Source: Acidobacteriota bacterium
GTDB lineage: Bacteria > Acidobacteriota > Vicinamibacteria > Vicinamibacterales > SCN-69-37
NCBI GenBank assembly: GCA_020853395.1
Contig: JADYYY010000011.1
Location: forward strand, 186,001 to 250,000
Direction of reading: 5' to 3'
DNA: 64,000 nucleotides
The notes under the pieces are model-generated. The model was not told the DNA's origin, did no database searches, and worked only from the letters and a program-made list of their open reading frames with translations. Below, in pieces: positions 1-64,000 of the stretch. The position numbers and the translations under genes are program-made. How positions within the stretch are numbered: the stretch's first letter is position 1; every line of letters begins with the position of its first letter.

Positions 1-2
1 CC

Positions 3-788
3 TTTCCGGCGCAACAGCGGCAGCTTCCTCCGGCTGACGTGATCGCGCGCGGGCGCGGGCTGTACGACGTGAATTGCCGGCTGTGCCACGGCGCCGATCT
101 GCGCGGCGGCGACATGGGCGGCGTCAACCTGCTGCGGTCGGCGCTCGTCTTCAACGATCAGAACGGCGAGCTCATCAAGCCGGTCGTGCAGAACGGCCGC
201 TCGAACCCGGGCATGCCGGCCATGCCGCCCTTCGCCCAGCTCACCGACGCCGACATCCAGGCGCTCGCCGGCTTCCTTCACAGCGTGCAGGCCACGATGC
301 GCGGGCAGGGGAATCCGCCGGCGTCCGAGAAGCCGGTGGAGCTGAACATCGTCGTCGGCGACCCGAAGGCCGGGCAGGCCTACTTCCAGGCCAAGTGCAG
401 CTCGTGTCACTCGGCGACCGGCGATCTGCGCGGCCTCGCCTCGCGCATTCCGGAACCGATGCAGTTGCAGACCGCCTGGGTCGCGGGCGGGGCGGGCGGC
501 GGCCGCGGCGGCTTCGGTCGCGGCGGCGGCGAGGTCAAGCCGCCCACGCCGACGACCGTAACGGTGACGCTCGCCTCGGGCCAGACGTTCCAGGGCACGC
601 TCATCCGCTACGACGATTTCGTCGTGTCGATGCGGCTCGCCGACGGCATCGAGAGGTCGTTCCGCCGGAACGGCGACGTGCCGAAGGTCGAGATCAAGGA
701 GCCGAAAGCGCCGCACATCAAGCTGCTCCCGACCTACACGGACAAGGACATCCACGACGTAACGGCGTATCTGGTGACCCTCAAATGA
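3..788 (+). CDS. Di-haem cytochrome c with inserted beta-barrel domain, 5' end cut by window
   Basis: Periplasmic electron-transfer partner of the PQQ dehydrogenase that follows. Two CXXCH haem sites are encoded at bases 75-89 (CRLCH) and 396-410 (CSSCH). The first domain has a Met-rich loop (MPAMPP) able to supply the axial ligand. After the second haem comes a Gly-rich linker and about 60 residues with an Sm/SH3-like pattern (TVTLASGQTFQGTLI), then a final cytochrome-like helix ending in AYLVTLK, so the barrel appears inserted into the second cytochrome domain. The frame is open to base 3 and the residues before the GTG at 39 still align with the paralogue at 57482, so the true start with its signal peptide lies upstream. 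The stop overlaps the next start as ATGA, implying translational coupling. Confidence 0.9.
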   Translation, partial: FPAQQRQLPPADVIARGRGLYDVNCRLCHGADLRGGDMGGVNLLRSALVFNDQNGELIKPVVQNGRSNPGMPAMPPFAQLTDADIQALAGFLHSVQATMRGQGNPPASEKPVELNIVVGDPKAGQAYFQAKCSSCHSATGDLRGLASRIPEPMQLQTAWVAGGAGGGRGGFGRGGGEVKPPTPTTVTVTLASGQTFQGTLIRYDDFVVSMRLADGIERSFRRNGDVPKVEIKEPKAPHIKLLPTYTDKDIHDVTAYLVTLK

Positions 789-2506
789 CCTTGAAGAAAC
801 TCGTACTCACGCTCTCGTTCGCGGCCGCGCCGGTCCTGATCCTCGGACAGGGCGCGCCGGCGGGTCAGGCCAGCGGTGCGCAAGGCGGTCTCGATCCGAA
901 GGAGATCTACAAGCGGCTGTCGGATCAGTGGCTCACCTACTCGGGTGACTACACCGGCCAGCGCTACAGCGCGCTCACGCAGGTCAACCAGCAGACCGTG
1001 AAGAACCTCACGCTCGCGTGGACCGCGCGGATCACCGGCGGCGCGCCGGGCGGCGCAGCCGGCGGCGGCTTCGGCGGATTCGGCGGCGGCGGTGGCGCGC
1101 AGGCGCCCGTCGTCGTCGGCGGCGAAGGCACGGGCGAGTTCGCGGCCGGCGGCGGCGTCACCGTGAAGGGCAGCATCATCGTCCACGACGACGTGATGTA
1201 CGTGACGGCGCCCGACAACACCTGGGCCATGGACGTGCGCGACGGCCGAGTGCTGTGGCGCTACTACTGGAAGACGCGCGGCGGCACGCACATCGGCCAG
1301 CGCGGCGCCGGGCTCTGGCACGACTACCTGTACTTCACGACGCCGGACAACTACCTCGTCTCCGTCGACGCGCGGACCGGCAAGGAGCGCTGGCACGTCG
1401 AGGTGTCCGACTTCGAAGAGCAGTACTTCACGACGTTCGCGCCGCACGTCATCGACAACCACGTGATCGTCGGCACCGGCAACGACCTCGACATGCCGGG
1501 GTTCCTGCAGTCGTTCGATCCGGAGACCGGCAAGCTGCAGTGGAAGTTCTACACCGTGCCGATGAGCGCGGGCGATCCGGGTCTCGACACGTGGCCGAAT
1601 CTCGACGCCGCGCGTCACGGCGGTGGCCAGGTCTGGATCCCGGGCTCGTTCGATCCCGAGACCCGCTACTACATCTTCGGGACGGGCAACCCGACGCCCG
1701 GCTATACCGGACAGGGCCGCCCCGGCGACAACCTGTTCACCGGCTGCCTGATGGCCGTCCACGTCGATACGGGCAAGATGATCTGGTACTTCCAGACGTC
1801 GGCGCACGACACGCACGACTGGGACTCGGCGCAGACGCCCGTGCTCTGGGACGGCGTCATCGACGGCAAGCCGCGGAAGCTCGCGTCGACCGTCGCGCGC
1901 AACGGCTACTTCTACACGGTCGATCGCGTGACCGGCCAGCATCTCGTCACGCAGAAGCTCGGCACCTACACGAACTGGGCGAAGGAGATGCGGCCCACGG
2001 GCGTGATGGAGCCGAACCCTGCGAAGGAAGCGACGATCCCCGGCTCGCTCGTCTCGCCCGTCGAAGGCGGCGTCGTCAACTGGCCGCCGCCCGCCTACTC
2101 GCCCGACACGGGCCTGCTCTACTCGCAGGAGAAGAACGGCTTCAACCTGCTGTACCTCACCGAGCCCGATCCCCGCGGTTCGATGGGCCTGGGCGGCAAG
2201 GCGGTGGGCCAGGTGGGATCGGCGGGTGACTTCCTCGTCGGCCTCGATCCGAAGACCGGCAAGGTCGCGTGGCGCCACGCGTTCCCCGGTGGCGGCGGCG
2301 GAGGACTGCTCGTCACGGCCGGCCGCGTGCTGTTCTCAGGCGATGGCAGCGGCAACTTCGTGGCGTTCGACGCGACCAACGGCAAGCCGATCTGGCACTC
2401 GCGCATCGGCAACCCGTCGAACGCGGCGCAGACGTACCTCGTGGACGGCAAGCAGCACGTGCTCGTCGCCGTGGGCGACACGCTCTACGCGTTCGCGATG
2501 TACTGA
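785..2506 (+). CDS. PQQ-dependent (quinoprotein) dehydrogenase
   Basis: Periplasmic quinoprotein alcohol/sugar dehydrogenase of 573 residues with an N-terminal signal peptide (KKLVLTLSFAAAPVLILG). Eight-bladed propeller hallmarks are visible: YSGDYTGQRYSAL near 52-64, repeated W-type docking motifs, GTGNPTP (Asn302 matches the metal-ligand Asn) and HDTHDWD (Asp345 in the catalytic-base position). Asp347, two residues later, is the position occupied by Asp in lanthanide-type XoxF enzymes and by Ala/Ser in calcium types. The vicinal Cys-Cys of classical methanol and ethanol dehydrogenases is absent, and there is no haem domain, so electrons must leave through the coupled cytochrome c. The ATG at 785 was chosen because it overlaps the upstream stop (ATGA) and begins a good signal peptide. 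The substrate cannot be read from sequence. Confidence 0.93.
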   Translation: MTLKKLVLTLSFAAAPVLILGQGAPAGQASGAQGGLDPKEIYKRLSDQWLTYSGDYTGQRYSALTQVNQQTVKNLTLAWTARITGGAPGGAAGGGFGGFGGGGGAQAPVVVGGEGTGEFAAGGGVTVKGSIIVHDDVMYVTAPDNTWAMDVRDGRVLWRYYWKTRGGTHIGQRGAGLWHDYLYFTTPDNYLVSVDARTGKERWHVEVSDFEEQYFTTFAPHVIDNHVIVGTGNDLDMPGFLQSFDPETGKLQWKFYTVPMSAGDPGLDTWPNLDAARHGGGQVWIPGSFDPETRYYIFGTGNPTPGYTGQGRPGDNLFTGCLMAVHVDTGKMIWYFQTSAHDTHDWDSAQTPVLWDGVIDGKPRKLASTVARNGYFYTVDRVTGQHLVTQKLGTYTNWAKEMRPTGVMEPNPAKEATIPGSLVSPVEGGVVNWPPPAYSPDTGLLYSQEKNGFNLLYLTEPDPRGSMGLGGKAVGQVGSAGDFLVGLDPKTGKVAWRHAFPGGGGGGLLVTAGRVLFSGDGSGNFVAFDATNGKPIWHSRIGNPSNAAQTYLVDGKQHVLVAVGDTLYAFAMY

Positions 2507-2669
2507 TCCGCCGTGGCGGGCGCGTCGCGAACGACGAGCCGCATAGGACGAGTCGCGGAACGACGCGCAGGACGCGGAGACGTCGGATTCCAAAGCGGCA
2601 CTGGCGCGCGCGATGGCTTCGACCACGAAGCCGTCGCGCGCCCGTGCGCGCCGTGCCTCTCGACAGGCT

Positions 2670-5183
2670 CTACTGCAGTTGCTGTGCGTACGTGTTCCAG
2701 ACCGGCTTGAACTCCGCCATGAACCGCGTGAACGCCGCGGTCTGGCGGATTCGATCGAAGCAGCGATCTCGCACGAAGGCGGGATAGGTCCTCAGCCCGG
2801 TATCCACGGTTTCGTGGAGCCAGCGGACGGCGGTGTCGGCATCCTTGCCGAGCGCGGCGACGCACGCACGAAGATAGGTCGCGTGATGGTACGTCTGTCC
2901 CTGCCGCTCCGTCGGAGGGAGATCCGGGAGGCGTGACCGGGCTTCGGCGTAGCGCCCTTCCCAGGCGAGCAGCAGCGCCTCAGCCCCCTTCGCGCCCGCA
3001 TCGTTCGGATCCCTCGCGAGCACCTCGTCGATGAGGCGCCGGGCGTCGGCATGCCTGCCCGCGCCCGCGTAGTAGAGATAGGACCAGGCCACGGGCCTCG
3101 TCAGCTCGCGGTTGGCCGCGATGGCCTCGTCGTACATCGCGTTGATCCAGTACACGTTCGGGATCTCGGCCCGCGCGGCCTCGTTCGTGGGGTCGATCTC
3201 GAGAGCACGGCGAAGGAATCGGATGGCGGCTTCCGGGAGGCCCGCTTCGCTCAGAAGCTGCCCCATGTCGTAGTGCCCGACGTTGGGGTTGAGCGCCTGA
3301 GCCGCGCGCAGCGCCTTGTACGCGGCGACGAGCTGGTAGCCGCCTGACGGGCTGTTGAGCAGGCGGGCTCGCGCGACGTGAGACTCGGCGAGGTTCGGAT
3401 CGAGCGCGTCGGCCCGGGCCAACGCTTCGCGGGCGCGGGTCTCGGCTGCGCGGTCTCCTTCGATCGCCGCGCGCCAGGCGTAGCCCAGCGCGATCTGCGC
3501 GTAGGCCAGGGCATAGCTCGGATCGATCGCCACGGCGCGCTCGAGCAGCTCGAGGCCCGGTTGAACGTTCCCGACCACGTTGGCCGATGCGGAGCCGATG
3601 GTGCTGAACGTCGCCACGCCCTTCAGGTAGTACTCGTAGGCTTCCGGGCTGGCCGTGAAGTGCCTGGCCAGCCGCTGGCGATCGGCCTCGTTCAGCCGCG
3701 GTCGCAGTTGAGCCACGACGTCGCGGGCGATCTCGTCCTCGACCGCGAAGATGTCGGCGAACGCGGTGTCGAACGTCTGCGTCCACAGGGTGCGTCCGTC
3801 GCTCACGCGCACGAGCGCCATGCTCACGCGGAGCCGATCGGCCGACCGCTGAATCGAGCCGTCGAGCACGGCGTCGACCGTGAGGGCGCGGGCGGCATCG
3901 AGCGCGTTCGTGTCGGGCGCCGCGTATCGCCGCACCGCGCTCGTCGGCCGCACCGTGATGCCTTCGATCTGTCCGAGCCGCATGATGATCGTGTCGGCGA
4001 GCCCGAGGCCGAGCTGCCGGTCGTCGCTCTGCTGCTCGTGGAGCGGCTTGAGCGGCAGCACCGCGAGCGACTGCACGATGGCCTCACCGCGGCGGCCGGG
4101 CAGCCATCGCGTCGCGACGCCCCAGACGACAAGGGGGAGGAGCACCACGGCGACGGCCGCGATGCCGGCGTGGCGCCGCCACCGTCGTGGCGCCGGCGCC
4201 GCGGCGCCCGTGTCCGCGCGCGGGTGCATCGCACGGCGCAGATCTGCCGCAAGGTCGCGCATCGTCTGATACCGCCGGCCCGGATCCTTCTCGAGCGCCC
4301 TGTCGACGATGGCGCGGAGATCGGCGGGGACGTCGGCCGGCAATGCCGGCGCCGGCTCGCTCGCGATCGCGTGCATCACCGCGACCGTGCTGGGCGCTCG
4401 GAAGGGACGATGACCGGCGAGCGCCTCGTACAGCACGATGCCGAAGGAGAAGATGTCGCTGCGGGCGTCGAGCCGCTGTCCGCCGACTTGTTCCGGAGAC
4501 ATGTAGCCGATCGTGCCGACGATCAGCCCTGGCTCGGTCCGCAGGTGCGTGGTCGTCACCGACTCCTCGGAGGCGTGCGGATCGGCCGTCAGCACCGCGA
4601 GGCCGAAGTCGGCGAGCTTGGCGTATCCGCTCCGGGTCACGAGGATGTTCTGCGGTTTGACGTCGCGGTGGAGGATGCCCGCGTCGTGCGCCGCCGCGAG
4701 GCCGTCGGCGACGCCCGAGAGCAGCTCGAGGATCTCGCGTTTCGAGCGGGAGGCGGCGCGAATCCACGTGGCGAGCGTGCCGCCGTCGGCGAACTCCGTG
4801 GCGAGATACGGATGCCCGTCCATGTCGCCGACCTCGTACACGGTCAGGATGTGGGGGTGATTCAGGGCCGAGGCCGCGACGGCTTCGCGCTCGAACCGCT
4901 GGCGCGACATGGGGTCGACGTCGCCGCGAAGGACTTTGATCGCCGCCGGCCGCCGCAGCCGCGTATCGCGGGCGCGAAACACCTGCCCGGCGCCGCCTTC
5001 ACCCGCCAGGGCTTCGATCTCGTAGGCGCCGACGCGAGTGCCTGGCGTGAACGTCGTGGTGGGCTCCGGCGGAATTATATGCGTCGGGCCCGCCGCGCTC
5101 CGGCGGCCTGGCCGGCGGCGGTCGCGCGAAGGCCGCCGGCGCACGATTCTGCTACCATCGGGCCCTCCCGAGAGGTGAACCAT
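2670..5183 (-). CDS. Membrane Ser/Thr protein kinase with TolB-like and TPR output region
   Basis: Hanks-type kinase, up to 837 residues. Numbering from 5183: glycine loop GEGGAGQV (61-68), catalytic Lys83 in AIK, HRDVKPQN (172-179), DFG (192-194), and SPE in place of APE (229-231). A transmembrane helix spans roughly 339-358, followed by a TolB-like domain (starting SLAVLPLKPL) and tetratricopeptide repeats to the C-terminus. This cytoplasmic kinase plus extracytoplasmic TolB/TPR layout is common in Acidobacteriota. The start is uncertain: ATG 5183 would overlap the divergent gene's start by two bases, GTG 5144 is an alternative, and neither has a clear ribosome binding site. The kinase domain proper starts near residue 47. 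Targets are unknown. Confidence 0.9.
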   Translation of the reverse strand: MVHLSGGPDGSRIVRRRPSRDRRRPGRRSAAGPTHIIPPEPTTTFTPGTRVGAYEIEALAGEGGAGQVFRARDTRLRRPAAIKVLRGDVDPMSRQRFEREAVAASALNHPHILTVYEVGDMDGHPYLATEFADGGTLATWIRAASRSKREILELLSGVADGLAAAHDAGILHRDVKPQNILVTRSGYAKLADFGLAVLTADPHASEESVTTTHLRTEPGLIVGTIGYMSPEQVGGQRLDARSDIFSFGIVLYEALAGHRPFRAPSTVAVMHAIASEPAPALPADVPADLRAIVDRALEKDPGRRYQTMRDLAADLRRAMHPRADTGAAAPAPRRWRRHAGIAAVAVVLLPLVVWGVATRWLPGRRGEAIVQSLAVLPLKPLHEQQSDDRQLGLGLADTIIMRLGQIEGITVRPTSAVRRYAAPDTNALDAARALTVDAVLDGSIQRSADRLRVSMALVRVSDGRTLWTQTFDTAFADIFAVEDEIARDVVAQLRPRLNEADRQRLARHFTASPEAYEYYLKGVATFSTIGSASANVVGNVQPGLELLERAVAIDPSYALAYAQIALGYAWRAAIEGDRAAETRAREALARADALDPNLAESHVARARLLNSPSGGYQLVAAYKALRAAQALNPNVGHYDMGQLLSEAGLPEAAIRFLRRALEIDPTNEAARAEIPNVYWINAMYDEAIAANRELTRPVAWSYLYYAGAGRHADARRLIDEVLARDPNDAGAKGAEALLLAWEGRYAEARSRLPDLPPTERQGQTYHHATYLRACVAALGKDADTAVRWLHETVDTGLRTYPAFVRDRCFDRIRQTAAFTRFMAEFKPVWNTYAQQLQ

Positions 5184-6168
5184 GATCGGAAAGGCGCTGG
5201 CGATCGGCGCGGTGGGTCTGTTGATGTCGATGGGCCCGGCGATAGCGCGTCAGGCGGCACAGGGACAGCCTCGGCCGGCGCAGCCGCCGCGGTTCGCCAG
5301 CGAGATCCGCATCTTCGATCTCGCGACGAAGATCAGTCGGGTGGTGTACAAGGCCGAAGGCATCTGGGAAGCGCCCAACTGGTCGCGCGACGGCGCGTTC
5401 CTGCTCTCGAACTCCGGCGGCCGCCTGTACCGGATTCTGGCGGACGGCACGCGCGCGCCCGAGCCGCTGCCGCTCGATCCGAGCCTGCGCGCGAACAACG
5501 ACCACGACTTCACGCGCGACGGCAAGTGGCTCGCGATCTCGGCGACGGCGCCCGGCGTCAACGGCTCCCAGATCTTCGTCGCGCACCCTGACGCGACCAA
5601 CCATCGCGCCGTCGTCACCACTCCGCCCAGCTACTTCCACGGCTGGTCGCCCGACGGGAAGTGGCTGTCGTTCGTCGCCAATCGCGACAAGAAGCAGTAC
5701 GACGTGTACCGCGTGCCGTTCGAGGGAGGGCCCGAAGAGCGCCTCACGATGGATCCGGCGAATGACGATGGGACGGACTACTCGCCGGATGGGAAGTGGA
5801 TCTACTTCAACTCGCAGCGGGGCGGCGGCTGGAACATCTGGCGGATGCCGTCGACCGGCGCGGGCCCGAACGACGAACGCGCCGAGCGCGTCACCGACGA
5901 CGAGTTCGAGGACTGGTTTCCGCACCCGTCGCCCGACGGCACGTCGCTGATCTTCCTCTCGTTTCCCGCGGGCACGAAGACGCACGACGATCGCAACCTG
6001 GCCGTGTGGATCCGGATGATCCCGATGCCGGGCGACGTCGTGGGAACCGTGTCGCCCGTGACGGTCGTCACGCTCACGGGCGGGCAGGGCACGATCAACG
6101 TCAACTCCTGGGCGCCGGACTCGCGGCGGTTCGCCTACGTCTCGTACATCGACAGGCAGCCGCAGTGA
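5182..6168 (+). CDS. Exported TolB/WD40-like beta-propeller protein
   Basis: A 328-residue protein with a signal peptide (GKALAIGAVGLLMSMG, cleavage probably after AIA). The rest consists of PD40/TolB-type repeats, each with a DGKW-like signature: WSRDGAF, FTRDGKWLAIS, WSPDGKWLSF, YSPDGKWIYF, PSPDGTSLIF and WAPDSRRFAY. This fits a six-bladed propeller in the periplasm. AGAGGTGAACC immediately before the ATG is a convincing ribosome binding site. Proteins of this type are usually of unknown function; no peptidase or other catalytic domain is attached. It is divergent from the kinase gene, and the two may share a control region within the first codons of the kinase. Confidence 0.85.
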   Translation: MIGKALAIGAVGLLMSMGPAIARQAAQGQPRPAQPPRFASEIRIFDLATKISRVVYKAEGIWEAPNWSRDGAFLLSNSGGRLYRILADGTRAPEPLPLDPSLRANNDHDFTRDGKWLAISATAPGVNGSQIFVAHPDATNHRAVVTTPPSYFHGWSPDGKWLSFVANRDKKQYDVYRVPFEGGPEERLTMDPANDDGTDYSPDGKWIYFNSQRGGGWNIWRMPSTGAGPNDERAERVTDDEFEDWFPHPSPDGTSLIFLSFPAGTKTHDDRNLAVWIRMIPMPGDVVGTVSPVTVVTLTGGQGTINVNSWAPDSRRFAYVSYIDRQPQ

Positions 6169-6202
6169 CCGGCGGACGAGGCTCGCCGAGAGACCGGTCC
6201 CG

Positions 6203-7153
6203 CTATCGAACGTCTGGAAAATCGGTGAAGTACCCGTCCACGCCCAGCTCGACGAACTGGCGCACTTCGCGGCGCGGATCGCCGCCGTAGCTCGGCGACA
6301 GGAAGTCGCCGTCGCTCCGCATGGTCCACACGTGCACCAGCAGGCCGGCGGCGTGCGCGTCGCGCACGACCGTCGTCGCCGCGCGCGTCGTCCCGTCGGG
6401 TGCGACCGGCACGACGAGGCGCTTGTGCAGTCCGACGACGTCGGCCCAGGCGGCGATCGCCTCGAGCCGCGCCGGCGACGCGTCGGCGTGCTCGTCGAGC
6501 AGTTGGACGAGCCGCACCGGCGTCCGCGGACGCAGGTACTGCAGGCTCGACGGCTCGAACGACTGGACGAACACCGGCGACGTCTTGGCCGTCAGGCCGC
6601 GGCGCGCGAGCGCGTCGAGCAGCCGATCCTCGAGGGGCAGGCCGATGCCGCGGAAGTACGCCGGATGCTTGGTTTCCGGGTAGACGGCGATCTCGCGCCC
6701 GAGCTCGCGGCTCTTCTGCGCGGCGAGGTCGAGCACCTCGTCGAACGTCGGGACGAGGAACCGGCCGTCGTAGGCGTGCGACCGGAACGGCAGCCGCTCG
6801 TTCGCCCGCAGCGTGCGGACTTCGGCCAGCGTGAAGTCCTCGACGAACCAGCCGGTCACCTGCGTGCCGTCGATCGTCTTCGTCGTTCGGCGATCGGGAA
6901 ACTTCGCGGCGGCGTCCGTCGTCGATCCGATCTCGTTCTCGTGCCGCGCGACGAGGATGCCGTCCTTCGTGCTCACGAGGTCCGGCTCGATCGCCTCGGC
7001 GCCCATGTCGATCGCGAGCGTGTAGCTCTCGATCGTGTGCTCGGGCCGGTATCCGGACGCGCCGCGATGCGCGATGACGAGCACTCGCGGGATGCCGGCC
7101 TGCGCGAGCGCCAAGGCCACGACTACGCCGTACAGCACGTTGCTCGAGAGCAC
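6203..7153 (-). CDS. glpQ: Glycerophosphodiester phosphodiesterase
   Basis: Hydrolyses glycerophosphodiesters to glycerol-3-phosphate and an alcohol. The 316-residue protein has an N-terminal hydrophobic segment (NVLYGVVVALALAQAG), suggesting export. Catalytic features of the GDPD TIM barrel are all present: HRGASG (His29, Arg30), PEHT (Glu38, His39), EPD metal ligands Glu56 and Asp58, HE.E around His71 and YPETKHP later in the barrel. The C-terminal FVELGVDGYFTDFPD is the family's usual end. With DhaK, DhaL and an aquaglyceroporin lying 12-14 kb away, it would supply glycerol-derived carbon and phosphate from phospholipid head groups. The start ATG at 7153 gives the full signal segment. Confidence 0.93.
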   Translation of the reverse strand: MLSSNVLYGVVVALALAQAGIPRVLVIAHRGASGYRPEHTIESYTLAIDMGAEAIEPDLVSTKDGILVARHENEIGSTTDAAAKFPDRRTTKTIDGTQVTGWFVEDFTLAEVRTLRANERLPFRSHAYDGRFLVPTFDEVLDLAAQKSRELGREIAVYPETKHPAYFRGIGLPLEDRLLDALARRGLTAKTSPVFVQSFEPSSLQYLRPRTPVRLVQLLDEHADASPARLEAIAAWADVVGLHKRLVVPVAPDGTTRAATTVVRDAHAAGLLVHVWTMRSDGDFLSPSYGGDPRREVRQFVELGVDGYFTDFPDVR

Positions 7154-7187
7154 GGGACGAATGATAGAGCACCATCAGCCGTCCGCG

Positions 7188-8405
7188 TCAGGCGGCCAGC
7201 GCCTCCGCGGCGACGTGGACGCCATCCCTCCGCACGCCGGCGGCAACGGATCGCGCGTGCGAGGCGACTGCAGGCTGGAGCGCGCGGTCGAGGGCGCTCG
7301 TCAGCGCCTCGACGGTGAGCTCTCCGGACGTGTGCGCGGCGCCGATGCCGAGCTCCTCCACGCGCCGTGCCCAGTAGTGCTGGTCGTACACCTGCGGGAC
7401 GACGACGTGCGGCGCGCCGGCCAGCGCCGTGAGGCACGTGGTGCCGGCGCCGCCGTGATGGACCACGGCGGCGACACGCGGGAAAAGCGCCTGCAGGTTC
7501 GTGTCGCCGACGGCGAGGCAGTCCGGCTGGTTGTCGAGGAAGGGGAGATCGGCCCAGCCACGCGAGACGATCGCTCGCCGCCCGACGGCGCGAGCGGCCT
7601 CGAGACGCATCGTCACCGGGTCGAGATCTCGCGGCGGACGGGCGCTGCCGAAGCCGAAGTAGATCGGTGGCTCGCCCGCGTCGAGGAACGCGTCGACGTC
7701 GCGGGGAAGCGGGCGTTCGTCCGGCAGGATCCAGGCGCCAGTCTGGAACACGGGTTGAGCTTCGCGATCGGACCACGGGCCGAGCACGGGATCGGCCGCA
7801 AGCCACGGCCGGTCCGTGAACATGTAGCTGCGGACGTCGTGCACCGGCGACAGACCCATCGAGGTCCGATGCGCGTTGAGCGCGGGGCCGAACAGATCGT
7901 TGAAGCGTTCGGTGTCGCGCGCCCACAGTTCGCGGGTGTCAGCCGTTGCCGGCGGCGGTGCCTCCCCGGGAACGGGCGGCAGCACCGGAGGCGCGTGGTG
8001 CGGCGACGGCAGCACGTTCGGCGTATAGGCGGCGAACACGTAGCGGATGCCCATCCGCTCGGCGATCGATCGCGCGGCAATCTGCAGCGCCGTGGCCGCG
8101 ACGATGGCGTCGCAGCCCTCGGCGGCAGCGGCGATGGTGTCGAACTGCGTGGCGACGCTGGCTTCCGCCATCTCGCGGCGCCGGTCGCGCGAGGGCGGCC
8201 CCGCGGGCGCCTCGGCCGCGGCCATCGCCGTCGGCAGGCGCGGGCCGATCGGCCTCACGTCGAGGCCGAAGCCTTCGATCCACTCGCGGAAGTCCGGCGG
8301 CACGCACACGCGCACCTGATGACCCCGCACCCTCAGCGTCAGGGCCAACGCGACCAAGGGCTGAACGTCTCCTCGCGACCCGATCGTCGACAGCAGCACG
8401 CGCAT
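7188..8405 (-). CDS. GT1/GtfB-type glycosyltransferase
   Basis: UDP- or dTDP-sugar dependent glycosyltransferase, 405 residues, GT-B fold. The N-terminus MRVLLSTIGSRGDVQPLVAL is the hallmark of the sterol/antibiotic/macrolide glycosyltransferase family, and the C-terminal donor site carries HHGGAGTT (316-323) and PQVYDQHYWA (DQ at 341-342). The acceptor is probably a lipid or small hydrophobic molecule but cannot be deduced. The frame is open further upstream to 8516, but ATG 8405 is preceded by AAAGGAAGTGCG and starts exactly at the conserved family N-terminus. A perfect 11-bp inverted repeat lies about 70 bp upstream (8472-8502). Confidence 0.92.
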   Translation of the reverse strand: MRVLLSTIGSRGDVQPLVALALTLRVRGHQVRVCVPPDFREWIEGFGLDVRPIGPRLPTAMAAAEAPAGPPSRDRRREMAEASVATQFDTIAAAAEGCDAIVAATALQIAARSIAERMGIRYVFAAYTPNVLPSPHHAPPVLPPVPGEAPPPATADTRELWARDTERFNDLFGPALNAHRTSMGLSPVHDVRSYMFTDRPWLAADPVLGPWSDREAQPVFQTGAWILPDERPLPRDVDAFLDAGEPPIYFGFGSARPPRDLDPVTMRLEAARAVGRRAIVSRGWADLPFLDNQPDCLAVGDTNLQALFPRVAAVVHHGGAGTTCLTALAGAPHVVVPQVYDQHYWARRVEELGIGAAHTSGELTVEALTSALDRALQPAVASHARSVAAGVRRDGVHVAAEALAA

Positions 8406-8471
8406 CGCACTTCCTTTCGGTTGAGCCACGGTGGCGGGTAATGTCCGGGCGGGCCGAATGCCGCCCGTCCA

Positions 8472-8502
8472 GTTCACGGCCGTGCATTCTGCGGCCGTGA
8501 AC
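8472..8502. promoter_or_regulatory. Perfect 11-bp inverted repeat upstream of glycosyltransferase
   Basis: GTTCACGGCCG and its exact reverse complement CGGCCGTGAAC are separated by 9 bases (8483-8491). The element starts 67 bp upstream of the glycosyltransferase start and has no T-run, so an operator for a dimeric regulator is more likely than a terminator. No regulator gene is adjacent. It lies in the 278-bp gap between the glycosyltransferase and esterase genes, which otherwise holds only a small hairpin (8571-8587). Confidence 0.5.
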
Positions 8503-8683
8503 GGGGCTTGCCACAAGCGGATGCTGTCGGGCTATTGTTGTGTTGGGGGCGGACGCGAGAAGCTCGCTGGCGGCGGTTCACCCGCCGGCGCTTTCTCGAT
8601 GAGCCTGCGCGACAGCCGTCACATGACGGTCGTGACCGGAGGACTTCAGGCGTCCGGACCGCCACGCGGCGCGATCGGCCGCG

Positions 8684-9869
8684 TCAATCCTTGAAGATCT
8701 CGCTGGAGAAGATGACGAGATAGTCTCTCCAGTTCTCCCACGTGTGACCGCCCGCGCTCTCCTTGAACACCGGCGTGAAGCCGTGCTTCTCGAGCAGCGC
8801 GACCGCGTTCTTCGTGTTCGCCATCGCCGAATCGTCGCGGCCCGTGCTGAACCAGAGCAGCTTCACGCCTTTTCGAAGCGAGGCGTTGTCGAGCACGGCG
8901 CGATTGGCGGCGTCGAACGTCTCGGCTGCCGAAGGCTGCCCCGCGCCGCCGCCCGACAGGCCGGCGCTGAACACGCCGATGTACGCGAACTTCTCCAGGT
9001 TGGGGATCGCGATGTTGAGCGTGTGGCCGCCGCCCATCGGACAGGCCGGCGATCGCGCGCGCATTCCGCTCGGCGCGGACGCGGTAGTGGGACTCGACGA
9101 AGGGGAGGATGTCGGCCATGAACTCGCGCACGAACTCCGTGCGCGCCTGCGGCGTGCCGCGTTCCGCGCCCGTGCGCGTGTGCCCGTCGGGCATCACGAC
9201 GATCATCGGCCGCGCGCGCCCCGCCGCGATGAGGTTGTCGACGATGACGCCGGCGCGCCCGAGCGCGTTCCAGGACTGATCGCTGTCGCCGGATCCGTGG
9301 AGCAGGTAGAAGACGGGGTACCGCTGCGTGCCGGCGGTGTAGCCCGGCGGCGTGTAGACGTGCAGCCGGCGCGTGCGTCCCAGCACGGCCGACGGGTAGA
9401 ACACCTCGGCGACCGCGCCGTGCGGGACGTCCTTCATGTCGGTCCACTCGCCGCCCGGGACCACCACCGTATTGCGGAGCCCGGCCGTCGTCTCGTTGAT
9501 CGCCATGTTGGCCGGATCGACGACCGAAACGCCGTGCACGCCGAAGCTGTACTGGTAGACACCCGGCGCGAGCGGGCCGATCGTCGTCTCCCACACGCCG
9601 TTCGCCTGCTTCGTCATCTGCGGCGGTGCGCCGGACGGACCACGCAGCACGACGTCGGTCGCCTGCGGCGCGTACAGCCGGAACACGACGCGCCGATCGG
9701 GCAGGACTTCGGGCGAGACCACGACCGGAGCAGGCGCCGAGGCACCGCGGCCGGCTGACGGCGGCGCGGCCGGAGCAGGCGCGGCTCCCTGCGCGGCGAT
9801 CAGCGCCGCTGGCATTCCGGCGATCAAGGCAGCAAAGCAGAGACCTGCAGCGGCGCGACCTCGCGTCAT
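8684..9869 (-). pseudogene. Exported esterase (CE1/esterase D-like) with frameshift at nucleophile elbow
   Basis: A secreted alpha/beta-hydrolase esterase of the kind that attacks acetyl or feruloyl groups on polysaccharides. From ATG 9869 (ribosome site AGGGGGA) it has a signal peptide, an Ala/Pro linker, a CBM48-like beta-sandwich (VVFRLYAPQATDVVLRGP) and a hydrolase domain (YPVFYLLHGSGDSDQSW). At 9038-9040 the reading frame shifts: one frame ends in AIAGLS and the other resumes as MGGGHTLNIAIP, so removal of one extra base restores the expected GLSMGG nucleophile motif. The second part (to 8684) keeps the C-terminal HTWENWRDYL with the catalytic His. It could be a recent pseudogene, or a sequencing or assembly error in an intact gene. 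Confidence 0.85.
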
Positions 9870-10048
9870 CGGCGTTCCCCCTGGAAGATCGTTCATTTTG
9901 CGCCAATCGACACGGCGGTTCAATCTCGGCATCTCGGCGTCTTCGGCTACCTCCGCGTTCGCGCAGGAGCCGCCGCGGCGGCGGGTTGCGAAGCGGTGGC
10001 CGCAGGCCCCGGCCGGAACCGGTGCGCGATGCCGCATACACTGTCGCG

Positions 10049-12724
10049 GTGTCGCGTCGAGCGAACCGCGCGTGTACCTGCCTGGCCGCCGCCTGGGCGG
10101 TCGTCGCGCCCGTGCGCATGACGTCCGTGGCGGCACAGGGCCACACGCCGCGCATCGCCGTCAGCGCCACGCGTGCGTCGAGGCCGCCGCTGCTCGATGG
10201 CCGGCTCACAGACGACTGCTGGGCGGCCGCCACACCGGTCTCGTCGTTCACCCAGCGCGATCCCAGCGAGGGGCAGCCGGCCAGCGAGCGGACGGAGGTG
10301 CGGATCGTCTACGACGACACCGCCGTGTACGTCGGCGCGCGCATGTACGACCGCGATCCCTCGGGGATCGGACGACGGCTCTCGGCGCGCGACGACGAGG
10401 CGGACGCCGATCAGTTCGGCATCCTGCTCGATCCGCGGCACGACCACGTCACCGGCGCCGGGTTCGTCGTGAGCGCCGCCGGCGTGCAGCGCGACTTCGC
10501 GCTGTCCAACGACAGCGAAGAGGATCGATCCTGGGACGCCGTGTGGCATTCGTCGGTGGCGATCGACGACGAGGGGTGGACGGCGGAGCTGAGGATCCCG
10601 TTCTCGCAGTTGCGCTTCGCGGCCGGCGATCATCAGACGTGGGGCGTCAACGCCGCGCGGTTCATCCGCCGCAAGAACGAGACCGCCTGGCTCGAGCTCG
10701 TGCCGAAGAACGAGCACGGCCAGGCGTCGCGCATGGCGCACCTCACCGGCATCGACCGCGTCCGCCCGGCGCGGCACGTCGAGGTCGTGCCCTACACGGC
10801 GGCGAGCGCCGAGTACGTGCAACCCGAACGCGCCGGCGATCCCTTCAACGACGGCTCGCGCCAATTCGGCCGCGTCGGCTTCGATCTCAAGGCCAGCGTG
10901 ATGCGCGGCCTCACGCTCGACGTCTCGGTCAACCCGGACTTCGGCCAGGCCGAGGTGGATCCTGCGGTGGTCAACCTCACGGCGTTCGAGACGTTCTTCG
11001 AGGAGAAGCGCCGCTTCTTCATCGAGGGATCGGAGATCTTCGGCAACTTCGGCCGCCGGGGCGCGGATCTGTCGTTCGGGTTCAACACCGCCGACCCGGG
11101 GCTCTTCTACACGCGGCGCATCGGCCGCGCGCCGACCGGCGATGCCGACGGGGACTTCGTGGACCGTCCGCGCGCCACGACCATCCTGGGCGCCGGCCGC
11201 CTCACGGGCAAGACGCCGGGCGGCTGGAGCATCGGCCTCGTCGAAGCCGTCACCGGCCGGTCGCGCGCGCGCGTCATGGAGGCGGGCGTCACGGCGCGCA
11301 CCGACGTCGAGCCAGCGGCCAACTACGCGGTCGCTCGCGTGCAGCGCGACTTCGCGCGCGGCGGCGCCGGCGTGCTCGCCACGTCGGTCGTCCGCCGTTT
11401 CTCCGATTCCCGCCTCGCCGATGCGCTGCCCGCGCACGCGTTCGTCGTCGGCGGTGACGGATTCTGGTACGTGGACGCCAGCCGCGACTGGGTCGTCAAC
11501 GGCAAGCTGTCGGGCAGCCACGTCTCCGGCAGCGAGGCGGCGATCGCGCGCCTGCAGCGGGCGCCGCAGCGCTACTACCAGCGTCCGGACGCCCCGCACG
11601 TGACGTTCGACCCGACGCGGACGTCGCTCGATGGGTTCGCCGGCCGCGTGAACCTCACGCGGAACAACGGCGCGTGGCGCGTTCACGCGTCGCTCTGGGG
11701 CGTGAGCCCAGGGTTCGAGTCGAACGATCTCGGCTTCCAGGACGTGGCCGATCGCTTCGGCGGCCACGGCGTGGTGTTGTGGCGCGACACGACGCCGGGC
11801 CGGTTCGCGCGCGAGCGCTCGTTCTGGGTGGCGCGCGCCGGCGGCTGGAACTTCAACCGCGACGTCGTCAGCAACCTGTGGTTCAGTTGCGGCGACGTCC
11901 AGTGGGTCACCTACTGGAGCACCGGTGGGTGCGGCGCGCGGTTCGCGCGCGTGCTGGACGACCGGCTGACCCGCGGCGGCGCGCTCGCCGTCGGACCGGA
12001 GGCCTGGTTCGTCAACGGGCGCGTCTTCAGCGACGAGCGGAAGGCCGTCTCCATGGGGCTCATGGTCGAGACGTCGCACGACGAGTTCGGTGGCGGCGGC
12101 CAGAGCGTGGACCTGTTCGCGAACGTCAAGCCCAGCCCGTCGCTCACGGTCTCGATCGGCCCGTCGTTCGTGCGGTCGCGATCCGCTGCGCAGTACGTCG
12201 AGACCGCGGAGGATGCCGCGGCGGCGGCGACGTTCGGCCGCCGCGACGTGTTCGCGCGCCTGCGTCAGACGCAAGTCCGCGTCGGCACCCGGGTGAGCTA
12301 CATCATCGGCCCGCGCGCCTCGCTCCAGTTCTACATGGAGCCGCTGCTCGCCGCCGGCGCGTACGGCCCGTTCAAGGAGCTCGCGCGGCCGCGCACGTTC
12401 GACTTCCTCGAGTACGGCACGGGTGCCTCGACGCTGGCGTTCGATCCGATCGCGCGCGAGTACGAGGCCGATCCCGACGGCGCGGGGACGGCCCTGCCGT
12501 TCTCTTTCGGCGATCCCGACTTCAACTACAAGTCGTTCAAAGTGAACGCCGTCTTGCGCTGGGAGTTCCGTCCGGGGTCGACCATCTACCTGGTCTGGAC
12601 CCAGCAGCGCGAGGACACCAGCCGTCCGGGCCGCTTCGCCTTCCGGCGCGACGCGGGCACGCTCTTCGCCGCGCCGGCAGACGATGTCGTGCTCGTGAAG
12701 ATGACGTATTGGCTCGGCCGGTGA
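10049..12724 (+). CDS. DUF5916 protein: CBM9/DOMON-like domain plus outer-membrane barrel
   Basis: An 891-residue exported protein. Residues about 35-230 resemble the carbohydrate-binding CBM9/DOMON sandwich (PPLLDGRLTDDCW, TEVRIVYDDTAVYVGARMYD, GWTAELRIPFSQLRF). The remainder matches the DUF5916 family, with the diagnostic NPDFGQAEVDPAVVNLTAFE and FFEEKRRFFIEG, and ends in long amphipathic strands with a C-terminal aromatic-rich stretch (KMTYWLGR), typical of outer-membrane barrels. The function of the family is unproven; a role in binding or uptake of carbohydrate has been suggested from the CBM9-like part. GTG 10049 was chosen because it begins a hydrophobic signal segment ending near VAAQG; the frame is open further upstream, so the start is moderately certain. 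Confidence 0.85.
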   Translation: MSRRANRACTCLAAAWAVVAPVRMTSVAAQGHTPRIAVSATRASRPPLLDGRLTDDCWAAATPVSSFTQRDPSEGQPASERTEVRIVYDDTAVYVGARMYDRDPSGIGRRLSARDDEADADQFGILLDPRHDHVTGAGFVVSAAGVQRDFALSNDSEEDRSWDAVWHSSVAIDDEGWTAELRIPFSQLRFAAGDHQTWGVNAARFIRRKNETAWLELVPKNEHGQASRMAHLTGIDRVRPARHVEVVPYTAASAEYVQPERAGDPFNDGSRQFGRVGFDLKASVMRGLTLDVSVNPDFGQAEVDPAVVNLTAFETFFEEKRRFFIEGSEIFGNFGRRGADLSFGFNTADPGLFYTRRIGRAPTGDADGDFVDRPRATTILGAGRLTGKTPGGWSIGLVEAVTGRSRARVMEAGVTARTDVEPAANYAVARVQRDFARGGAGVLATSVVRRFSDSRLADALPAHAFVVGGDGFWYVDASRDWVVNGKLSGSHVSGSEAAIARLQRAPQRYYQRPDAPHVTFDPTRTSLDGFAGRVNLTRNNGAWRVHASLWGVSPGFESNDLGFQDVADRFGGHGVVLWRDTTPGRFARERSFWVARAGGWNFNRDVVSNLWFSCGDVQWVTYWSTGGCGARFARVLDDRLTRGGALAVGPEAWFVNGRVFSDERKAVSMGLMVETSHDEFGGGGQSVDLFANVKPSPSLTVSIGPSFVRSRSAAQYVETAEDAAAAATFGRRDVFARLRQTQVRVGTRVSYIIGPRASLQFYMEPLLAAGAYGPFKELARPRTFDFLEYGTGASTLAFDPIAREYEADPDGAGTALPFSFGDPDFNYKSFKVNAVLRWEFRPGSTIYLVWTQQREDTSRPGRFAFRRDAGTLFAAPADDVVLVKMTYWLGR

Positions 12725-12733
12725 CGGCTGCCG

Positions 12734-13435
12734 TCACCGTCGCGTGCGGCCGAGCACCCACCGGATGCCGCGGGCGATCGACTCGATGTACTTCGCGGTG
12801 TCGTAGTGGCGCAGGCCCGTGAGCGCCTCGAAGCGGATCTCCCGCTTCAGACGCTGAAGGTCGCGGACGGCGCGCTCGGTGGGCGCGAACGGCACCACCT
12901 CGTCGTCGCGGCTGTGGACGACGTAGGTCGGCACCGGCGCGAGCGTGTCGATCGGCTGGTCACCCGGCGAGCCCGCGGCGATCACCGCGCCCGTGACGAC
13001 CGCCGCGTGGCGCGCCGACAGGAACCACGCGCCTCGCGCGCCCATGCTGAACCCCACCACGATCACACGTCGTCGATCGATCGCGACCTCGCCCATCACG
13101 TGGTCGACGAGTGCGAGCACTGCACGTTCTGCCGCCGGGTCGGTCCAGGCGTTGGCCGGGCAATCGGGCGCGACGATGACCGCATCGAGCGGAGCGACGG
13201 CGGGACCGACGACCTGTTCGACGAACGCGGCGCCGTAGTACGGAAACCGAGGTCCGCCGGGATGGAGCGCTAGCACGAGCGGGCGCCCCGAGCGCGGGCC
13301 GCCTTTCGGCGGCAGCGAGAGCGCGTACCGCAGCGGCTCGGCGCCGTCGACGCGAAGCGTCAGGCGCTCGACGCCGGACGTCGAGGGCTGAGACAGCAGC
13401 AGGAGCGAGACGAGGACGAGCGACCCCGTCGCCAT
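12734..13435 (-). CDS. Exported alpha/beta hydrolase (carboxylesterase/PHB-depolymerase-like)
   Basis: A 233-residue hydrolase with a short signal peptide (TGSLVLVSLLLLSQPSTS). The catalytic triad is readable: Ser130 in GFSMGARG, Asp178 in VHSRDDEVVPF and His210 in GLRHYDT. The oxyanion segment is LALHPGG. Layout and size match predicted peptidase/LpqC-like esterases of the polyhydroxybutyrate-depolymerase clan. It runs convergently with the DUF5916 gene (9 bp between ends) and lies just downstream of the terminator of the NHL operon, so it is a separate transcription unit. The substrate is unknown. Confidence 0.87.
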   Translation of the reverse strand: MATGSLVLVSLLLLSQPSTSGVERLTLRVDGAEPLRYALSLPPKGGPRSGRPLVLALHPGGPRFPYYGAAFVEQVVGPAVAPLDAVIVAPDCPANAWTDPAAERAVLALVDHVMGEVAIDRRRVIVVGFSMGARGAWFLSARHAAVVTGAVIAAGSPGDQPIDTLAPVPTYVVHSRDDEVVPFAPTERAVRDLQRLKREIRFEALTGLRHYDTAKYIESIARGIRWVLGRTRR

Positions 13436-13462
13436 CGAAGCTGAGATGGTATCTCCGTCGCG

Positions 13463-13501
13463 ATGAAAGAAGAAGGGCCTGGAGGCGGTGCCTCCAGGCC
13501 C
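13463..13501 (-). terminator. Rho-independent terminator of NHL operon copy 1
   Basis: A perfect 12-bp stem (GGGCCTGGAGGC at 13475-13486 with GCCTCCAGGCCC at 13490-13501) and a 3-base loop lie 45 bp past the operon's last stop. Read on the minus strand it is followed by TTCTTCTTTC, a U-rich tail. The stem shares its core GGGCCTGGAG/CTCCAGGCCC with the terminator of operon copy 2. Confidence 0.85.
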
Positions 13502-13545
13502 TCGGGTCGCGACCTCGCGATGCGAGGTGCTCGGATCGGCGACGG

Positions 13546-14712
13546 CTACTTGAGCGTGAGCTTCTGCACGCGCCAGTTCATCAGCTCGGCGACGTACAAG
13601 GTGTTCGGATCGCGGCAGTCGATGGCGTTGACCATGCCGAACTCCTTGAACTGCTTGCCGGCCTTGCCGAAGCGGCCGACGATCGTGCCGTCGAGCTCCA
13701 TCTTGTAGATCTCGCCGTTGAGGAACGGGTCCTCGGTCGGGTTGGAGTTGGAGCTGAAGAGGTACTGGTGCGCGCCGGGCGAGATGCAGATGGCGCGCGG
13801 CGCGCCCACGTTCGTGAACTGCGTCTTGAACGTGCCGTCGTTGTCGAACACCTGGATGCGCTTGTTGCCCATGTCGGCGACGTAGACGTTGCCCTGCGCG
13901 TCGACGGCGATGGAGTGGGGGATGTTGAACTGGCCGGGTTCGGAACCGGTCGAGCCCCAGGACTTGGCGAACCGCCCCGTCTTGTCGAACTTCGCGATGC
14001 GGGCGTTGGTGTAGCCGTCGGCGATGAAGATGTTGCCGGCCGCGTCCCACGCCACGTCCGTGGGCTGGTTGAAGTTGTCTCCGGGTGTGCCAGCGCCGGG
14101 CGTTCCGCCGCCGCGACCGCCACCGCCGCCGCCGCGGGCGGCACCCGGAGCCCCGCCACCTGGAGCCCCAGCACCGGGAGCTCCGGCACCGGGAGCGGCG
14201 CCACCGCCGCCACCACGGCCGCCACCGCCACCAGCGCTGCTACCGACCTCGCCGACCGCTTCTGGCCTGCGGCCCAGCGTCATGAGGACGCGGCCAGACG
14301 GATCGAACTTGGCGACCACCCTCGACGCGCGGTCCACCACCCAGAAATTGTTCTGGGGGTCGACCCTGACGCCCTGGGCGAACAGGAAGGAGTAGGGGCG
14401 CCCGGTGGGGCCGGTGCCGATCTCGCGCAGGAACTTCCCGGAGCGGTCGAACTCCAGCAGGCGCGCGCCGCCGTTGATGTACGTGCGCGAGGCCCCGATG
14501 GTGGCGTTCGGGCCGCCCCCTCGGTAGTAGACCCAGATGTTGCCCGTGGAAGTGGTGGCCACGCCGGCCACCTCGCCGAAGTGGATGTCGTCCGGCAGCT
14601 TCAGGAAATCACCCGCGGACTCGAACGAGATTTCCTTCTGCTGGGCGGAGAGCGGGCTGCCGAACAACGAGCCGGCCAGCGCCAGCGTGACTGCGATACG
14701 TGAGGACTTCAT
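13546..14712 (-). CDS. NHL-repeat propeller protein, operon copy 1, second gene
   Basis: A 388-residue exported six-bladed NHL propeller (signal peptide SRIAVTLALAGSLFGSPLSA). Repeats carry PTDVAWDAAGNIFIADGYTN, HSIAVDAQGNVYVADMGNKR and related motifs, resembling the lyase propeller of peptidyl-hydroxyglycine amidating enzymes, though that activity is not shown. A long Gly/Ala/Pro-rich insert around 160-225 is absent from the paralogue at 15954. The start ATG overlaps the preceding stop by one base (TAATG) and sits behind AGGGGGCAGGT, so it is translationally coupled to the upstream gene. The last 150 bp or so are nearly identical to the paralogue's 3' end. Probable role: exported ligand-binding or lyase protein of unknown substrate. 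Confidence 0.85.
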   Translation of the reverse strand: MKSSRIAVTLALAGSLFGSPLSAQQKEISFESAGDFLKLPDDIHFGEVAGVATTSTGNIWVYYRGGGPNATIGASRTYINGGARLLEFDRSGKFLREIGTGPTGRPYSFLFAQGVRVDPQNNFWVVDRASRVVAKFDPSGRVLMTLGRRPEAVGEVGSSAGGGGGRGGGGGAAPGAGAPGAGAPGGGAPGAARGGGGGGRGGGTPGAGTPGDNFNQPTDVAWDAAGNIFIADGYTNARIAKFDKTGRFAKSWGSTGSEPGQFNIPHSIAVDAQGNVYVADMGNKRIQVFDNDGTFKTQFTNVGAPRAICISPGAHQYLFSSNSNPTEDPFLNGEIYKMELDGTIVGRFGKAGKQFKEFGMVNAIDCRDPNTLYVAELMNWRVQKLTLK

Positions 14713-15803
14713 TACCTGCCCCCTTGAGCGGCGGTGGGGTACAGGATGAACTTCTGCAGGCGCCACTGCGTGATTTCGGTGGTCAGGATCTCGTTCTCGG
14801 CGCTGCAGTCGAGCCCGTGTACCGTGCCGAACTGCCCCTGCTCCTTGCCCGGGATGCCGAACTTGCCGAGCACGGTGCCGTCGGTCCGCATCTTGAAGAT
14901 CTGACCGGTGACCTCGTGGATCGGCGTGTTCTGGTTGTCGGGGTTGGAGTTGGAGGTGTAGAGATACCCGGCGGGGCTGATGCACAACGACCAGGGCGCG
15001 CCGACGTGATCGAACGTCGTCTTGTAGTTCAGATCGTTGTCGAACACCACGATGCGCCGGTCGCTGCGGCTGCCGCCGTACACGTTGCCCTGCGCGTCGA
15101 CGGCAATGGCATGGAGCAGGGTGAACTGGCCGGGGCCCGAGCCGCGCGTGCCGACCTGCTTGATGAACTTGCCGTACTTGTCGTACTTGGCGATGCGCGA
15201 GTTGACGTAGCCGTCGGCGACGAAGATGTTGCCGGCCGCGTCGAACGCGACGTCGGTCGGGCGATTGTAGATGTAGGGCGGGGCCGGATCGAGCGCGCCC
15301 AGCGACGACACCAGCCCGCCCATCGGCCACTCGTCCCGGCGGCCCAGCACCATCGTCACGCGCCCCTGCGGGTTGAACTTGATGATCGAGTTGGCGCCCT
15401 CGTCGATCACCCAGATGTTGTCCTGGGCATCGACGCGCACGCCGTGACAGAACACGTGGCCGTAGAGCTCCTTCCCGATCTCGCGCACGTAGTTGCCCTT
15501 CGGGTCGAACTCGAAGGTCTTCGTCTGCTGGGCGCAGGTGTTGACGAAGATGTGCCCCTTGGAATTGCGGGCGACGCCGATGCCTTCGCCCAGGTACACG
15601 TTCGGCGCCATCTTCATGAAGTCGCGCACGACCTCGTACTTGATGTCGGGCGCATCGATGGCCTTGGGCCGGAGCTGCAACTGCTGCGGCGTCAGTTGGT
15701 CGGGCGGCGTCCGAACCAACGGTATCTGGGCGAACAGGGTGGTGGCGGCGGTGGCAGAGAGCGCCAACGCCGCAGCCACCAGGCTAGAGCGACGTGTGTT
15801 CAT
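14712..15803 (-). CDS. NHL-repeat propeller protein, operon copy 1, first gene
   Basis: A 363-residue exported NHL propeller with signal peptide NTRRSSLVAAALALSATAAT. Conserved features shared with the copy at 17048 are APDIKYEVVRDFMK, NTCAQQT, YGHVFCHGVRVDAQDNIWVI, FDAAGNIFVADGYVNSRIAK and the terminal LQKFILYPTAAQGG. Cysteines in NTCAQQT, VFCHG and SLCI are kept in both copies and could form a disulphide or metal site. ATG 15803 was chosen because it begins the signal peptide and lies 23 bp downstream of a good promoter; the frame is open to 15911 but without a better start. First gene of a two-gene operon. Confidence 0.87.
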   Translation of the reverse strand: MNTRRSSLVAAALALSATAATTLFAQIPLVRTPPDQLTPQQLQLRPKAIDAPDIKYEVVRDFMKMAPNVYLGEGIGVARNSKGHIFVNTCAQQTKTFEFDPKGNYVREIGKELYGHVFCHGVRVDAQDNIWVIDEGANSIIKFNPQGRVTMVLGRRDEWPMGGLVSSLGALDPAPPYIYNRPTDVAFDAAGNIFVADGYVNSRIAKYDKYGKFIKQVGTRGSGPGQFTLLHAIAVDAQGNVYGGSRSDRRIVVFDNDLNYKTTFDHVGAPWSLCISPAGYLYTSNSNPDNQNTPIHEVTGQIFKMRTDGTVLGKFGIPGKEQGQFGTVHGLDCSAENEILTTEITQWRLQKFILYPTAAQGGR

Positions 15804-15825
15804 GGGGCACCTCGGAATAGTGCGA

Positions 15826-15854
15826 AATGTAGCACCGTGCGCCGTCAACGACAA
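15826..15854 (-). promoter_or_regulatory. Sigma70-like promoter of NHL operon copy 1
   Basis: On the minus strand, TTGTCG (15854-15849) and TACATT (15831-15826) are separated by 17 bp, the ideal spacing, just upstream of the start at 15803. The same promoter, with the same spacing and flanking bases down to the start codon, precedes operon copy 2 (18196-18224), which is good evidence that it is functional. Confidence 0.8.
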
Positions 15855-15894
15855 CACGATGCCAAGGCGAGGCTGTGAGGCGGCGTCAAAGGGC

Positions 15895-15922
15895 GAGGGC
15901 CTGGAGCGCACTCCAGGCCCTC
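15895..15922 (-). terminator. Hairpin terminator of NHL operon copy 2
   Basis: A perfect 12-bp stem, GAGGGCCTGGAG (15895-15906) with CTCCAGGCCCTC (15911-15922), and a CGCA loop lie 32 bp past the stop of the copy-2 operon. On the minus strand a short GCCCTTTG follows, so the U-tail is weak. It separates the two tandem operons from each other. Confidence 0.75.
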
Positions 15923-15953
15923 GGCGTCTCGCGCGGCAACGTGCGGCGATCCT

Positions 15954-17048
15954 CTACTTGAGGGTGAGCTTCTGCACGCGCCAGTTCATCATCTCGGCGA
16001 CGTACAAGGTGTTCGGTTCGCGGCAGTCGATGGCGTTGACCATGCCGAACTCCTTGAACTGCTTGCCGGCCTTGCCGAAGCGGCCGACGATCGTGCCGTC
16101 GAGCTGCATCTTGTAGATCTCGCCGTCGAGGAACGGGTCCTCGGTCGGGTTGGAGTTGGAGCTGAAGAGGAACGGCTGCGCGCCCGGCGAGATGCAGATG
16201 GCGCGCGGCGCGCCCACGTTCTTGAACTCGGTCTTGTACGTGCCGTCGTTGTCGAACACCTGGATGCGGTTGTTGCCCATGTCCGCCACGTAGACCATGC
16301 CCCGGGCATCGACCGCGATGGAGGCGGGAACGTTGAACTGGCCGGGGCCGGAACCGGTCGCGCCCCACGACTTGATGAACTTCCCGTTCTTGTCGAACTT
16401 CGCGACGCGGGCGTTCCCGTAGCCGTCGGGAATGAAGATGTTGCCCGCCGCGTCCCAGGCCACGTCCAGCGGCTGGTTGAAGTTGTCGCCCGGCACGCCG
16501 GATCCCGGAGGGCCGGACGCGCGGCCGAACACGCCGCTGCTGCCGAGCTCACCGATCGCCTCGAGCCTGCGGCCGAGCGTCAGCAGGACCTTGCCGGATT
16601 GATCGAACTTCACGACCATCCTCGAGGCGCGGTCCACGATCCAGATGTTGTTCTGCGGATCCACCCGGACGCCCTGCGCGAACAGGAACGCGTAGGGGCG
16701 CTCGTTCTCGACGGTGCCGACCTCGCGCAGGAACTTCCCGGTGCGATCGAACTCGAGCAGGCGCGGGCCGCCGGCGATGTAGACGCGCGACGCGCCCACG
16801 ATCGCGTTCGGGCCTCCACTCTGGTAGTAGACCCAGATGTTGCCCGCGGCCGTGGTGGCCACGCCGGCCACTTCGCCGAAGTGGACGTCGGGCGGCAGCT
16901 TCAGGAAGTCACCGGCGGACTCGAACGCGATTTCGCGCGGCTGGGCCTGGGCGGACACCGCCCTCGAGACCAGCGAGTCCGAGAAGAGCGCGCCGGCGAA
17001 CGCTAGCGTCGCCGCGAGGCCTGTGGCTGCGAGTCGTGCGGATGTCAT
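15954..17048 (-). CDS. NHL-repeat propeller protein, operon copy 2, second gene
   Basis: A 364-residue exported NHL propeller, close paralogue of the protein at 13546-14712. It shares FESAGDFLKLPPDVHFGEVAG, GNIWVYY, the propeller repeats (VAWDAAGNIFIPDGYGNARV, ASIAVDARGMVYVADMGNNR) and the C-terminal MMNWRVQKLTLK, but lacks the long Gly/Ala-rich insert. The signal peptide is at the N-terminus (LAATGLAATLAFAGALFSDS). The start overlaps the upstream stop by one base (TAATG), as in copy 1, so the pair is translationally coupled. Function unknown; the conserved pairing argues that the two propellers act together. Confidence 0.85.
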   Translation of the reverse strand: MTSARLAATGLAATLAFAGALFSDSLVSRAVSAQAQPREIAFESAGDFLKLPPDVHFGEVAGVATTAAGNIWVYYQSGGPNAIVGASRVYIAGGPRLLEFDRTGKFLREVGTVENERPYAFLFAQGVRVDPQNNIWIVDRASRMVVKFDQSGKVLLTLGRRLEAIGELGSSGVFGRASGPPGSGVPGDNFNQPLDVAWDAAGNIFIPDGYGNARVAKFDKNGKFIKSWGATGSGPGQFNVPASIAVDARGMVYVADMGNNRIQVFDNDGTYKTEFKNVGAPRAICISPGAQPFLFSSNSNPTEDPFLDGEIYKMQLDGTIVGRFGKAGKQFKEFGMVNAIDCREPNTLYVAEMMNWRVQKLTLK

Positions 17049-18172
17049 TACTTGCCCCCTTGAGCCGCGGTGGGGTGCAGGATGAACTTCTGCATCCGCC
17101 ATTCGACGATTTCCGTGGTCAGAATCTCGTTCGGCACGCTGCAGTCGATCCCGTGGACCGTGCTGAACTGCCCCTGCTCCTTGCCGGGCACGCCGAACTT
17201 GCCGAGCACCGTCCCGTCGAGCTCCATCTTGAAGATCTGGCCGCTGGCCTTGTGGAGCTCGGTGTCCTGCGAGTCGGGGTTGGAGTTGGACGTGTAGAGG
17301 TACTGGTGGCCCGGACCGGGCGTGATGCAGAGCGACCACGGCGCGCCCACGTGATCGAACGTCGTCTTGTAGTTCAGGTCGTTGTCGAACACGACGATCC
17401 GCTGGTCGCTGCGGCTGCCGCCGTAGACGTTGCCCTGCGCGTCCACGGCGATGGCGTGCAGCAGGTTGAACTGACCCGGCCCGGATCCGCGCGTGCCGAC
17501 CTGCTTGATGAACTTGCCGTACTTGTCGTACTTGGCGATGCGCGAGTTGACGTAGCCGTCGGCGACGAAGATGTTGCCGGCCGCATCGAACGCGACGTCC
17601 GTCGGGCGATTGAAGACATAGGGCGGCGCCGGGCTGAGCTCCTTCACCGCGGGCTCCATCCCGTTGTAGGGGAACCCGATCCGGCGCCCCATCGTCATCA
17701 CCACCCGCCCCTCGGGGTTGTACTTGATGAGCATGTTGGCGCCCTCGTCGATCACCCAGATGTTGTCCTGGGCATCGACGCGGATGCCGTGGCAGAAGAC
17801 GTGGCCGTAGGAGTCTTTCCCGATCTCCCGCACGTAGTTGCCGTTCTGGTCGAACTCGAAATTGCGCGTCTGCTGCGCGCAGGTGTTGACGAAGATGCGC
17901 CCCTTCGAGTTGCGTGCGACGCCGATGCCTTCGCCCATGAACACGTTGGGCGGCAGCTTCATGAAGTCGCGGACGACTTCGTACTTGATATCGGGCGCGT
18001 TGATCGCCTTGGGAAGCAGCCTCTGCGCGGCTGGCGTGAGGACGATCCCGCCAGGGGCCGTCGCTGGGGCCTGGGCACCGCCGCCGGCAGGGGCCTGGCC
18101 CTGGGCGGCCACTGTGACGACGCCGGACATGGCCAGCGCCGCGGCCACCAGACTAAAGCCACGTGTTCTCAT
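17048..18172 (-). CDS. NHL-repeat propeller protein, operon copy 2, first gene
   Basis: A 374-residue exported NHL propeller, close paralogue of 14712-15803. After the signal peptide (GFSLVAAALAMSGVVTVAA) comes a Gly/Ala/Pro-rich linker, then the APDIKYEVVRDFMK block, NTCAQQT, YGHVFCHGIRVDAQDNIWVI, HAIAVDAQGNVYGGSRSDQR and a near-identical C-terminus (MQKFILHPTAAQGG). The promoter at 18196-18224 and a ribosome site (GAGGTGACAC) support ATG 18172. First gene of operon copy 2. No catalytic function can be assigned. Confidence 0.87.
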   Translation of the reverse strand: MRTRGFSLVAAALAMSGVVTVAAQGQAPAGGGAQAPATAPGGIVLTPAAQRLLPKAINAPDIKYEVVRDFMKLPPNVFMGEGIGVARNSKGRIFVNTCAQQTRNFEFDQNGNYVREIGKDSYGHVFCHGIRVDAQDNIWVIDEGANMLIKYNPEGRVVMTMGRRIGFPYNGMEPAVKELSPAPPYVFNRPTDVAFDAAGNIFVADGYVNSRIAKYDKYGKFIKQVGTRGSGPGQFNLLHAIAVDAQGNVYGGSRSDQRIVVFDNDLNYKTTFDHVGAPWSLCITPGPGHQYLYTSNSNPDSQDTELHKASGQIFKMELDGTVLGKFGVPGKEQGQFSTVHGIDCSVPNEILTTEIVEWRMQKFILHPTAAQGGK

Positions 18173-18195
18173 GTGTCACCTCGGAATCACTGCGA

Positions 18196-18224
18196 AATGT
18201 AGCACCGCAGGTCGCAAACGACAA
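18196..18224 (-). promoter_or_regulatory. Sigma70-like promoter of NHL operon copy 2
   Basis: TTGTCG (18224-18219) and TACATT (18201-18196) with a 17-bp spacer on the minus strand. Spacing, hexamers and the downstream leader match the promoter of copy 1 at 15826-15854, while the spacer itself differs. Confidence 0.8.
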
Positions 18225-18266
18225 CACGACGCGGCGCGCGAGCGACGCGTCGTGAGCAGAGATCGG

Positions 18267-18899
18267 CTACGCGCGCCAGGTGTTCGCCGCCGTCTTGAAC
18301 AGCAGCGCCGTCGCCGTCGCGCCAGCGTCCTGATGCCCGATGCTGCGCTCTCCCAGATAGCTGCCGCGGCCTTTGCGCGCCTGCATGTCGACCGTTGCGC
18401 GCATGCCTGCGTCGGCCGCCGCCGCGCCCCGTTCCAGCACGTCGGCCAGGCCGCCTCCAGCGTCCAGGGCGCTGCGCATCGCATCCACGGCCGGCAGCCA
18501 GGCGTCCATCATCGTCTTGTCGCCGAGCGCGGCTTTGCCCCGCTGCTGGAGGCCTTCGACGCCAGCCTGAAAGAGCGCGACGACGTCGGCAGGCCCCAAC
18601 TCGGCCTTGCCGGCGCACGTCGCGCCGGCACGCAAGAAGAACGTGCCCAGCAACGGGCCCGAGCTGCCGCCCATCGTCTTGATGAGGACGGTCGCCACGT
18701 TCTGAAAGGCCGTGCGGATGTCGGCGGGAGGGTTCGCGGTCAGCTCGGCCTGGACGGCCGTGAAGCCGCGGTCCAGGCTGATGCCGAAGTCGCCGTCGCC
18801 GACGGCTGAGTCCAGATCGGTGAGGTACTGGCGGTTGTCTGCGAACACCTGGTGCAGCGCAGCGAGCCAGCGCAGCACGTCCTGAGTGCTGACGGCCAT
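18267..18899 (-). CDS. dhaL: Dihydroxyacetone kinase, ADP/ATP-binding subunit DhaL
   Basis: The nucleotide-binding subunit of dihydroxyacetone kinase, 210 residues. Asp30, Asp35 and Asp37 (DLDSAVGDGDFG) match the Mg-nucleotide ligands known in E. coli DhaL, and TMGGSSGPLLGTFF is the phosphate-binding loop; GERSIGHQDAGATA is the C-terminal signature. ATG 18899 follows GGGGGAATTGAAC, 2 bp after the dhaK stop, so the two subunits are co-translated. No DhaM phosphotransferase protein is encoded in the window, so the phosphoryl donor (PTS through a distant DhaM, or ATP directly) is open. Confidence 0.95.
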   Translation of the reverse strand: MAVSTQDVLRWLAALHQVFADNRQYLTDLDSAVGDGDFGISLDRGFTAVQAELTANPPADIRTAFQNVATVLIKTMGGSSGPLLGTFFLRAGATCAGKAELGPADVVALFQAGVEGLQQRGKAALGDKTMMDAWLPAVDAMRSALDAGGGLADVLERGAAAADAGMRATVDMQARKGRGSYLGERSIGHQDAGATATALLFKTAANTWRA

Positions 18900-18901
18900 G
18901 T

Positions 18902-19903
18902 TCAATTCCCCCAGCGCAGGGCCGGCGTCAGCACAGGATCGTCCCAGAGCGACAGCAGCGCGTCGTCGGCCTGCACGAGCGTGAGCGCGCAGCCGGCCAT
19001 GTCGAGGCTCGTGATGTAGTTGCCGACCAGCCGGCGTGAGACCTCGATGTCCCGGGCGCGCAGAATCTGCGCCAGCTCCCCGTAGACGAGGTAGAGCTCG
19101 ATGAGCGGCGTGCCGCCCATGCCGCTGACCATGGCGATGACGCGGTCGCCGCCTCGAATCTCCAGGTCGCCGAGGATCGCGTCGGCCATGTGCGCGACGA
19201 GCTCCTTCGCCGGGCGGTGCGGGACGCGCCTGCGGCCAGGTTCGCCGTGGATGCCGACGCCCATCTCGATGTCGCCTTCGCCGAGCTCGAACGTCGGCTT
19301 GCCCGCGGCCGGCACGGTGCAGGACGTCAAGGCCATGCCCATGGATCGGCCGCTGGCGTTCACCTGACGGCCGAGCGCCGCGACCCGCGCGAGATCGTAG
19401 CCGCGGGCGGCCGCCGCACCGCAGATCTTCTCCGCGACGACCGTCGCGCCCACGCCGCGCCGGCCCGCCGTGTACAGGCTGTCTTGCACCGCCACGTCGT
19501 CATCGATGATGACCGACTCCACCTGGATGCCACGCGCCTGGCACAGCTCCGCCGCCATCTCGAAGTTCATGACGTCGCCGGTGTAGTTCTTGACGATGTA
19601 GAGGACGCCGGCGCCGCCGTCGACCGCGACGGTCGCCGCCTCCATCTGATCGGGGCTCGGCGACGTGAAGACCTGGCCAGGACAGGCGGCATCGAGCATC
19701 CCGCGGCCGACGAATCCGCCGTGCAGCGGTTCGTGACCGCTGCCGCCGCCCGAAATGACGCCGACCTTGCCCGCGACGGGCGCGTCCACGCGGACGACGT
19801 ACGTCGGATCGAAAGAAGCCTTGAGGATGTCGGAGTGGGCTGCGGCGAACCCCTCCAGCGATTCCCGCAGCACGTTCTGCGGGTCGTTGATCAGTTTCTT
19901 CAT
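18902..19903 (-). CDS. dhaK: Dihydroxyacetone kinase, substrate-binding subunit DhaK
   Basis: Binds dihydroxyacetone covalently through a histidine and passes it to DhaL for phosphorylation to dihydroxyacetone phosphate. The 333-residue protein contains GGGSGHEP (52-59, with His57), KNYTGD (Asp110) and GIHGEPG, where His219 corresponds to E. coli His218 that forms the hemiaminal. Length is normal for DhaK. ATG 19903 was chosen because MKKLINDP is the conserved family N-terminus; the frame extends upstream to 19939. Forms an operon with dhaL, and divergent from the DJ-1/PfpI gene. A related keto-sugar kinase specificity (tetrulose, for example) cannot be excluded. Confidence 0.95.
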
Positions 19904-20077
19904 ATGCGCTCCATCAATGACGGCGGCAGATAATATCACCGCACCGCTGCGGGGGCCGGCAGGGTCGCGTCACGACGCGGGCGCGAATCCGCGCAGCCTG
20001 GCCGGGGTGTGCTGGCAGCAGACGGACGGTTCGCCTCCGGCGAGCTGACGCTGACGACGAATCGGAAAGGAGCCGCC

Positions 20078-20602
20078 GTGCGATTGCAGAACACGACCAT
20101 CGCCACCCTCGTCGCCGAGGGAGTCGAGGATCTGGAGTACTACGTCCCGCTGATGCGGCTGCAGGAGGAGGGCGCCACGGTGCTGAGCGCGGGGCTGACG
20201 CTCGAGCCCGTGCGCGGCAAGAACGGGCTGGTCATCGTGCCCGACGCGAAGATCGCCGATCTGAGATCGAGCGAGCTCTTCGCGCTGATCCTTCCCGGCG
20301 GCTGGGCGCCCGACAAACTGCGCCGCTACGACGTCGTCAAGACGCTCGTCAAGGACATGCACGGCGCCGGGAAGGTGATCGGCATCATCTGCCACGGCGG
20401 CTCGATCGCCGTCTCCGCCGGCATCGTCGCCGAGGGACAGCGCGTGACCGGATCGACCGGCATCAAGGACGACCTCGAGAACGTCGGCGGAGTGTGGACG
20501 GACGAACCCGCCTTCCGCGAGGGGAACCAGGTGTGGGGGCGGGTCGTGGCGGACATCCCGGCCTTCAACCGTGAGCTGGTGAAGGCGCTGGTCAAGGGCT
20601 AG
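20078..20602 (+). CDS. DJ-1/PfpI family protein
   Basis: A 174-residue DJ-1/PfpI-superfamily protein, cytoplasmic by lack of a signal sequence. The nucleophile Cys105 sits in IICHGGS with adjacent His106, and Glu17 (EGVEDLE) takes the place of the acid that polarises it. Members act as general-stress proteins, glyoxalases or deglycases, or proteases; this sequence cannot decide among them. A glyoxalase-like role would suit a neighbourhood making dihydroxyacetone phosphate, a methylglyoxal source (inference). The GTG start at 20078 follows AAAGGAGCCGCC, a near-consensus ribosome binding site, and was preferred over upstream in-frame codons. Confidence 0.9.
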   Translation: MRLQNTTIATLVAEGVEDLEYYVPLMRLQEEGATVLSAGLTLEPVRGKNGLVIVPDAKIADLRSSELFALILPGGWAPDKLRRYDVVKTLVKDMHGAGKVIGIICHGGSIAVSAGIVAEGQRVTGSTGIKDDLENVGGVWTDEPAFREGNQVWGRVVADIPAFNRELVKALVKG

Positions 20603-20677
20603 CCGGCCGTCACCGAATGCCGTCGCGCCGGCGGCCGGCGAGCGAACTTCGGGCGTTCGGGATTAGAATCCGTCGCC

Positions 20678-21409
20678 ATGACCCCATTCCTCGCGGAGCT
20701 CGTCGGTACCATGCTGCTCGTCGTCTTCGGCGACGGCGTGGTGGCCAACGTCGTGTTGCAGAAGAGCAAGGGACAGAACAGCGGCTGGATCGTGATCGCG
20801 GCCGGTTGGGCCGCCGGCGTCACGATCGCGGTGTATGCCGTGAACGCGCTGAGCGGCGCGCACCTGAATCCCGCGGTGACGATCGCGCTCGCGGCAATCG
20901 GCAAGTTCCAGTGGGCGAACGTGCCCACGTACGTCCTCGCGCAGACCATCGGCGCGTTCATCGGCGGCGTGCTGGTGTGGGTGACGTATCTGCCGCACTG
21001 GGCGCTGACCGAGGATGCCGGCGCGAAGCTCGCCGTGTTCTCCACCGGTCCCGCCATCCGGCGGCCGGCCGCCAACCTGCTCAGCGAGGCCATCGCGACC
21101 GCGGCGCTCGTCATCGGGCTGCTCAGCGTGCTCACGCCGAAGAACCTGATCCCGAACTTGGGGTTCGACACCGCGCTGGCGCCGCTGCTCGTCGGCGTGA
21201 TCGTGTTCGGCATCGGCCTGTCGCTCGGCGGATCGACGGGCTACGCGATCAACCCGGCCCGCGATCTCGGCCCGCGCCTCGCGCACTCGCTGCTGCCCAT
21301 CCCCGGCAAAGGATCGTCGGACTGGGGCTACGCGTGGGTGCCGGTCCTTGGCCCGATCCTCGGCGGCGTCGCCGGTGCGGTCGTGTACCGGATGCTCTGG
21401 GGGGGCTGA
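20678..21409 (+). CDS. glpF: Aquaglyceroporin (glycerol facilitator)
   Basis: A 243-residue MIP-family channel with six membrane helices and the two half-helices. The NPA motifs are at 64-66 (HLNPAV) and 192-194 (INPARDLGPR). Asp196 after the second NPA-Arg is the residue that marks glycerol-conducting aquaglyceroporins as opposed to water-only aquaporins. The N-terminus AELVGTMLLVVFGDGVVANV is typical of GlpF. It lies 75 bp downstream of the DJ-1/PfpI gene on the same strand and 0.8 kb from dhaK, supporting glycerol or dihydroxyacetone uptake. No glycerol kinase gene is in the window. Confidence 0.95.
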   Translation: MTPFLAELVGTMLLVVFGDGVVANVVLQKSKGQNSGWIVIAAGWAAGVTIAVYAVNALSGAHLNPAVTIALAAIGKFQWANVPTYVLAQTIGAFIGGVLVWVTYLPHWALTEDAGAKLAVFSTGPAIRRPAANLLSEAIATAALVIGLLSVLTPKNLIPNLGFDTALAPLLVGVIVFGIGLSLGGSTGYAINPARDLGPRLAHSLLPIPGKGSSDWGYAWVPVLGPILGGVAGAVVYRMLWGG

Positions 21410-21580
21410 GCCGCACGGCGCGCCCTGGTGTGTCGCGGCCCGACCGCGCGCACGAGGCGTGATGTCCGACGCCGAACGTCCGAAACGGAGCGACGTACGT
21501 CCACGGTCGTCGCTCGAGACGGCGCGCCCGGCGTCAGTTTCGTCTCGTTCGCTCTTCAGCTCTCGGTTCGCACTGCACTT

Positions 21581-22186
21581 CTAGCGCTGGCCGAACGGAA
21601 TCGCCACGCCGGCGCTAATACGCGTGCTGGTGTCGCTGCCGCCCTCGAAGAAGGTCACGAGCAACTCGAGCTGGGCGGACACGATCCACTTGCCCGTGTC
21701 GACGATGACGCCGCCGCCAGGCTGCAGGCCGAAGTCGCTCGACCCGTAGCTGCTGACCAGGCCGGCCGTGGCCTGTCCGAAGACGCTCGCCTTGGGGCTC
21801 ACGGGCCGGGTCACGCGGGGCCCGCCCATGATGGTCGTGATGTTGGCGCCGTTCACGCGCGAGTAGCCGAACTGCCCGACCACGCTCACCAAGGTCGCGT
21901 TGTCCTCAGCGGTCTGTCGCAGCGTGCGGAAGTCCACCATCGGCGAGCGCGAGGCGCCGCGCGCCAGTTTCGCGAGCGGGTGGTTGTACACCGTCTCGAA
22001 GCCCACGCCCGAATACGGTTGGACGTCCGCCAGGAACAGCAGGAACAACATGCCCTGCCGGGCCTCCGATCCGATGCCGTACTTGCGGTTCGGATCCGGC
22101 TGTTGCGCCCACGCGGGCGCCGCGGTTCCGGCGACGATCAACAAGACCACCCACCACCCGAGACGTCCCGGCCTGCTCCTGGACAT
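21581..22186 (-). CDS. Exported beta-barrel-like protein of unknown function
   Basis: A 201-residue protein with a clear signal peptide (WWVVLLIVAGTAAPAWA). The mature part has alternating hydrophobic strands separated by Gly/Asn turns (TLVSVVGQFGYSRVNGANIT, FGLQPGGGVIVDTGKWIVSA, LELLVTFF) and ends in SAGVAIPFGQR, consistent with a small outer-membrane barrel or lipocalin-like fold. I do not recognise a named family. AAGGAGGCTGT before ATG 22186 is a strong ribosome binding site. It is convergent with the aquaglyceroporin, with 171 bp between the ends and nothing obvious there. Confidence 0.75.
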   Translation of the reverse strand: MSRSRPGRLGWWVVLLIVAGTAAPAWAQQPDPNRKYGIGSEARQGMLFLLFLADVQPYSGVGFETVYNHPLAKLARGASRSPMVDFRTLRQTAEDNATLVSVVGQFGYSRVNGANITTIMGGPRVTRPVSPKASVFGQATAGLVSSYGSSDFGLQPGGGVIVDTGKWIVSAQLELLVTFFEGGSDTSTRISAGVAIPFGQR

Positions 22187-22525
22187 ACAGCCTCCTTGGG
22201 ACCGGAAGTCTAGCATCGGGTCGTCACGACAGCGGATCGGAATCTGCCGCGTGTCTCTTGCTCACGGCAGTCGCCTCCGCCCCCCGTTGTTTCCTATCAT
22301 TGAGTGGTTCCCCACAAGGCAGGTTGCAGGCAGGCCGAGGCGGCCTGGCCGCGGCGTTAGAACGCCGTGGCCACGGCATGCTCCGGCCTGGGTTCGATCG
22401 GCCGGCGGTTGGCGGCATCCGCAGACGAGTCCGGCCTCTGGCGATCGACTGGCTGCGCGGTCACGTGGTTGATTCGGCGCAGCGCATTCGACGTCACGAT
22501 GACGGTTCAGGACGGGAGGCACACG
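22187..22525. other. 339-bp divergent intergenic region with hairpins
   Basis: Upstream region of two divergent genes. The only clear structures are two adjacent palindromes: CAGGCCG/CGGCCTG (22331-22347, 3-base loop) and a 13-bp arm hairpin at 22346-22373 (see separate entry). I see no RNA gene or conserved ORF. Confidence 0.5.
22346..22373. repeat. 13-bp arm hairpin, REP-like
   Basis: TGGCCGCGGCGTT (22346-22358) and AACGCCGTGGCCA (22361-22373) pair over all 13 positions, with one G-U, around a 2-base loop. It abuts another palindrome at 22331-22347. No T-run follows on either strand, so it is not a classic terminator; an interspersed palindromic repeat or a protein-binding site is possible. 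Confidence 0.5.
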
Positions 22526-22945
22526 ATGCGCGTGATGGTGATCGTCAAGGCGAGCAGGGAATCGGAAGCGGGCGTGATGCCCAGCGAACGGCTGCTCCGC
22601 GACATGGGGGCGTACAACGAGGAGCTCGTCAAGGCCGGCATCATGAAGGCCGGCGAAGGGTTGCACCCGACCTCGAAGGGCAAGCGCGTTCGTTTCTCAG
22701 GGTCGAAGCGCGACGTCATCGACGGCCCGTTCGCCGCGACGAACGAGCTCGTCGCCGGCTTCTGGTTGTGGGACGTCGCGTCGATGGCCGAGGCCGTGAC
22801 GTGGTTGAAGCGCGCGCCCTTCGACGACGGGGCCGAGGTCGAGATCCGGCCGATCTTCGAAGCCGACGACTTCGGCAAGGAGCTCACGCCCGAACTGCGC
22901 GCGCGGGAGGAGCGCCTGCGCGCCGAGATTCAGACGAAGCGGTGA
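22526..22945 (+). CDS. YCII/DGPF-domain protein
   Basis: A 139-residue cytoplasmic protein of the YCII-related (DGPF) family with a ferredoxin-like fold. Family signatures visible are MRVMVIVKASRESEAG at the N-terminus, DGPFAATNELVAGFWLW in the centre and VEIRPIFEADDFG near the end. Proteins of this kind are often encoded next to ECF sigma factors, but none is adjacent here; function is unknown. ATG 22526 follows GGGAGGCACACG; an in-frame ATG at 22499 is less well placed. Confidence 0.88.
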   Translation: MRVMVIVKASRESEAGVMPSERLLRDMGAYNEELVKAGIMKAGEGLHPTSKGKRVRFSGSKRDVIDGPFAATNELVAGFWLWDVASMAEAVTWLKRAPFDDGAEVEIRPIFEADDFGKELTPELRAREERLRAEIQTKR

Positions 22946-23021
22946 GCCGCGAACGGCGCAGCAGGCTGCAGTCGACCCGTTTGCTAGGATTGCGCTCGGG
23001 TTTCATCCCCGGAGGCAGAGC

Positions 23022-25481
23022 ATGCACCTGTTGCGCGACCTTCGCCTGATCCTGCGTCAGTTGCGACGCGCGCCAGGTTACGTCGCGATGGTCGTGTTGA
23101 CGCTCGCGCTGGCGATCGGCGCGAACAGCGCCGTCTTCAGCGCGGTCAAGTCCGTGCTGCTGCGGCCGCTCTCGGTCGCGCGTCCGGATCAGACGATGGT
23201 GGTGTGGCAGACCGACAACGCGTCGGGTAAGGCGGTTATCGAGCTCACCCTTCGGCACCTCCGCGAGTGGACCGCCGACCGATCGGTGTTCCTGCAGGCG
23301 GCCGTCATGGGCTCGCACAACTGGAACGCCGTGTACGACAGCGGCTCGGGCGATTCCGTACGGATCTTCTTCAGTGGCGTGTCGGCCGGGTTCTTCGAAA
23401 CGCTCGGCGCGGTTCCGTTGCTGGGCCGCACCCTTCGCGCGGAGGACGACCTGCCCAACGCGGCGGCCGTGCTCGTGCTGAGCCATGCCACCTGGATCCG
23501 GCGCTTCGGCGGCGATCGCGACATCGTCGGCCGGACGATGTCACTCGACGGGCAGCCGGTCGAGATCGTGGGTGTCATGCCGGAAGGCTTCGACGTGCCG
23601 CGCGGCGCCGAGTTCTGGACGCCCGTGACGCCGATCCTCGGCGGTGGCGCCGCATCGAGTGCGACGACGCTCCAGAACGTGATCAACAACGTCGGCGTCT
23701 TCTATCTCGTCGGCCGCGTGCGGTCCGGCGTGACGGCCGCTGAGGCCGCGCGCCTGGTCGACGCGCTCGACATGCGCTTGCAGCGCGACGTGCCCGGCCG
23801 GCCGACATGGGGCGATCGCGCGGTCGTGACGCCGCTCGTCGAGCACGTCTTCGGTCCCGTTCGGCCGACGCTGTGGGCGTTGTGGACCGCCGTCACCGTG
23901 CTGCTCCTGATCGCCTGCGCGAACGTCTCCGGCCTGACGCTGTCGCGCGCCGCGATGCGGCGGCGCGAAGAGGCCGTTCGCCTCGCCATCGGCGCGACGC
24001 GCGTCGCCATCGGGCGCCTGTGGGTGCTCGAAGTCTTCGTGCTCTCAGCGGCGGGCGGGGCGATCGGCCTGGCCGCCGCCGGCTATCTCGCCAGAGCCAT
24101 TGCCGCCTTGGCGCCCGATGACGTGCCCGGCGTCGAACGCATTTCGATAGATGCGGGCGTCGCGCTCTTCACGCTGGCGGTCGTTGCGGTCGTCGCCGTG
24201 GCCACGACCGCCCTGCCGATGCGCACGTCGTATCGCGTCAGCCTGGCCGAAATCATCAGCGGCGGCGATCGATCGACGACTGGCCGGCAGAGCGTCCGAG
24301 CCCGATCGGTGCTACTCGTGCTGCAAGTCGCGTTGTCCGTGGCGCTCCTCGTCGCCGCGGGCCTCGTCGTGAGGAGCTTCGTGAACCTCAGGCGCATCGA
24401 TCTCGGCTTTCAGCCGGCGAACGTGCTGGCGATGACCGTGCAGCCGCGTTCGATACAGGGATCACCGACGGAGTGGTACCACGAGCTGATCGGGCGCATC
24501 GCTCAGGTGCCGGGAGTCGAGGCGGCCGGCGTTGTGTACCTGCGACCGCTGCAACTCGGACCCATCGGCGACGGGATTCGCGTATGGCTGGAAGGCCAGC
24601 CAGAGACCGACGCCGCCGCAGCGGCCAATCCGACGCTGAACTACCAGATCGCGACGCCAGGTTACTTCGAGGCGATGCGGATTCCGATGATCCGTGGCCG
24701 CGGCTTCACGGATGCGGATCGCGCCGGCACGGATCGCGTGGTGCTGGTGAGCGAGGCGACCGCTCAGGCGCTCTGGCCGGGCCGCGATCCGATCGGCCGG
24801 CGCGTGCTGATGTCCAGCTTCGTGCCGGGGCAACCGCCTCGCGCGTGGCGCACCGTCGTCGGTGTGGTGAAGAACGTCCGCTACCGCGGTCTGGATGAAG
24901 TGCAGCTCGACATCTACGACCCCGCGCTGCAGGTCGGCCGGCAGCCGCAGACCATCGTGGTTCGCACCGCAACGTCGCCGATCGGCGCGCTGCCCTCGAT
25001 TCAGGCTCAGGCGCGCGCGCTCGACCCGACGGCCGTCATCGACGACGTCGTGACGATGGACGCGGTGGTGGCGCGGGCGGTGGCGCCATGGCGCTTGTCG
25101 ATGTGGATGTTCGTCCTGTTCGCCGTGGTGGCGTTCGGCCTCGCGTTGACGGGTCTCGTCAGCGTCGTCGCGCTCGACGTCGCGCACCGCCGTCACGAAT
25201 TCGCGATTCGCCTCGCGCTCGGCGCGACGGCCGCGGCGATCTTGCACGCGGCGCTCAGGCGAACGGCGTGGCGCGTAAGTCTCGGTGTGGCGATGGGGAT
25301 GTTCGGCGCGGCGCTCGGCGCGCGCGCGTTGCGCTCGCTGCTGTACGGCGTGGCGGCGACGGATCCGGCGACGTTCGGTGGCGTCACGGCGTTCACGATT
25401 GGCGCCGCCGCGCTGGCCGCCTACATTCCCGGTCGCCGCGCGTCACGTGCGGAGGTGAACGCGTTGCTCCGGCACACCTGA
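23022..25481 (+). CDS. ADOP-family (MacB/FtsX-like) ABC permease
   Basis: An 819-residue 'acidobacterial duplicated orphan permease'. It has two halves, each with a periplasmic MacB_PCD domain and an FtsX domain: a first transmembrane helix near 19-42 (GYVAMVVLTLALAIGANSAV), a periplasmic domain to about 280, four helices to about 455, then a second periplasmic domain (550-680) and three C-terminal helices. The classic LALAIGANSAVFSAV and VGRTMSLDGQPVEIVGVMPE motifs are present. Such permeases lack their own ATPase gene nearby, and none is adjacent here. Many ADOP genes start with a PadR regulator gene; here there is none. Start supported by GGAGGCAGAGC. Substrate unknown. Confidence 0.93.
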   Translation: MHLLRDLRLILRQLRRAPGYVAMVVLTLALAIGANSAVFSAVKSVLLRPLSVARPDQTMVVWQTDNASGKAVIELTLRHLREWTADRSVFLQAAVMGSHNWNAVYDSGSGDSVRIFFSGVSAGFFETLGAVPLLGRTLRAEDDLPNAAAVLVLSHATWIRRFGGDRDIVGRTMSLDGQPVEIVGVMPEGFDVPRGAEFWTPVTPILGGGAASSATTLQNVINNVGVFYLVGRVRSGVTAAEAARLVDALDMRLQRDVPGRPTWGDRAVVTPLVEHVFGPVRPTLWALWTAVTVLLLIACANVSGLTLSRAAMRRREEAVRLAIGATRVAIGRLWVLEVFVLSAAGGAIGLAAAGYLARAIAALAPDDVPGVERISIDAGVALFTLAVVAVVAVATTALPMRTSYRVSLAEIISGGDRSTTGRQSVRARSVLLVLQVALSVALLVAAGLVVRSFVNLRRIDLGFQPANVLAMTVQPRSIQGSPTEWYHELIGRIAQVPGVEAAGVVYLRPLQLGPIGDGIRVWLEGQPETDAAAAANPTLNYQIATPGYFEAMRIPMIRGRGFTDADRAGTDRVVLVSEATAQALWPGRDPIGRRVLMSSFVPGQPPRAWRTVVGVVKNVRYRGLDEVQLDIYDPALQVGRQPQTIVVRTATSPIGALPSIQAQARALDPTAVIDDVVTMDAVVARAVAPWRLSMWMFVLFAVVAFGLALTGLVSVVALDVAHRRHEFAIRLALGATAAAILHAALRRTAWRVSLGVAMGMFGAALGARALRSLLYGVAATDPATFGGVTAFTIGAAALAAYIPGRRASRAEVNALLRHT

Positions 25482-25591
25482 GAAGCACGTTTGGTGTGGC
25501 GCCGGGGCGGTCATCTGACGGCGAGCCTCAGGTCGGCTGTCACCGATCGGCGCCCTCAGGCCAGCGGATCACGAGCGGGAATCGCTCGAGC

Positions 25592-26056
25592 TCAAGCCGC
25601 ACCCCACAACACGGGCTTCACCACCATGAGCAAGACGATGGTGATGACGATGACGCCGAGGAGTGCCCCCAGCAGGCGGCCGCGCGCGGCGAGCGCCCGA
25701 TATTCAGACGAGCCGATGCCGTGGCGTTCGAGCGCCGCGATCTGCCGCTTCAGCGTCGGCGTGTAGCCGAAGACGGCGAGCAGGAACATCGCGGCGTACA
25801 GTGCGAGCGACCCCTCCAGCCAAGGCGTGTGGAACGGAAGATCCGCGACCCACATCATCGCCAAGCCGGTGACGAGCAGCACGCCGTAGGCCGGGTTCGC
25901 TACCCGATCGTCGAGCACCTTGATGGTGCGAAGCGTGAACGGCAGCACGCCGGGATCGCGCGAGGCTCGCACGATCCAGAGTCCGTAGGTGATGTTCGTG
26001 CCGAGCGCCGTGATGGCCGCCAGCACGTGGAGCCACTTGATCAGCAGGTAGAGCAC
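25592..26056 (-). CDS. DUF2269-like four-helix membrane protein
   Basis: A 154-residue inner-membrane protein with four predicted helices: LLIKWLHVLAAITALGTNI, NPAYGVLLVTGLAMMWVADL, LALYAAMFLLAVFGY and GALLGVIVITIVLLMVVKPV. The HVLAAITALG start and the interior resemble DUF2269 proteins of unknown function. The frame is open far upstream because of GC content; the GTG at 26056 was chosen because it follows GGGAGGTGCAC and begins the first helix. It lies 80 bp downstream of the sugar isomerase-like gene on the same strand and may be co-transcribed with it. Confidence 0.8.
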   Translation of the reverse strand: MLYLLIKWLHVLAAITALGTNITYGLWIVRASRDPGVLPFTLRTIKVLDDRVANPAYGVLLVTGLAMMWVADLPFHTPWLEGSLALYAAMFLLAVFGYTPTLKRQIAALERHGIGSSEYRALAARGRLLGALLGVIVITIVLLMVVKPVLWGAA

Positions 26057-26136
26057 GTGCACCTCCCTTCGAGCGTGGTCTCTCGTGCCGCCGCCTCGTC
26101 CGCCGCGGCACGCCGGCCCCTGCGGCCGCCAGCTCG

Positions 26137-27114
26137 TCAGGCCATGTTCGCGAGCACGATGTTGTAGACCATCCGCACCGCGGGATCGAGGTCCACTTCG
26201 ATGGTGTACAGCCCCGTGAACCCGAGCGACTCGGTGTACCGGATGGCCGTGCCGAGATCCCACAACGGGCTCGTCTTGACGTGCACGCTGCCGGCGTTGG
26301 ACGTGAACATCCCGGCGATCGCCTCGTGCAGCTCGCGCTGGCTGAGGAATCGGCCGGTGCGGCCGAAATCGACGTTGGTGTAGCCGCCGGCGGCTCGCGC
26401 GCACTCCTCGAGCAGGCCCCACGTGAAGCGCGAGCGATTCGGCAGATCCGCGGGCGGGCCGTACTCCTTGCTGTTGTACGGGCGATTCTCCGCGGAGATC
26501 TTGATGCCCTTCGGCCGCGCGTAGTCCTGGATTTCCTTCCACACGGCGGTCGCGACCGCCATGTTCTGATCGTTCAAGCCGCTCTGATTCAGCAGCAGGC
26601 GCGTCGCCCCGAGCACGGGCGCCGCGTCCACCCACTTCTTCGCGTGCGCCATCCATGCCGCGCGCGCGTCGGGCGCGCCGAGCTCCGTGATGGCGCCGAT
26701 CTCCAGGTTGATCTGGTTGGCGCGCGAGCCCGCCGCGTCGATCCTCGATTTCAGCTCGCGGAAGAATGCGACGTCGGGCTCGCTCGTCCCCTGCGCGAGA
26801 TGCGTGTGCTGGAACTCGATGTTCCGCACGCCGTACTGGTCCACGTAGTACTGGGGTAGATCGAACAGCGCAAGCGTCTGAGCCGGACTGGGCGTAGCGT
26901 TCCACGGCAGCCGGAGCATCGGACCGTGGTTCAGCGTCATGATGCCCACGCGCGCGAGCTTCTCGAGAGGAACGGGCGCGGGGCCTTCGCCGCGCCCGGT
27001 GGGGTTCGCCGTGGCGCTGCGCGGGCCCATCGGCGCCTGCGCGCCATCGGCTCGGACGGTGGCGGCCGCCGCGACACCGGCCATCGCGTTCGTGAGGAAT
27101 CGGCGTCGGTTCAT
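26137..27114 (-). CDS. Tat-exported sugar isomerase/epimerase-like TIM barrel (paralogue 1)
   Basis: A 325-residue AP-endonuclease-2/xylose-isomerase-like TIM barrel with a twin-arginine signal (NRRRFLTNAMAG). The metal-site pattern of sugar epimerases is readable: Glu209 (ISAEN), Asp249 (NVDFG), His278 (HVKTSP) and Glu306 (TIEVD). The same four residues occur in the paralogues at 36061, 41977 and 43059. Annotated relatives are called sugar phosphate isomerase/epimerase, but export to the periplasm argues against a phosphorylated substrate; an epimerase or lyase acting on free or keto sugars is more likely (inference). Divergent from the membrane protein at 27295. Confidence 0.9.
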   Translation of the reverse strand: MNRRRFLTNAMAGVAAAATVRADGAQAPMGPRSATANPTGRGEGPAPVPLEKLARVGIMTLNHGPMLRLPWNATPSPAQTLALFDLPQYYVDQYGVRNIEFQHTHLAQGTSEPDVAFFRELKSRIDAAGSRANQINLEIGAITELGAPDARAAWMAHAKKWVDAAPVLGATRLLLNQSGLNDQNMAVATAVWKEIQDYARPKGIKISAENRPYNSKEYGPPADLPNRSRFTWGLLEECARAAGGYTNVDFGRTGRFLSQRELHEAIAGMFTSNAGSVHVKTSPLWDLGTAIRYTESLGFTGLYTIEVDLDPAVRMVYNIVLANMA

Positions 27115-27294
27115 GCTGTCCTGTTGCGATCGACCTCGGTGGCTCGCACGAGAGACATCATACCGGCACGCTGAAGTCGAGGCCTATCACCGCACCGCGA
27201 CCGGGAGCGTGGTATCCCTCATGATGCCGGGGAACTTCAGCCCATGCGCGGGCTGTGATACCGTCGCGCCCTACTCAACAGCGAGGAGGCATCC

Positions 27295-28029
27295 ATGGCT
27301 ACCGCGAGCCTGGCGCGCGCCAGCCGATCCAGCGAGCGCCGTTTCTTCGTCGGCATGACCGTCGCGATGTTGGTCGCCATCCTCGTCGGCTTCGCGCGGA
27401 GCTTCTTCCTGCGCCCGCTGTTTCCAGCGTGGCCGTCGCCGTCCGAGCCGGTCTTCTACGTGCACGGGGCGCTGTTCTCGATCTGGTGCGTGCTGCTCGT
27501 CGTGCAGCCGTCGCTCGTGGCGACCGGCCGCACGGCATTGCACCGCCGCGTGGGGGTCTGGGGCGTCGCGCTCGCCGCGGCGATGGTGCTGGTCGGAGTC
27601 TATGTCGCGCTCGTCGCCGCCGCACGGCCTACCGGGTTCACCGGCGTGCCGGTACCGCCGCTGCAGTTTCTCGCGATCCCCATGATGGACATGGTGCTCT
27701 TCGCGGCGTACGTCGCGTTGGCGGTCGTGAAACGTCGCGATCTCCAGGCTCACAAGCGATGGATGCTCCTCGCGTCGATGAACCTGCTCACCGCGGGCTT
27801 TGCCCGCTGGCCCGTCCTGGCCACGATGCCGGTGCTCGTGCCGTTCGCCGTCACCATGTCGTTCTGGGTGAGCTTGATCGCCTGGGACGTCCGATCGCGC
27901 GGCCGTATCCACCCGGCCACGCTCTGGGGCGGTCTCGTCCTGTTGTTGTCGGTGCCGGCGAGGCTGCTCATCTCCGGCACGGCGCCATGGATCGCGTTCG
28001 CGGGTTGGATGGTGGCGCAACTGCGCTAG
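27295..28029 (+). CDS. Six/seven-helix membrane protein with conserved histidines
   Basis: A 244-residue polytopic inner-membrane protein. Helices include VGMTVAMLVAILVGF-like and GALFSIWCVLLVVQPSLV segments and a C-terminal LLISGTAPWIAFAGWMVA. Histidines in FYVHGALFS, ALHRRVGVWG and LQAHKRWMLLAS resemble those of DUF2306/DUF420-type proteins, which may bind haem, but the match is only by eye. The start ATG follows GAGGAGGCATCC. It stands alone between divergent and unrelated genes. Function unknown. Confidence 0.75.
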   Translation: MATASLARASRSSERRFFVGMTVAMLVAILVGFARSFFLRPLFPAWPSPSEPVFYVHGALFSIWCVLLVVQPSLVATGRTALHRRVGVWGVALAAAMVLVGVYVALVAAARPTGFTGVPVPPLQFLAIPMMDMVLFAAYVALAVVKRRDLQAHKRWMLLASMNLLTAGFARWPVLATMPVLVPFAVTMSFWVSLIAWDVRSRGRIHPATLWGGLVLLLSVPARLLISGTAPWIAFAGWMVAQLR

Positions 28030-28324
28030 TCGATCACCGCCGTCGTCTTCGCGGGCGAAAGAGGCTCGGTCGCCGTATCTCGAGCGCAAGTCGACGGCGC
28101 ACCAGCGAGGCGCCTGCGCCGTCAGCGCGCCAACACATCCGCCGATCTCGCGCTCCCGCTCCGATCGTCTCGACCCTCCGAAAAAACAGCGGACGCCCGC
28201 GCAAAAACCCGTGCGTCTCCGTCCCGGGTTTCGCGGCTCGTGAGGCCCTCGTCATGACCGTGCGGCACTTCCTTTGCAGCCGACAGCGGCGGCTCAATGT
28301 AACTGCAGCTCGAGGGAGGGCCTC

Positions 28325-31300
28325 ATGAGGGCGCGTGCCGTTCTTCTGTTCTCGGTCTTGGCAGCCACTGCGGCCGGCGCGGTGCTCTCCGGCCAGAAGT
28401 CTCCGGAGGCGACCGCGGCCGGCTTGAAGCCGGCGCCGGGGCTCGAGGCGACGCTCTTCGCCGCCGAGCCGATGGTCATGAACCCGACCAACCTCGCCGT
28501 GGACGAACGCGGCCGCGTCTGGGTGCTCGAAGGCGTCAACTACCGGCGCGCGGCGCGCAAGCTCCCGGACCTTCGCCCCGAAGGCGACCGCATCATCATC
28601 CTGGAAGACACCGATCTCGACGGCAAGGCGGACAAGGTCAAGGTCTTCGACCAGAGCCCGTCGCTGCGCGTGCCGCTCGGCATCGCCGTGTTCGGCGACA
28701 AGGTCGTCGTCTCGCAGTCGCCGGACATCATCGTGTACACCAAGGACGCCGAGGATCGGATCGTCAAGAAGGACGTGCTGCTCACCGGCTGGGGCGGAGC
28801 GGACCACGACCACGGCGTGCACGCGATCGTCTTCGGCCCGGACGGCCGCTACTACTTCAACCAGGGCAACACGGGCTTCGATCTGACGGATCGATCCGGC
28901 AAACGTCTCGTCTCCCAGATTACCGGCGCGGAGACCAGGGCCGGTTACTACCAGGGCGTCGTTGTCCGCATGAACGAGGACGGCACCGGCCTCGACGTCA
29001 TCGCGCAGAACTTCCGCAACCCCTACGAGCTCGCCATCGACTCGTTCGGCAACATGTTCCAGACCGACAACGACGATGACGGGAACGCGTGGACGCGGCT
29101 CGACTACGTCATGGCCGGCGGCAACTACGGCTACCGAGGGCCGCGGCACCGCACGTTCCTCGAGGACGGCGGCACGCACTGGCACCTGGAGGCGCCTGGC
29201 GTCGTGCCGCAGGTCGAGCGTCTCGGCGCCGGCTCGCCGTGCGGCGTGTTCTTCTACGAAGGCACCCTCCTGCCGGAGCGGTTCCGTGGCCAGTTCTTCC
29301 ACGCGGAGGCCGGCCGGCGCGTCGTCGAGATGTACCCGCTGACCGACGATGGTGCGGGGTTCAAGGGCACGAAGGCCGATCTCGTGAACATGGGAGACGA
29401 CACGTGGGCGCGGCCGTGCGATGCGACGGTGGCGCCCGATGGATCCGTCTACGTCGCGGACTGGTACGACCCGGGTGTCGGCGGCCATCAGATGGGGGAT
29501 CCCGAAGGCAAGAGCGGCCGCGTCTATCGCGTGGCGCCGATCGGACACCGGCCGCAGGTGCCGAAGCTCGACCTGAACTCGACGGCAGGACTCACCGCGG
29601 CGCTGCGATCGCCGAACGACACGATCAAGTACCTGTCCTACACCGCCATCGAAGCGCGCGGACAGGGCGCGCTGCCGCTGCTCCAGGCCGCGTGGTCGGG
29701 AACGGATCCGATCCTGAAGGCACGGGCGCTGTGGCTGCTCGGGCCGCTCGGCGCGCCCGGCAACGCGGCGATCCAGCAGGCGCTTCGCGATCCGGATCCG
29801 CGGTTCCGGATCCTCGGTCTGCGCGTGGCGCGCGAGACCGGCGCGAGCGTCCTGGACGTCGCGAAGCCGTTGCTCGCCGATCGTTCGCCGCAGGTGCGGC
29901 GCGAGATCCTGGTGATGCTGCAGGACTCGTCGCGCATGCTTCCGGCGTACGGCTATCCGCCACAGGTGCAGCCCACCCCGGCGTGGCTCGACGCGGTTGC
30001 GCAGCTCTCCAGTCAGCACGACGGAAAGGACCGCTGGTATCTCGAGGCCATCGGCATCGCGGCGCGAGGCCGTGAGGAGGCGCTCTACGCGCGGCTCGAG
30101 AGCCGGCGCGCGGCGATGTCGGATGCGGCGTTCAACCAGATCGTCTGGCGGCTCCGGCCGAAGACCGCGCTCCCGGATCTCTTGGCGGTGATGAACGACG
30201 CGACGTCGCCGGTCGCGGCCCGGCAGGCCGCGCTCGATACGGTCGGCTGGATGGAGTGGCCCGAGGCGGCCAGCGTGATGGAGACGTTCATGACGGCGCC
30301 GGCCACGCCGCCGGCGCTGGTCGAGCACGCGTTCGGCCTCTACAGCCATCAGCTCATGAGCCAGTGGATGGAGTCGCGGACGAGCGCCGCGCTTCCAGCC
30401 GTGATGCGGAAAGCCCTCACGCTGCCTGGTGCGCAGGCGGCTGCCGTCGGGGTGGCCGATGCGCTTGCCGATCCGCAGTACCGGCCCGACCTGCTCGCGC
30501 TCGCGAAGTCGGGCGGCGCCACGCCTGCGGCGCGCGCGGCCGCGCTCGACTCCATCGCGACCACCAAGGACGTTCAGTACCTCCGCGAGTTCCAGGCGCT
30601 CGCCGACAACGCGCCCACGCCCGTGCGCGTGGCCGCGATCCGCGCTATCGGCGGCCTCGCGCAGCCGGGCGTCGAGGCGTGGGCGCAGGAGCTGCTGTCG
30701 AGCGATGCCCCGAACGAAGTCCGCGTGCAGGCGCTGCGGCTCTTGGGCACATCGGTGCCCGGCCTGAACGCGATTCTCGACCTCGCGGAAGCCGGCCGAA
30801 TTCCGGCGGAGCTGCTGGCGGTCGCGCGTCGCATCACGAACAGCGCCGCGCCGCCGCCGGCCGCGGGCCGCCGTGGTGCGGGGCAGTCGCCCGTGGCGAT
30901 GCGAGCCGCGCCGACGGCGCCCACCGATCCGGCCTACGTCGCGATCCGTGCGCGGGCGGCGAAGGTGCTGGCCATGCCCGGCACCGTCATTCCGACCGCG
31001 TTCCAGCTCGACCTCAACTACGGCGGCCGCGCGGCCGAAGGGCGCAAGGTGTACGACACGGACGCCGCCTGCGCGGCCTGTCACAGCCTCGGCGACGGGC
31101 GCCGAACGCTCGGCCCCGACCTGTCGAAGATCGGCGAGAAGTACGGCAAGCAGGCCATGCTCGACGACATCCTGAACCCGAACGGCGCCATCGGACCGGA
31201 GTACATCACGACGGTCTTCACGATGAAGAATGGCAGCTCGGTGTCGGGGCTCATCACCGGCGAGACGGCGACCGAGGTCACGATCGCCGTCGGCACCGAG

Positions 31301-31435
31301 TCGCAGCGTCTCGCGAAGAGCGAGATCGCATCGCGGAGGCCCGTGCAGGTATCGTCCATGCCGGAGGGGCTGCTGAGCAACTTGTCGCTGCAGCAGATCG
31401 CGGACCTGCTCGAGTTCCTGTCGACGCTGAAGTAG
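28325..31435 (+). CDS. PVC-type haem-binding dehydrogenase: NHL-like propeller, HEAT repeats, cytochrome c
   Basis: A 1036-residue exported protein. After the signal peptide, residues about 35-420 form the membrane-bound dehydrogenase propeller (NPTNLAVDERGRVWVLEGVN, GPDGRYYFNQGN, NPYELAIDSFGNMFQTDNDD, VAPDGSVYVADWYD). Residues about 420-860 are HEAT/armadillo-like repeats. The C-terminus carries a single haem site, Cys916-Ala-Ala-Cys919-His920, in the 'PVC-type haem-binding' domain; a small beta-barrel (GSSVSGLITGETATEVTI) is inserted before the likely axial Met in SSMPEG. Family members occur with periplasmic carbohydrate breakdown genes in Planctomycetes and relatives; the substrate is unproven. 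ATG 28325 follows GAGGGAGGGCCTC. Confidence 0.92.
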   Translation: MRARAVLLFSVLAATAAGAVLSGQKSPEATAAGLKPAPGLEATLFAAEPMVMNPTNLAVDERGRVWVLEGVNYRRAARKLPDLRPEGDRIIILEDTDLDGKADKVKVFDQSPSLRVPLGIAVFGDKVVVSQSPDIIVYTKDAEDRIVKKDVLLTGWGGADHDHGVHAIVFGPDGRYYFNQGNTGFDLTDRSGKRLVSQITGAETRAGYYQGVVVRMNEDGTGLDVIAQNFRNPYELAIDSFGNMFQTDNDDDGNAWTRLDYVMAGGNYGYRGPRHRTFLEDGGTHWHLEAPGVVPQVERLGAGSPCGVFFYEGTLLPERFRGQFFHAEAGRRVVEMYPLTDDGAGFKGTKADLVNMGDDTWARPCDATVAPDGSVYVADWYDPGVGGHQMGDPEGKSGRVYRVAPIGHRPQVPKLDLNSTAGLTAALRSPNDTIKYLSYTAIEARGQGALPLLQAAWSGTDPILKARALWLLGPLGAPGNAAIQQALRDPDPRFRILGLRVARETGASVLDVAKPLLADRSPQVRREILVMLQDSSRMLPAYGYPPQVQPTPAWLDAVAQLSSQHDGKDRWYLEAIGIAARGREEALYARLESRRAAMSDAAFNQIVWRLRPKTALPDLLAVMNDATSPVAARQAALDTVGWMEWPEAASVMETFMTAPATPPALVEHAFGLYSHQLMSQWMESRTSAALPAVMRKALTLPGAQAAAVGVADALADPQYRPDLLALAKSGGATPAARAAALDSIATTKDVQYLREFQALADNAPTPVRVAAIRAIGGLAQPGVEAWAQELLSSDAPNEVRVQALRLLGTSVPGLNAILDLAEAGRIPAELLAVARRITNSAAPPPAAGRRGAGQSPVAMRAAPTAPTDPAYVAIRARAAKVLAMPGTVIPTAFQLDLNYGGRAAEGRKVYDTDAACAACHSLGDGRRTLGPDLSKIGEKYGKQAMLDDILNPNGAIGPEYITTVFTMKNGSSVSGLITGETATEVTIAVGTESQRLAKSEIASRRPVQVSSMPEGLLSNLSLQQIADLLEFLSTLK

Positions 31436-31652
31436 TCGCGGCGATCGCGGTCGCGTCAGCCGGCCCGAGCGGCGCGGGCCGGCACGCGACTGGCCAGCGG
31501 CACCGTCGCGTCGGACCGACCACCCAGCATGACCCGAGCAGGGCCGGCTGCGCGGGTCATGGATAGAACGGCGCCCATCGGCGCTCGACCTACCGACCCC
31601 GCGCCCCGGCCCGTTTCGTCGGTTCCGATCCGCAGCAGCAGGATCTAGCGTG

Positions 31653-31697
31653 TGTCAATAGCTAAATCTTGACATGCGCTACTTGTTGCCGTAGGCT
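31653..31697 (+). promoter_or_regulatory. Promoter with overlapping inverted repeat
   Basis: A consensus -35 TTGACA (31669-31674), a 17-bp spacer and TAGGCT (31692-31697) lie just upstream of the start at 31704, so the transcript would be almost leaderless. TGTCAA at 31653-31658 is the exact inverted partner of the TTGACA, 10 bp apart, giving a dyad that covers the -35 box. It could be an operator for the winged-helix regulator encoded second in this operon. Confidence 0.65.
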
Positions 31698-31703
31698 CAC
31701 GGC

Positions 31704-32327
31704 ATGGTGAACCCCGACGAACCGCGCGCCGAGGCCATTCGTCTCGTCCGCGCCTATCCACGAATGCAGGGCCTGGCCTTTCTGCCGTTCTGGGTCGTCT
31801 TCTTCGCATCCGGCGTCGCGCAGGCCGCCGGCTGGATCGACCCGCGGGATCTGCCGGCCGTCACCCTGCTCTCGCTGCCCGTCGCCCTGGTGGGCATCAT
31901 CCTGGGCCGCGCCTACTATCGCCGCACCTTCGGCATCGTCAGGCAGGACCCGGCCGTGCGCATGGCGAAAGGCGCCGCGGCGTTTCTCGGCCTCGTCGTG
32001 CTGCTGATTGTCCAGGTCAGGATCCTTCGCGCGTGGCCCGACATGCGGCTCAGCGTCATGACCGTGCTGCTGCTGATCGCCTGTGTCTACCGTGCGTGGT
32101 CCGGCGGCAACGATGGATCCCACTGGTTCGTCGCTTCGCTGCTCATGATTGGAGCCGTGCTCGTCGAACAGTCGTGGACGCCTGCCATGCCATGGCTGCG
32201 CGGCGTGCACCAGGCGCTCATTGGGCTCGCGATGGCGGTCGGCGCGTTCGGCGATCATCGGACCCTCGTCCGGCAGTTCGCACGGCTGTCGGCCATGGTC
32301 ACCGAAGGAGGGGCCGCGCGTGCCTGA
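31704..32327 (+). CDS. Polytopic membrane protein paired with winged-helix regulator
   Basis: A 207-residue inner-membrane protein with about six helices (FLPFWVVFFASGVAQAAGW, AVTLLSLPVALVGIILG, AAFLGLVVLLIVQVRIL, VMTVLLLIACVYRAW, LLMIGAVLVEQSW, ALIGLAMAVGAFG). I do not recognise a named family. It is translationally coupled to the regulator at 32320 (8-bp overlap), a layout common for membrane proteins and their dedicated transcription factors in this phylum. The promoter is at 31669-31697. Confidence 0.8.
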   Translation: MVNPDEPRAEAIRLVRAYPRMQGLAFLPFWVVFFASGVAQAAGWIDPRDLPAVTLLSLPVALVGIILGRAYYRRTFGIVRQDPAVRMAKGAAAFLGLVVLLIVQVRILRAWPDMRLSVMTVLLLIACVYRAWSGGNDGSHWFVASLLMIGAVLVEQSWTPAMPWLRGVHQALIGLAMAVGAFGDHRTLVRQFARLSAMVTEGGAARA

Positions 32328-32694
32328 AGCGCCGGACGCCGCGTTCCAGGACTTCCTCGCCGTGGACAAGCTCGTCCACGAACCCGCACGGATGGCCGTG
32401 CTCACCGCGCTCTCGGCCTGCGACTCGGCCGACTACGTCTTCCTGCAACGGTTGACCGGCCTGCAGTCCGGCAACCTGTCCCAGCATCTCGCCCGGCTCG
32501 AGGAGGCGAAGTTCGTCTCGATCGCCAAGGGATTCTCCGGCAAGTATCCGCAGACGACCGTGTCGCTCACGACGGCCGGCCGCAAAGCCATCCAGGACTA
32601 CTGGGCGAGGCTCGAGTCGCTGAAGAAAGCTCAGCGCACCTGGAGCCGAAAGGGAGCGACCGCGACGTTGAAGACGCGGACGTCGGAAGGGTAG
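32320..32694 (+). CDS. Winged-helix transcriptional regulator (MarR/ArsR-like)
   Basis: A 124-residue DNA-binding protein. VHEPARMAVLTALSACDSAD, LQRLTGLQSGNLSQHLARLE and the wing region KGFSGKYPQTTVSLTTAGR follow the 'transcriptional regulator, winged helix DNA-binding' family seen in many Acidobacteriota and actinobacteria. GTG 32320 lies behind GAAGGAGGGGCCGCGC and overlaps the membrane protein's end by 8 bp. It probably represses its own operon, perhaps through the dyad at 31653-31674 (inference). No ligand-binding domain is present. Confidence 0.88.
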   Translation: MPEAPDAAFQDFLAVDKLVHEPARMAVLTALSACDSADYVFLQRLTGLQSGNLSQHLARLEEAKFVSIAKGFSGKYPQTTVSLTTAGRKAIQDYWARLESLKKAQRTWSRKGATATLKTRTSEG

Positions 32695-32825
32695 CCGAAC
32701 GGCAGGCGGACGCGCGCGGCGATGTCCCGCTCATCGCTCCTATCGTTCGAGCGGCTTGCCTGACGCGGGCGCCGGATATCGTCAGATCGAAGTAGGATGC
32801 GGATCCGATCGACGCAGGAGCTCAC

Positions 32826-33773
32826 ATGAGCCGTACCGTTGTCGCGCTGAGCGTTCTCGCCCTGGCCTGCCTGTCCTACTCCGGCGCCGCCGGCGCCTCG
32901 GCGCAGGCGCCGCTCGAGGTGTTGCTCATCACCGGCCAGAGCAATCAATTCCACAACTGGCGCGTGAGCAGCGCCATCATCAAACGGCAGCTGGAGGAGA
33001 GCCGGCGGTTCGCCGTGACGGTCGCGACGACCCCGCCGAAGGGCACCGAGCCCGGACAGGACATGTCGAGCTTCGCACCGGACTTCCGCAAGTACCGCGC
33101 GGTGGTGCTGGACTACGAAGGCTTCGAGTTCGCGCCGGCGACGAAACGTGCGCTCGTCGACTTCGTCTCGAGCGGCGGCGGCCTCGTCGTGACCCACGCG
33201 GCAGACAACGCCTTCCCCGCGTGGCCCGAGTTCAACGAGATGATCGGCGTCGGCGGCTGGGGCGGGTTCACGCCAGGCTACGCGAACCGCACGGCCGCGG
33301 CCGGACCCAAGGTCCGATGGCGTGACGGCCGGATGGTGCTCGATCGCGAGACGCCCGGTGAGGCGCAGCATCCGAGCCCGCACGACTTCGTGATGACGGT
33401 GCGGACGCCCGACCATCCCATCGTCAACGGGCTGCCTCGCGAGTGGCTGCACGCCAGGGACGAGCTGTACAGCAACCTCCGCGGCCCTGCCAGGAACCTC
33501 ACGGTGCTCGTGACCGCGACCGCGCCGGCGACGATGCCAAACGGCACCGGCGAGAACGAGCCGCTGATCATGGCGCTGACGTACGGCAAGGGACGCGTGT
33601 TCCATGACACGCTGGGCCACGTCGGTCCGACGCAGACGGAGCCGATCGCCTCGATGAGCTCCGTCGACTCCATCACGCTGCTCCAGCGCGGGACCGAATG
33701 GGCGGCGTCCGGCAGCGTGACGATTCCAGTGCCGGCTGACTTCCCGACGAAAGACAAGACGTCGGTCCGCTAG
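32826..33773 (+). CDS. Exported ThuA-domain protein
   Basis: A 315-residue protein with a signal peptide (VVALSVLALACLSYSGAAGA) and a ThuA (trehalose-utilisation, glutamine-amidotransferase-like) domain: VLLITGQSNQFHNWR, VVLDYEGFEFAPATKRAL, GGGLVVTHAADNAFPAW and GRVFHDTLGHV. ThuA proteins occur with sugar isomerases, DUF1080 proteins and PVC-type cytochromes in gene clusters for oxidised sugars; ThuA of rhizobia is linked to 3-keto-trehalose formation. The direct reaction of this exported version is unknown. Good start at 32826 with AGGAGCTCAC upstream. Confidence 0.9.
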   Translation: MSRTVVALSVLALACLSYSGAAGASAQAPLEVLLITGQSNQFHNWRVSSAIIKRQLEESRRFAVTVATTPPKGTEPGQDMSSFAPDFRKYRAVVLDYEGFEFAPATKRALVDFVSSGGGLVVTHAADNAFPAWPEFNEMIGVGGWGGFTPGYANRTAAAGPKVRWRDGRMVLDRETPGEAQHPSPHDFVMTVRTPDHPIVNGLPREWLHARDELYSNLRGPARNLTVLVTATAPATMPNGTGENEPLIMALTYGKGRVFHDTLGHVGPTQTEPIASMSSVDSITLLQRGTEWAASGSVTIPVPADFPTKDKTSVR

Positions 33774-34010
33774 GCCGAAGCTGGCCTGGTTGTGCACGCC
33801 GGCGCTCCCTGTGCCGATTTTGCTCTTCGTGCTCACGAGCGGGCTCGCGACCGTCTGTGCTGGCGCGGCGCGAGCGTTCTGTGCGGTGCTCGTCAGGTTT
33901 TGGTCGTCTCGCGAGGCGACCGTCTCGTCGCTGTCGCGGACATGCCGTGATTCCACACGCCGGCTCACCGCCCGGAGCGGCGTGCGACAGGACGCTCGTT
34001 GCTGTCGCGG

Positions 34011-34682
34011 TTACGGACCGACCGTGAAGCGCACGGTCTTCGTGACGCCCCAATGCTCGAGTGACATCTCGATCGACTCCGGCGTCGACACGTAGAACGT
34101 GTCGATCTGGAAGGTGCCGGTGACCTCGCCCTTGGCGATGTAGACCGCCGCCGGAACGCGCACGGCCGACAGACCGGCGGGCGTCGACTTCCAAACGATC
34201 GGCAGTCGAATCCCGTTGGACGGGGCCGGCAGCGTCACCGTCGCCGTGCCGCGAATCGGCGCACCGCCCGTGACGGACGAGGCGGCCAACGTCAGATCGA
34301 CGAGCTGGTTCGGAATCCAGGTGTACTTCGTGGCGTCGCTCGTCGCGGACGAACCGCCCTCGGTGACCACCACGACGTCCGTCGCGCCCGGTGCCGCCCC
34401 GCCGGGCGCCGTCGCCGTGATGGAGGTCTCGAAGCTCACCACGTAGGTCGTGGCTGGCGTCGTGCCGAACAGCACGGACTGGACGTTGGTGAAGCCCGTG
34501 CCGCTGATGGTGACGTCGATGCCGCCGTCGACGCTGCCCGACGCGGGGGCGATCGCCGTGACGGTCGGCGGAAGCCGGGTCGTCGTGGTCGGCGAGGAGG
34601 GGGTCGCCGCGTCCCCGCACGCGCTGGCGATCAGCACCGCCAGCACGAGCGCACCACGGGAGATGTTCGAGAGATGTGACAT
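34011..34682 (-). CDS. IPT/TIG-domain lipoprotein
   Basis: A 223-residue putative lipoprotein: signal LVLAVLIASAC with Cys as the lipidation site. Residues about 38-120 are an IPT/TIG immunoglobulin-like fold (PPTVTAIAPASGSVDGGIDV, FTNVQSVLFG). The C-terminal 100 residues are a second beta-rich region (VDLTLAASSVTGGAPIRGTA), resembling a domain repeated in Acidobacteriota exported proteins. The start was set at ATG 34682 because it begins the signal peptide; the reverse frame is open much further. Divergent from another lipoprotein at 34846. Surface binding or scaffold role is likely. Confidence 0.8.
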   Translation of the reverse strand: MSHLSNISRGALVLAVLIASACGDAATPSSPTTTTRLPPTVTAIAPASGSVDGGIDVTISGTGFTNVQSVLFGTTPATTYVVSFETSITATAPGGAAPGATDVVVVTEGGSSATSDATKYTWIPNQLVDLTLAASSVTGGAPIRGTATVTLPAPSNGIRLPIVWKSTPAGLSAVRVPAAVYIAKGEVTGTFQIDTFYVSTPESIEMSLEHWGVTKTVRFTVGP

Positions 34683-34845
34683 GGCTGTGACGCGTGTCCT
34701 CGTTCGCGTACTCCGTGTCGCACGCAGGCGACGCCGGAAGGGGACAGTGAAACCGTGACATGGACGACATCGCGCGAAAGGTCGTCGTCGCGGCGCTCTC
34801 GTTGCAAGGATCGTTCTGGCAATCGCATTGCTGTGCGGTTGCCGC

Positions 34846-35799
34846 ATGGCGCGGCGGCACCTGCTGATCCTGGGCTGTCTCGTCGGTCTCGTCGCGTGCA
34901 GCGATGCCGCGACGCCGACCGACCCCACCGACACGACGACGGCCACTTCCGACACCGTGGCTTCGGTTCTCGTCCCGCCGTCGCTGACCATCGCCGTCGG
35001 CGACACCTTCCAGGTCCGCGCCGTCGTCGTATTGAAGGCCGGAGGCGCCGAGCTCGTGACGACCAATGGGACGTGGCAGTCGGCCGATGGCGCGATCGTC
35101 TCAGTGGACAGCGCGGGCGTCATCACCGGCGTGTCGTCCGGCAGCACGGGCGTGGCGGTCTCCGTCGACGGCATCGCGGGCGTCACGGTCGTCGACGTCG
35201 TGGAGAGCGTCGGCAGCCGGACGTTCACCGGCGTCGCGGCGCTGACCGCCGGCAAGGTGGCGACGCTGACGCTCGTGTTCAAGACGTTGCCGCGCGTCAC
35301 CGGCACGCTGTACACGAGCGCCGGCTCGTTCCTGCTCGCCGGCCGCCTCGACGAGCAGAGCCGCGTCGTCAACGTCTCGGGCGGCGGGTTCACGCTGCTC
35401 GGCACCGCGACGGGCGGTACGCTCGCCGGCACGCTCACGGATCCGGCCGGTGCGGCAGGAGCCTTCTCGGCGTTGGAGTCCACGCACGTCGCCGTGACCC
35501 CATTCTGTGGTGAGTACTCGACGGAGGGCATCTCCGCCGGCGGCGCCGACGAGCAGACGGGCGCGCTCGGGCTGGTCGCCGCGTTGGACGGGACCGTGGC
35601 TGCCGCGACCGTGTCGGCGGATGCGAGCGCCGCTCCTGCGACGTTCATCGGCCGACGCGCGGGCGATGCGTTCAGCCTCACGTCGGCTGAGCGGCTGCCG
35701 CTCGAAGGGACGTTCGCCGGAAGCGCCGTGAGCGGCCCGTTCACGACGCCGGCCGGGCTCGCGGCCGCCTTCACCGCCCGCACGCGGACGTGCCCATGA
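34846..35799 (+). CDS. Lipoprotein with bacterial Ig-like (BIG2) domain
   Basis: A 317-residue putative lipoprotein: MARRHLLILGCLVGLVAC with lipobox LVAC. After a Thr/Asp-rich linker, residues about 45-125 form a BIG2-type domain (SLTIAVGDTFQVRAVVVL, SVDSAGVITGVSSGSTGVAV). The rest is beta-rich and Thr/Gly/Ala-rich, with no known enzyme motif. The start at ATG 34846 fits the signal peptide best; the frame is open to 34828. Its stop overlaps the next start as ATGA. Function unknown, probably at the cell surface. Confidence 0.78.
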   Translation: MARRHLLILGCLVGLVACSDAATPTDPTDTTTATSDTVASVLVPPSLTIAVGDTFQVRAVVVLKAGGAELVTTNGTWQSADGAIVSVDSAGVITGVSSGSTGVAVSVDGIAGVTVVDVVESVGSRTFTGVAALTAGKVATLTLVFKTLPRVTGTLYTSAGSFLLAGRLDEQSRVVNVSGGGFTLLGTATGGTLAGTLTDPAGAAGAFSALESTHVAVTPFCGEYSTEGISAGGADEQTGALGLVAALDGTVAAATVSADASAAPATFIGRRAGDAFSLTSAERLPLEGTFAGSAVSGPFTTPAGLAAAFTARTRTCP

Positions 35800-36092
35800 G
35801 CGGCTCGAGGCTCGTCTGCGATTCGTTCGAGGAACGCCGTAGCGACCCCAGCCGCACACGGAGGCCACGAACACGGTCCTGGCGGCGCGAACGGGACCAG
35901 GCGCCGATTGGCGCAACGTGCCCGTCGTGCGGCTCGTCCAGCATTCAATGGCTCGAAGACGCGAGCCCAGACGCGTCAGCCGACTACTATCGCTGCCGGC
36001 CTTGTGGCCAGCACTGGGTGATTCGCCGCAACGGCAGCCAGATCGCCGCGTGCCTGCCGCTCAGATGTGCTCCACCAGCACGTCGTAGATGA
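35796..36092 (+). CDS. Small zinc-ribbon protein
   Basis: A 98-residue protein whose centre has a CPSCGSSS.....YRCRPCGQHWVI zinc-ribbon pattern (two CXXC pairs about 24 residues apart). The N-terminal 35 residues are basic and low in complexity, so a shorter start is possible. The ATG overlaps the lipoprotein stop (ATGA), and the 3' end overlaps the convergent gene by 32 bp. Single-ribbon proteins of this sort are common and uncharacterised in Acidobacteriota. The cysteine spacing is the main support for calling it real. Confidence 0.55.
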   Translation: MSGSRLVCDSFEERRSDPSRTRRPRTRSWRRERDQAPIGATCPSCGSSSIQWLEDASPDASADYYRCRPCGQHWVIRRNGSQIAACLPLRCAPPARRR

Positions 36093-37056
36093 TCTGCTGG
36101 TTCTTGTACGGATCCTGCGTCATCGGATTGCCGGGCTGCGGCGGCGAATTCGGATTCGGCGTGTTGGCCTCGATGGAAAAGAGCCCCGTGTAGCCGAGCT
36201 CGCGCGCGAGCGCGAGGCCCGCCGGCAAGTCGTAGCGCAGCGGGTTGATCTTCACGTGCGTGTTGCCGTCGGTGAGCGGCAACATCGCGCGCATGCCGGC
36301 GTGCTGCATCTGCTGATCGGGGAAGTTCCCCATGTCGCAGTTGGCGTACGTGCCGGCCGCCTTGATGATCTCCACGAGCAGCAGGTAGGCTGGCGGCCCC
36401 TGCGGCACCGGCGTCGCCGACGGGGACGGGGCTGCGCCACCCTGGCCGGCGGCGGCCGGCGCCGCACCGGGCACCGGCTGGTAGGCGCCGCGGTTCTCCA
36501 TGCCGACCTTCACGCCCTTGCTCCGGCCGTAGTCGCCCATCGCCTTGAGCGCGGCGATGGCGATCGCCTTGTTCTCCTGCGTCGGCGCGCCTTGATTGAC
36601 CATCACGCGCGGGCTGCCCAGCGTGACGGCGTGGTCGATCCAGCGCTTGGTGAGGTCGACGGCCTGCAGCCGCGACGTCAGGTCCGCGGCCGACATGTTC
36701 TGCGCGCCGAACTCGAGGTTGATGTTCGTGACCTTCGAGCCGCTCTTCGCGAGCTTCGCCCTGAACTCACGTAGCCACGAGTCCTCGGTCGAGAGCAGGT
36801 GGCCGTGCTGCAGCTCGACGTTGTGCACGCCCCAACGATCGGCATAGAGCTCGCCGATGTCCATGAGGTCGAGCGTCCGCTCCGGCGAGCTCGCCGCATC
36901 CGGCCGCTTCAGGATCCTGTCGAAGCCCAGGCTCATGATCGCGATGCGATCCACCCTGGCCCGGTTGGTGCTCTTCTGCGCGCGCACGCGCCGCGGCATC
37001 ATCACGCTGCCGACCGCCAGCCCCGCCACACCCTTGAGTAACTCCCGCCGTTGCAT
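36061..37056 (-). CDS. Tat-exported sugar isomerase/epimerase-like TIM barrel (paralogue 2)
   Basis: A 331-residue member of the same family as 26137-27114, with a Tat signal (QRRELLKGVAGL). The metal-site residues are Glu187 (GMEN), Asp241 (NCDMG), His267 (HVKINP) and Glu296 (SIEAN). It is the most divergent of the four paralogues, has a Pro/Ala/Gly-rich insert around 195-220 and ends in a longer, different tail (QQIIYDVLVEHI). Ribosome site AGAGGAGCGCGGC precedes ATG 37056. Same strand as the DUF1080/FG-GAP gene upstream (204-bp gap), perhaps one operon. Likely substrate: a free or oxidised sugar in the periplasm (inference). Confidence 0.87.
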   Translation of the reverse strand: MQRRELLKGVAGLAVGSVMMPRRVRAQKSTNRARVDRIAIMSLGFDRILKRPDAASSPERTLDLMDIGELYADRWGVHNVELQHGHLLSTEDSWLREFRAKLAKSGSKVTNINLEFGAQNMSAADLTSRLQAVDLTKRWIDHAVTLGSPRVMVNQGAPTQENKAIAIAALKAMGDYGRSKGVKVGMENRGAYQPVPGAAPAAAGQGGAAPSPSATPVPQGPPAYLLLVEIIKAAGTYANCDMGNFPDQQMQHAGMRAMLPLTDGNTHVKINPLRYDLPAGLALARELGYTGLFSIEANTPNPNSPPQPGNPMTQDPYKNQQIIYDVLVEHI

Positions 37057-37260
37057 GCCGCGCTCCTCTCATGCCGGGACCGATCACCGCCTCGCCACGA
37101 CCCGGCTCCATCGCCTGCGTGCGTTTGAACACAGTCTTCTAGCACCAGGGCGTCGGTCGTGCAACCTGCGGGGCGATCGTCCTCTCGCGCTTCGACACGG
37201 CGGGCGCGGCGGCCGACGCCCCGGACGCCGGGGAATCGGCCGCCTTTCGCGCGGGCAGGA

Positions 37261-39387
37261 CTACTTCGTCCCCGGCTTCCGCAGGTTCAGGAACACGTAC
37301 GTGCCGAGATTGGCCGACGTGATGATGTCGTTCATGCCGTCGCCGTTCAAGTCGGCGACCACCAGGTGCGAGCCGACGCCTGAGCGGTTGTGGACGAGCT
37401 CAGGCTCGAAGCGGGCGCCGCCCGGCGCCGCCTTGTCCCGCACCGTCCGGTAGACGTACAGGACCGGCTCGCTCCACGGATCCGGATCGGAGTAGCCGAA
37501 GTGCGACATGTACCGCTTGCCGGTGACGAGGTCGGGGATCCGGTCGCCGTCCATGTCCGCGCACGCCGCGGCGTGCGGCTCGGTGAACGTGACGTTGCCG
37601 GCGTTCTTCGTCAGGAAGTTGTCCATGACGATGTGCTCGACGAAGGTGATGGTCTTGGCGGCATCGCGCTTCTGCTCCCACCACGCGATGCCGAACCCGT
37701 GCCCTTCCATCGGCCCGACGGCGTCCATCAGCCCGTCGCCGTTGACGTCGTAGCCGCAGATCTCCGCGCCGCCGGCGCCGCCCTGCGAGGCGCCCCAGCG
37801 GCCGAAGGGCGTCGGATGCAGCGTCCAGGTGCCCGACGTGCCCGTCGGCGGCTGCTCCCACCATCCGTACGCGTTCAGGAAGTCCATGCGGCCGTCGCCG
37901 TTGATGTCCGCGACGCCCAGGCCGTGACCGATGTTGACGCCCCACGGTCCCGGCTCCGACACGTCGCGCGTCACCCACAGCGACGTCGGGTTGTTCGGAT
38001 CCCACCGGGCTGGATCGAACGTCGAGTAGCGCAGGCGGTTCATGCCCGCGTGGATGAGGTCGGGCCGCTTGTCGCCGTCGATGTCCTTGAAGAGCGTCTC
38101 TTCGTTGCCGACCGGCTGAATCGTCGCGTACTTCCGCCAGTGCCGTGACTGGCCCTTGGGATTCTCGAACAGCCAGCCCGTGCCGTTGCCCGCGTTGCCG
38201 CTCATCTGCAGCACGTCGGCCCAGCCGTCGCCGGTGAAGTCGTAGGCGACGTTCACCATCGCCGGGATCGGCCATTCGGACGTCGGATTGAACGAGACGG
38301 GCGCGTAGATCTGCTTGCCGACCTTGTAATCGGGCCCGAGGTAGTAGAAGGCGCCTGCGGCGATGTCCGGCACCGAGTCGTGGTTGAAGTCGGCGACGGC
38401 GGCGCTCCAGGAGTAGTAGTGCGGATCGACGCGGATCTCCCTGAAGGTCTTGCCGGTCTCGACCGGCGCCCAGGTGTGGTTCAGGATGTCCTTGTACATG
38501 AAGTCCTTGATCCGAACCTCGCCGCTGCCGCCGACGTAGAAGCCGATCTGCCCGAAGCCGTCCTTGTCGGCATCGGGAATCGTGCGGCCGGCGCCGCCGC
38601 CGAGCGAGCCGCCGTTGAACTTCGGCTGCACGCTGTTCTCCGACAAGAGCACTTCGACGTCGTTGTAGCCGCCGGCGGCGTAGGCACCGGCGGGCCGATC
38701 GGCCAGCCGCGACTCCTTCGGATACTTGGCGGCCAGCTCGGGCGACATCGGGGGCGCTGGCCCTGCGCTGACCGCACGGCCACCGCCGAGCTGGGCGGTC
38801 AGGGCCGTCATGCGCGCCGTCGCGCTCTCGGCCGCTCCTGCACCGGCTGGCGCGCCGCCGCCGGCGCCCGCCGCGCGGCCGCCGCCCGCCGCTGCGGCCG
38901 CGCCGCCAGGCGCCGCACCTGCGCCGGCACCCTGACGGCCGCCGCCACCGCCGCGGCCGGCCGGCGCCGGCAGCGCCTCGCGGCCGATCTCCTTGCCGCT
39001 CGCATCGATCTTCACGAGGTACGGCACGAGGTCGTTCTCGGTGACCGACATGAGCACGCCCTTCATGCCGCCGTCCGGGGTCTTCTCGGCACGCATGAGG
39101 ATGCCGGCTCTGCAGCCGCCGGCGCACTTCATGCTCGCGTAGATCTGCGTGTCCTGGAAGTCCTTGCCGTCGACCAGCAGCCAGCCGCCGCTCGCTTCTT
39201 TCGGCGTGCCGACGATCTCGCCGTTCTGCATTGTCCAGTCCGCGGCGCCGATCGGCTTGAACCCGCTCAGCGCCGTGCCCGTAAACCGATAGTCCGCCCT
39301 GAAGGTCGGACCCGCCGTGAAGACCGACATCGCCAGCAGCAGAGACGCTGCTGCGGTCGCGACCGTCATCGTGCGCCAGTTCCTCAT
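37261..39387 (-). CDS. DUF1080-like domain fused to seven FG-GAP/VCBS repeats
   Basis: A 708-residue exported protein (signal MTVATAAASLLLAMSVFTAG). Residues about 25-345 form a concanavalin-like DUF1080-type sandwich (WTMQNGEIVGTPKEASGGWL, RIKDFMYKDI), interrupted by a Gly/Ala-rich insert around 145-200. Residues 355-705 hold seven calcium-loop repeats, for example ADFNHDSVPDIAAG, KDIDGDKRPDLIHA, ADINGDGRMDFLNA and ADLNGDGMNDIITS, giving a seven-bladed propeller. DUF1080 is the family now named 3-keto-disaccharide hydrolase. Start ATG 39387 follows GGGAGACAACGT. It is divergent from the regulator at 39575. Confidence 0.88.
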   Translation of the reverse strand: MRNWRTMTVATAAASLLLAMSVFTAGPTFRADYRFTGTALSGFKPIGAADWTMQNGEIVGTPKEASGGWLLVDGKDFQDTQIYASMKCAGGCRAGILMRAEKTPDGGMKGVLMSVTENDLVPYLVKIDASGKEIGREALPAPAGRGGGGGRQGAGAGAAPGGAAAAAGGGRAAGAGGGAPAGAGAAESATARMTALTAQLGGGRAVSAGPAPPMSPELAAKYPKESRLADRPAGAYAAGGYNDVEVLLSENSVQPKFNGGSLGGGAGRTIPDADKDGFGQIGFYVGGSGEVRIKDFMYKDILNHTWAPVETGKTFREIRVDPHYYSWSAAVADFNHDSVPDIAAGAFYYLGPDYKVGKQIYAPVSFNPTSEWPIPAMVNVAYDFTGDGWADVLQMSGNAGNGTGWLFENPKGQSRHWRKYATIQPVGNEETLFKDIDGDKRPDLIHAGMNRLRYSTFDPARWDPNNPTSLWVTRDVSEPGPWGVNIGHGLGVADINGDGRMDFLNAYGWWEQPPTGTSGTWTLHPTPFGRWGASQGGAGGAEICGYDVNGDGLMDAVGPMEGHGFGIAWWEQKRDAAKTITFVEHIVMDNFLTKNAGNVTFTEPHAAACADMDGDRIPDLVTGKRYMSHFGYSDPDPWSEPVLYVYRTVRDKAAPGGARFEPELVHNRSGVGSHLVVADLNGDGMNDIITSANLGTYVFLNLRKPGTK

Positions 39388-39529
39388 ACGTTGTCTCCCA
39401 GTCCCGTCGATCGACATCGAGGTCCAAATGAATGGCGTGCGCGGTCGTCGTTTCCGCCGACGCCCATGGCACCGCCCGATGCGTGGTGTAGCATGGGCGT
39501 CATCGCCCTGGCGCACTCAGGCCGAGGAT

Positions 39530-39547
39530 GTTCGAAGTTTTTCGAAC
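39530..39547. promoter_or_regulatory. Inverted repeat GTTCGAA-N4-TTCGAAC
   Basis: A perfect 7-bp inverted repeat with 4-base spacer (GTTT) in the divergent control region, 27 bp before the CadC-like regulator's start and 143 bp before the DUF1080/FG-GAP gene. Size and placement suit an operator for autoregulation by the regulator itself. Confidence 0.5.
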
Positions 39548-39574
39548 TATTTCTCGGCCGCGGCGCGGGCCGTC

Positions 39575-41950
39575 ATGACGCCGAGGCCTCCAGCCCGCTT
39601 CTACCGCGTCGGATCCTGCCAGATCGACGCCCGCCGCCGGCAGCTCTGGCGCGACGGCGAGCCGGTGCCGCTCACGGCGAAGACGTTCGATCTGCTCCTT
39701 TTCCTGGTCCGGCGCCCCAACCGCGTCATCGAGAAGGCGGAGTTCTTCGCCGTGCTCTGGCGCGATACCACGGTCGTCGAAGCGAACCTGGTGCGGCAGG
39801 TGTCCCTCCTGCGCAAAGCGCTGGGCCAGCGCTCCGACAGCCACGATTACATCGTCACGATTCCCGGGCGGGGGTACGAGTTCGTTGCGGACGTCGAGGA
39901 GCTCGAGGCGGAGCCTCCAGCGGCCGTCCAAGACGAGGCGGCGCCCCCTGCGATGGCCCAGCGGCCGCGCCCGGAAGGGCAGGACGGGCCGGAAAGGCAG
40001 GAAGGACACGGGGAGCCGGCCGCGCCGAGAGGCGAAGGCGCCGTTGCCGCGGCATCCAGGTCCGTGTGGGTGGGCGCGATGCTGACCGCCGTCGTGGTGA
40101 TCGCCGGGATCAGCGCGAGCGCCTTGTGGTGGACCTCTGGACTCGATCGGCAGGCGTCGTCAGCCGAGCGCGTGCTTCGGCAGGTGACCTACGAAGAAGG
40201 GTCGCCACGCGAGCCGTCCTGGTCGCCCGATGGCCGGCAGATCGCGTTCACGTCCGACAAGTCCGGCAACGCGGATCTCTGGGTGCAGACGCTCGACGCG
40301 CCGGGCCCGCGGCAGCTCACCACGGACTCGGCGCAGGATACGACGCCCGACTGGTCGCCGGATGGTCGCTGGATCGTCTTTCGATCGGAACGGGACGGCG
40401 GCGGCATCTTCCGGATCTCGGCGGACGGGACCCGCGAGGAGCGCGTCGCGACGTTCGGCTTTCACCCGCAGTGGTCTCGCGCCGGCGATCTGATCCTGTT
40501 CTCGGGTCCGACCGTTCGCACCGGGCCTCGCAAGTTCTTCGTCGTCGAGCCGGATGGCGGCATTCCGCGGGAGGTCGCGGTCGACATCGTGGCCCGCTTC
40601 ACGAACGCGGGCACGGTGAAGGTCGGCTGGCTCAACTCGGTGACCGCCGCGTGGCATCCGGATGGCCGCCGTGTCTCGTTCTGGGGCCGGGCCGCCGACG
40701 GCCGATGGGAGCTCGTCACGACCGACGTGGCCGGCCGCAGGCCCACCGTGTCGGACATTCCCGCGCCGGCGCAGGAGAAGCTCCAGCGCGAAGTGGCATT
40801 CAGCCGGTTCGTCTGGGGTCCCGACGGCCGTCACCTCTACTTCGAAGGCGAAGCGGCGGCCGCCACCAACATCTGGCGCGTCGCGGTGAACGCCGCCACG
40901 CTGGCGTGGCTCGACCTTCCCGAACGTCTGACGATGAGCGCCGGCGAAGAGCGCGACCTGGCGATCGCGCCAGACGGCACATCGCTCGCGATCAGCATCG
41001 GGTCGGCGCGCACGCGGCTGTGGGCGATCGACTTCGACGGCCGGACCGGCCAGATCGTGGGTCAGGGCGACGTGCTGACGTCCGGCAACGCCGGCGAGAT
41101 CGACGCGGAGGCGACGCGGGACGGGACGAAGATCGCCTACCGCGCGACGCGCGCCGGACGGAACGAGGTCTGGGAGCTCGATACGGCGAGCCGGCAGGAG
41201 CGGCTGCTGCTCGCCTCGACGGGCTGGCGCCCGTCGCTGCCGCGCTGGTCGCCGGACGGGCGCCTCATGGCCTTCAACCGCGGGACGCTGCAGGAGCGCG
41301 ATGCGCGGGTGGCGGACGCGATTTCGGTGCTCTCGCCGGCGGAGGGACGCGAGCGCCTGGTCTCGCTGCCGCCCGGCGCGAACATGAGGCCCACCGACTG
41401 GTCCGCCGACGGCCACACCATTCTCGGCGAGTGTCACGTCGCGGCGGATCAGCCGATGTCCGTCTGTGGACTCCGCGTCGACGCCGCCGGCGAGTCCGGC
41501 TCGGCGATGCGGATGATCGCCACCGACCCGCGGCTGAACCTCTGGGTGCCGCGGCTCTCTCCCGATCAGCGGTGGGTCGCGTTTCTCGCCGCGGGCGTGG
41601 TGGACGCGCCAACGTCACAGGTCTTCGTCACCGGCGTGACCGGCGGTGCGTGGATTCCCGTGACCGATGGGCAGTCGTTCGACGACAAGCCGCGCTGGTC
41701 GCCGGACGGCAGGACGATCTACTTCATCTCGAGCCGCGAGGGCGTGCTGAACGTCTGGGCGCGTCGCTTCGATCCGGCGGCCGGCCGCCCCGCCGGCCAA
41801 CCGTTCAGGGTCACGGACTTCTCGGGACCGGAGCGGATTCTGCCCTCGCAGATCTCGCGCATCGAGTTCGCTGTGACGCGCGACCGGCTGATTCTGCCGA
41901 TCACCGAACCGGCCAGCAATCTCTGGGTCCTCGAGCACGCCGACCGGTAG
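39575..41950 (+). CDS. Membrane winged-helix regulator (CadC/ToxR-like) with TolB propeller sensor
   Basis: A 791-residue one-component regulator. Residues 10-107 are an OmpR/CadC-type winged helix (LTAKTFDLLLFLVRRPNR, EANLVRQVSLLRKALG, YIVTIPGRGYEFVADV). A Pro/Glu-rich linker leads to a transmembrane helix at 164-186. Residues 195-791 are periplasmic TolB/WD40-like blades (PSWSPDGRQIAFTSDKSGN, PDWSPDGRWIVFRSERDG, PRWSPDGRTIYFISSREG). It should sense an extracytoplasmic signal and act directly on DNA. Its position beside DUF1080 and sugar isomerase genes suggests control of that region. ATG 39575 was chosen at the start of the wing domain; the frame is open upstream. Confidence 0.9.
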   Translation: MTPRPPARFYRVGSCQIDARRRQLWRDGEPVPLTAKTFDLLLFLVRRPNRVIEKAEFFAVLWRDTTVVEANLVRQVSLLRKALGQRSDSHDYIVTIPGRGYEFVADVEELEAEPPAAVQDEAAPPAMAQRPRPEGQDGPERQEGHGEPAAPRGEGAVAAASRSVWVGAMLTAVVVIAGISASALWWTSGLDRQASSAERVLRQVTYEEGSPREPSWSPDGRQIAFTSDKSGNADLWVQTLDAPGPRQLTTDSAQDTTPDWSPDGRWIVFRSERDGGGIFRISADGTREERVATFGFHPQWSRAGDLILFSGPTVRTGPRKFFVVEPDGGIPREVAVDIVARFTNAGTVKVGWLNSVTAAWHPDGRRVSFWGRAADGRWELVTTDVAGRRPTVSDIPAPAQEKLQREVAFSRFVWGPDGRHLYFEGEAAAATNIWRVAVNAATLAWLDLPERLTMSAGEERDLAIAPDGTSLAISIGSARTRLWAIDFDGRTGQIVGQGDVLTSGNAGEIDAEATRDGTKIAYRATRAGRNEVWELDTASRQERLLLASTGWRPSLPRWSPDGRLMAFNRGTLQERDARVADAISVLSPAEGRERLVSLPPGANMRPTDWSADGHTILGECHVAADQPMSVCGLRVDAAGESGSAMRMIATDPRLNLWVPRLSPDQRWVAFLAAGVVDAPTSQVFVTGVTGGAWIPVTDGQSFDDKPRWSPDGRTIYFISSREGVLNVWARRFDPAAGRPAGQPFRVTDFSGPERILPSQISRIEFAVTRDRLILPITEPASNLWVLEHADR

Positions 41951-41976
41951 CGCGCCGAGCCTGGGCGGCGCGGCCG

Positions 41977-43008
41977 CTACGGCAGGTTCGTGAGGACCGT
42001 GTTGTAGACGATCCGCACGGCCGGATCCTCGTTGACCTCGATGGTGTACCGGCCCTTGTAGCCGATCGACTCGGCGTACTTGATCGCCGTGCCCAGGTCC
42101 CACGTCGGGCTGACGCGCGTGTGCATGCCGCCGCTGTTGCGCGGGAGCAGGCCCTTGATCGCGTCGTGCAACTCCTGCTGATCGTGGAAGCGGGTGTCGC
42201 CGCCGAAATCGAGGTTGGTGTAGCCGCCGCTCGCGACGGTGCACTCCCAGAGGATGCCCCACACGTATCGGAGGCGTTCCTTCTCGGACATCGCCGGCGG
42301 GGCCGGAGCCGGCGCACCCTGGCCGCGATTGCCGGCCGTCGGCATGCCGCTGCCACGCGTCTCGCCCGAGATCATGATGCCCTTGGGCGTGGCGTAGTCC
42401 TGCAGCTCCTTCCAGAGCGCGGTCACGCCGGCCTTGCTGTCGTCGGTGAGCGCGCCCTGGTTGTGCATGAGGATCGTCACGCCGAGCGCGGGCGACAGGT
42501 CCACCCACTTCTTCGCGCGCGCCAGCCACGCGGCGCGCGCCTCGCCCGCGAGCGCCGCCGCCTTGCCGTCCGGCCCGATCTGGGCCATCGTCCCGATCTC
42601 GATGTTGATCTGGTGCGCCTTGCAGCCGGCCGCGTCGAGCTTCGCCTTCAGCTCGCGGATGTACGACATGTCGGGGGCGTCGTAGTTCTGCGCCACGTGG
42701 TTGCTCTGGAACTGGACGTTCCGGACGCCGTACACGTCGACGTAGTACTGCGGCAGATCGAAGATGTCGAGCGTGCGCTGTGGCGTGGCGTCCTGCCATG
42801 GCAGCTTGATGATGCTGCTGTGGTTCAGCGTCATGATCTCGACGCGGGCCAGCTTCTCCGCCGGCACGTTGGCCGGACCGCCGCGTCCGCCGCCGCCGCG
42901 CCCACCCTGGCGTCCGGCCGCTGGAGGCGGTGCCGGCGCCTGGCCGAATCCCGTCACGCCCATGCCGGCCGCCGCCGCGGTCCCTGTCAGGAATTCACGT
43001 CGATTCAT
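41977..43008 (-). CDS. Tat-exported sugar isomerase/epimerase-like TIM barrel (paralogue 3)
   Basis: A 343-residue paralogue with Tat signal (NRREFLTGTAAA) and a Gly/Pro-rich linker before the barrel. Metal-site residues are Glu216 (SGET), Asp267 (NLDFG), His296 (HTRVSP) and Glu324 (TIEVN); note Arg in place of Lys after the His. Ribosome site TGAGGAGACACC precedes ATG 43008. It is 50 bp downstream of paralogue 4 on the same strand, so the two are probably co-transcribed, and it converges on the CadC-like regulator with 26 bp between. Confidence 0.9.
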   Translation of the reverse strand: MNRREFLTGTAAAAGMGVTGFGQAPAPPPAAGRQGGRGGGGRGGPANVPAEKLARVEIMTLNHSSIIKLPWQDATPQRTLDIFDLPQYYVDVYGVRNVQFQSNHVAQNYDAPDMSYIRELKAKLDAAGCKAHQINIEIGTMAQIGPDGKAAALAGEARAAWLARAKKWVDLSPALGVTILMHNQGALTDDSKAGVTALWKELQDYATPKGIMISGETRGSGMPTAGNRGQGAPAPAPPAMSEKERLRYVWGILWECTVASGGYTNLDFGGDTRFHDQQELHDAIKGLLPRNSGGMHTRVSPTWDLGTAIKYAESIGYKGRYTIEVNEDPAVRIVYNTVLTNLP

Positions 43009-43058
43009 GGTGTCTCCTCATCGAGCGGCCTGCCGTCCGGCCGGCGCATCGCGGCGGC

Positions 43059-44087
43059 TCAGGCGAGCGGGTTCTTCACGTTGGCCAGGATGATGGCGTA
43101 GACCTGCCGCACCGCAGGATGCCCGTTGACTTCGATCGAGTACAGCCCGCGATAGCCGAGCGACTCGGTGAACCGCACGGCCGCGCCGATGTCCCAGTTG
43201 GGGCTCGACTTGATGTGCATGTTGCCTGAAGACGTCGGGTAGAGCGCCTTGATGCCCTCGTGCAGCGTCTGCTGATCGGGCGCGCCGACGTTCCCGATGT
43301 CCACGTTGGAGTAGGCGCCCGCTGCCTTGATCACGTCGGCCAGCAGGGTGAACGCCGTTCGCGCGGTCACGCGGGGATCGGGGGGCGGCGTCGGCGCCTG
43401 CGGCTGTTCGCCGGGCTGGCCGGTGGCGCGTCCGCGTCCACCGCCTGCGCCGCGCGTCTCGGCCGAGATCTTGATCCCCTTCGGCCTCGCGTAGTCCTGG
43501 ATCTCCTTCCAGACCGAGATGCAGTTCGCCTTGTTCTCTTCGTTGAGCCCGGTCTGGTTGAGCATCAGGCGGGTGCAGCCGATGATCGGCGCCGCGTCGA
43601 CCCATCGCTTGCCGAGCGTCATCCACGTCTGGCGCGCCTCGCCCGCTAGGTTCGGTATCGTGCCGATCTCGATGTTGACCTGCGAGGCCGTGACCTTGGC
43701 GGCGTCGAGCCGAGCGCGCATGTCGCGGAAGAACGCCGCGTCGGGCGGCGTCTGGCCGCCGTTCACCAGGTGGCCGTGCTGGAACTCGATGTGGCTGATG
43801 CCGTAGACGTCGCGGTACATCTGGGGCAGGTCGAGCACGTCGAGCGTCTGGTTCTCGTTCGGGGTCGTCGTCCACGGGAACGTCAGCATGTTGCTGAAGT
43901 CGAGCGTCATGATCGCCACGCGCGCGAGCTTGGCCGCGGGCACGTTGGCCGGCGCGCCGCCGCGCCCTCCGCCGGCGCCGCCTCGACCCTGCGGCGGCGC
44001 AGTGATCGGCGCGCCCCCTTGGCCAAATGCGCTGCCGCCGAGCGCCGCCATGCCCGCCGCGCCTGCGAGAAACTTCCGTCGATTCAT
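43059..44087 (-). CDS. Tat-exported sugar isomerase/epimerase-like TIM barrel (paralogue 4)
   Basis: A 342-residue paralogue with Tat signal (NRRKFLAGAAGM). Metal-site residues: Glu210 (SAET), Asp263 (NVDIG), His291 (HIKSSP) and Glu319 (SIEVN). A Pro-rich insert lies around 217-240. It is most similar to paralogues 1 and 3 (shared FQHGHL, VWKEIQDYARPKGIKISAE). First gene of a two-gene operon with 41977-43008. ATG 44087 follows CGGGGGAAGCC; the frame is open upstream but has no signal peptide there. Confidence 0.9.
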   Translation of the reverse strand: MNRRKFLAGAAGMAALGGSAFGQGGAPITAPPQGRGGAGGGRGGAPANVPAAKLARVAIMTLDFSNMLTFPWTTTPNENQTLDVLDLPQMYRDVYGISHIEFQHGHLVNGGQTPPDAAFFRDMRARLDAAKVTASQVNIEIGTIPNLAGEARQTWMTLGKRWVDAAPIIGCTRLMLNQTGLNEENKANCISVWKEIQDYARPKGIKISAETRGAGGGRGRATGQPGEQPQAPTPPPDPRVTARTAFTLLADVIKAAGAYSNVDIGNVGAPDQQTLHEGIKALYPTSSGNMHIKSSPNWDIGAAVRFTESLGYRGLYSIEVNGHPAVRQVYAIILANVKNPLA

Positions 44088-44365
44088 GGCTTCCCCCGGG
44101 AGTGTGGTCGAACCCGCTGCTTTGCTTGGATGCGGATTATCGTCCCCCCCGGCGTTGAATGCAAACCCACTCGCGCGCCACTCTGCAGGCCCGTTGGGCC
44201 TTGCGCGAACGTGCGCGTCGGCGAATGGTCGCGGAGGCCGCCGGTGACCGGCACGCATCGAATGCCGGTGTGGGGCCATCACGTTCGGCTCGCGGGTTGT
44301 CCATCGGGGGGGGGCGGCGCGTGAGCCGAGCATCGGTTGTCTCGCGACTCCGAGAACGGATCGAG

Positions 44366-44971
44366 ATGGCATGGCGGGGAACGTCGCCTTCGGATCCGGT
44401 GTCTATCGAGAAACCCATGCTGATGGTGCGCAGCAGCCGGCGACCGCTCGCTGCCCTGGCGAGCATGGTGATCCATGTCGTCCTCGCAGTCGTGGTGGTC
44501 GCGATCTCCTCCCGCGCGGCCGCGCGAGGTGCCGCCAGCGATCAACAGCCGCTCGGGTGGCAGCAGCTCGTGGGCGACGCGCCGCGGCGGTCGGTCGGCC
44601 CGGACGCGCTCGAAGCGATCCTCGGCGCGCCCGACGGCGTCGCGATTCGGCTTCTCAGCACGAACGGCACCGACGCGGTGGGTCTCGCCTGGTGGAGCCC
44701 GTCGCAGGGGATGTGGCTCGCTGTCGATCGCGTGGATCAGGCCGCGCGCCGGCGACGCTTCGATCTCTGGGTGCGTACGGGCAGCGCACGCAGCCCGTTG
44801 GGGACCATCGAGATTGACGAGCACGGCTCCGGACGGATGATCGCGCGGTTGACCAGCCCAGCGCCTCCATCGGGCTTCGCGGTCACGCTCGACGTGACGC
44901 CCCAGCGACGCGCGTGGGTGTGGCGAGCCTCGTCGCCGGTGTTGACCGGGACGGCGCAGGTGAGTCACTAG
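44366..44971 (+). CDS. RskA-like (anti-sigma-K C-terminal type) membrane protein
   Basis: A protein of up to 201 residues with one transmembrane segment (LASMVIHVVLAVVVVAI) and a C-terminal periplasmic part that follows the anti-sigma-K factor pattern (LAWWSPSQGMWLAVD, RRFDLWVRTGS, LGTIEIDEHGSG, PPSGFAVTLDV). The N-terminal zinc-binding anti-sigma domain is missing and no sigma-factor gene is adjacent, so it is either a stand-alone sensor or a remnant. The start is uncertain (ATG 44366 or 44417). The match is by eye and tentative. Confidence 0.6.
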   Translation: MAWRGTSPSDPVSIEKPMLMVRSSRRPLAALASMVIHVVLAVVVVAISSRAAARGAASDQQPLGWQQLVGDAPRRSVGPDALEAILGAPDGVAIRLLSTNGTDAVGLAWWSPSQGMWLAVDRVDQAARRRRFDLWVRTGSARSPLGTIEIDEHGSGRMIARLTSPAPPSGFAVTLDVTPQRRAWVWRASSPVLTGTAQVSH

Positions 44972-45233
44972 ACACTATCTCAGCAGTCGTCGAGCGCGAT
45001 GGTCGCCATCGTTCGCTGGATCACGACACACCCCCTTCGACGCGTCACATTTCAGCGGTCACTGCGATGCTCGACATCGTGACCGCCTCTCTCAGCGCGC
45101 GGGCAGATGTCTGGCGCCGCAGGGCACGGGGCAACGGGAGACGTCGAGCGGCTCCCAGCGGCTCGTCACGCGGCGGGAATATCATGTCGAGGAGATCCTC
45201 GGTCCGGCTGAACTCCTTCTGGAGGCTCCTCTG

Positions 45234-45734
45234 ATGAAACGCGTGTCGAAGACATGGAACGGCGTGATGATCGCGGCCACTGCGGCCGTCCTGCTCGCGT
45301 GTGCAACGGTATCGGCGCAGGAGATGAAGCCGTTCCTGACGCTGAAGACCGCGAAGGCGATGGCCGAGGCGGCCGAGAAGAAAGCCATCGCCATGGGCAT
45401 CAAGGTCCACATCGCCATCGTGGACGACGGCGGCAACTTGAAGTACTACCTGCGCCAAGACGGCGCGCCGCTGGTCGCGGAGAAGATCTCGCAGATGAAG
45501 GCGTTCACGGCGGTGGCGATGGAGAAGTCGACCGCGGAAGTCGGTGAGGTCTCCAAGGGCGAAACGCCCGGCATCGAGCTCGTGCCCAATCTCATCAAGT
45601 TCGGCGGCGGGATTCCGATCAAGAACGCCAAGGGACAGATTCTCGGCGGCATCGGCGTCAGCGGCGCGTCGAAGGAAGACGATGCGACGTGCGCGCAGGC
45701 GGGGATCGACGCGGTCAAGGCGTTGCTCAACTGA
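45234..45734 (+). CDS. Exported GlcG/HbpS-family protein
   Basis: A 166-residue protein with signal peptide containing a possible lipobox (LLAC at 20-23) or ordinary cleavage at VSAQ. The mature part is the GlcG/HbpS (Haem_degrading) fold: LTLKTAKAMAEAAEKKA, HIAIVDDGGNLKYYLRQDGA, GGGIPIKNAKGQILGGIGVS and DDATCAQAGIDAV. Family members bind haem or small cofactors and protect against oxidative damage; some sit with PQQ or glycolate oxidation genes. It is monocistronic; the hairpin TCGGCCG-TT-CGGCCGA directly after the stop (45736-45751) may end transcription. Confidence 0.9.
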   Translation: MKRVSKTWNGVMIAATAAVLLACATVSAQEMKPFLTLKTAKAMAEAAEKKAIAMGIKVHIAIVDDGGNLKYYLRQDGAPLVAEKISQMKAFTAVAMEKSTAEVGEVSKGETPGIELVPNLIKFGGGIPIKNAKGQILGGIGVSGASKEDDATCAQAGIDAVKALLN

Positions 45735-45932
45735 GTCGGCCGTTCGGCCGAGGGCATCGAATTCGTGCGTCGTTCGCTCTGCGTCGTCGCGTTTCCGCGG
45801 CGCAACCGAACGAACAGTCGAATGCGACGCACCTGTTCGCTGAGGCGGGGCCGCATTGCTGGCTGCACCGCCATCTGATGCCAGACGGCAGCGGTCGCAC
45901 GATGAGAACGGCTGCGCGTTCGTGAGCTGCAC

Positions 45933-46145
45933 TTAGGTTGTGGTGAACGGGTAGGCGGGCTTGATCTCTCGATTGAAGTAGCTGCCCTTCGAGGGCGCGG
46001 CCAGGAACGCGGCCGCCACGCTGGGCGGCACGCCGTGGTAGCGATACGTGTTGCCGGAGAGGAATCGCACGAACAGCTCCTGCGAGTCGGCGTCGTAGCC
46101 AATCGCCTCGATGCTCGTCGACACAACCTGCACCATGTCAGGCAT
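45933..46145 (-). CDS. KTSC-domain small protein
   Basis: A 70-residue cytoplasmic protein consisting of one KTSC domain: VSTSIEAIGYDADSQELFVR, GNTYRYHGVPPSVAAAFLAA and SKGSYFNREIKPAYP. The domain is named after the C-terminal half of some lysyl-tRNA synthetases and is widespread as a small stand-alone protein of unknown role. ATG 46145 was chosen for its ribosome site (GGAGGAGCCG), although the frame is open to 46331. It is too short for most gene finders but the domain is complete. Confidence 0.85.
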   Translation of the reverse strand: MPDMVQVVSTSIEAIGYDADSQELFVRFLSGNTYRYHGVPPSVAAAFLAAPSKGSYFNREIKPAYPFTTT

Positions 46146-46341
46146 CGGCTCCTCCATGCGAAGGGCACGACCTGGATCGCGGCCCGAAGGCCCAGTCTCG
46201 CCTGTTGTCGGGTGGCACGGTAGCGACGCACGAAACGCTCGCGGCGTTTGCTCGACCAAGTTCACGGTGCTGCTGAGCACTCCGCATGGTTGAACAGAGA
46301 GGACGAGCGCGTCCCCGTGATCGAGTCGCACGGACCAGTGA

Positions 46342-46378
46342 GCAGCGGCGGCCTCGGTCTTCGCAAGGCCGCCGCTGC
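46342..46378 (-). terminator. 13-bp stem hairpin after the DinB gene
   Basis: GCAGCGGCGGCCT (46342-46354) and AGGCCGCCGCTGC (46366-46378) pair perfectly around an 11-base loop, 10 bp past the DinB stop on the minus strand. A T-run is lacking, so termination would depend on the stem alone or on Rho; it may also protect the mRNA 3' end. Confidence 0.55.
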
Positions 46379-46387
46379 CCGCTGTGC

Positions 46388-46948
46388 CTACTTGCTCCAG
46401 GGCGGAACCACCGCGTTGGACCGCGCATAGGCAATCGACTGGCCGAGGTGCTCGTGCTGATCGAAGAGCAGCATGAGGCTGGCACCCAGCTTCGTCGTGT
46501 CGCGGCCGAACAGCCGGACGGGTGCGTTCAAGTCCGCGTCCGACAGCCCGGCGATCGTCTGTCGCAGCGTGTCGTAGGTGCTCTTCAGATCGGCCTGCAG
46601 TTGTGCCGGGTCGGTGACGGGCGTATTGCCGCTCATGCCGCCGCCACGACCCTGACCTGCCGCGCCGGTGAGGACGTTGTTGAGCATCCGGTTCTCGCTG
46701 ACGATCAGATTGAAGACGTCAGTGACGGACCTGACGCCCTGGCCGGGCTTCCAGTCGTACTTGCCGGCCATCACGCGAGCCAGCCCTGTGAACTTGTCCG
46801 ACAGGGTGGTCATGTCCGCAGCCAGCGTCGCCTGTATCTTCGCGGGCTGTGCCGGCGCGGTGTTCTGTTGAGCGTGAAGCGCAGTGACGGTGAGCCCGGC
46901 GATGATCGCCATCGCGCGGGCGGCGTGTCGAACGTGACCCTTCGTCAT
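46388..46948 (-). CDS. Exported DinB-like protein
   Basis: A 186-residue protein with signal peptide (RAMAIIAGLTVTALHA) and a DinB/YfiT-like four-helix bundle: LAADMTTLSDKFTGLARVM, VFNLIVSENRMLNNVLTG and LMLLFDQHEHLGQSIAYARS. The metal-ligand pattern of the fold is reduced: the DQHEHLGQ histidines are present, while the first-helix His is not obvious. DinB-fold enzymes are thiol-dependent S-transferases in the cytoplasm, so exported versions, common in Acidobacteriota, have unknown roles. It lies 29 bp after the beta-helix gene in the same operon. Confidence 0.82.
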   Translation of the reverse strand: MTKGHVRHAARAMAIIAGLTVTALHAQQNTAPAQPAKIQATLAADMTTLSDKFTGLARVMAGKYDWKPGQGVRSVTDVFNLIVSENRMLNNVLTGAAGQGRGGGMSGNTPVTDPAQLQADLKSTYDTLRQTIAGLSDADLNAPVRLFGRDTTKLGASLMLLFDQHEHLGQSIAYARSNAVVPPWSK

Positions 46949-46977
46949 GAATCCCTCTCCTGTTGTGACCTTGTTGG

Positions 46978-48156
46978 CTACGGCGTCGATGTCGTGAACA
47001 GGCCGGCGCCGATCGTCGCCGCCGGCGAGCCGGCCGCCGGATGCAGGTAGTTGCGCTTCGTCGAGTCGCGTTCGAGTTCGACCGGCTGGTCGACGATTCT
47101 CGTGCCCGACATCTGTAGAAACGACGGATCGATGTCGGCGAACTCGACGCGCGCGCCCGTGCCGGTACCGGCCAGCTTCTTGTTGCCGCCGAAGTAGCTG
47201 TCGATGACCCCGTAGGGCGTCCGCTCCTGCGTACCGCCACCGAGCTGGGCGCGCCCACCGGCGGCATCGGCTTGGGCCGACGCGCCGCTCTGGTAGATCC
47301 AGACGTAGTTGGCGCCGGTGACGACGTTCTTGCGATAGTCGAAATCCCCGGCAATGCCCGCGGTCCAGACCGTACTACTGTACATGCCATCGAACACACA
47401 GTGGCGCATCGCGTGGCCGGTGCTGCCTGGCGTCCAGTACACGACCGCATCCTTCGTGTAGCCTCGGAACACGCAGTTGCGGACGACGACGCTGTCGCCG
47501 TGCGCGATCACGCCGACGTGAAGTGAAGCGATCAGCTCATCGCTCGCGAACAGACACTGCGCGATCTCCAGATCTTCGAGCGAGCGATTGAACCGCGCGA
47601 TCGCATAGAGACGCTTCTTCATGCCCGGTTGCGGCGTCTCCATGACAGGCTGGCCGAGGATCTTGAGACCCTGCACCGTGACGTGGCTGGTCTCGACCAG
47701 GAGGCCGTTGGCGGCGCCACCCAGCGGATCCGGCCGGCCGTTCCAGGTGGACGGGACGGGCATCGTGTGGATCAACGTCGGCATCCGGCCCATGTGCCAG
47801 GACGGATCGTCGGGCAGGACCTCTGCCCGAATCGTCAGACGGTCCCTTCTGCTGAACGTTCGGCGCGACGGTTCGAGGAGCGTCGGTTCCGCGACGGAGT
47901 ACACGCCTTCGGCGAGCACGATCGTCATGGGACCGGCACCCGTGCTCTCGTTCACGCGGCGCGCGGCTTCGGCCAGCGAGCGCAGCGGCCTCTCCACAGC
48001 TCCGGTGTTGGTATCGGAGCCCGTCGACGGGTTGAGGTGCAGCGTCTGCCCCGAGACGCCTCCTTGAACGCGCGCTTCCGCTCGAGCGGGCGGACGCGCG
48101 CCGAGCACACCGGCCGCCACGGCGCCGACCGTCGTGATCGCTTGTCGTCTGTTCAT
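46978..48156 (-). CDS. Tat-exported right-handed beta-helix protein
   Basis: A 392-residue protein with Tat signal (NRRQAITTVGAVAAGVLG). It has the DUF1565-type entry (LHLNPSTGSDTNTG, RPLRSLAEAARRV, MTIVLAEGVYSV), then parallel-helix coils (VTVQGLKILGQ, LEIAQCLFASD, VVVRNCVFRGYTKDAVVYW, HAMRHCVFDGMY) typical of pectate-lyase-like or polysaccharide-binding folds. No catalytic residues can be named with confidence. First gene of the operon with DinB; divergent from the ECF sigma factor. Probable action on an exported polysaccharide (inference). Confidence 0.85.
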   Translation of the reverse strand: MNRRQAITTVGAVAAGVLGARPPARAEARVQGGVSGQTLHLNPSTGSDTNTGAVERPLRSLAEAARRVNESTGAGPMTIVLAEGVYSVAEPTLLEPSRRTFSRRDRLTIRAEVLPDDPSWHMGRMPTLIHTMPVPSTWNGRPDPLGGAANGLLVETSHVTVQGLKILGQPVMETPQPGMKKRLYAIARFNRSLEDLEIAQCLFASDELIASLHVGVIAHGDSVVVRNCVFRGYTKDAVVYWTPGSTGHAMRHCVFDGMYSSTVWTAGIAGDFDYRKNVVTGANYVWIYQSGASAQADAAGGRAQLGGGTQERTPYGVIDSYFGGNKKLAGTGTGARVEFADIDPSFLQMSGTRIVDQPVELERDSTKRNYLHPAAGSPAATIGAGLFTTSTP

Positions 48157-48284
48157 CTGCCAGTCTCCTTGTCGAACCTTTGGACGACCGGGCTCCGCGA
48201 AGTGTGAAAAGACGCAGCGGTCCTGTCACCGTCGGGCCGTTTCACAGATGCCCTGCGAATGTCGTCAAATCCGGTGGGGACACC

Positions 48285-49106
48285 ATGACGGACCGTTCCG
48301 CTCTCGAAGACCTCGCCCGGCTCGCCATTGACGGAGACAGGGGGGCCCTGGATCTCGTGCTTCGTGAGCTGCAGCCCGATGTCTACGGCCTTGCTCTGCG
48401 GATGCTCTGGAACAAGGAGGATGCGGAGGATGCGACGCAGGAGATTCTCGTCCGGCTCGTGACGCGCCTGTCGCAGTTCGACTTCCGCAGCCGACTCCGC
48501 ACCTGGGCCTACCGCGTGGCCGTCAACTACGTCCTCGATGTGAAGAAGAGCGCGGTGGAACGGCTGCACCTGAGCTTCGAGCGATTTGCCGACAACTTGA
48601 CCAGCAATCTCGACGTCCAGGTGACCAGCTCAGATGTCGAACAGTCCGTGCTGATCGAAGAGGTGAAGGTCGGCTGCACGCTCGCCATGCTGCAGTGCCT
48701 CGACCGGCCGCATCGGTTGGCATACGTCCTCGGCGAGATCATGGAGCTGTCCGGTCCGGAAGCCGCAGAGGCCTTGGGGATCTCGCCCGAGCTCTTCCGC
48801 AAGCGGCTCCAGCACGCACGGGCCGCGGTCGTGTCGTTCACGCGGTCGTACTGCGGCCTGGCCTCTGACGCGGCGCCGTGCCGATGCCACCGGCAGGTTC
48901 CCGCCGCCGTTCGGGACGGCCGGGCGGACGTCCAGCACCTGACGTTCGCGACGTCACGGGCGTCATTCGAGAAAACGAGAGCCAAGGTTCGTCAGGTCGA
49001 CGAAGCCCGGTGGGCGTTGGAAGTGCATCGAACGAGTCAGCCCAAGGCCTCCACGGTGGACTTCGCCCGTCGTCTTCTGGAAACGGTCGACGGCCTGGAC
49101 GGGTAG
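48285..49106 (+). CDS. ECF-type RNA polymerase sigma factor with Cys/His C-terminal extension
   Basis: A 273-residue sigma70-family factor. Region 2 covers about 25-90 (LRMLWNKEDAEDATQEILVR, FDFRSRLRTWAYRVAVNYVL) and region 4 about 130-190 (QCLDRPHRLAYVLGEIMELS, EAAEALGISPELFRKRLQHA). About 80 residues follow, beginning YCGLASDAAPCRCHRQV, a Cys/His cluster that could bind a metal or redox cue and replace an anti-sigma partner, since none is adjacent. The ATG at 48285 begins the conserved domain; the frame is open to 48180. The control region holds TGTGAAA (48203) and TTTCACA (48240) as an inverted pair. Confidence 0.88.
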   Translation: MTDRSALEDLARLAIDGDRGALDLVLRELQPDVYGLALRMLWNKEDAEDATQEILVRLVTRLSQFDFRSRLRTWAYRVAVNYVLDVKKSAVERLHLSFERFADNLTSNLDVQVTSSDVEQSVLIEEVKVGCTLAMLQCLDRPHRLAYVLGEIMELSGPEAAEALGISPELFRKRLQHARAAVVSFTRSYCGLASDAAPCRCHRQVPAAVRDGRADVQHLTFATSRASFEKTRAKVRQVDEARWALEVHRTSQPKASTVDFARRLLETVDGLDG

Positions 49107-49227
49107 CCGTACTCCTCGACGGGGTCCTGCCAGATCCGTTGCAGGCTCGAGCCCGCTGCGTTGACCCTGCGGCACGCGTACGACGCGGATTGCGCTGCCG
49201 ATCCAGCGGGGAGTTGCCCCGAACCTC

Positions 49228-49256
49228 GTGACACTTGTCACCCGCCGTCCGTGACA
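49228..49256. promoter_or_regulatory. Possible operator: GTGACA-N2-TGTCAC plus third half-site
   Basis: A perfect dyad GTGACA (49228-49233)/TGTCAC (49236-49241) followed 9 bp later by another GTGACA (49251-49256). It lies about 95-120 bp upstream of the first gene of the two-component operon (49351) in a 244-bp gap, a plausible position for an activator such as the operon's own NarL-type regulator. Confidence 0.5.
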
Positions 49257-49350
49257 ATCCCCACTGTTGGCGACGTGTGCCGCGCGACAACATGGCGTCC
49301 TCGACGCCGGAGCCGACAAGGTTCGGCTTGCACGGCAGGAGGACGACAGC

Positions 49351-49899
49351 ATGAGAACGCGAATGCGGCTATCGGCGTGGCTCGTCGGCGCGGCAGCAGT
49401 CGGTCTGACGTCTGTCGCCGCAGCCGGCGGCCGGCTGCAGGATTCCGCGGACGCCGCACGCCGGCGGCTCGGATATTTCACCGGTGAATGGCGAACGGAC
49501 GGTGAGATCCGACCTGATCTGCGTGCACCGTTTGCCGCGTTCACGTCGGTCGACCATGGGCGGTGGTTCGACGGCGAGCACTTCGTCGTCGTCGAAGCGC
49601 GTTCATCGTCGCTCAACGGCGTGCAGGTTCAACTGTCGGTCCTCGGCTACGATCCGGTCCGACACGTGTACACCTTCCGGTCGTTCAATAGCCGTGGCAT
49701 CGAGACCGCGGCGACCGGAGTCTTCGATGGTGCACGCTGGATCTGCGAGAGCGCGGCCGGCCAGCCGGCACTCAGGGTCCGGCACGAGATCACGGTTGTA
49801 TCGGACGTCGAGTACCGATTTCAGTTCGCGGTGGCGAACGGCGATGGGCCCTGGCTGACGTTCGCGCGCGGCACGGCCGTCAAGACGTCGTTGCGGTGA
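49351..49899 (+). CDS. Exported DUF1579-like protein
   Basis: A 182-residue protein with signal peptide (MRLSAWLVGAAAVGLTSVAA). The mature sequence is a lipocalin-like sandwich of the DUF1579 kind: RRLGYFTGEWRTDGEIR, VQLSVLGYDPVRHVYTFRSF, ATGVFDGARWICES. Function unknown. AGGAGGACGACAGC gives a very good start. It is the first gene of a five-gene operon, 12 bp before the sensor kinase gene, so it may be the sensed or controlled product of that system. Confidence 0.8.
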   Translation: MRTRMRLSAWLVGAAAVGLTSVAAAGGRLQDSADAARRRLGYFTGEWRTDGEIRPDLRAPFAAFTSVDHGRWFDGEHFVVVEARSSSLNGVQVQLSVLGYDPVRHVYTFRSFNSRGIETAATGVFDGARWICESAAGQPALRVRHEITVVSDVEYRFQFAVANGDGPWLTFARGTAVKTSLR

Positions 49900-49911
49900 T
49901 CGGAGCACGGG

Positions 49912-51006
49912 ATGCACCTTCGGCCGCTTCCGTCCGAGTCTCATCCGAAGCTGAAGTACTTGTGGCTCGTCTACATCGCGTCTCCACTGTCGTTTCTGAT
50001 CTCGGCTGATCCGGGCGGTGCCTCGCCGGTTGTTCCGACGCTCTTGTCGATCGCGGCATTCCTGCCGCTCTATTTCTGGGGATATCGGACGACGGGCCTT
50101 ATGGCCGGGGTGCCGATCGGTGGGATGACCGCGCTCGGCGCCTGGTTGATGCCGCTCAATCCTGGCGGAAGCGTCTTCTTCTTGTATGCCGGCACGCTCA
50201 CATGTCGCGTTGACCGCCCGCGTGCCGGCGTGGTGATTCTTGCGGGCATCGTGGTCGTCATCACACTTGAACGGGTGGCCGGGTTGATCGCCACGACGTC
50301 GTGGGCGTGGACGACGGGCGCCACGCTGATGTTCGGCGGACTGGCGATGTACTTCACCGAGGTAGGCCGCAAGCTCAAGACCGCGCAGGACGAGGCACGC
50401 CATATGGCGGTCGTTGCCGAGCGTGAACGGATCGGCCGCGATCTTCATGATTTGCTCGGCCATACCCTCTCTGTGATCGCGTTGAAATCCGACCTCGCGG
50501 CCAGGCTGGCACGCGCCGATCCCGACCGCTGTCTTGCGGAACTGACCGACGTGCAGCGCATCTCGCGCGAGGCGCTCGCTCAGGTCCGGGAGGCCGTCTA
50601 TCCGACGCAAGCACTGAGCCTCGCTCGTCAGGTTTCCGGAGCGGAGGCGGCGCTGACCGCGGCCGGAATCGCGCTGGACGTAGACCTTCCGAGCATCACT
50701 CTTGGCGTGAGCGACGAGCGTGTGCTGGCCTGGATCGTCCGAGAGGCGACCACCAACATCATCCGTCATGCCAGCGCGCGACGCTGCACCATCAGTGTGC
50801 GGCAGGATGCGGACGCGGTCCGGCTCGAGATTGCAGACGACGGGCGAGGGGGCGAGATTCGGGAGGGGACTGGCTTCCGGAGTATGCGGGCCCGGGTGGC
50901 GGACTGCGACGGGACGTTCGAGTACGACTCTTCGACGGGCGTACGGCTCCAGGTGACGCTGCCGGCGATCCACACGGTCGCGCGCGTGCCGGAGGCGCTG
51001 ACGTGA
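49912..51006 (+). CDS. Sensor histidine kinase, DesK/NarL class
   Basis: A 364-residue membrane kinase. Four to five helices fill residues 15-148 (LPLYFWGYRTTGLMAGV, VVILAGIVVVITLERVAG), with no large periplasmic domain, so it probably senses the membrane or an intramembrane signal, as DesK does. HisKA_3 motif ERERIGRDLHDLLGHTLSVI has the phospho-accepting His179. The ATPase has EATTNIIRHASA (N-box) and ADDGRGG. Its stop overlaps the response-regulator start (GTGA). Partner: the regulator at 51003. Confidence 0.93.
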   Translation: MHLRPLPSESHPKLKYLWLVYIASPLSFLISADPGGASPVVPTLLSIAAFLPLYFWGYRTTGLMAGVPIGGMTALGAWLMPLNPGGSVFFLYAGTLTCRVDRPRAGVVILAGIVVVITLERVAGLIATTSWAWTTGATLMFGGLAMYFTEVGRKLKTAQDEARHMAVVAERERIGRDLHDLLGHTLSVIALKSDLAARLARADPDRCLAELTDVQRISREALAQVREAVYPTQALSLARQVSGAEAALTAAGIALDVDLPSITLGVSDERVLAWIVREATTNIIRHASARRCTISVRQDADAVRLEIADDGRGGEIREGTGFRSMRARVADCDGTFEYDSSTGVRLQVTLPAIHTVARVPEALT

Positions 51007-51605
51007 TCCGCATCCTGGTGGCCGAGGATCAGGGCATGGTGCTGGGCGCGCTGGCCGCGCTTCTGTCCATCGAGCCCGATTTCGAAGTCGTGGCACAGGT
51101 TCGCGATGGCCAGGCCGCGCTGGAGGCCGCGCTCGCCCTGCGGCCGGACATCGTGCTGACCGACATCGAGATGCCGGGGATGAGCGGACTGGATCTGGCG
51201 AAGGAGTTGGCGCGACAGGGCGCCGCGACGCGTGTCGTCGTGTTGACCACGTTCGCACGCCCCGGATTCCTGCGGCGCGCCCTGGACGCGCGCGTGGCCG
51301 GCTACCTGCTGAAGGATGCCCCGTCCACCGAACTCGCCGGCGCGATCCGCCGCGTGTTCGACGGCGGGCGCGTCATTGCGCCTGAGCTGGCCAGCTCGGC
51401 ATGGGAGGAAGCGGATCCGCTCACAGATCGTGAGCGCGAGGTTCTTCGCCTGGCAGCGGACGGGTTGACGGGAGCCGAGATCGCTTCGGCGCTCGGACTC
51501 TCGGATGGCACCGTTCGCAACTACTTGTCCGAGGTGCTGAGCAAGCTCGGTGCTCGAAACCGGATCGAGGCCGTTCGCTTGGCCCGCAACAAGGGATGGC
51601 TGTAG
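51003..51605 (+). CDS. Response regulator, NarL/LuxR class
   Basis: A 200-residue regulator. The receiver domain (1-120) has the acidic pair ED (8-9), phospho-acceptor Asp54 in VLTDIEMPGMSG, Thr in VVLTTFARPG and Lys in YLLKDAPS. The LuxR-type helix-turn-helix (about 138-197) reads LTDREREVLRLAADGLTGAE and DGTVRNYLSEVLSKLGARNR. GTG start overlaps the kinase stop (GTGA), so kinase and regulator are translationally coupled. Most like DesR-type regulators. The dyad at 49228-49256 is a candidate binding site. Confidence 0.95.
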   Translation: MIRILVAEDQGMVLGALAALLSIEPDFEVVAQVRDGQAALEAALALRPDIVLTDIEMPGMSGLDLAKELARQGAATRVVVLTTFARPGFLRRALDARVAGYLLKDAPSTELAGAIRRVFDGGRVIAPELASSAWEEADPLTDREREVLRLAADGLTGAEIASALGLSDGTVRNYLSEVLSKLGARNRIEAVRLARNKGWL

Positions 51606-51607
51606 CC

Positions 51608-52144
51608 ATGACGATCCATCTGTCCGTGCGTAGGACGCTGGCCTATCTCACGGACATCATGCTGCTCTTCGCGGCGCTGGCCACGACAGGGGCAGTCGTA
51701 CAGCGAGTTTTTGGCCTGCGGCAGGCGGCGGCCGAGCACGTGTGGCTGGCCGCCGTGCTGACGTTCTCCGTCCCGACCTGGATGTACTTCATGACGAGCG
51801 ACCGATCGGCAGGGGGAGCCACGGCGGGCAAGTGGTTGCTGGGGCTGTGCGTGACCATGCCGCACGGCGCGCGGCTCGGCATCGGAACGTCGATCCTTCG
51901 CACCGGCGTGAAACTGCTTCCGTGGGAACTGGTTCACGCGTCTGCGTTCGCGTTCGGCCATCCAGGCGGAGCTCTCAACTCAATTCAGATCGCGGGCCTG
52001 GCGATTGGGGGTGCCGCCGCGCTGGTCTACTTTGCGGTTGCGGTCGCGACGGGCGGGCGGCGCAGCGTTCATGACCTCGCGGCTGGAACGTGCGTGCAGC
52101 GCAGGAGGCTCGAGCGACTCGTCAGATTGCGAGATGAGGCGTGA
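51608..52144 (+). CDS. RDD-family membrane protein
   Basis: A 178-residue RDD protein: RRTLAYLTDIMLLFAALATT in the first helix (the R..D..D pattern is partly altered), GATAGKWLLGLCVTMPHGAR in the second block and GGRRSVHDLAAGTCVQRRR at the end, the typical RDD finish. RDD proteins are small integral membrane proteins, some with cation-exchange activity. It is 2 bp from the response-regulator stop (ATG 51608 preferred over 51596) and overlaps the next gene (GTGA). Confidence 0.88.
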   Translation: MTIHLSVRRTLAYLTDIMLLFAALATTGAVVQRVFGLRQAAAEHVWLAAVLTFSVPTWMYFMTSDRSAGGATAGKWLLGLCVTMPHGARLGIGTSILRTGVKLLPWELVHASAFAFGHPGGALNSIQIAGLAIGGAAALVYFAVAVATGGRRSVHDLAAGTCVQRRRLERLVRLRDEA

Positions 52145-52800
52145 CCTACCGGCAGTTCGTGTGGGGACTCTCGACCGGTATCGGTGTGCTGGCCACGGCC
52201 GGCGCGTTCTGGCTGATACTCGGCGTTCTGCGCGGTCTGCCCCAGGCCATTCGGGATCCGCCGGTCTCGATTGGATTCGCCGTGATTGTCGCTGGAACGC
52301 TGGCGATCCTGCTGAAGGGGATCGTCAAGCTTCGGATCAAGGCGACTGGCTTCAACCTCGCGGAGCTTCGCCGGACGCAGACCCCTTCAGCACGGCGTGC
52401 CATGCGCAGGGCCTTTCTTCTGGTCAACGCCGGCCAGTTCGTTGCAACCGGCTCGCTCGTCGCGGCCAGCGTCAGCCTCGGCCGCCCGGACTTCATCTGG
52501 CCGCTCATCGGTATTGTGCTCGGTCTGCACTTCCTGCCGCTCGCGAGTCTCTTTCGGCTGCGCGCGTACTATGTGCTGGGCATCGCGGTCGCCTGTGTGT
52601 CTGCGATTGCCCTGCTGTTCGACGAGCCTGCGCGGATGCTCCTCTTGGGTACGGGCGTTGGCGGGAGTCTGTGGATGTGCGCGGTCTATCTGCTTCTCAA
52701 CGCGGATGCCGTTGCGGTCAAGGCGGTCGCGGGGGCTGGAGTAGCGCCGAGGGGGCGCTGCACATCGACCCGAGCGCACGCCGGCGGGAGCGAACGCTAG
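52141..52800 (+). CDS. Six-helix membrane protein of unknown function
   Basis: A 219-residue inner-membrane protein with about six helices (GLSTGIGVLATAGAFWLILG, IGFAVIVAGTLAILLKGIV, LVNAGQFVATGSLVAASV, WPLIGIVLGLHFLPLASLF, YVLGIAVACVSAIALLF, LLLGTGVGGSLWMCAVYLL). The IGIVLGLHFLPLASLF segment resembles DUF7010-like proteins, a match made by eye. Last gene of the two-component operon, with a GTG start overlapping the RDD stop. It may be the effector or accessory of the kinase. Confidence 0.78.
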   Translation: MTYRQFVWGLSTGIGVLATAGAFWLILGVLRGLPQAIRDPPVSIGFAVIVAGTLAILLKGIVKLRIKATGFNLAELRRTQTPSARRAMRRAFLLVNAGQFVATGSLVAASVSLGRPDFIWPLIGIVLGLHFLPLASLFRLRAYYVLGIAVACVSAIALLFDEPARMLLLGTGVGGSLWMCAVYLLLNADAVAVKAVAGAGVAPRGRCTSTRAHAGGSER

Positions 52801-53091
52801 GCTCGGAGGACCCTGAGCGCTCAGCGGCGGGGTCCGTTCTGAAGCAGCCTTGGATCGTCCGCCGCAGATGCGAACGGGCGCCGGCGTTGGGGAGACGAAC
52901 GTCCACGAACGCGACACTGACATCTCGAACGCAGGAGCAGCATGCCGACCGCGTACAGGCCGCCGACTCTCAAGCCGAGCACTGAGGCGGGATCGGCGTC
53001 GTGAACGGCTTCTTCCGACAGTCAGCCAGGCGATCTATCGTTCGCTGAAGCGCGAACAACCGCAAATGGCGTCGGCACCTGTTCGACGGGC
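52801..53091. other. 291-bp gap before the Fic pseudogene
   Basis: No convincing gene, hairpin or promoter is seen. The frame of the Fic gene is closed by a stop at 53002, so the missing N-terminal part of the Fic protein is not encoded here in readable form. Confidence 0.5.
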
Positions 53092-54161
53092 GTGGTCGGC
53101 CGGTTCAGTCCGGTCATCAGGCGCACGCCAGCACTGGCGACATACCTGTCTCTCGATCTCGCCGCTCGCGCCAGCGACACGGTGGGCCGCACGGGTGGAC
53201 ATTTGGTGGCACGTGCCGGCAGCTTCCTGCTCCTGGCCGACAGTCGGGCCAGCTTCCAGATCGAAGGTGAGCGCCCGCCTCGCAACCGCCTCGAACGCTG
53301 GGGGCGCACCGTGCTGCAGGCCGGCAGGAACGCGCTGATCCTCGACGAGATCGTCCGACTGCACAACGTGCTGATCGAGGACACGCGCTTCGTTCGTCTC
53401 GGGCTTCGCACCGAAGGCGTCTTCCTCGGCGAGCGCGATCACTTCGGTCACCCGCTCCCCGAGTTCATCGGTGCACGTCCGAACGACCTCACGGACCTGA
53501 TGGTCGGCCTTCTCGAAGCCAATGACCGCATGCGCGCCGACGGGCTCGATCCGGTGTTGCAGGCAGCTTCGACGGCCTTTGCGTTCGTGTACGTGCACCC
53601 GTTCGAGGACGGCAACGGGCGCCTGCATCGCTGTCTGATTCATCACGTGCTCGCCGAGCGTCGTTTCACGCCGGCAGGAATGGTGTTCCCGGTCTCGTCG
53701 GTGATGCTGGATCGGATCGATGACTATCGGAGGACACTGCAGCGCACTCCGGCCCGCTGATGCCGTTCATCGAGTGGCATCCGACCCCCGAACGGAACGT
53801 CGAGGGCCTGAACGACACCGCGGACTTCTACCGCTACTTCGACTGCACCGAGGCCGCCGAGTTTCTGTGCGCGTGCGTGCAACGCACGGTGGACGAGGAC
53901 CTGCCGCGCGAGATCGACTACCTGCGCCGGCACGACGAGGCTATTCAGCGCGTGATGGAGACCGTGGAGATGCCCGATCGCGTTGCCGAGAATCTGGTCA
54001 TGCTCATTCGTCAGAACGGTGGAGCGTTGTCGAAGAAGTCGCGACAGGGCGAATTCGCGCGGTTGACGGACGACGAAGTGCAGCGGATCGAACGCATCGT
54101 GGCGGATGCGTTCACCGGGTTTGCCGACGCGCCCGGAACGTTGCGCCAGCCATCTATGTAG
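53092..54161 (+). pseudogene. Fic-domain protein, N-terminally short and frameshifted
   Basis: Fic proteins transfer AMP or other phosphate-bearing groups from nucleotides to target proteins. The core motif HPFEDGNGRLHR (169-180) is intact, and SFQIEGE (54-60) fits the class II self-inhibitory motif (S/T)xxxE(G/N). The frame ends in QRTPAR at 53760, and the rest of the protein (PFIEWHPTPERNVEGLNDTA onwards to 54161) is in another frame. Restoring one G near 53742 gives LQAHSGPLMPFIEW, the sequence expected in this family. The roughly 100 residues that normally precede the ADSRASFQIEGE region also seem short. Either a decayed gene next to an integration site or a one-base assembly error. Confidence 0.82.
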
Positions 54162-54212
54162 TGGTCGGGGCGCAGAGATTCGAACTCGGGACCCCCTGCG
54201 CCCAAGGCAGGT
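54162..54212 (-). repeat. Truncated 3' half of tRNA-Pro, att-site repeat
   Basis: A 51-bp copy of the 3' half of the tRNA-Pro gene at 56381-56457, in the same orientation: CCA end, acceptor strand, T-arm, variable loop and anticodon arm, 44 of 51 bases identical. The stretch 54190-54212 (anticodon arm side) is identical over 23 bp to 56409-56431, while all 7 differences fall in or beside the T-arm. The 5' half of the tRNA is absent. This is the classic footprint left at the far end of an element that integrated into a tRNA gene. Confidence 0.85.
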
Positions 54213-54339
54213 TTAGGGTGATTACGCCTGCAATCGCCTGACGCGTCCTGACGTCTCATTTCGGCCAAATCACTCAGCAAATCAGTCGAAACTATTCAGT
54301 CACCCGTTTTCAGGATTCTGCTTGCATCGGCGCCGCATT

Positions 54340-54350
54340 GGACCCACGTT
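54340..54350. repeat. Possible integrase arm-type site, left
   Basis: GGACCCACGTT, matching GGACCCACATT at 56315-56325 at 10 of 11 bases in the same orientation. Tyrosine integrases with the DUF4102 arm-binding domain bind short direct repeats of this kind near each end of the element. Confidence 0.4.
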
Positions 54351-54456
54351 CGGGCATCGGACGCCGCCACACCGGGGCTCCCTGCTCAGGCCGCAGGTGC
54401 CATCCACGTCGGAAGCGCCGCGGTACGCCTGGCGAAGCCGAGCCCATGGAGAAGAC

Positions 54457-54972
54457 ATGCCGCAGCTCAAGCCGCTGACCGACGCCGCTGCGCGCGCCTG
54501 CCGTCCCAAGGCTGATCGCTACGACGTGCCTGATGGACGTGTCTCCGGACTCGTGCTGTCCATCCTGCCCTCCGGCCGGAAGCAGTGGGCGTTCCGTTAT
54601 CGAACGCAGGGAAAGCGTCGCCGCATGATTCTGGGTGAGTTCGGCGACTTCCCGAAGCACACGCTCTCGAAAGCACGTGAGGCCGCCGAGAAGCACCGAC
54701 CGCGGATCCGCGAAGGCACCGATCCCGTCGCCGAGCGTGCCGCCGCGAAAGCTCTGCCCGCCGACACTGTCGATGCGCTCGCCGAGGCATACCTGAAGAA
54801 GCATGTTCAGGTTCACTATCGCCGGCCCGATGAGGAGGAGCGAATTCTGAACGCCTATGTCTTGCCGGCGTGGGCGTCACTTTGCCTCCAGCAACGCACC
54901 GAGCTCGCGCGTCATGGCCTTGATCCGACCGAGGGACTGTTTCGCGGCAGCGATCCCGAGCGGCTTGGCTGA
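54457..54972 (+). pseudogene. Tyrosine integrase remnant (N-terminal arm-binding domain only)
   Basis: The first 139 residues match P4-type phage and island integrases: the DUF4102 arm-binding domain (TDAAARACRPKADRYDVPDG, GLVLSILPSGRKQWAFRYR, MILGEFGDFPKHTLSKAREA) and the start of the core-binding domain (EAYLKKHVQVHYRRPDEEER). Homology ends at about base 54873 (VLPAW), and the remaining frame to 54972 is antisense to the next gene. The whole catalytic domain with its Arg-His-Arg-Tyr residues is missing, so the element cannot excise on its own. ATG 54457 follows GGAGAAGAC. Confidence 0.88.
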
Positions 54973-55215
54973 GAACACGCGCTTCGAACGGCCGCCGCGC
55001 ACGGGCGTCGGATCGCCGTAGCGCGACGTCAGCAGTCCCTTTTCCTCAAGGCGTTGCAGTGTGATGAGAACGGCAGGCCGCGATGCCTTCCGGCCCGTCG
55101 TCTGCGCGATGTCATCGGCGATCGCGAGGGGGTACGCGTCCTCCGCCAGCTTGAGTACGGCGAGCAGAACGAGAAGCTCGAACTCACCCACGGTCGGTGG
55201 CGTCACCCTTGTCAT
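54877..55215 (-). CDS. PadR-family transcriptional regulator
   Basis: A 112-residue winged-helix protein: VGEFELLVLLAVLKLAEDAY, LAIADDIAQTTGRKASRPAV, LITLQRLEEKGLLTSRYGDP and RGGRSKRVFSAKPLGIAA follow the PadR fold, including the recognition helix and wing. PadR regulators in Acidobacteriota often control ADOP permeases, yet none is adjacent here. It lies inside the tRNA-Pro element and its 3' end coincides with the point where the integrase homology stops, suggesting a deletion joined the two. ATG 55215 was chosen; GTAACAATATTAC (55223-55235), an imperfect dyad just upstream, may be its operator. Confidence 0.88.
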   Translation of the reverse strand: MTRVTPPTVGEFELLVLLAVLKLAEDAYPLAIADDIAQTTGRKASRPAVLITLQRLEEKGLLTSRYGDPTPVRGGRSKRVFSAKPLGIAAAKQSLGRIKAMTRELGALLEAK

Positions 55216-55222
55216 GGTGACG

Positions 55223-55235
55223 GTAACAATATTAC
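55223..55235. promoter_or_regulatory. AT-rich dyad upstream of PadR gene
   Basis: GTAACAATATTAC, with GTAA and TTAC ends, 8 bp before the PadR start. It is strikingly AT-rich for this genome and contains a -10-like TAATAT on the minus strand. Candidate promoter/operator for autoregulation. Confidence 0.4.
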
Positions 55236-55475
55236 TCTTATGACCGGAGCGCAAGGCCGTTCTGGACCAGCGCCGGAACTGTTCGGACGAGCGGGAGTGC
55301 CACCTGCCGGGCAACGAGAGCCAATTCGGCTCGTAGATATGGCAAGCGGTCCGGCTGGCTGAGGCGCTTGGCGACGACGGCAGTTGAGCATCAGTCAGAA
55401 GTGGCCGATGCGATTCCGGTCATCTCCGCATTTCGTCTCCGATTTACGGTTTCTCTCGGAAGGGGGCTCTTTCCC

Positions 55476-56201
55476 GTGCACAAGAACCTGCGCCGTGACC
55501 TGCGTCTCTTCAAGGCCTTCAGTCTTGGCAACACGTGTGTACTCTTCGCGCTCAGCGTTGCCACATGTCGTCCGGCAGAGGTAACTCGAGCCGCATTTGA
55601 ACAGGTTGACGTCGAACGTCTGAATATCGTCGAGTCAGATGGGCGCATCCGCATGGTGTTGGCCAACAGTTCGCGCCAGGCCGACACGGTGATCGATGGC
55701 AAGGTCATCGCTGCGGGACGAGACCGACCTGCCGGCATGATCTTCTTCAACGAGGAAGGTAGTGAAGTTGGTGGGCTCGTTTTCACCGGACGCAAGAAAG
55801 ATGGCGTCACCGAAGCGGCCGGTAGTTTGACTTTCGATCGCTACAACCAAGATCAGACTGTCCAGGTGGAATACTCCGAACACGGGAGCCAGTACCGAGC
55901 CGGCTTGCGGGTTATCGACAGGCCAGCCACCTCGCTGGCCACCGTCGCCGACCTCAGCGCCAAGCGAGAAGCGGCGCAGAGCCCTGCGGAACGAGCGGAG
56001 ATTGAGCGCGAGATGATGGCGAAGATGGGTATCGCTTCCGAGCGGACCTTCGTCGGTCGGTCACACGACGGAAACGCTGCAATCGTTCTGTCCGATGCTT
56101 CATCGCGACCACGCCTCGTGCTCAGCGTAGCGCCGGACGGCACGGCAAAGGTTCAGTTTCTCGATGAGCGCGCTCGCATCACCAGGGAGATCGTGCCGTG
56201 A
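55476..56201 (+). CDS. Exported or membrane-anchored protein of unknown function
   Basis: A 241-residue protein with one N-terminal hydrophobic segment (GNTCVLFALSVATCRP). The mature part has repeated beta-hairpin units: FEQVDVERLNIVESDGRIRM, AGMIFFNEEGSEVGGLVFTG, LTFDRYNQDQTVQVEYSEHG, GNAAIVLSDASSRPRLVLSV and AKVQFLDERARI. I recognise this pattern as a widespread hypothetical family but know no function. The GTG at 55476 follows GGAAGGGGG and begins the hydrophobic segment; the frame is open to 55368. It is the only apparently intact cargo gene inside the tRNA-Pro element besides PadR. Confidence 0.7.
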   Translation: MHKNLRRDLRLFKAFSLGNTCVLFALSVATCRPAEVTRAAFEQVDVERLNIVESDGRIRMVLANSSRQADTVIDGKVIAAGRDRPAGMIFFNEEGSEVGGLVFTGRKKDGVTEAAGSLTFDRYNQDQTVQVEYSEHGSQYRAGLRVIDRPATSLATVADLSAKREAAQSPAERAEIEREMMAKMGIASERTFVGRSHDGNAAIVLSDASSRPRLVLSVAPDGTAKVQFLDERARITREIVP

Positions 56202-56314
56202 GCCCGTCGGTCGAACGAAACCTGGTGGCAGCCTGAATCGCGTCGGCGAAGGAGGGGCAACCTCAACGTCTGAACCCTCGGCCGGGAGGCGCAGGTGACC
56301 CGTGCGCCGGATGT

Positions 56315-56334
56315 GGACCCACATTGAACCCACG
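56315..56334. repeat. Possible integrase arm-type sites, right
   Basis: GGACCCACATT (56315-56325) directly followed by GAACCCACG (56326-56334), two near-repeats of the left-end site at 54340-54350. They lie 47 bp from the intact tRNA-Pro end, where arm sites of an integrated element are expected. Confidence 0.4.
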
Positions 56335-56380
56335 CGAGGATTTCGCGGAAGATGGCCGACCGAAATGAGGCCGGTTCTAT

Positions 56381-56457
56381 TGGTCGGGGCGACTGGATTC
56401 GAACCAGCGACCCCCTGCGCCCAAGGCAGGTGCGCTACCAGGCTGCGCTACGCCCCG
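56381..56457 (-). tRNA. tRNA-Pro (anticodon UGG)
   Basis: A 77-nt gene with encoded CCA. The 7-bp acceptor stem pairs CGGGGCG with CGCCCCG, the D-arm has AGCCTGGTA, the anticodon stem CCTGC/GCAGG encloses CTTGGGC (anticodon TGG) and the T-loop is TTCGAAT. Canonical proline tRNA. Its 3' half is repeated at 54162-54212, so this gene was the target of the integration event and was rebuilt by it. Confidence 0.97.
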
Positions 56458-56539
56458 ACCGGAACGTCCATCCTATCAGCAGGCGACACGACGTCCCCGA
56501 CGGGCGTAGGATCGTGCCTCCCATCACCTGGAGGGTCTC

Positions 56540-57412
56540 ATGATCACGCGCGATCTTCAGGCCGGCCTCACGTGCGCGGCGCTGTTCGCCGGCGTCGCCG
56601 GCCTCGCCTCCCAGGCGGCCCAGACGCCTGCACCGCCCAGGCAGGGCCACGCGTACGACGAGCAGAACAAAGGCAGGACCGACGAAGTGCAGCCCGGGCA
56701 GACCGGGTTCGTCACGATCTTCGACGGCCGCTCGATGAACGGCTGGAGCGTCAGCGCGAAGTCACGTCACAGCTCGGTGAGCGGCAACAAGACCGGTGGG
56801 GCCTGGCAGATACGCGACGGCGTGCTCCTCGGCACGCAGGACGTGCCCGGCAATGGCGGCCTGTTCATCACGGACCGGAAGTACGGCGACTTCGAGGTCG
56901 TGCTCGAGATGCGCAACGACTTCGGCATCGACAGCGGCATCTATCTCCGCAGCACCGACACCGGCACGGCCTACCAGATCATGATCGACTACCGTCGGTG
57001 GGGCGCGCTCGGCGGCGTGTACGGCGAGAACATGAAGCCGGGCTTCAACGTCGCGCCGTTCAACTTCACCGATGCGCCCGACCGGATCTTCCTCACCGGC
57101 AACGCGCCGATGCCTGTCCTGCCCGCGGCCTGGCCGTCCTTCTGGAGGCACGGCCAATGGAACGAGTTCCGCGCGCGCATCGTCGGCAACCCGGCCCACG
57201 TCACGACCTGGATCAACGGTGTGCAGTTCCTGGACTGGACCGACACGATGCCGCGCCTCGCCGACGGCTTTCTGGCTCTGCAGGTGCACGGCGGGCTCGA
57301 GTGGGTGCAAGGCAAGGACTGGGTCGGCGTGGACGGCTCGAAGGGCGGCGAGACGGACTTCACGAAGCGCTCCGTGCGATACCGGAACATCAGGCTCAAG
57401 GAGCTGCCCTGA
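56540..57412 (+). CDS. Exported DUF1080 (3-keto-disaccharide hydrolase family) protein
   Basis: A 290-residue protein with signal peptide (TCAALFAGVAGLASQAA). The concanavalin-like DUF1080 domain spans about 55-288: GFVTIFDGRSMNGWSV, WQIRDGVLLGTQ, YGDFEVVLEMRNDFGIDSGI, WNEFRARIVGNPAHVTTWIN and FLALQVHGGLEWV, ending RYRNIRLKEL. Characterised relatives cleave 3-keto-disaccharides or 3-keto-glycosides. It lies 69 bp upstream of the second cytochrome c-PQQ dehydrogenase pair, so a link between sugar oxidation and cleavage is plausible (inference). Start supported by CTGGAGGGTCTC. Confidence 0.92.
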   Translation: MITRDLQAGLTCAALFAGVAGLASQAAQTPAPPRQGHAYDEQNKGRTDEVQPGQTGFVTIFDGRSMNGWSVSAKSRHSSVSGNKTGGAWQIRDGVLLGTQDVPGNGGLFITDRKYGDFEVVLEMRNDFGIDSGIYLRSTDTGTAYQIMIDYRRWGALGGVYGENMKPGFNVAPFNFTDAPDRIFLTGNAPMPVLPAAWPSFWRHGQWNEFRARIVGNPAHVTTWINGVQFLDWTDTMPRLADGFLALQVHGGLEWVQGKDWVGVDGSKGGETDFTKRSVRYRNIRLKELP

Positions 57413-57481
57413 CGCGTCCGGCCCTGGAAACGGCGAAGCCCGTGCGGACGTAAGTGCGAGAAACACAATCGGAGGCCCGAG

Positions 57482-58459
57482 ATGACAGCAGCGACGCGTC
57501 TGACCACCGCCGTCGTTCTCGCGATCGCGGCAACGACCGGCTACGGCCTCGCCCAGGGGGCTGGCCAGCCTGCCGCACCCGCTCCCGGACGAGGTCAGGC
57601 GCCCGCGTCGCCCGACGCGGGACGAGGCCAGGCGCCGGCGCCTCCGGATGCTGGTCGAGGCCGCGTCGGCGCGCCGGCCGGCGCGCGGCGCGGCGGCTTC
57701 ACCCAGTTCGTCCGCCCGATCGCCACGCAGGACGTGATCGTCCGCGGCAAGGCGCTCTACGAGAACAACTGCGCGAGCTGTCACGCCGCCGACCTGCGCG
57801 GCACCGCCGACGGCAAGAACCCGAACCTGCTGCGCTCGGGCGTCGCGCTCCGCGACCAGCACGGCGAGCTCATCGGCGCGCGCGCCAGGACACACACGCC
57901 GCCGCTCACGCTCGTGCAGGACGACATCGCGGCGGTCGCCGAGTACATCCACAGCGTCCATGCGACGATGGGCGGACAGGGAAGCCCGCCGGGCCGAAAC
58001 CCCACGGACGTGACGTTGAACGTGCTCGTCGGCGATGCGAGGAGCGGCGAAGCCGCCTTCGCCCAACGCTGCGCCGCCTGCCACTCGGTGACCGGCAACC
58101 TGCGCGGTATCGGATCGAAATTCTCCGACCCGCGCGCGCTGCAGAACGGATGGGTGAGCGGTTCGATGAGCGTCTTCGGACGTGGACGCGGCGGCGGAGG
58201 CGGACCCGTGCCCGCCACGGTGACGCTCGCCGACGGCTCGAAGCTCGACGGCACGCTCCTCCGCGAAGACGACTTCCTCGTCGTGCTGCAGCTTCCCGAC
58301 GGCACGCGCAGGAGCATGGCGCGCGCCGACGGCATCCCGAAAGTCGAGACCAAGGATCCGAAGGTGGGGCACATCGACGCGATCGTGAAGCTCGCCCACG
58401 ACGACACGACGAGCAAGATCATGCACGACATCACCGCCTATCTCTGGTCGGTCAAGTAG
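57482..58459 (+). CDS. Di-haem cytochrome c with inserted beta-barrel domain
   Basis: A 325-residue periplasmic cytochrome, paralogue of 3-788. Signal peptide (LTTAVVLAIAATTGYGLAQG), then a Pro/Gly/Ala-rich linker, haem site 1 CASCH (97-101) and haem site 2 CAACH (197-201). The Met-rich loop seen in the paralogue (MPAMPP) is replaced here by RTHTPPL, so domain 1 lacks the usual axial Met; a His is available nearby. After haem 2 there is a Gly-rich linker and an Sm/SH3-like insert (ATVTLADGSKLDGTLLREDD) before the last helix (MHDITAYLWSVK). It probably passes electrons from the dehydrogenase encoded 34 bp downstream. Confidence 0.92.
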   Translation: MTAATRLTTAVVLAIAATTGYGLAQGAGQPAAPAPGRGQAPASPDAGRGQAPAPPDAGRGRVGAPAGARRGGFTQFVRPIATQDVIVRGKALYENNCASCHAADLRGTADGKNPNLLRSGVALRDQHGELIGARARTHTPPLTLVQDDIAAVAEYIHSVHATMGGQGSPPGRNPTDVTLNVLVGDARSGEAAFAQRCAACHSVTGNLRGIGSKFSDPRALQNGWVSGSMSVFGRGRGGGGGPVPATVTLADGSKLDGTLLREDDFLVVLQLPDGTRRSMARADGIPKVETKDPKVGHIDAIVKLAHDDTTSKIMHDITAYLWSVK

Positions 58460-58493
58460 TCGCCGGGAACAGAGCGCAAGAGAGGCCGCGATC

Positions 58494-60296
58494 ATGAAGA
58501 GACTCGTCCTCACGCTGTCGTTCGCCGCCGCGTCGGCGCTCATCGCCGCGCAGGCACAGAACCCTACTCCGTACTACGCCCCCAGCGGTCCGACGCCGCT
58601 CGGGCCCGGTGATCCAGGCTGGACAGGGGAGACCGTGCAGACCGGCCAGTTGCCGCCCGACGTGGGCGGCCTCGATCAAGCCCGGATCTACAAGCCGCTC
58701 TCCGACGAGTGGACGAGCTACTCGGGCGACCTCACGGGCAAGCGCTACAGCGCGCTGAAGCTCGTCACGAAGGACAACGTCAAGCACCTCAGCCTGAAGT
58801 GGATCACGCCGCTCGTCCAGGGCTGCGGCCCCACCGGTACGCCGCCGGCGGCACCGGCAGGATTCGGCGGCGGAGGCGGCGGCCGCGGCGGTCCGGCCGG
58901 TCCAACCTATCCGATCGTCGCCGGCGGGCTCGGCACCGGTGAAGCGAACAGTTGCGGGCCCGCGCGGATCGGCGGCGGCATCCTGATGGTCGACGGCCGG
59001 CTGTACGCCGCCTCGCCGAACAACGTGTTCGCCGTGGACGCACGCGACGGCGCGGTGCTCTGGCACAACTACTGGAAGTCGCGCGGTGGCACGACGACCG
59101 GCACGCGCGGGCCCGGCATGCTCGGCAACCTCATCTACTTCTCGCAGCACGACGATTGGGTCGTCGCGCTCGACGCCCGCAACGGCAAGGAAGTGTGGCG
59201 CCACGAGGTCGCGCCGTTCGACCAGCAGTACTTCACCTCCAACGCGCCGATGCCGATCAAGGGCCATCTGCTCGTCGGCACGGGCAACGACCTCGACGCG
59301 CCCGCGTTCCTGAAGTCGCTCGATCCGAAGACCGGCGCCATGCGGTGGATCCGGTACTCGACGCCGCAGCAGCCCGGCGACTTCGGGCTCGAGACATGGG
59401 CCAGCCTCGATGCCGCGAAGCATGGCAACGGCGCCACCTGGATCCCGGGCGTGTACGATCCGGAGCTGAACCTCTACTACTACGGCACCGGCAACCCGAC
59501 GCCGGCCTACACGCAGGGGCGCGGCGAAGGCGACAACCTGTTCACGTCGGCGCTGCTCGCCGTGAACGTCGACACGGGCAAGATTCAGTGGTGGTACCAG
59601 ACCTCGCCGCACGACACGCACGACTGGGACTCGACGCAGACGCCCGTCATCGTGGACGCGCCGTTCAACGGCCGAGTGCGCAAGCTGATCATGACCGCTA
59701 CCCGCAACGGCTACTTCTTCGTGCTGGATCGCGTGACGGGCGAGCACCTCGTGACGAGCAAGATCGGGCTGACGAACGTGTGGGCGCAGGGCCTCGATTC
59801 GAAAGGGCAGCCGAAGCGCAACCCGTACAAGGACGCGCTCGTGGCCGGCACGCTCGTCAACAGCAGCGTGCTGAACTACCCGCCCCCGACGTTCTCACCG
59901 GACACGGGCCTGTTCTACGTCAACGAGAACAACTCGCTGTCGGTCAGCTACCTGATGGAGCCCGATCCGCGCGGCTCGATGGGCCTCGGCGGCACGAGCG
60001 GTGGCGGCGGCGTGTCGCTCCCCTCCTACATCGTCGCGATCGACTACAAGACGGGGAACATCGCGTGGCGCAAGAAGATGACGGGAGGAAGTCCCGGCTT
60101 GTTGACCACGGCCGGCGGTGTGCTGTTCGTGAGCAACGGCCAGAACGCGGAAGCGTGGGACGCGGCGACGGGCAAGGGGCTCTGGTACTCGCAGATCGGC
60201 GGCCTGCAGAGCCCGCCCGAGACGTTCATGCTCGACGGCAAGCAGCACGTGCTGTTCACGAGCAACGGCTCGCTCTACATGTTCGTCTTGAACTGA
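58494..60296 (+). CDS. PQQ-dependent (quinoprotein) dehydrogenase
   Basis: A 600-residue periplasmic quinoprotein, paralogue of 785-2506, with signal peptide KRLVLTLSFAAASALIAA. Shared hallmarks: YSGDLTGKRYSAL, GTGNPTP (Asn334), HDTHDWD (Asp377 catalytic position, Asp379 two residues on, as in lanthanide-type enzymes) and the C-terminal GKQHVLFTSNGSLYMFVL. It has a longer N-terminal region with a Pro-rich stretch and two extra cysteines (Cys111, Cys154) that might form a disulphide. No haem domain and no vicinal Cys-Cys. Co-directional with the cytochrome c gene, 34 bp apart. Substrate unknown; an alcohol or sugar is likely. Confidence 0.93.
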   Translation: MKRLVLTLSFAAASALIAAQAQNPTPYYAPSGPTPLGPGDPGWTGETVQTGQLPPDVGGLDQARIYKPLSDEWTSYSGDLTGKRYSALKLVTKDNVKHLSLKWITPLVQGCGPTGTPPAAPAGFGGGGGGRGGPAGPTYPIVAGGLGTGEANSCGPARIGGGILMVDGRLYAASPNNVFAVDARDGAVLWHNYWKSRGGTTTGTRGPGMLGNLIYFSQHDDWVVALDARNGKEVWRHEVAPFDQQYFTSNAPMPIKGHLLVGTGNDLDAPAFLKSLDPKTGAMRWIRYSTPQQPGDFGLETWASLDAAKHGNGATWIPGVYDPELNLYYYGTGNPTPAYTQGRGEGDNLFTSALLAVNVDTGKIQWWYQTSPHDTHDWDSTQTPVIVDAPFNGRVRKLIMTATRNGYFFVLDRVTGEHLVTSKIGLTNVWAQGLDSKGQPKRNPYKDALVAGTLVNSSVLNYPPPTFSPDTGLFYVNENNSLSVSYLMEPDPRGSMGLGGTSGGGGVSLPSYIVAIDYKTGNIAWRKKMTGGSPGLLTTAGGVLFVSNGQNAEAWDAATGKGLWYSQIGGLQSPPETFMLDGKQHVLFTSNGSLYMFVLN

Positions 60297-60316
60297 CGCG
60301 GGACCGACTTCGCCAT

Positions 60317-60826
60317 TCAGAAGACGAGGCCGTCCTTCGCCTTTTCGAGCTTCGCTGCGTCGATCTCGGGAACCTTCGCGAGCGCCGCGAAATCCGCGAA
60401 CGGGCCGTGCGCCGTGCGATAGGCGGCGATCGCCTCCGCTTCAGCCCGCGTGAGCGCCATCGTCGTCATCATCTCCTCGGTCCCGGCGTCGTTGACGCGG
60501 ATCAGGCCGTGCCGGCGGCACAGGTAGGTGAAGACGGTCTCGAACTCCGTCTCGTCGCCTTCGGCGCCCTTCTCCATCATCTTCAAGATGATGTCCTGCC
60601 AGTCGCCCTTCGTGCGCCGGCGTTCGACGATGCGGGCCGAGTCGTGGCACTTGTTGCACATGCGCACGAGCAGCGCGGCGCCCGCTTCGTCGGCGGCCGA
60701 CTGCGTCGAGGGCGCGCTCGCCGGCGGCTGCTGGTTCGACTGTACCGCCGGTCGCGCGGTCAGCAACGTCGCGCTGCCGAAGAGGCACGAGACGGCGAGA
60801 AGCGAGGCGGCCGCTCGGAACGGCAT
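60317..60826 (-). CDS. Mono-haem cytochrome c with C-terminal helix-hairpin-helix
   Basis: A 169-residue exported protein (signal ASLLAVSCLFGSATLLTA). One haem site CNKCH (57-61), with Met83/Met84 in ILKMMEKG as candidate axial ligands. The C-terminal 50 residues (MALTRAEAEAIAAYRTAHGP, FADFAALAKVPEIDAAKLEK) are a ComEA-like helix-hairpin-helix, a fold normally used for DNA or protein contact. Such haem-HhH proteins occur near PQQ dehydrogenases in this phylum; here it is convergent with one, 20 bp away. It may be a further electron acceptor; the HhH part is more likely structural than DNA-binding (inference). Confidence 0.87.
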   Translation of the reverse strand: MPFRAAASLLAVSCLFGSATLLTARPAVQSNQQPPASAPSTQSAADEAGAALLVRMCNKCHDSARIVERRRTKGDWQDIILKMMEKGAEGDETEFETVFTYLCRRHGLIRVNDAGTEEMMTTMALTRAEAEAIAAYRTAHGPFADFAALAKVPEIDAAKLEKAKDGLVF

Positions 60827-60955
60827 GCGGGGATTATAGCGAGGCGCGACGCGCTCGCGCGGCCGCGCGCCTTGCGTCCCAAACGCGCGATCTGATTGGA
60901 GCGTGCGGCGTCCGGCGGAGATGACGTGGCGCGGGAACCAGGGCATCATGTGGCG

Positions 60956-62296
60956 ATGCCTCGGCCTTCTGCGCGCGGTCCATTGTCCGGCACCACCGTG
61001 CTCGTTGCAGGCGCCGGCCTCGCCGGGCTCGTGGCTGCGCGCGACCTCGAGCGCGCGGGCGCGACGGTGAGCATCGTCGAAGCGCGCGATCGCCTCGGTG
61101 GCCGCGTCTGGACGATCCGTGGCCTCGCGGCGGGACAGCACGCCGAAGGCGGCGCGGATCTGATCGAGTCCGCGCAGACGTCGGTCCTCGAGCTCGCGCG
61201 GGAACTGCGGCTCCGGACGAGCCGGATCCTTCGCGGCGGGTTCGGCTACTACGGCACGGATGCGCGCGGCCGGGTCGGCGTCCAGCGGCACCTCGATCTC
61301 TTCGAGGCGCTCGGCCGTCTGCTGCGGCCCCACATCGAGGCGTACGAGCTGACGGAGCAGCGCTGGCACAGCCCTATCGTCCAGCGTCTGTCGCGTACGC
61401 CGGTCTCGACATGGCTCGACCAGGTGCGGGCGGACGCGCGCATGCGGCAGCGGCTCCGCGCGCTGCGCGGCCTCTTCCTCGCCGACCCGGAGGATCTGTC
61501 GCTGCTCGCCCTCGTCGACTTCTTCGCGACGAACGCCCAGGGCAGCGAACGGATGGTGCGGCTCACCGGCGGCAACGACGCAATCGCGACCGAATTGGCG
61601 CGTCGTCTGCGCACGCCGCCGGATCTGAACGCCGCACTCAGGCGCGTGCGGCAGGACGCGGCGGGTGTCGTCACGACGGTCGAGACGGCGCACGGTGTCG
61701 TCGAGCGCCGCGCCGACTATCTCGTCAGCACGCTGCCGGCGTCCGTGCTGCGCGACGTGCGCTTCGAGCCCGGGCTGCCCGAGCCGCAGCGCGACGCGCT
61801 CGAGCATCTGAAGTACGGCGCGGCCACGCGGCTGCTGCTGCAGTTCGCCCGCCGGTTCTGGCGTCACGTGGGCCGGCCGCTGGCCTTCGGATCGGATCGG
61901 GCGACCGGCGCGGTCTGGGACGGCAACGAGCAGCAACGCGGGCCGGAAGGTGTGCTCAGCCTGCTCGCTGGCGGTGGCGCGTCGGCCGCGCTGCAGGATC
62001 TTCTGCGGCGCCGCGGACCTGACGGCGTCGCCGCCGAGCTCGCCTGGCTGGGCCGGCCGTCGCGTGTGCTCGCGTCGCTCGCGATCGCCTGGGAGACCGA
62101 TCCCTGGTCGCGCGGTGGCTACGCGTACTTCGACGCTGGCTTCGATCCAGCCTGGCGCGACTGGCTGTCGCGCCCGTTCGGCCGCGTGGTGTTCGGCGGC
62201 GAGCACACGAGCATCCGCTGGCAGGGTTACATGAACGGCGCGATCGAGAGCGGACGGCGGACAGCCAGGGAAATCGAGGGATTGAAGACGCTCTAG
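60956..62296 (+). CDS. FAD-dependent amine oxidase/protoporphyrinogen-oxidase-like flavoprotein
   Basis: A 446-residue flavoprotein of the amine-oxidase/PPOX/phytoene-desaturase superfamily. The Rossmann motif VLVAGAGLAGLVAARDLERA is followed by VEARDRLGGRVWT, the GGRVWT signature of monoamine oxidases. LTGGNDAIATELARRL is the mid-domain block, and VVFGGEHTSIRWQGYMNGAI is the C-terminal FAD-binding block. No signal peptide. The substrate (amine, carotenoid-like or other) is not evident. ATG 60956 was chosen near the Rossmann fold; the frame is open to 60896. Its TAG stop shares the four bases CTAG with the stop of the convergent amidase gene. Confidence 0.9.
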   Translation: MPRPSARGPLSGTTVLVAGAGLAGLVAARDLERAGATVSIVEARDRLGGRVWTIRGLAAGQHAEGGADLIESAQTSVLELARELRLRTSRILRGGFGYYGTDARGRVGVQRHLDLFEALGRLLRPHIEAYELTEQRWHSPIVQRLSRTPVSTWLDQVRADARMRQRLRALRGLFLADPEDLSLLALVDFFATNAQGSERMVRLTGGNDAIATELARRLRTPPDLNAALRRVRQDAAGVVTTVETAHGVVERRADYLVSTLPASVLRDVRFEPGLPEPQRDALEHLKYGAATRLLLQFARRFWRHVGRPLAFGSDRATGAVWDGNEQQRGPEGVLSLLAGGGASAALQDLLRRRGPDGVAAELAWLGRPSRVLASLAIAWETDPWSRGGYAYFDAGFDPAWRDWLSRPFGRVVFGGEHTSIRWQGYMNGAIESGRRTAREIEGLKTL

Positions 62297-63666
62297 TCGA
62301 GGAGCGCGGCAACCGCGAGCAGCGCATCGTCTCGGCCCGGGGCCGCGGCGAGCTGCACGCCGATGGGCAAGCCGTCGCGATCCGCGCCGGCCGGCATCGA
62401 GATCGCCGGCGTGCGCGCGGCATTGAACGGCCACGTGTTGCGCAGGATCAGCGCGGCATCGATCGGGCCCGCGATTGGCGGCGCCGTGATCGGCACCGTC
62501 GGCGTCAGGATCACGTCCACCTCGTCGAACACGTCGGTCACCGCGGCCTGAAACACGGCGCGCGCGCGCCGGGCGCGCGCGATCTCCACGAGCGATGGCG
62601 GCGGCGTCGCGAAGATCGCCGCGAACGCGGGCGAGAAATCCTGCGGCCGTACTTTCCATGCCGATCCGTACCGCGACCAGATCTCTTCCGCGACGATCGG
62701 ATCGAACACGCGCGCCATCGTGTGATCGTCGAGCGGCAGATCGCGATCGACCATCAGCGCGCCCCGTTCGCGCAGCCGCTCGACGACGCGCGTCATCGCG
62801 GATTCGACGTCGGGCTGCAGCCGTTCGAAGAAGAAGCGCCGCGCGATGCCGATGCGCGGCCGGCGGGGCGCCGGGCGCGATGCTGCGCCGCCGACGACCG
62901 CGCGGAAGATCCACGACGCGTCCGCTACCGATCGGGTCAGCAGGCCCACGTGGTCGAATGTCGGACACGCCCCGAGCAGGCCCTGCGTGCTCAGCCGGCC
63001 ATAGCTCGGTTTGAACCCGACGCAGCCGCACAAGGCCGCGGGGATCCTGACGCTCCCGCCCGTGTCGCTGCCGGTCGCGGCCGCGGCGAGGTGCGCGGCG
63101 ACCGCAGCCGCGGATCCGCCGCTCGAGCCGCCGGGAATCCGCAGCGGATTCGCCGGGTTACGCGTGGTGCCGTAGAACGGGTTGAGCGTGGTGACGCCGC
63201 CGCCCAGCTCGTGCGTGTTGGTCTTGCCGAGCATCACCGCGCCGGTTCGCGCCAGGGCGGCGACGATGGCGGCGTCGCGCGCGGGAACGTGGGCGCGGTA
63301 AAGGCGCGAGCCCCCGGTCGTCAGCACGCCCGCCGTCTCGAACAAGTCCTTGTGCGCGATCGGAATACCGCGCAGCGGTCCTCGAAGCGGAGCCTGCGCG
63401 TCGCGCCGCGCGCGGTCGGCGGTCACGGTGATGAACGCGTGGAGAACCGGATCGCGCGCGGCGATGCGCTCGAGGTACGCATTGGTGAGCTGGAGCGGCG
63501 TGACGGCGCCCGACGCGAGGCGACGCGCGGCCTCCACCGCGTCGAGCGCCGTCAGATCCGTCGTTCGCGTGGTCCCGGCGCGTGCATCGAGCCGCACGCC
63601 AGCTGCACCGAACAGCAAGGCCGCGAGCACATCGCGCCGGCTCGGGCAAGGAGAGTCCGCGATCAT
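62293..63666 (-). CDS. Amidase-signature enzyme
   Basis: A 457-residue amidase of the GatA/FAAH family. Catalytic elements are complete: Lys106 in GIPIAHKDLFE, the cis-Ser in PGGSSGGSAAAV (179-190) and the nucleophile Ser205 in GSDTGGSVRIPA. An N-terminal Arg-Arg plus hydrophobic segment (SRRDVLAALLFGAAGVRLDA) suggests Tat export, so it is not the tRNA amidotransferase subunit; gatB and gatC are also absent. ATG 63666 starts this signal. It would hydrolyse an amide or ester in the periplasm. Convergent with the flavoprotein, overlapping at the stop (CTAG). Confidence 0.93.
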   Translation of the reverse strand: MIADSPCPSRRDVLAALLFGAAGVRLDARAGTTRTTDLTALDAVEAARRLASGAVTPLQLTNAYLERIAARDPVLHAFITVTADRARRDAQAPLRGPLRGIPIAHKDLFETAGVLTTGGSRLYRAHVPARDAAIVAALARTGAVMLGKTNTHELGGGVTTLNPFYGTTRNPANPLRIPGGSSGGSAAAVAAHLAAAATGSDTGGSVRIPAALCGCVGFKPSYGRLSTQGLLGACPTFDHVGLLTRSVADASWIFRAVVGGAASRPAPRRPRIGIARRFFFERLQPDVESAMTRVVERLRERGALMVDRDLPLDDHTMARVFDPIVAEEIWSRYGSAWKVRPQDFSPAFAAIFATPPPSLVEIARARRARAVFQAAVTDVFDEVDVILTPTVPITAPPIAGPIDAALILRNTWPFNAARTPAISMPAGADRDGLPIGVQLAAAPGRDDALLAVAALLD

Positions 63667-63714
63667 CGCCCGTAACTTTATGCCGGAAGCCGCCAGAGGC
63701 GATGTGGTGTGTTC

Positions 63715-63750
63715 GGGTACGACGGGTACGACCGGTACGACGGGTACGAC
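63715..63750. repeat. Four tandem copies of a 9-bp repeat
   Basis: GGGTACGAC repeated at 63715, 63724, 63733 (with C in first position) and 63742, in the leader region 49 bp upstream of the amidase start. A microsatellite-like tract that could vary in copy number; on the minus strand it reads as Val-Val-Pro repeats in an open frame without a credible start. Confidence 0.7.
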
Positions 63751-63807
63751 AGGCGAGAGGAACGAACTGACGCGGGTCACCTTCGTTGGTTCGGGTGCGA
63801 CGTGAGC

Positions 63808-64000
63808 ATGACGGCTTCGATGGCGACCACTGTTCACAACTGGATTGGCGCCGCGAACGCAGTCTACCGGGGAGATTGTGACGAGGCTGGATATGGCATT
63901 CCGTCCAACCTCAGGGCCAGCTTCCCGCGACTGCGGAGCTTACTGATGGACCTCGACTCATGGCAGCGTTGGAAGCACTGGGCAACGCCTGGTAGGCGCC
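63808..64000 (+). other. Possible 5' part of a gene cut by window end
   Basis: An ATG at 63808 opens a frame without stop to the window end (64 codons, beginning MTASMATTVHNWIGAA). Codon use is less GC-rich at third positions than in neighbouring genes and no ribosome site or known motif is seen, so it may be non-coding. Confidence 0.2.

Follow-up and report, generated by a model that had tools for sequence, protein, structure and literature searches.

A lineage-specific expansion of predicted exported xylose-isomerase-like barrels in an Acidobacteriota genome and its possible link to periplasmic sugar oxidation

Periplasmic 3-oxidation pathways have recently been recognised as an alternative to glycoside hydrolases, and one of the oxidising enzymes involved, BT2158 of B. 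thetaiotaomicron, is of the Gfo/Idh type. BT2158 acts as a glycoside 3-dehydrogenase of the periplasm (PMC11300592); in the BT2156-2160 system, oxidation in the periplasm is followed by DUF1080 cleavage (PMC11300592, PMC12385236). For Caulobacter, a periplasmic route made up of LacABC and a DUF1080 protein has been proposed, and other DUF1080 activities (endo-xanthanase/lichenase) are known as well (PMC9007349). Periplasmic oxidise-then-cleave routes are in this sense already established or proposed, and the contrast with 'cytoplasmic NAD/FAD oxidases' that an earlier note on the present DNA had drawn falls away, as BT2158 is periplasmic (PMC11300592) and LacABC-DUF1080 is proposed to be so (PMC9007349). 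The succession of periplasmic glycoside oxidation and DUF1080 cleavage is shared with the route considered here, but in those systems the oxidation is carried out by BT2158 or LacABC and not by quinoproteins; a non-exhaustive search did not identify a lacABC-like set in the genome studied here. New, if true, would be both a family of exported barrels and the association of its members with quinoprotein or haem dehydrogenases.

The LgdB2/AtHYD 3-keto-glucal hydratases, the D-allulose/tagatose 3-epimerases and UlaE are likewise isomerase/epimerase-type barrels with metal-dependent keto-sugar chemistry; their pathways are NAD-linked or cytoplasmic, and the barrels described here are likened to them by fold. 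LgdB2, annotated as a sugar phosphate isomerase, hydrates 2-hydroxy-3-keto-glucal with Mn2+ (PMC7676230). A TIM barrel scaffold with the site on β5-β8 is also found in AtOGE and the CGEs (DgpB-C), eliminases which bind Mn2+ and act after 3-oxidation. In these enzymes the catalytic His lies two residues after the β5 metal ligand, namely His134 in AtOGE, which is essential by mutation, and His143 in PuCGE (PMC10628242).

The stretch of DNA analysed here, referred to as the window, comprises 64,000 nucleotides of a Vicinamibacteria genome of 4.28 Mb that is 99.9% complete, and its relevant features are collected in Table 1.

Table 1. Genes of the window considered in this study, with the evidence for each assignment.
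Feature	Position	Strand	Evidence or remark
B1, xylose-isomerase-like TIM barrel, RR N-terminus, clade I	26137-27114	-	AP_endonuc_2 23.3 bits, below cut-off; alignment
B2, barrel, clade II	36061-37056	-	AP_endonuc_2 45.1 bits, above cut-off
B3, barrel, clade I	41977-43008	-	alignment; Tat model TIGR01409 above cut-off
B4, barrel, clade I	43059-44087	-	alignment; predicted structure
D1, divergent DUF1080 with Gly/Ala-rich insert, fused to FG-GAP repeats	37261-39387	-	PF06439 31.2 bits; FG-GAP_3 3e-20
Trans_reg_C winged-helix and PD40-propeller regulator	39317-41950	+	domain matches
PVC-type haem protein (DUF7133/TIGR02604 propeller, HEAT, cytochrome c)	28325-31435	+	likely start 28325
ThuA-family protein, Sec-type signal peptide	32826-33773	+	PF06283 2.1e-21
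D2, DUF1080 (3keto-disac_hyd), gene 1 of three-gene run	56540-57412	+	PF06439 6.9e-28, 98 bits
Cytochrome c, gene 2 of D2 run	57482-58459	+	PF00034 8.5e-14
'Acido-empty-quinoprotein' propeller, gene 3 of D2 run	58494-60296	+	TIGR04528 2.9e-179, 597 bits
Second quinoprotein-like propeller	74-2506	+	above TIGR04528 cut-off; true start inside ORF

The four barrel paralogues named in the earlier note were all found, each on the minus strand. B3 and B4 form a tandem pair with a gap of 50 bp, a spacer of 204 bp separates B2 from D1, which lies upstream of it with the same orientation, and B1 stands alone, divergent from the genes of a membrane protein and the PVC-type haem protein. For B4, the codon at 44087 (MNRRKFLAG) is the likely start and was preferred over the longer ORF start at 44372. 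Over aligned residues B1, B3 and B4 are 49-54% identical to each other, and B2 is 32-36% identical to these three. The barrel family is poorly covered by Pfam, as only B2 exceeds the AP_endonuc_2 cut-off, while B1 remains below it and B3 and B4 have no match. Given 12 barrel loci in the entire genome, three of them within ~18 kb is a mildly unusual arrangement (p = 0.011).

Domain matches confirmed the other genes reported earlier, namely the ThuA and PVC-type haem proteins, the second DUF1080 protein and the DUF1080/FG-GAP fusion, although the DUF1080 match of the latter (D1) is weak, just over the cut-off and split by the Gly/Ala-rich insert. D1 carries a Sec-type signal peptide (likely start 39387). 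PF06439 is above its cut-off in both D1 and D2, which may cleave 3-keto-glycosides. The regulator gene is divergent from D1-B2 and convergent with B3, and its real start probably lies inside the ORF. D2 is followed after 69 bp by the cytochrome c gene and this, after another 34 bp, by the quinoprotein-like gene, a run that resembles an operon.

The last gene of this run had been taken for a PQQ dehydrogenase, an assignment that could not be upheld. Its best match is to TIGR04528, 'acido-empty-quinoprotein group A', at a score just under the 650-bit cut-off. The TIGR04528 matches of the window agree with an acidobacterial source of this DNA. When aligned with PedE (6zcv), the protein has Thr-Thr at the vicinal Cys pair and Asp for the calcium-binding Glu, so that both of these hallmarks of PQQ-dependent alcohol dehydrogenases are missing; the Trp, GTGN and GDN motifs are retained. 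Since the GCD-type quinoproteins of the same genome also have no vicinal Cys pair, it may still bind PQQ. Furthermore, pqqC was found neither in this genome nor in any barrel-positive genome of the class, and the quinoproteins here would therefore need scavenged PQQ. As PQQ scavenging through PqqU occurs in Vicinamibacteria (PMC12124388), quinoprotein function by this means is plausible in the present genome.

These data bear on the proposal that a complete oxidise-cleave-isomerise route of the periplasm is encoded within the window, in which the quinoprotein at 58.5 kb would be the oxidase and DUF1080 the cleaving enzyme. The tight run of D2, cytochrome c and the quinoprotein-like gene would fit such a route, as would the position of D1 next to B2 on one strand, but the putative oxidase belongs to the empty-quinoprotein group, in a genome devoid of pqqC, the DUF1080 domain of D1 is divergent and interrupted, and the 18-kb barrel cluster is separated from the 56-60-kb run by ~12 kb containing sigma-factor, sensor-kinase and other genes. 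Moreover, the same families are scattered over the whole genome in high copy, and the genes next to most barrel loci are unrelated. We therefore regard the window as a self-contained keto-sugar pathway as very unlikely.

An RR motif followed by a hydrophobic stretch is present at the N-terminus of all four window barrels, and the RR motif is invariant in the barrel alignment (A2). Of the twin-arginine signals claimed for all four, only that of B3 passes the NCBI Tat model TIGR01409; the score of B1 is weak, and the model does not match B2 or B4. A reading of the family as AP-endonuclease 2 DNA-repair enzymes was dropped, being opposed by the RR N-termini and by the sugar enzymes among the structural neighbours.

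A structure of mature B4 was predicted with the sequences of all four window barrels as input (pLDDT 80, pTM 0.79), and the model is clearly a xylose-isomerase-like (β/α)8 TIM barrel, matching many members of this superfamily with Z scores of 20-27. The top structural match (Z 26.6, 19% identity) and also the best PDB sequence match of the barrels (2.9e-10) is 4ovx, an uncharacterised xylose isomerase domain protein from Planctomyces limnophilus, which resembles the barrels in fold and in the β5 Glu. Other close folds are the isomerase Art22, UlaE and the D-allulose/tagatose 3-epimerases, and the neighbours of the model also include C-glycoside eliminases (CarB/C- and DgpB/C-type) and the Alistipes 3-keto-glucoside 1,2-lyase.

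The Glu-Asp-His-Glu set pointed out in the earlier note (Glu209, Asp249, His278 and Glu306 in B1 numbering) proved invariant in the four window barrels and in 19 of 19 proteins compared; it is placed on β5, β6, β7 and β8 and constitutes a putative metal site. Glu138 and Arg/Lys211 are likewise invariant in all 19 proteins including the most diverged, G431, the residue two positions after the β5 Glu being Arg in 18 and Lys in G431. Xylose isomerase has Glu-x-Lys on β5, with the Lys holding the oxyanion.

The eliminases among the structural neighbours (DgpB/DgpC, other CGE structures and the Alistipes lyase), together with the metal scaffold common to OGE and CGE (PMC10628242), could indicate that the barrels are OGE/CGE-like 3-keto-glycoside β-eliminases which, following 3-oxidation, would set aglycones free in the periplasm. 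However, the catalytic His of AtOGE and the CGEs is replaced by Arg or Lys in every barrel compared, and 4ovx, the nearest structure, has His at this position (Glu-Asn-His) where the barrels have Glu-x-Arg/Lys. OGE/CGE enzymes also differ in their operons, which include a glycoside dehydrogenase together with a further oxidoreductase; no Gfo/Idh match was found within 10 kb of any barrel in this genome. An eliminase function thus appears improbable to us, and because of the missing His the chemistry of the barrels is predicted to be probably that of an isomerase, epimerase or hydratase rather than elimination.

The genome contains 14 barrels of this family at the 12 loci, along with 32 DUF1080, 7 ThuA, 19 Gfo/Idh and 5 GMC matches, ~25 PQQ-propeller genes (neighbouring pieces merged) and 10 DUF7133 haem proteins. 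These families have expanded across the genome, and the window holds just one portion of that expansion. As for a LacA-type GMC 3-dehydrogenase, all five GMC matches are located outside the window, and a non-exhaustive look at their short flanks revealed no obvious Tat-type small subunit. At E <= 1e-30, the barrel family was detected in three of 118 other sampled genomes of the class, as a single copy each; within the same GTDB family, one of 13 other genomes had a barrel at this threshold and four further ones had a remote relative only (E ~1e-13 to 1e-16). Profile sampling covered one phylum, and the 396-genome phylum sample added two singletons. A motif-based scan of 84,980 species for related loci, non-exhaustive because its peptide patterns are too clade-specific, gave only two remote matches, although clade-I-like members would probably have been matched; a plasmid search gave no match. 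In the tree, seven copies of this genome (including B1, B3 and B4) form clade I with no outside member, and the remaining seven are interspersed with outside singletons. As the paralogues are only 31-66% identical, the expansion is either old or the copies were acquired separately. The most solid new finding of this study is that an uncharacterised family of predicted exported barrels, in which the Glu-x-Arg/Lys site is invariant, has undergone an expansion specific to this lineage.

Co-occurrence of the families across the class had been suggested as a check. DUF1080 genes occur in 94 of 119 class genomes and barrels in four, and DUF1080 is therefore not tied to barrels. On the other hand, each of the four barrel-positive genomes belongs to the set of 17 that carry 11 or more DUF1080 genes (p = 3e-4; p = 2e-3 with the present genome left out), some DUF1080-rich genomes being without barrels. 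Shared ecology may account for this association, and the four genomes are not fully independent by descent.

Physical linkage was assessed by rotating the barrel loci against the other families. Barrels lay within 3 kb of DUF1080 genes three times (0.53 expected) and within 500 bp of PQQ genes twice (0.23 expected), each weakly above chance at p = 0.02, uncorrected for ~45 comparisons. DUF1080-Gfo/Idh linkage (4 versus 0.73 expected, p = 0.008, likewise uncorrected) fits the known pathway. A stronger hint than these p-values is the repeated adjacency of barrels and dehydrogenases. At two other loci of this genome, C17 and C11:276453, a barrel lies beside a GCD- or alcohol-DH-type quinoprotein gene on the same strand (gaps of 364 and 43 bp, respectively), as it does in genome G107 (gap of 301 bp), and in genome G070 just 18 bp separate a PVC-type haem dehydrogenase from the barrel downstream of it. 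The quinoproteins adjacent to barrels are GCD-like or alcohol-DH-like, unlike the 58494-60296 protein. Both in G107 and at C17, a NagA-like gene is found close to the barrel and the quinoprotein, but the amino-sugar link that this suggested was dropped, as neither the barrels nor the quinoproteins there are orthologous.

At most barrel loci the adjacent genes are unrelated ones (penicillin amidase, MFS, methyltransferase, luciferase-like and MacB-type permease genes). This heterogeneity, the usual occurrence of DUF1080 without barrels and the copy numbers of the DUF1080, PQQ, barrel, DUF7133, ThuA and Gfo/Idh families in 4.28 Mb would agree with there being no joint pathway at all, but a genome specialised on carbohydrates, in which many exported families have expanded, neighbours are incidental and the barrels act on various unrelated sugars. 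The fact that barrels recur next to quinoprotein or haem dehydrogenase genes in three genomes and the genome-level association of barrels with DUF1080 load argue against this explanation, which we consider somewhat doubtful.

We tentatively favour, with a probability of roughly 45%, that the 14 copies are exported metal-dependent barrels acting on periplasmic keto-sugars made by quinoprotein or haem c dehydrogenases. According to this proposal, the dehydrogenases would oxidise a sugar in the periplasm to a keto-sugar, which a barrel, each copy having bound a divalent metal there, would then isomerise, epimerise or hydrate. The carboxylates on β5 and β8 could serve as bases, and the oxyanion might be held by the Arg/Lys two positions beyond the β5 Glu, by analogy with the Lys of xylose isomerase. 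Differences in substrate among the copies would probably arise through the variable β5-α5 loop, and DUF1080 proteins may feed the same keto-sugar pool without being fixed partners. The keto-sugar substrate is suggested by fold and neighbours, and its production by quinoproteins by the neighbours. Owing to the adjacency at the two other loci of this genome and in two other genomes, a periplasmic dehydrogenase-plus-barrel module is possible and represents the best lead. A more specific version, in which the barrels are exported Mn2+-dependent keto-sugar isomerases or hydratases with Glu-x-Arg/Lys that work behind PQQ or haem c dehydrogenases, as 14 substrate-specific copies in one lineage, is unlikely to hold in full; if true, it would represent a respiratory-chain-coupled version of the 3-oxidation pathway.

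If oxidation by quinoprotein or haem proteins is indeed combined with exported barrels, sugar deglycosylation would send electrons straight into respiration. The expansion to 14 copies, in a family nearly absent from relatives, provides a natural panel for substrate diversification of one barrel fold.

Near two barrel loci, a second family of exported barrels, distinct from the main one, was detected, and AP_endonuc_2 was found in one of the two proteins. Two genomes that belong to different families, the window's own and a second one (G107), have NagA-like deacetylase genes close to a barrel and a quinoprotein gene; in G107 a NagB-like gene and an SSF symporter are found there as well. In the window, the grouped Dak, DJ-1/PfpI and channel genes possibly form a glycerol/dihydroxyacetone module. 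ORF 34011-35948 looks real only in its lipoprotein-coding part, and neither its upstream part nor the opposite strand showed any domain.

Features of the window and of barrel loci (L)
Position	Feature
74-2506	Second acido-empty-quinoprotein
18267-21409	Dak1/Dak2 dihydroxyacetone kinase pair, DJ-1/PfpI protein, aquaglyceroporin-type channel
~34011-34690	TIG-domain lipoprotein
45234-45734	HbpS-like haem-degrading protein, signal peptide
L047:834-8213	Barrel, quinoprotein, NagA-like genes
L050:4525-14553	Barrel, quinoprotein, NagA-like genes
L053:15301-16257	Second barrel family
L057:7008-8165	Second barrel family

The second acido-empty-quinoprotein, which the earlier note had left unmentioned, scores over the TIGR04528 cut-off. 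Despite approximately 25 PQQ-propeller genes, pqqC was not found in this genome, which possesses a large quinoprotein complement without PQQ synthesis.
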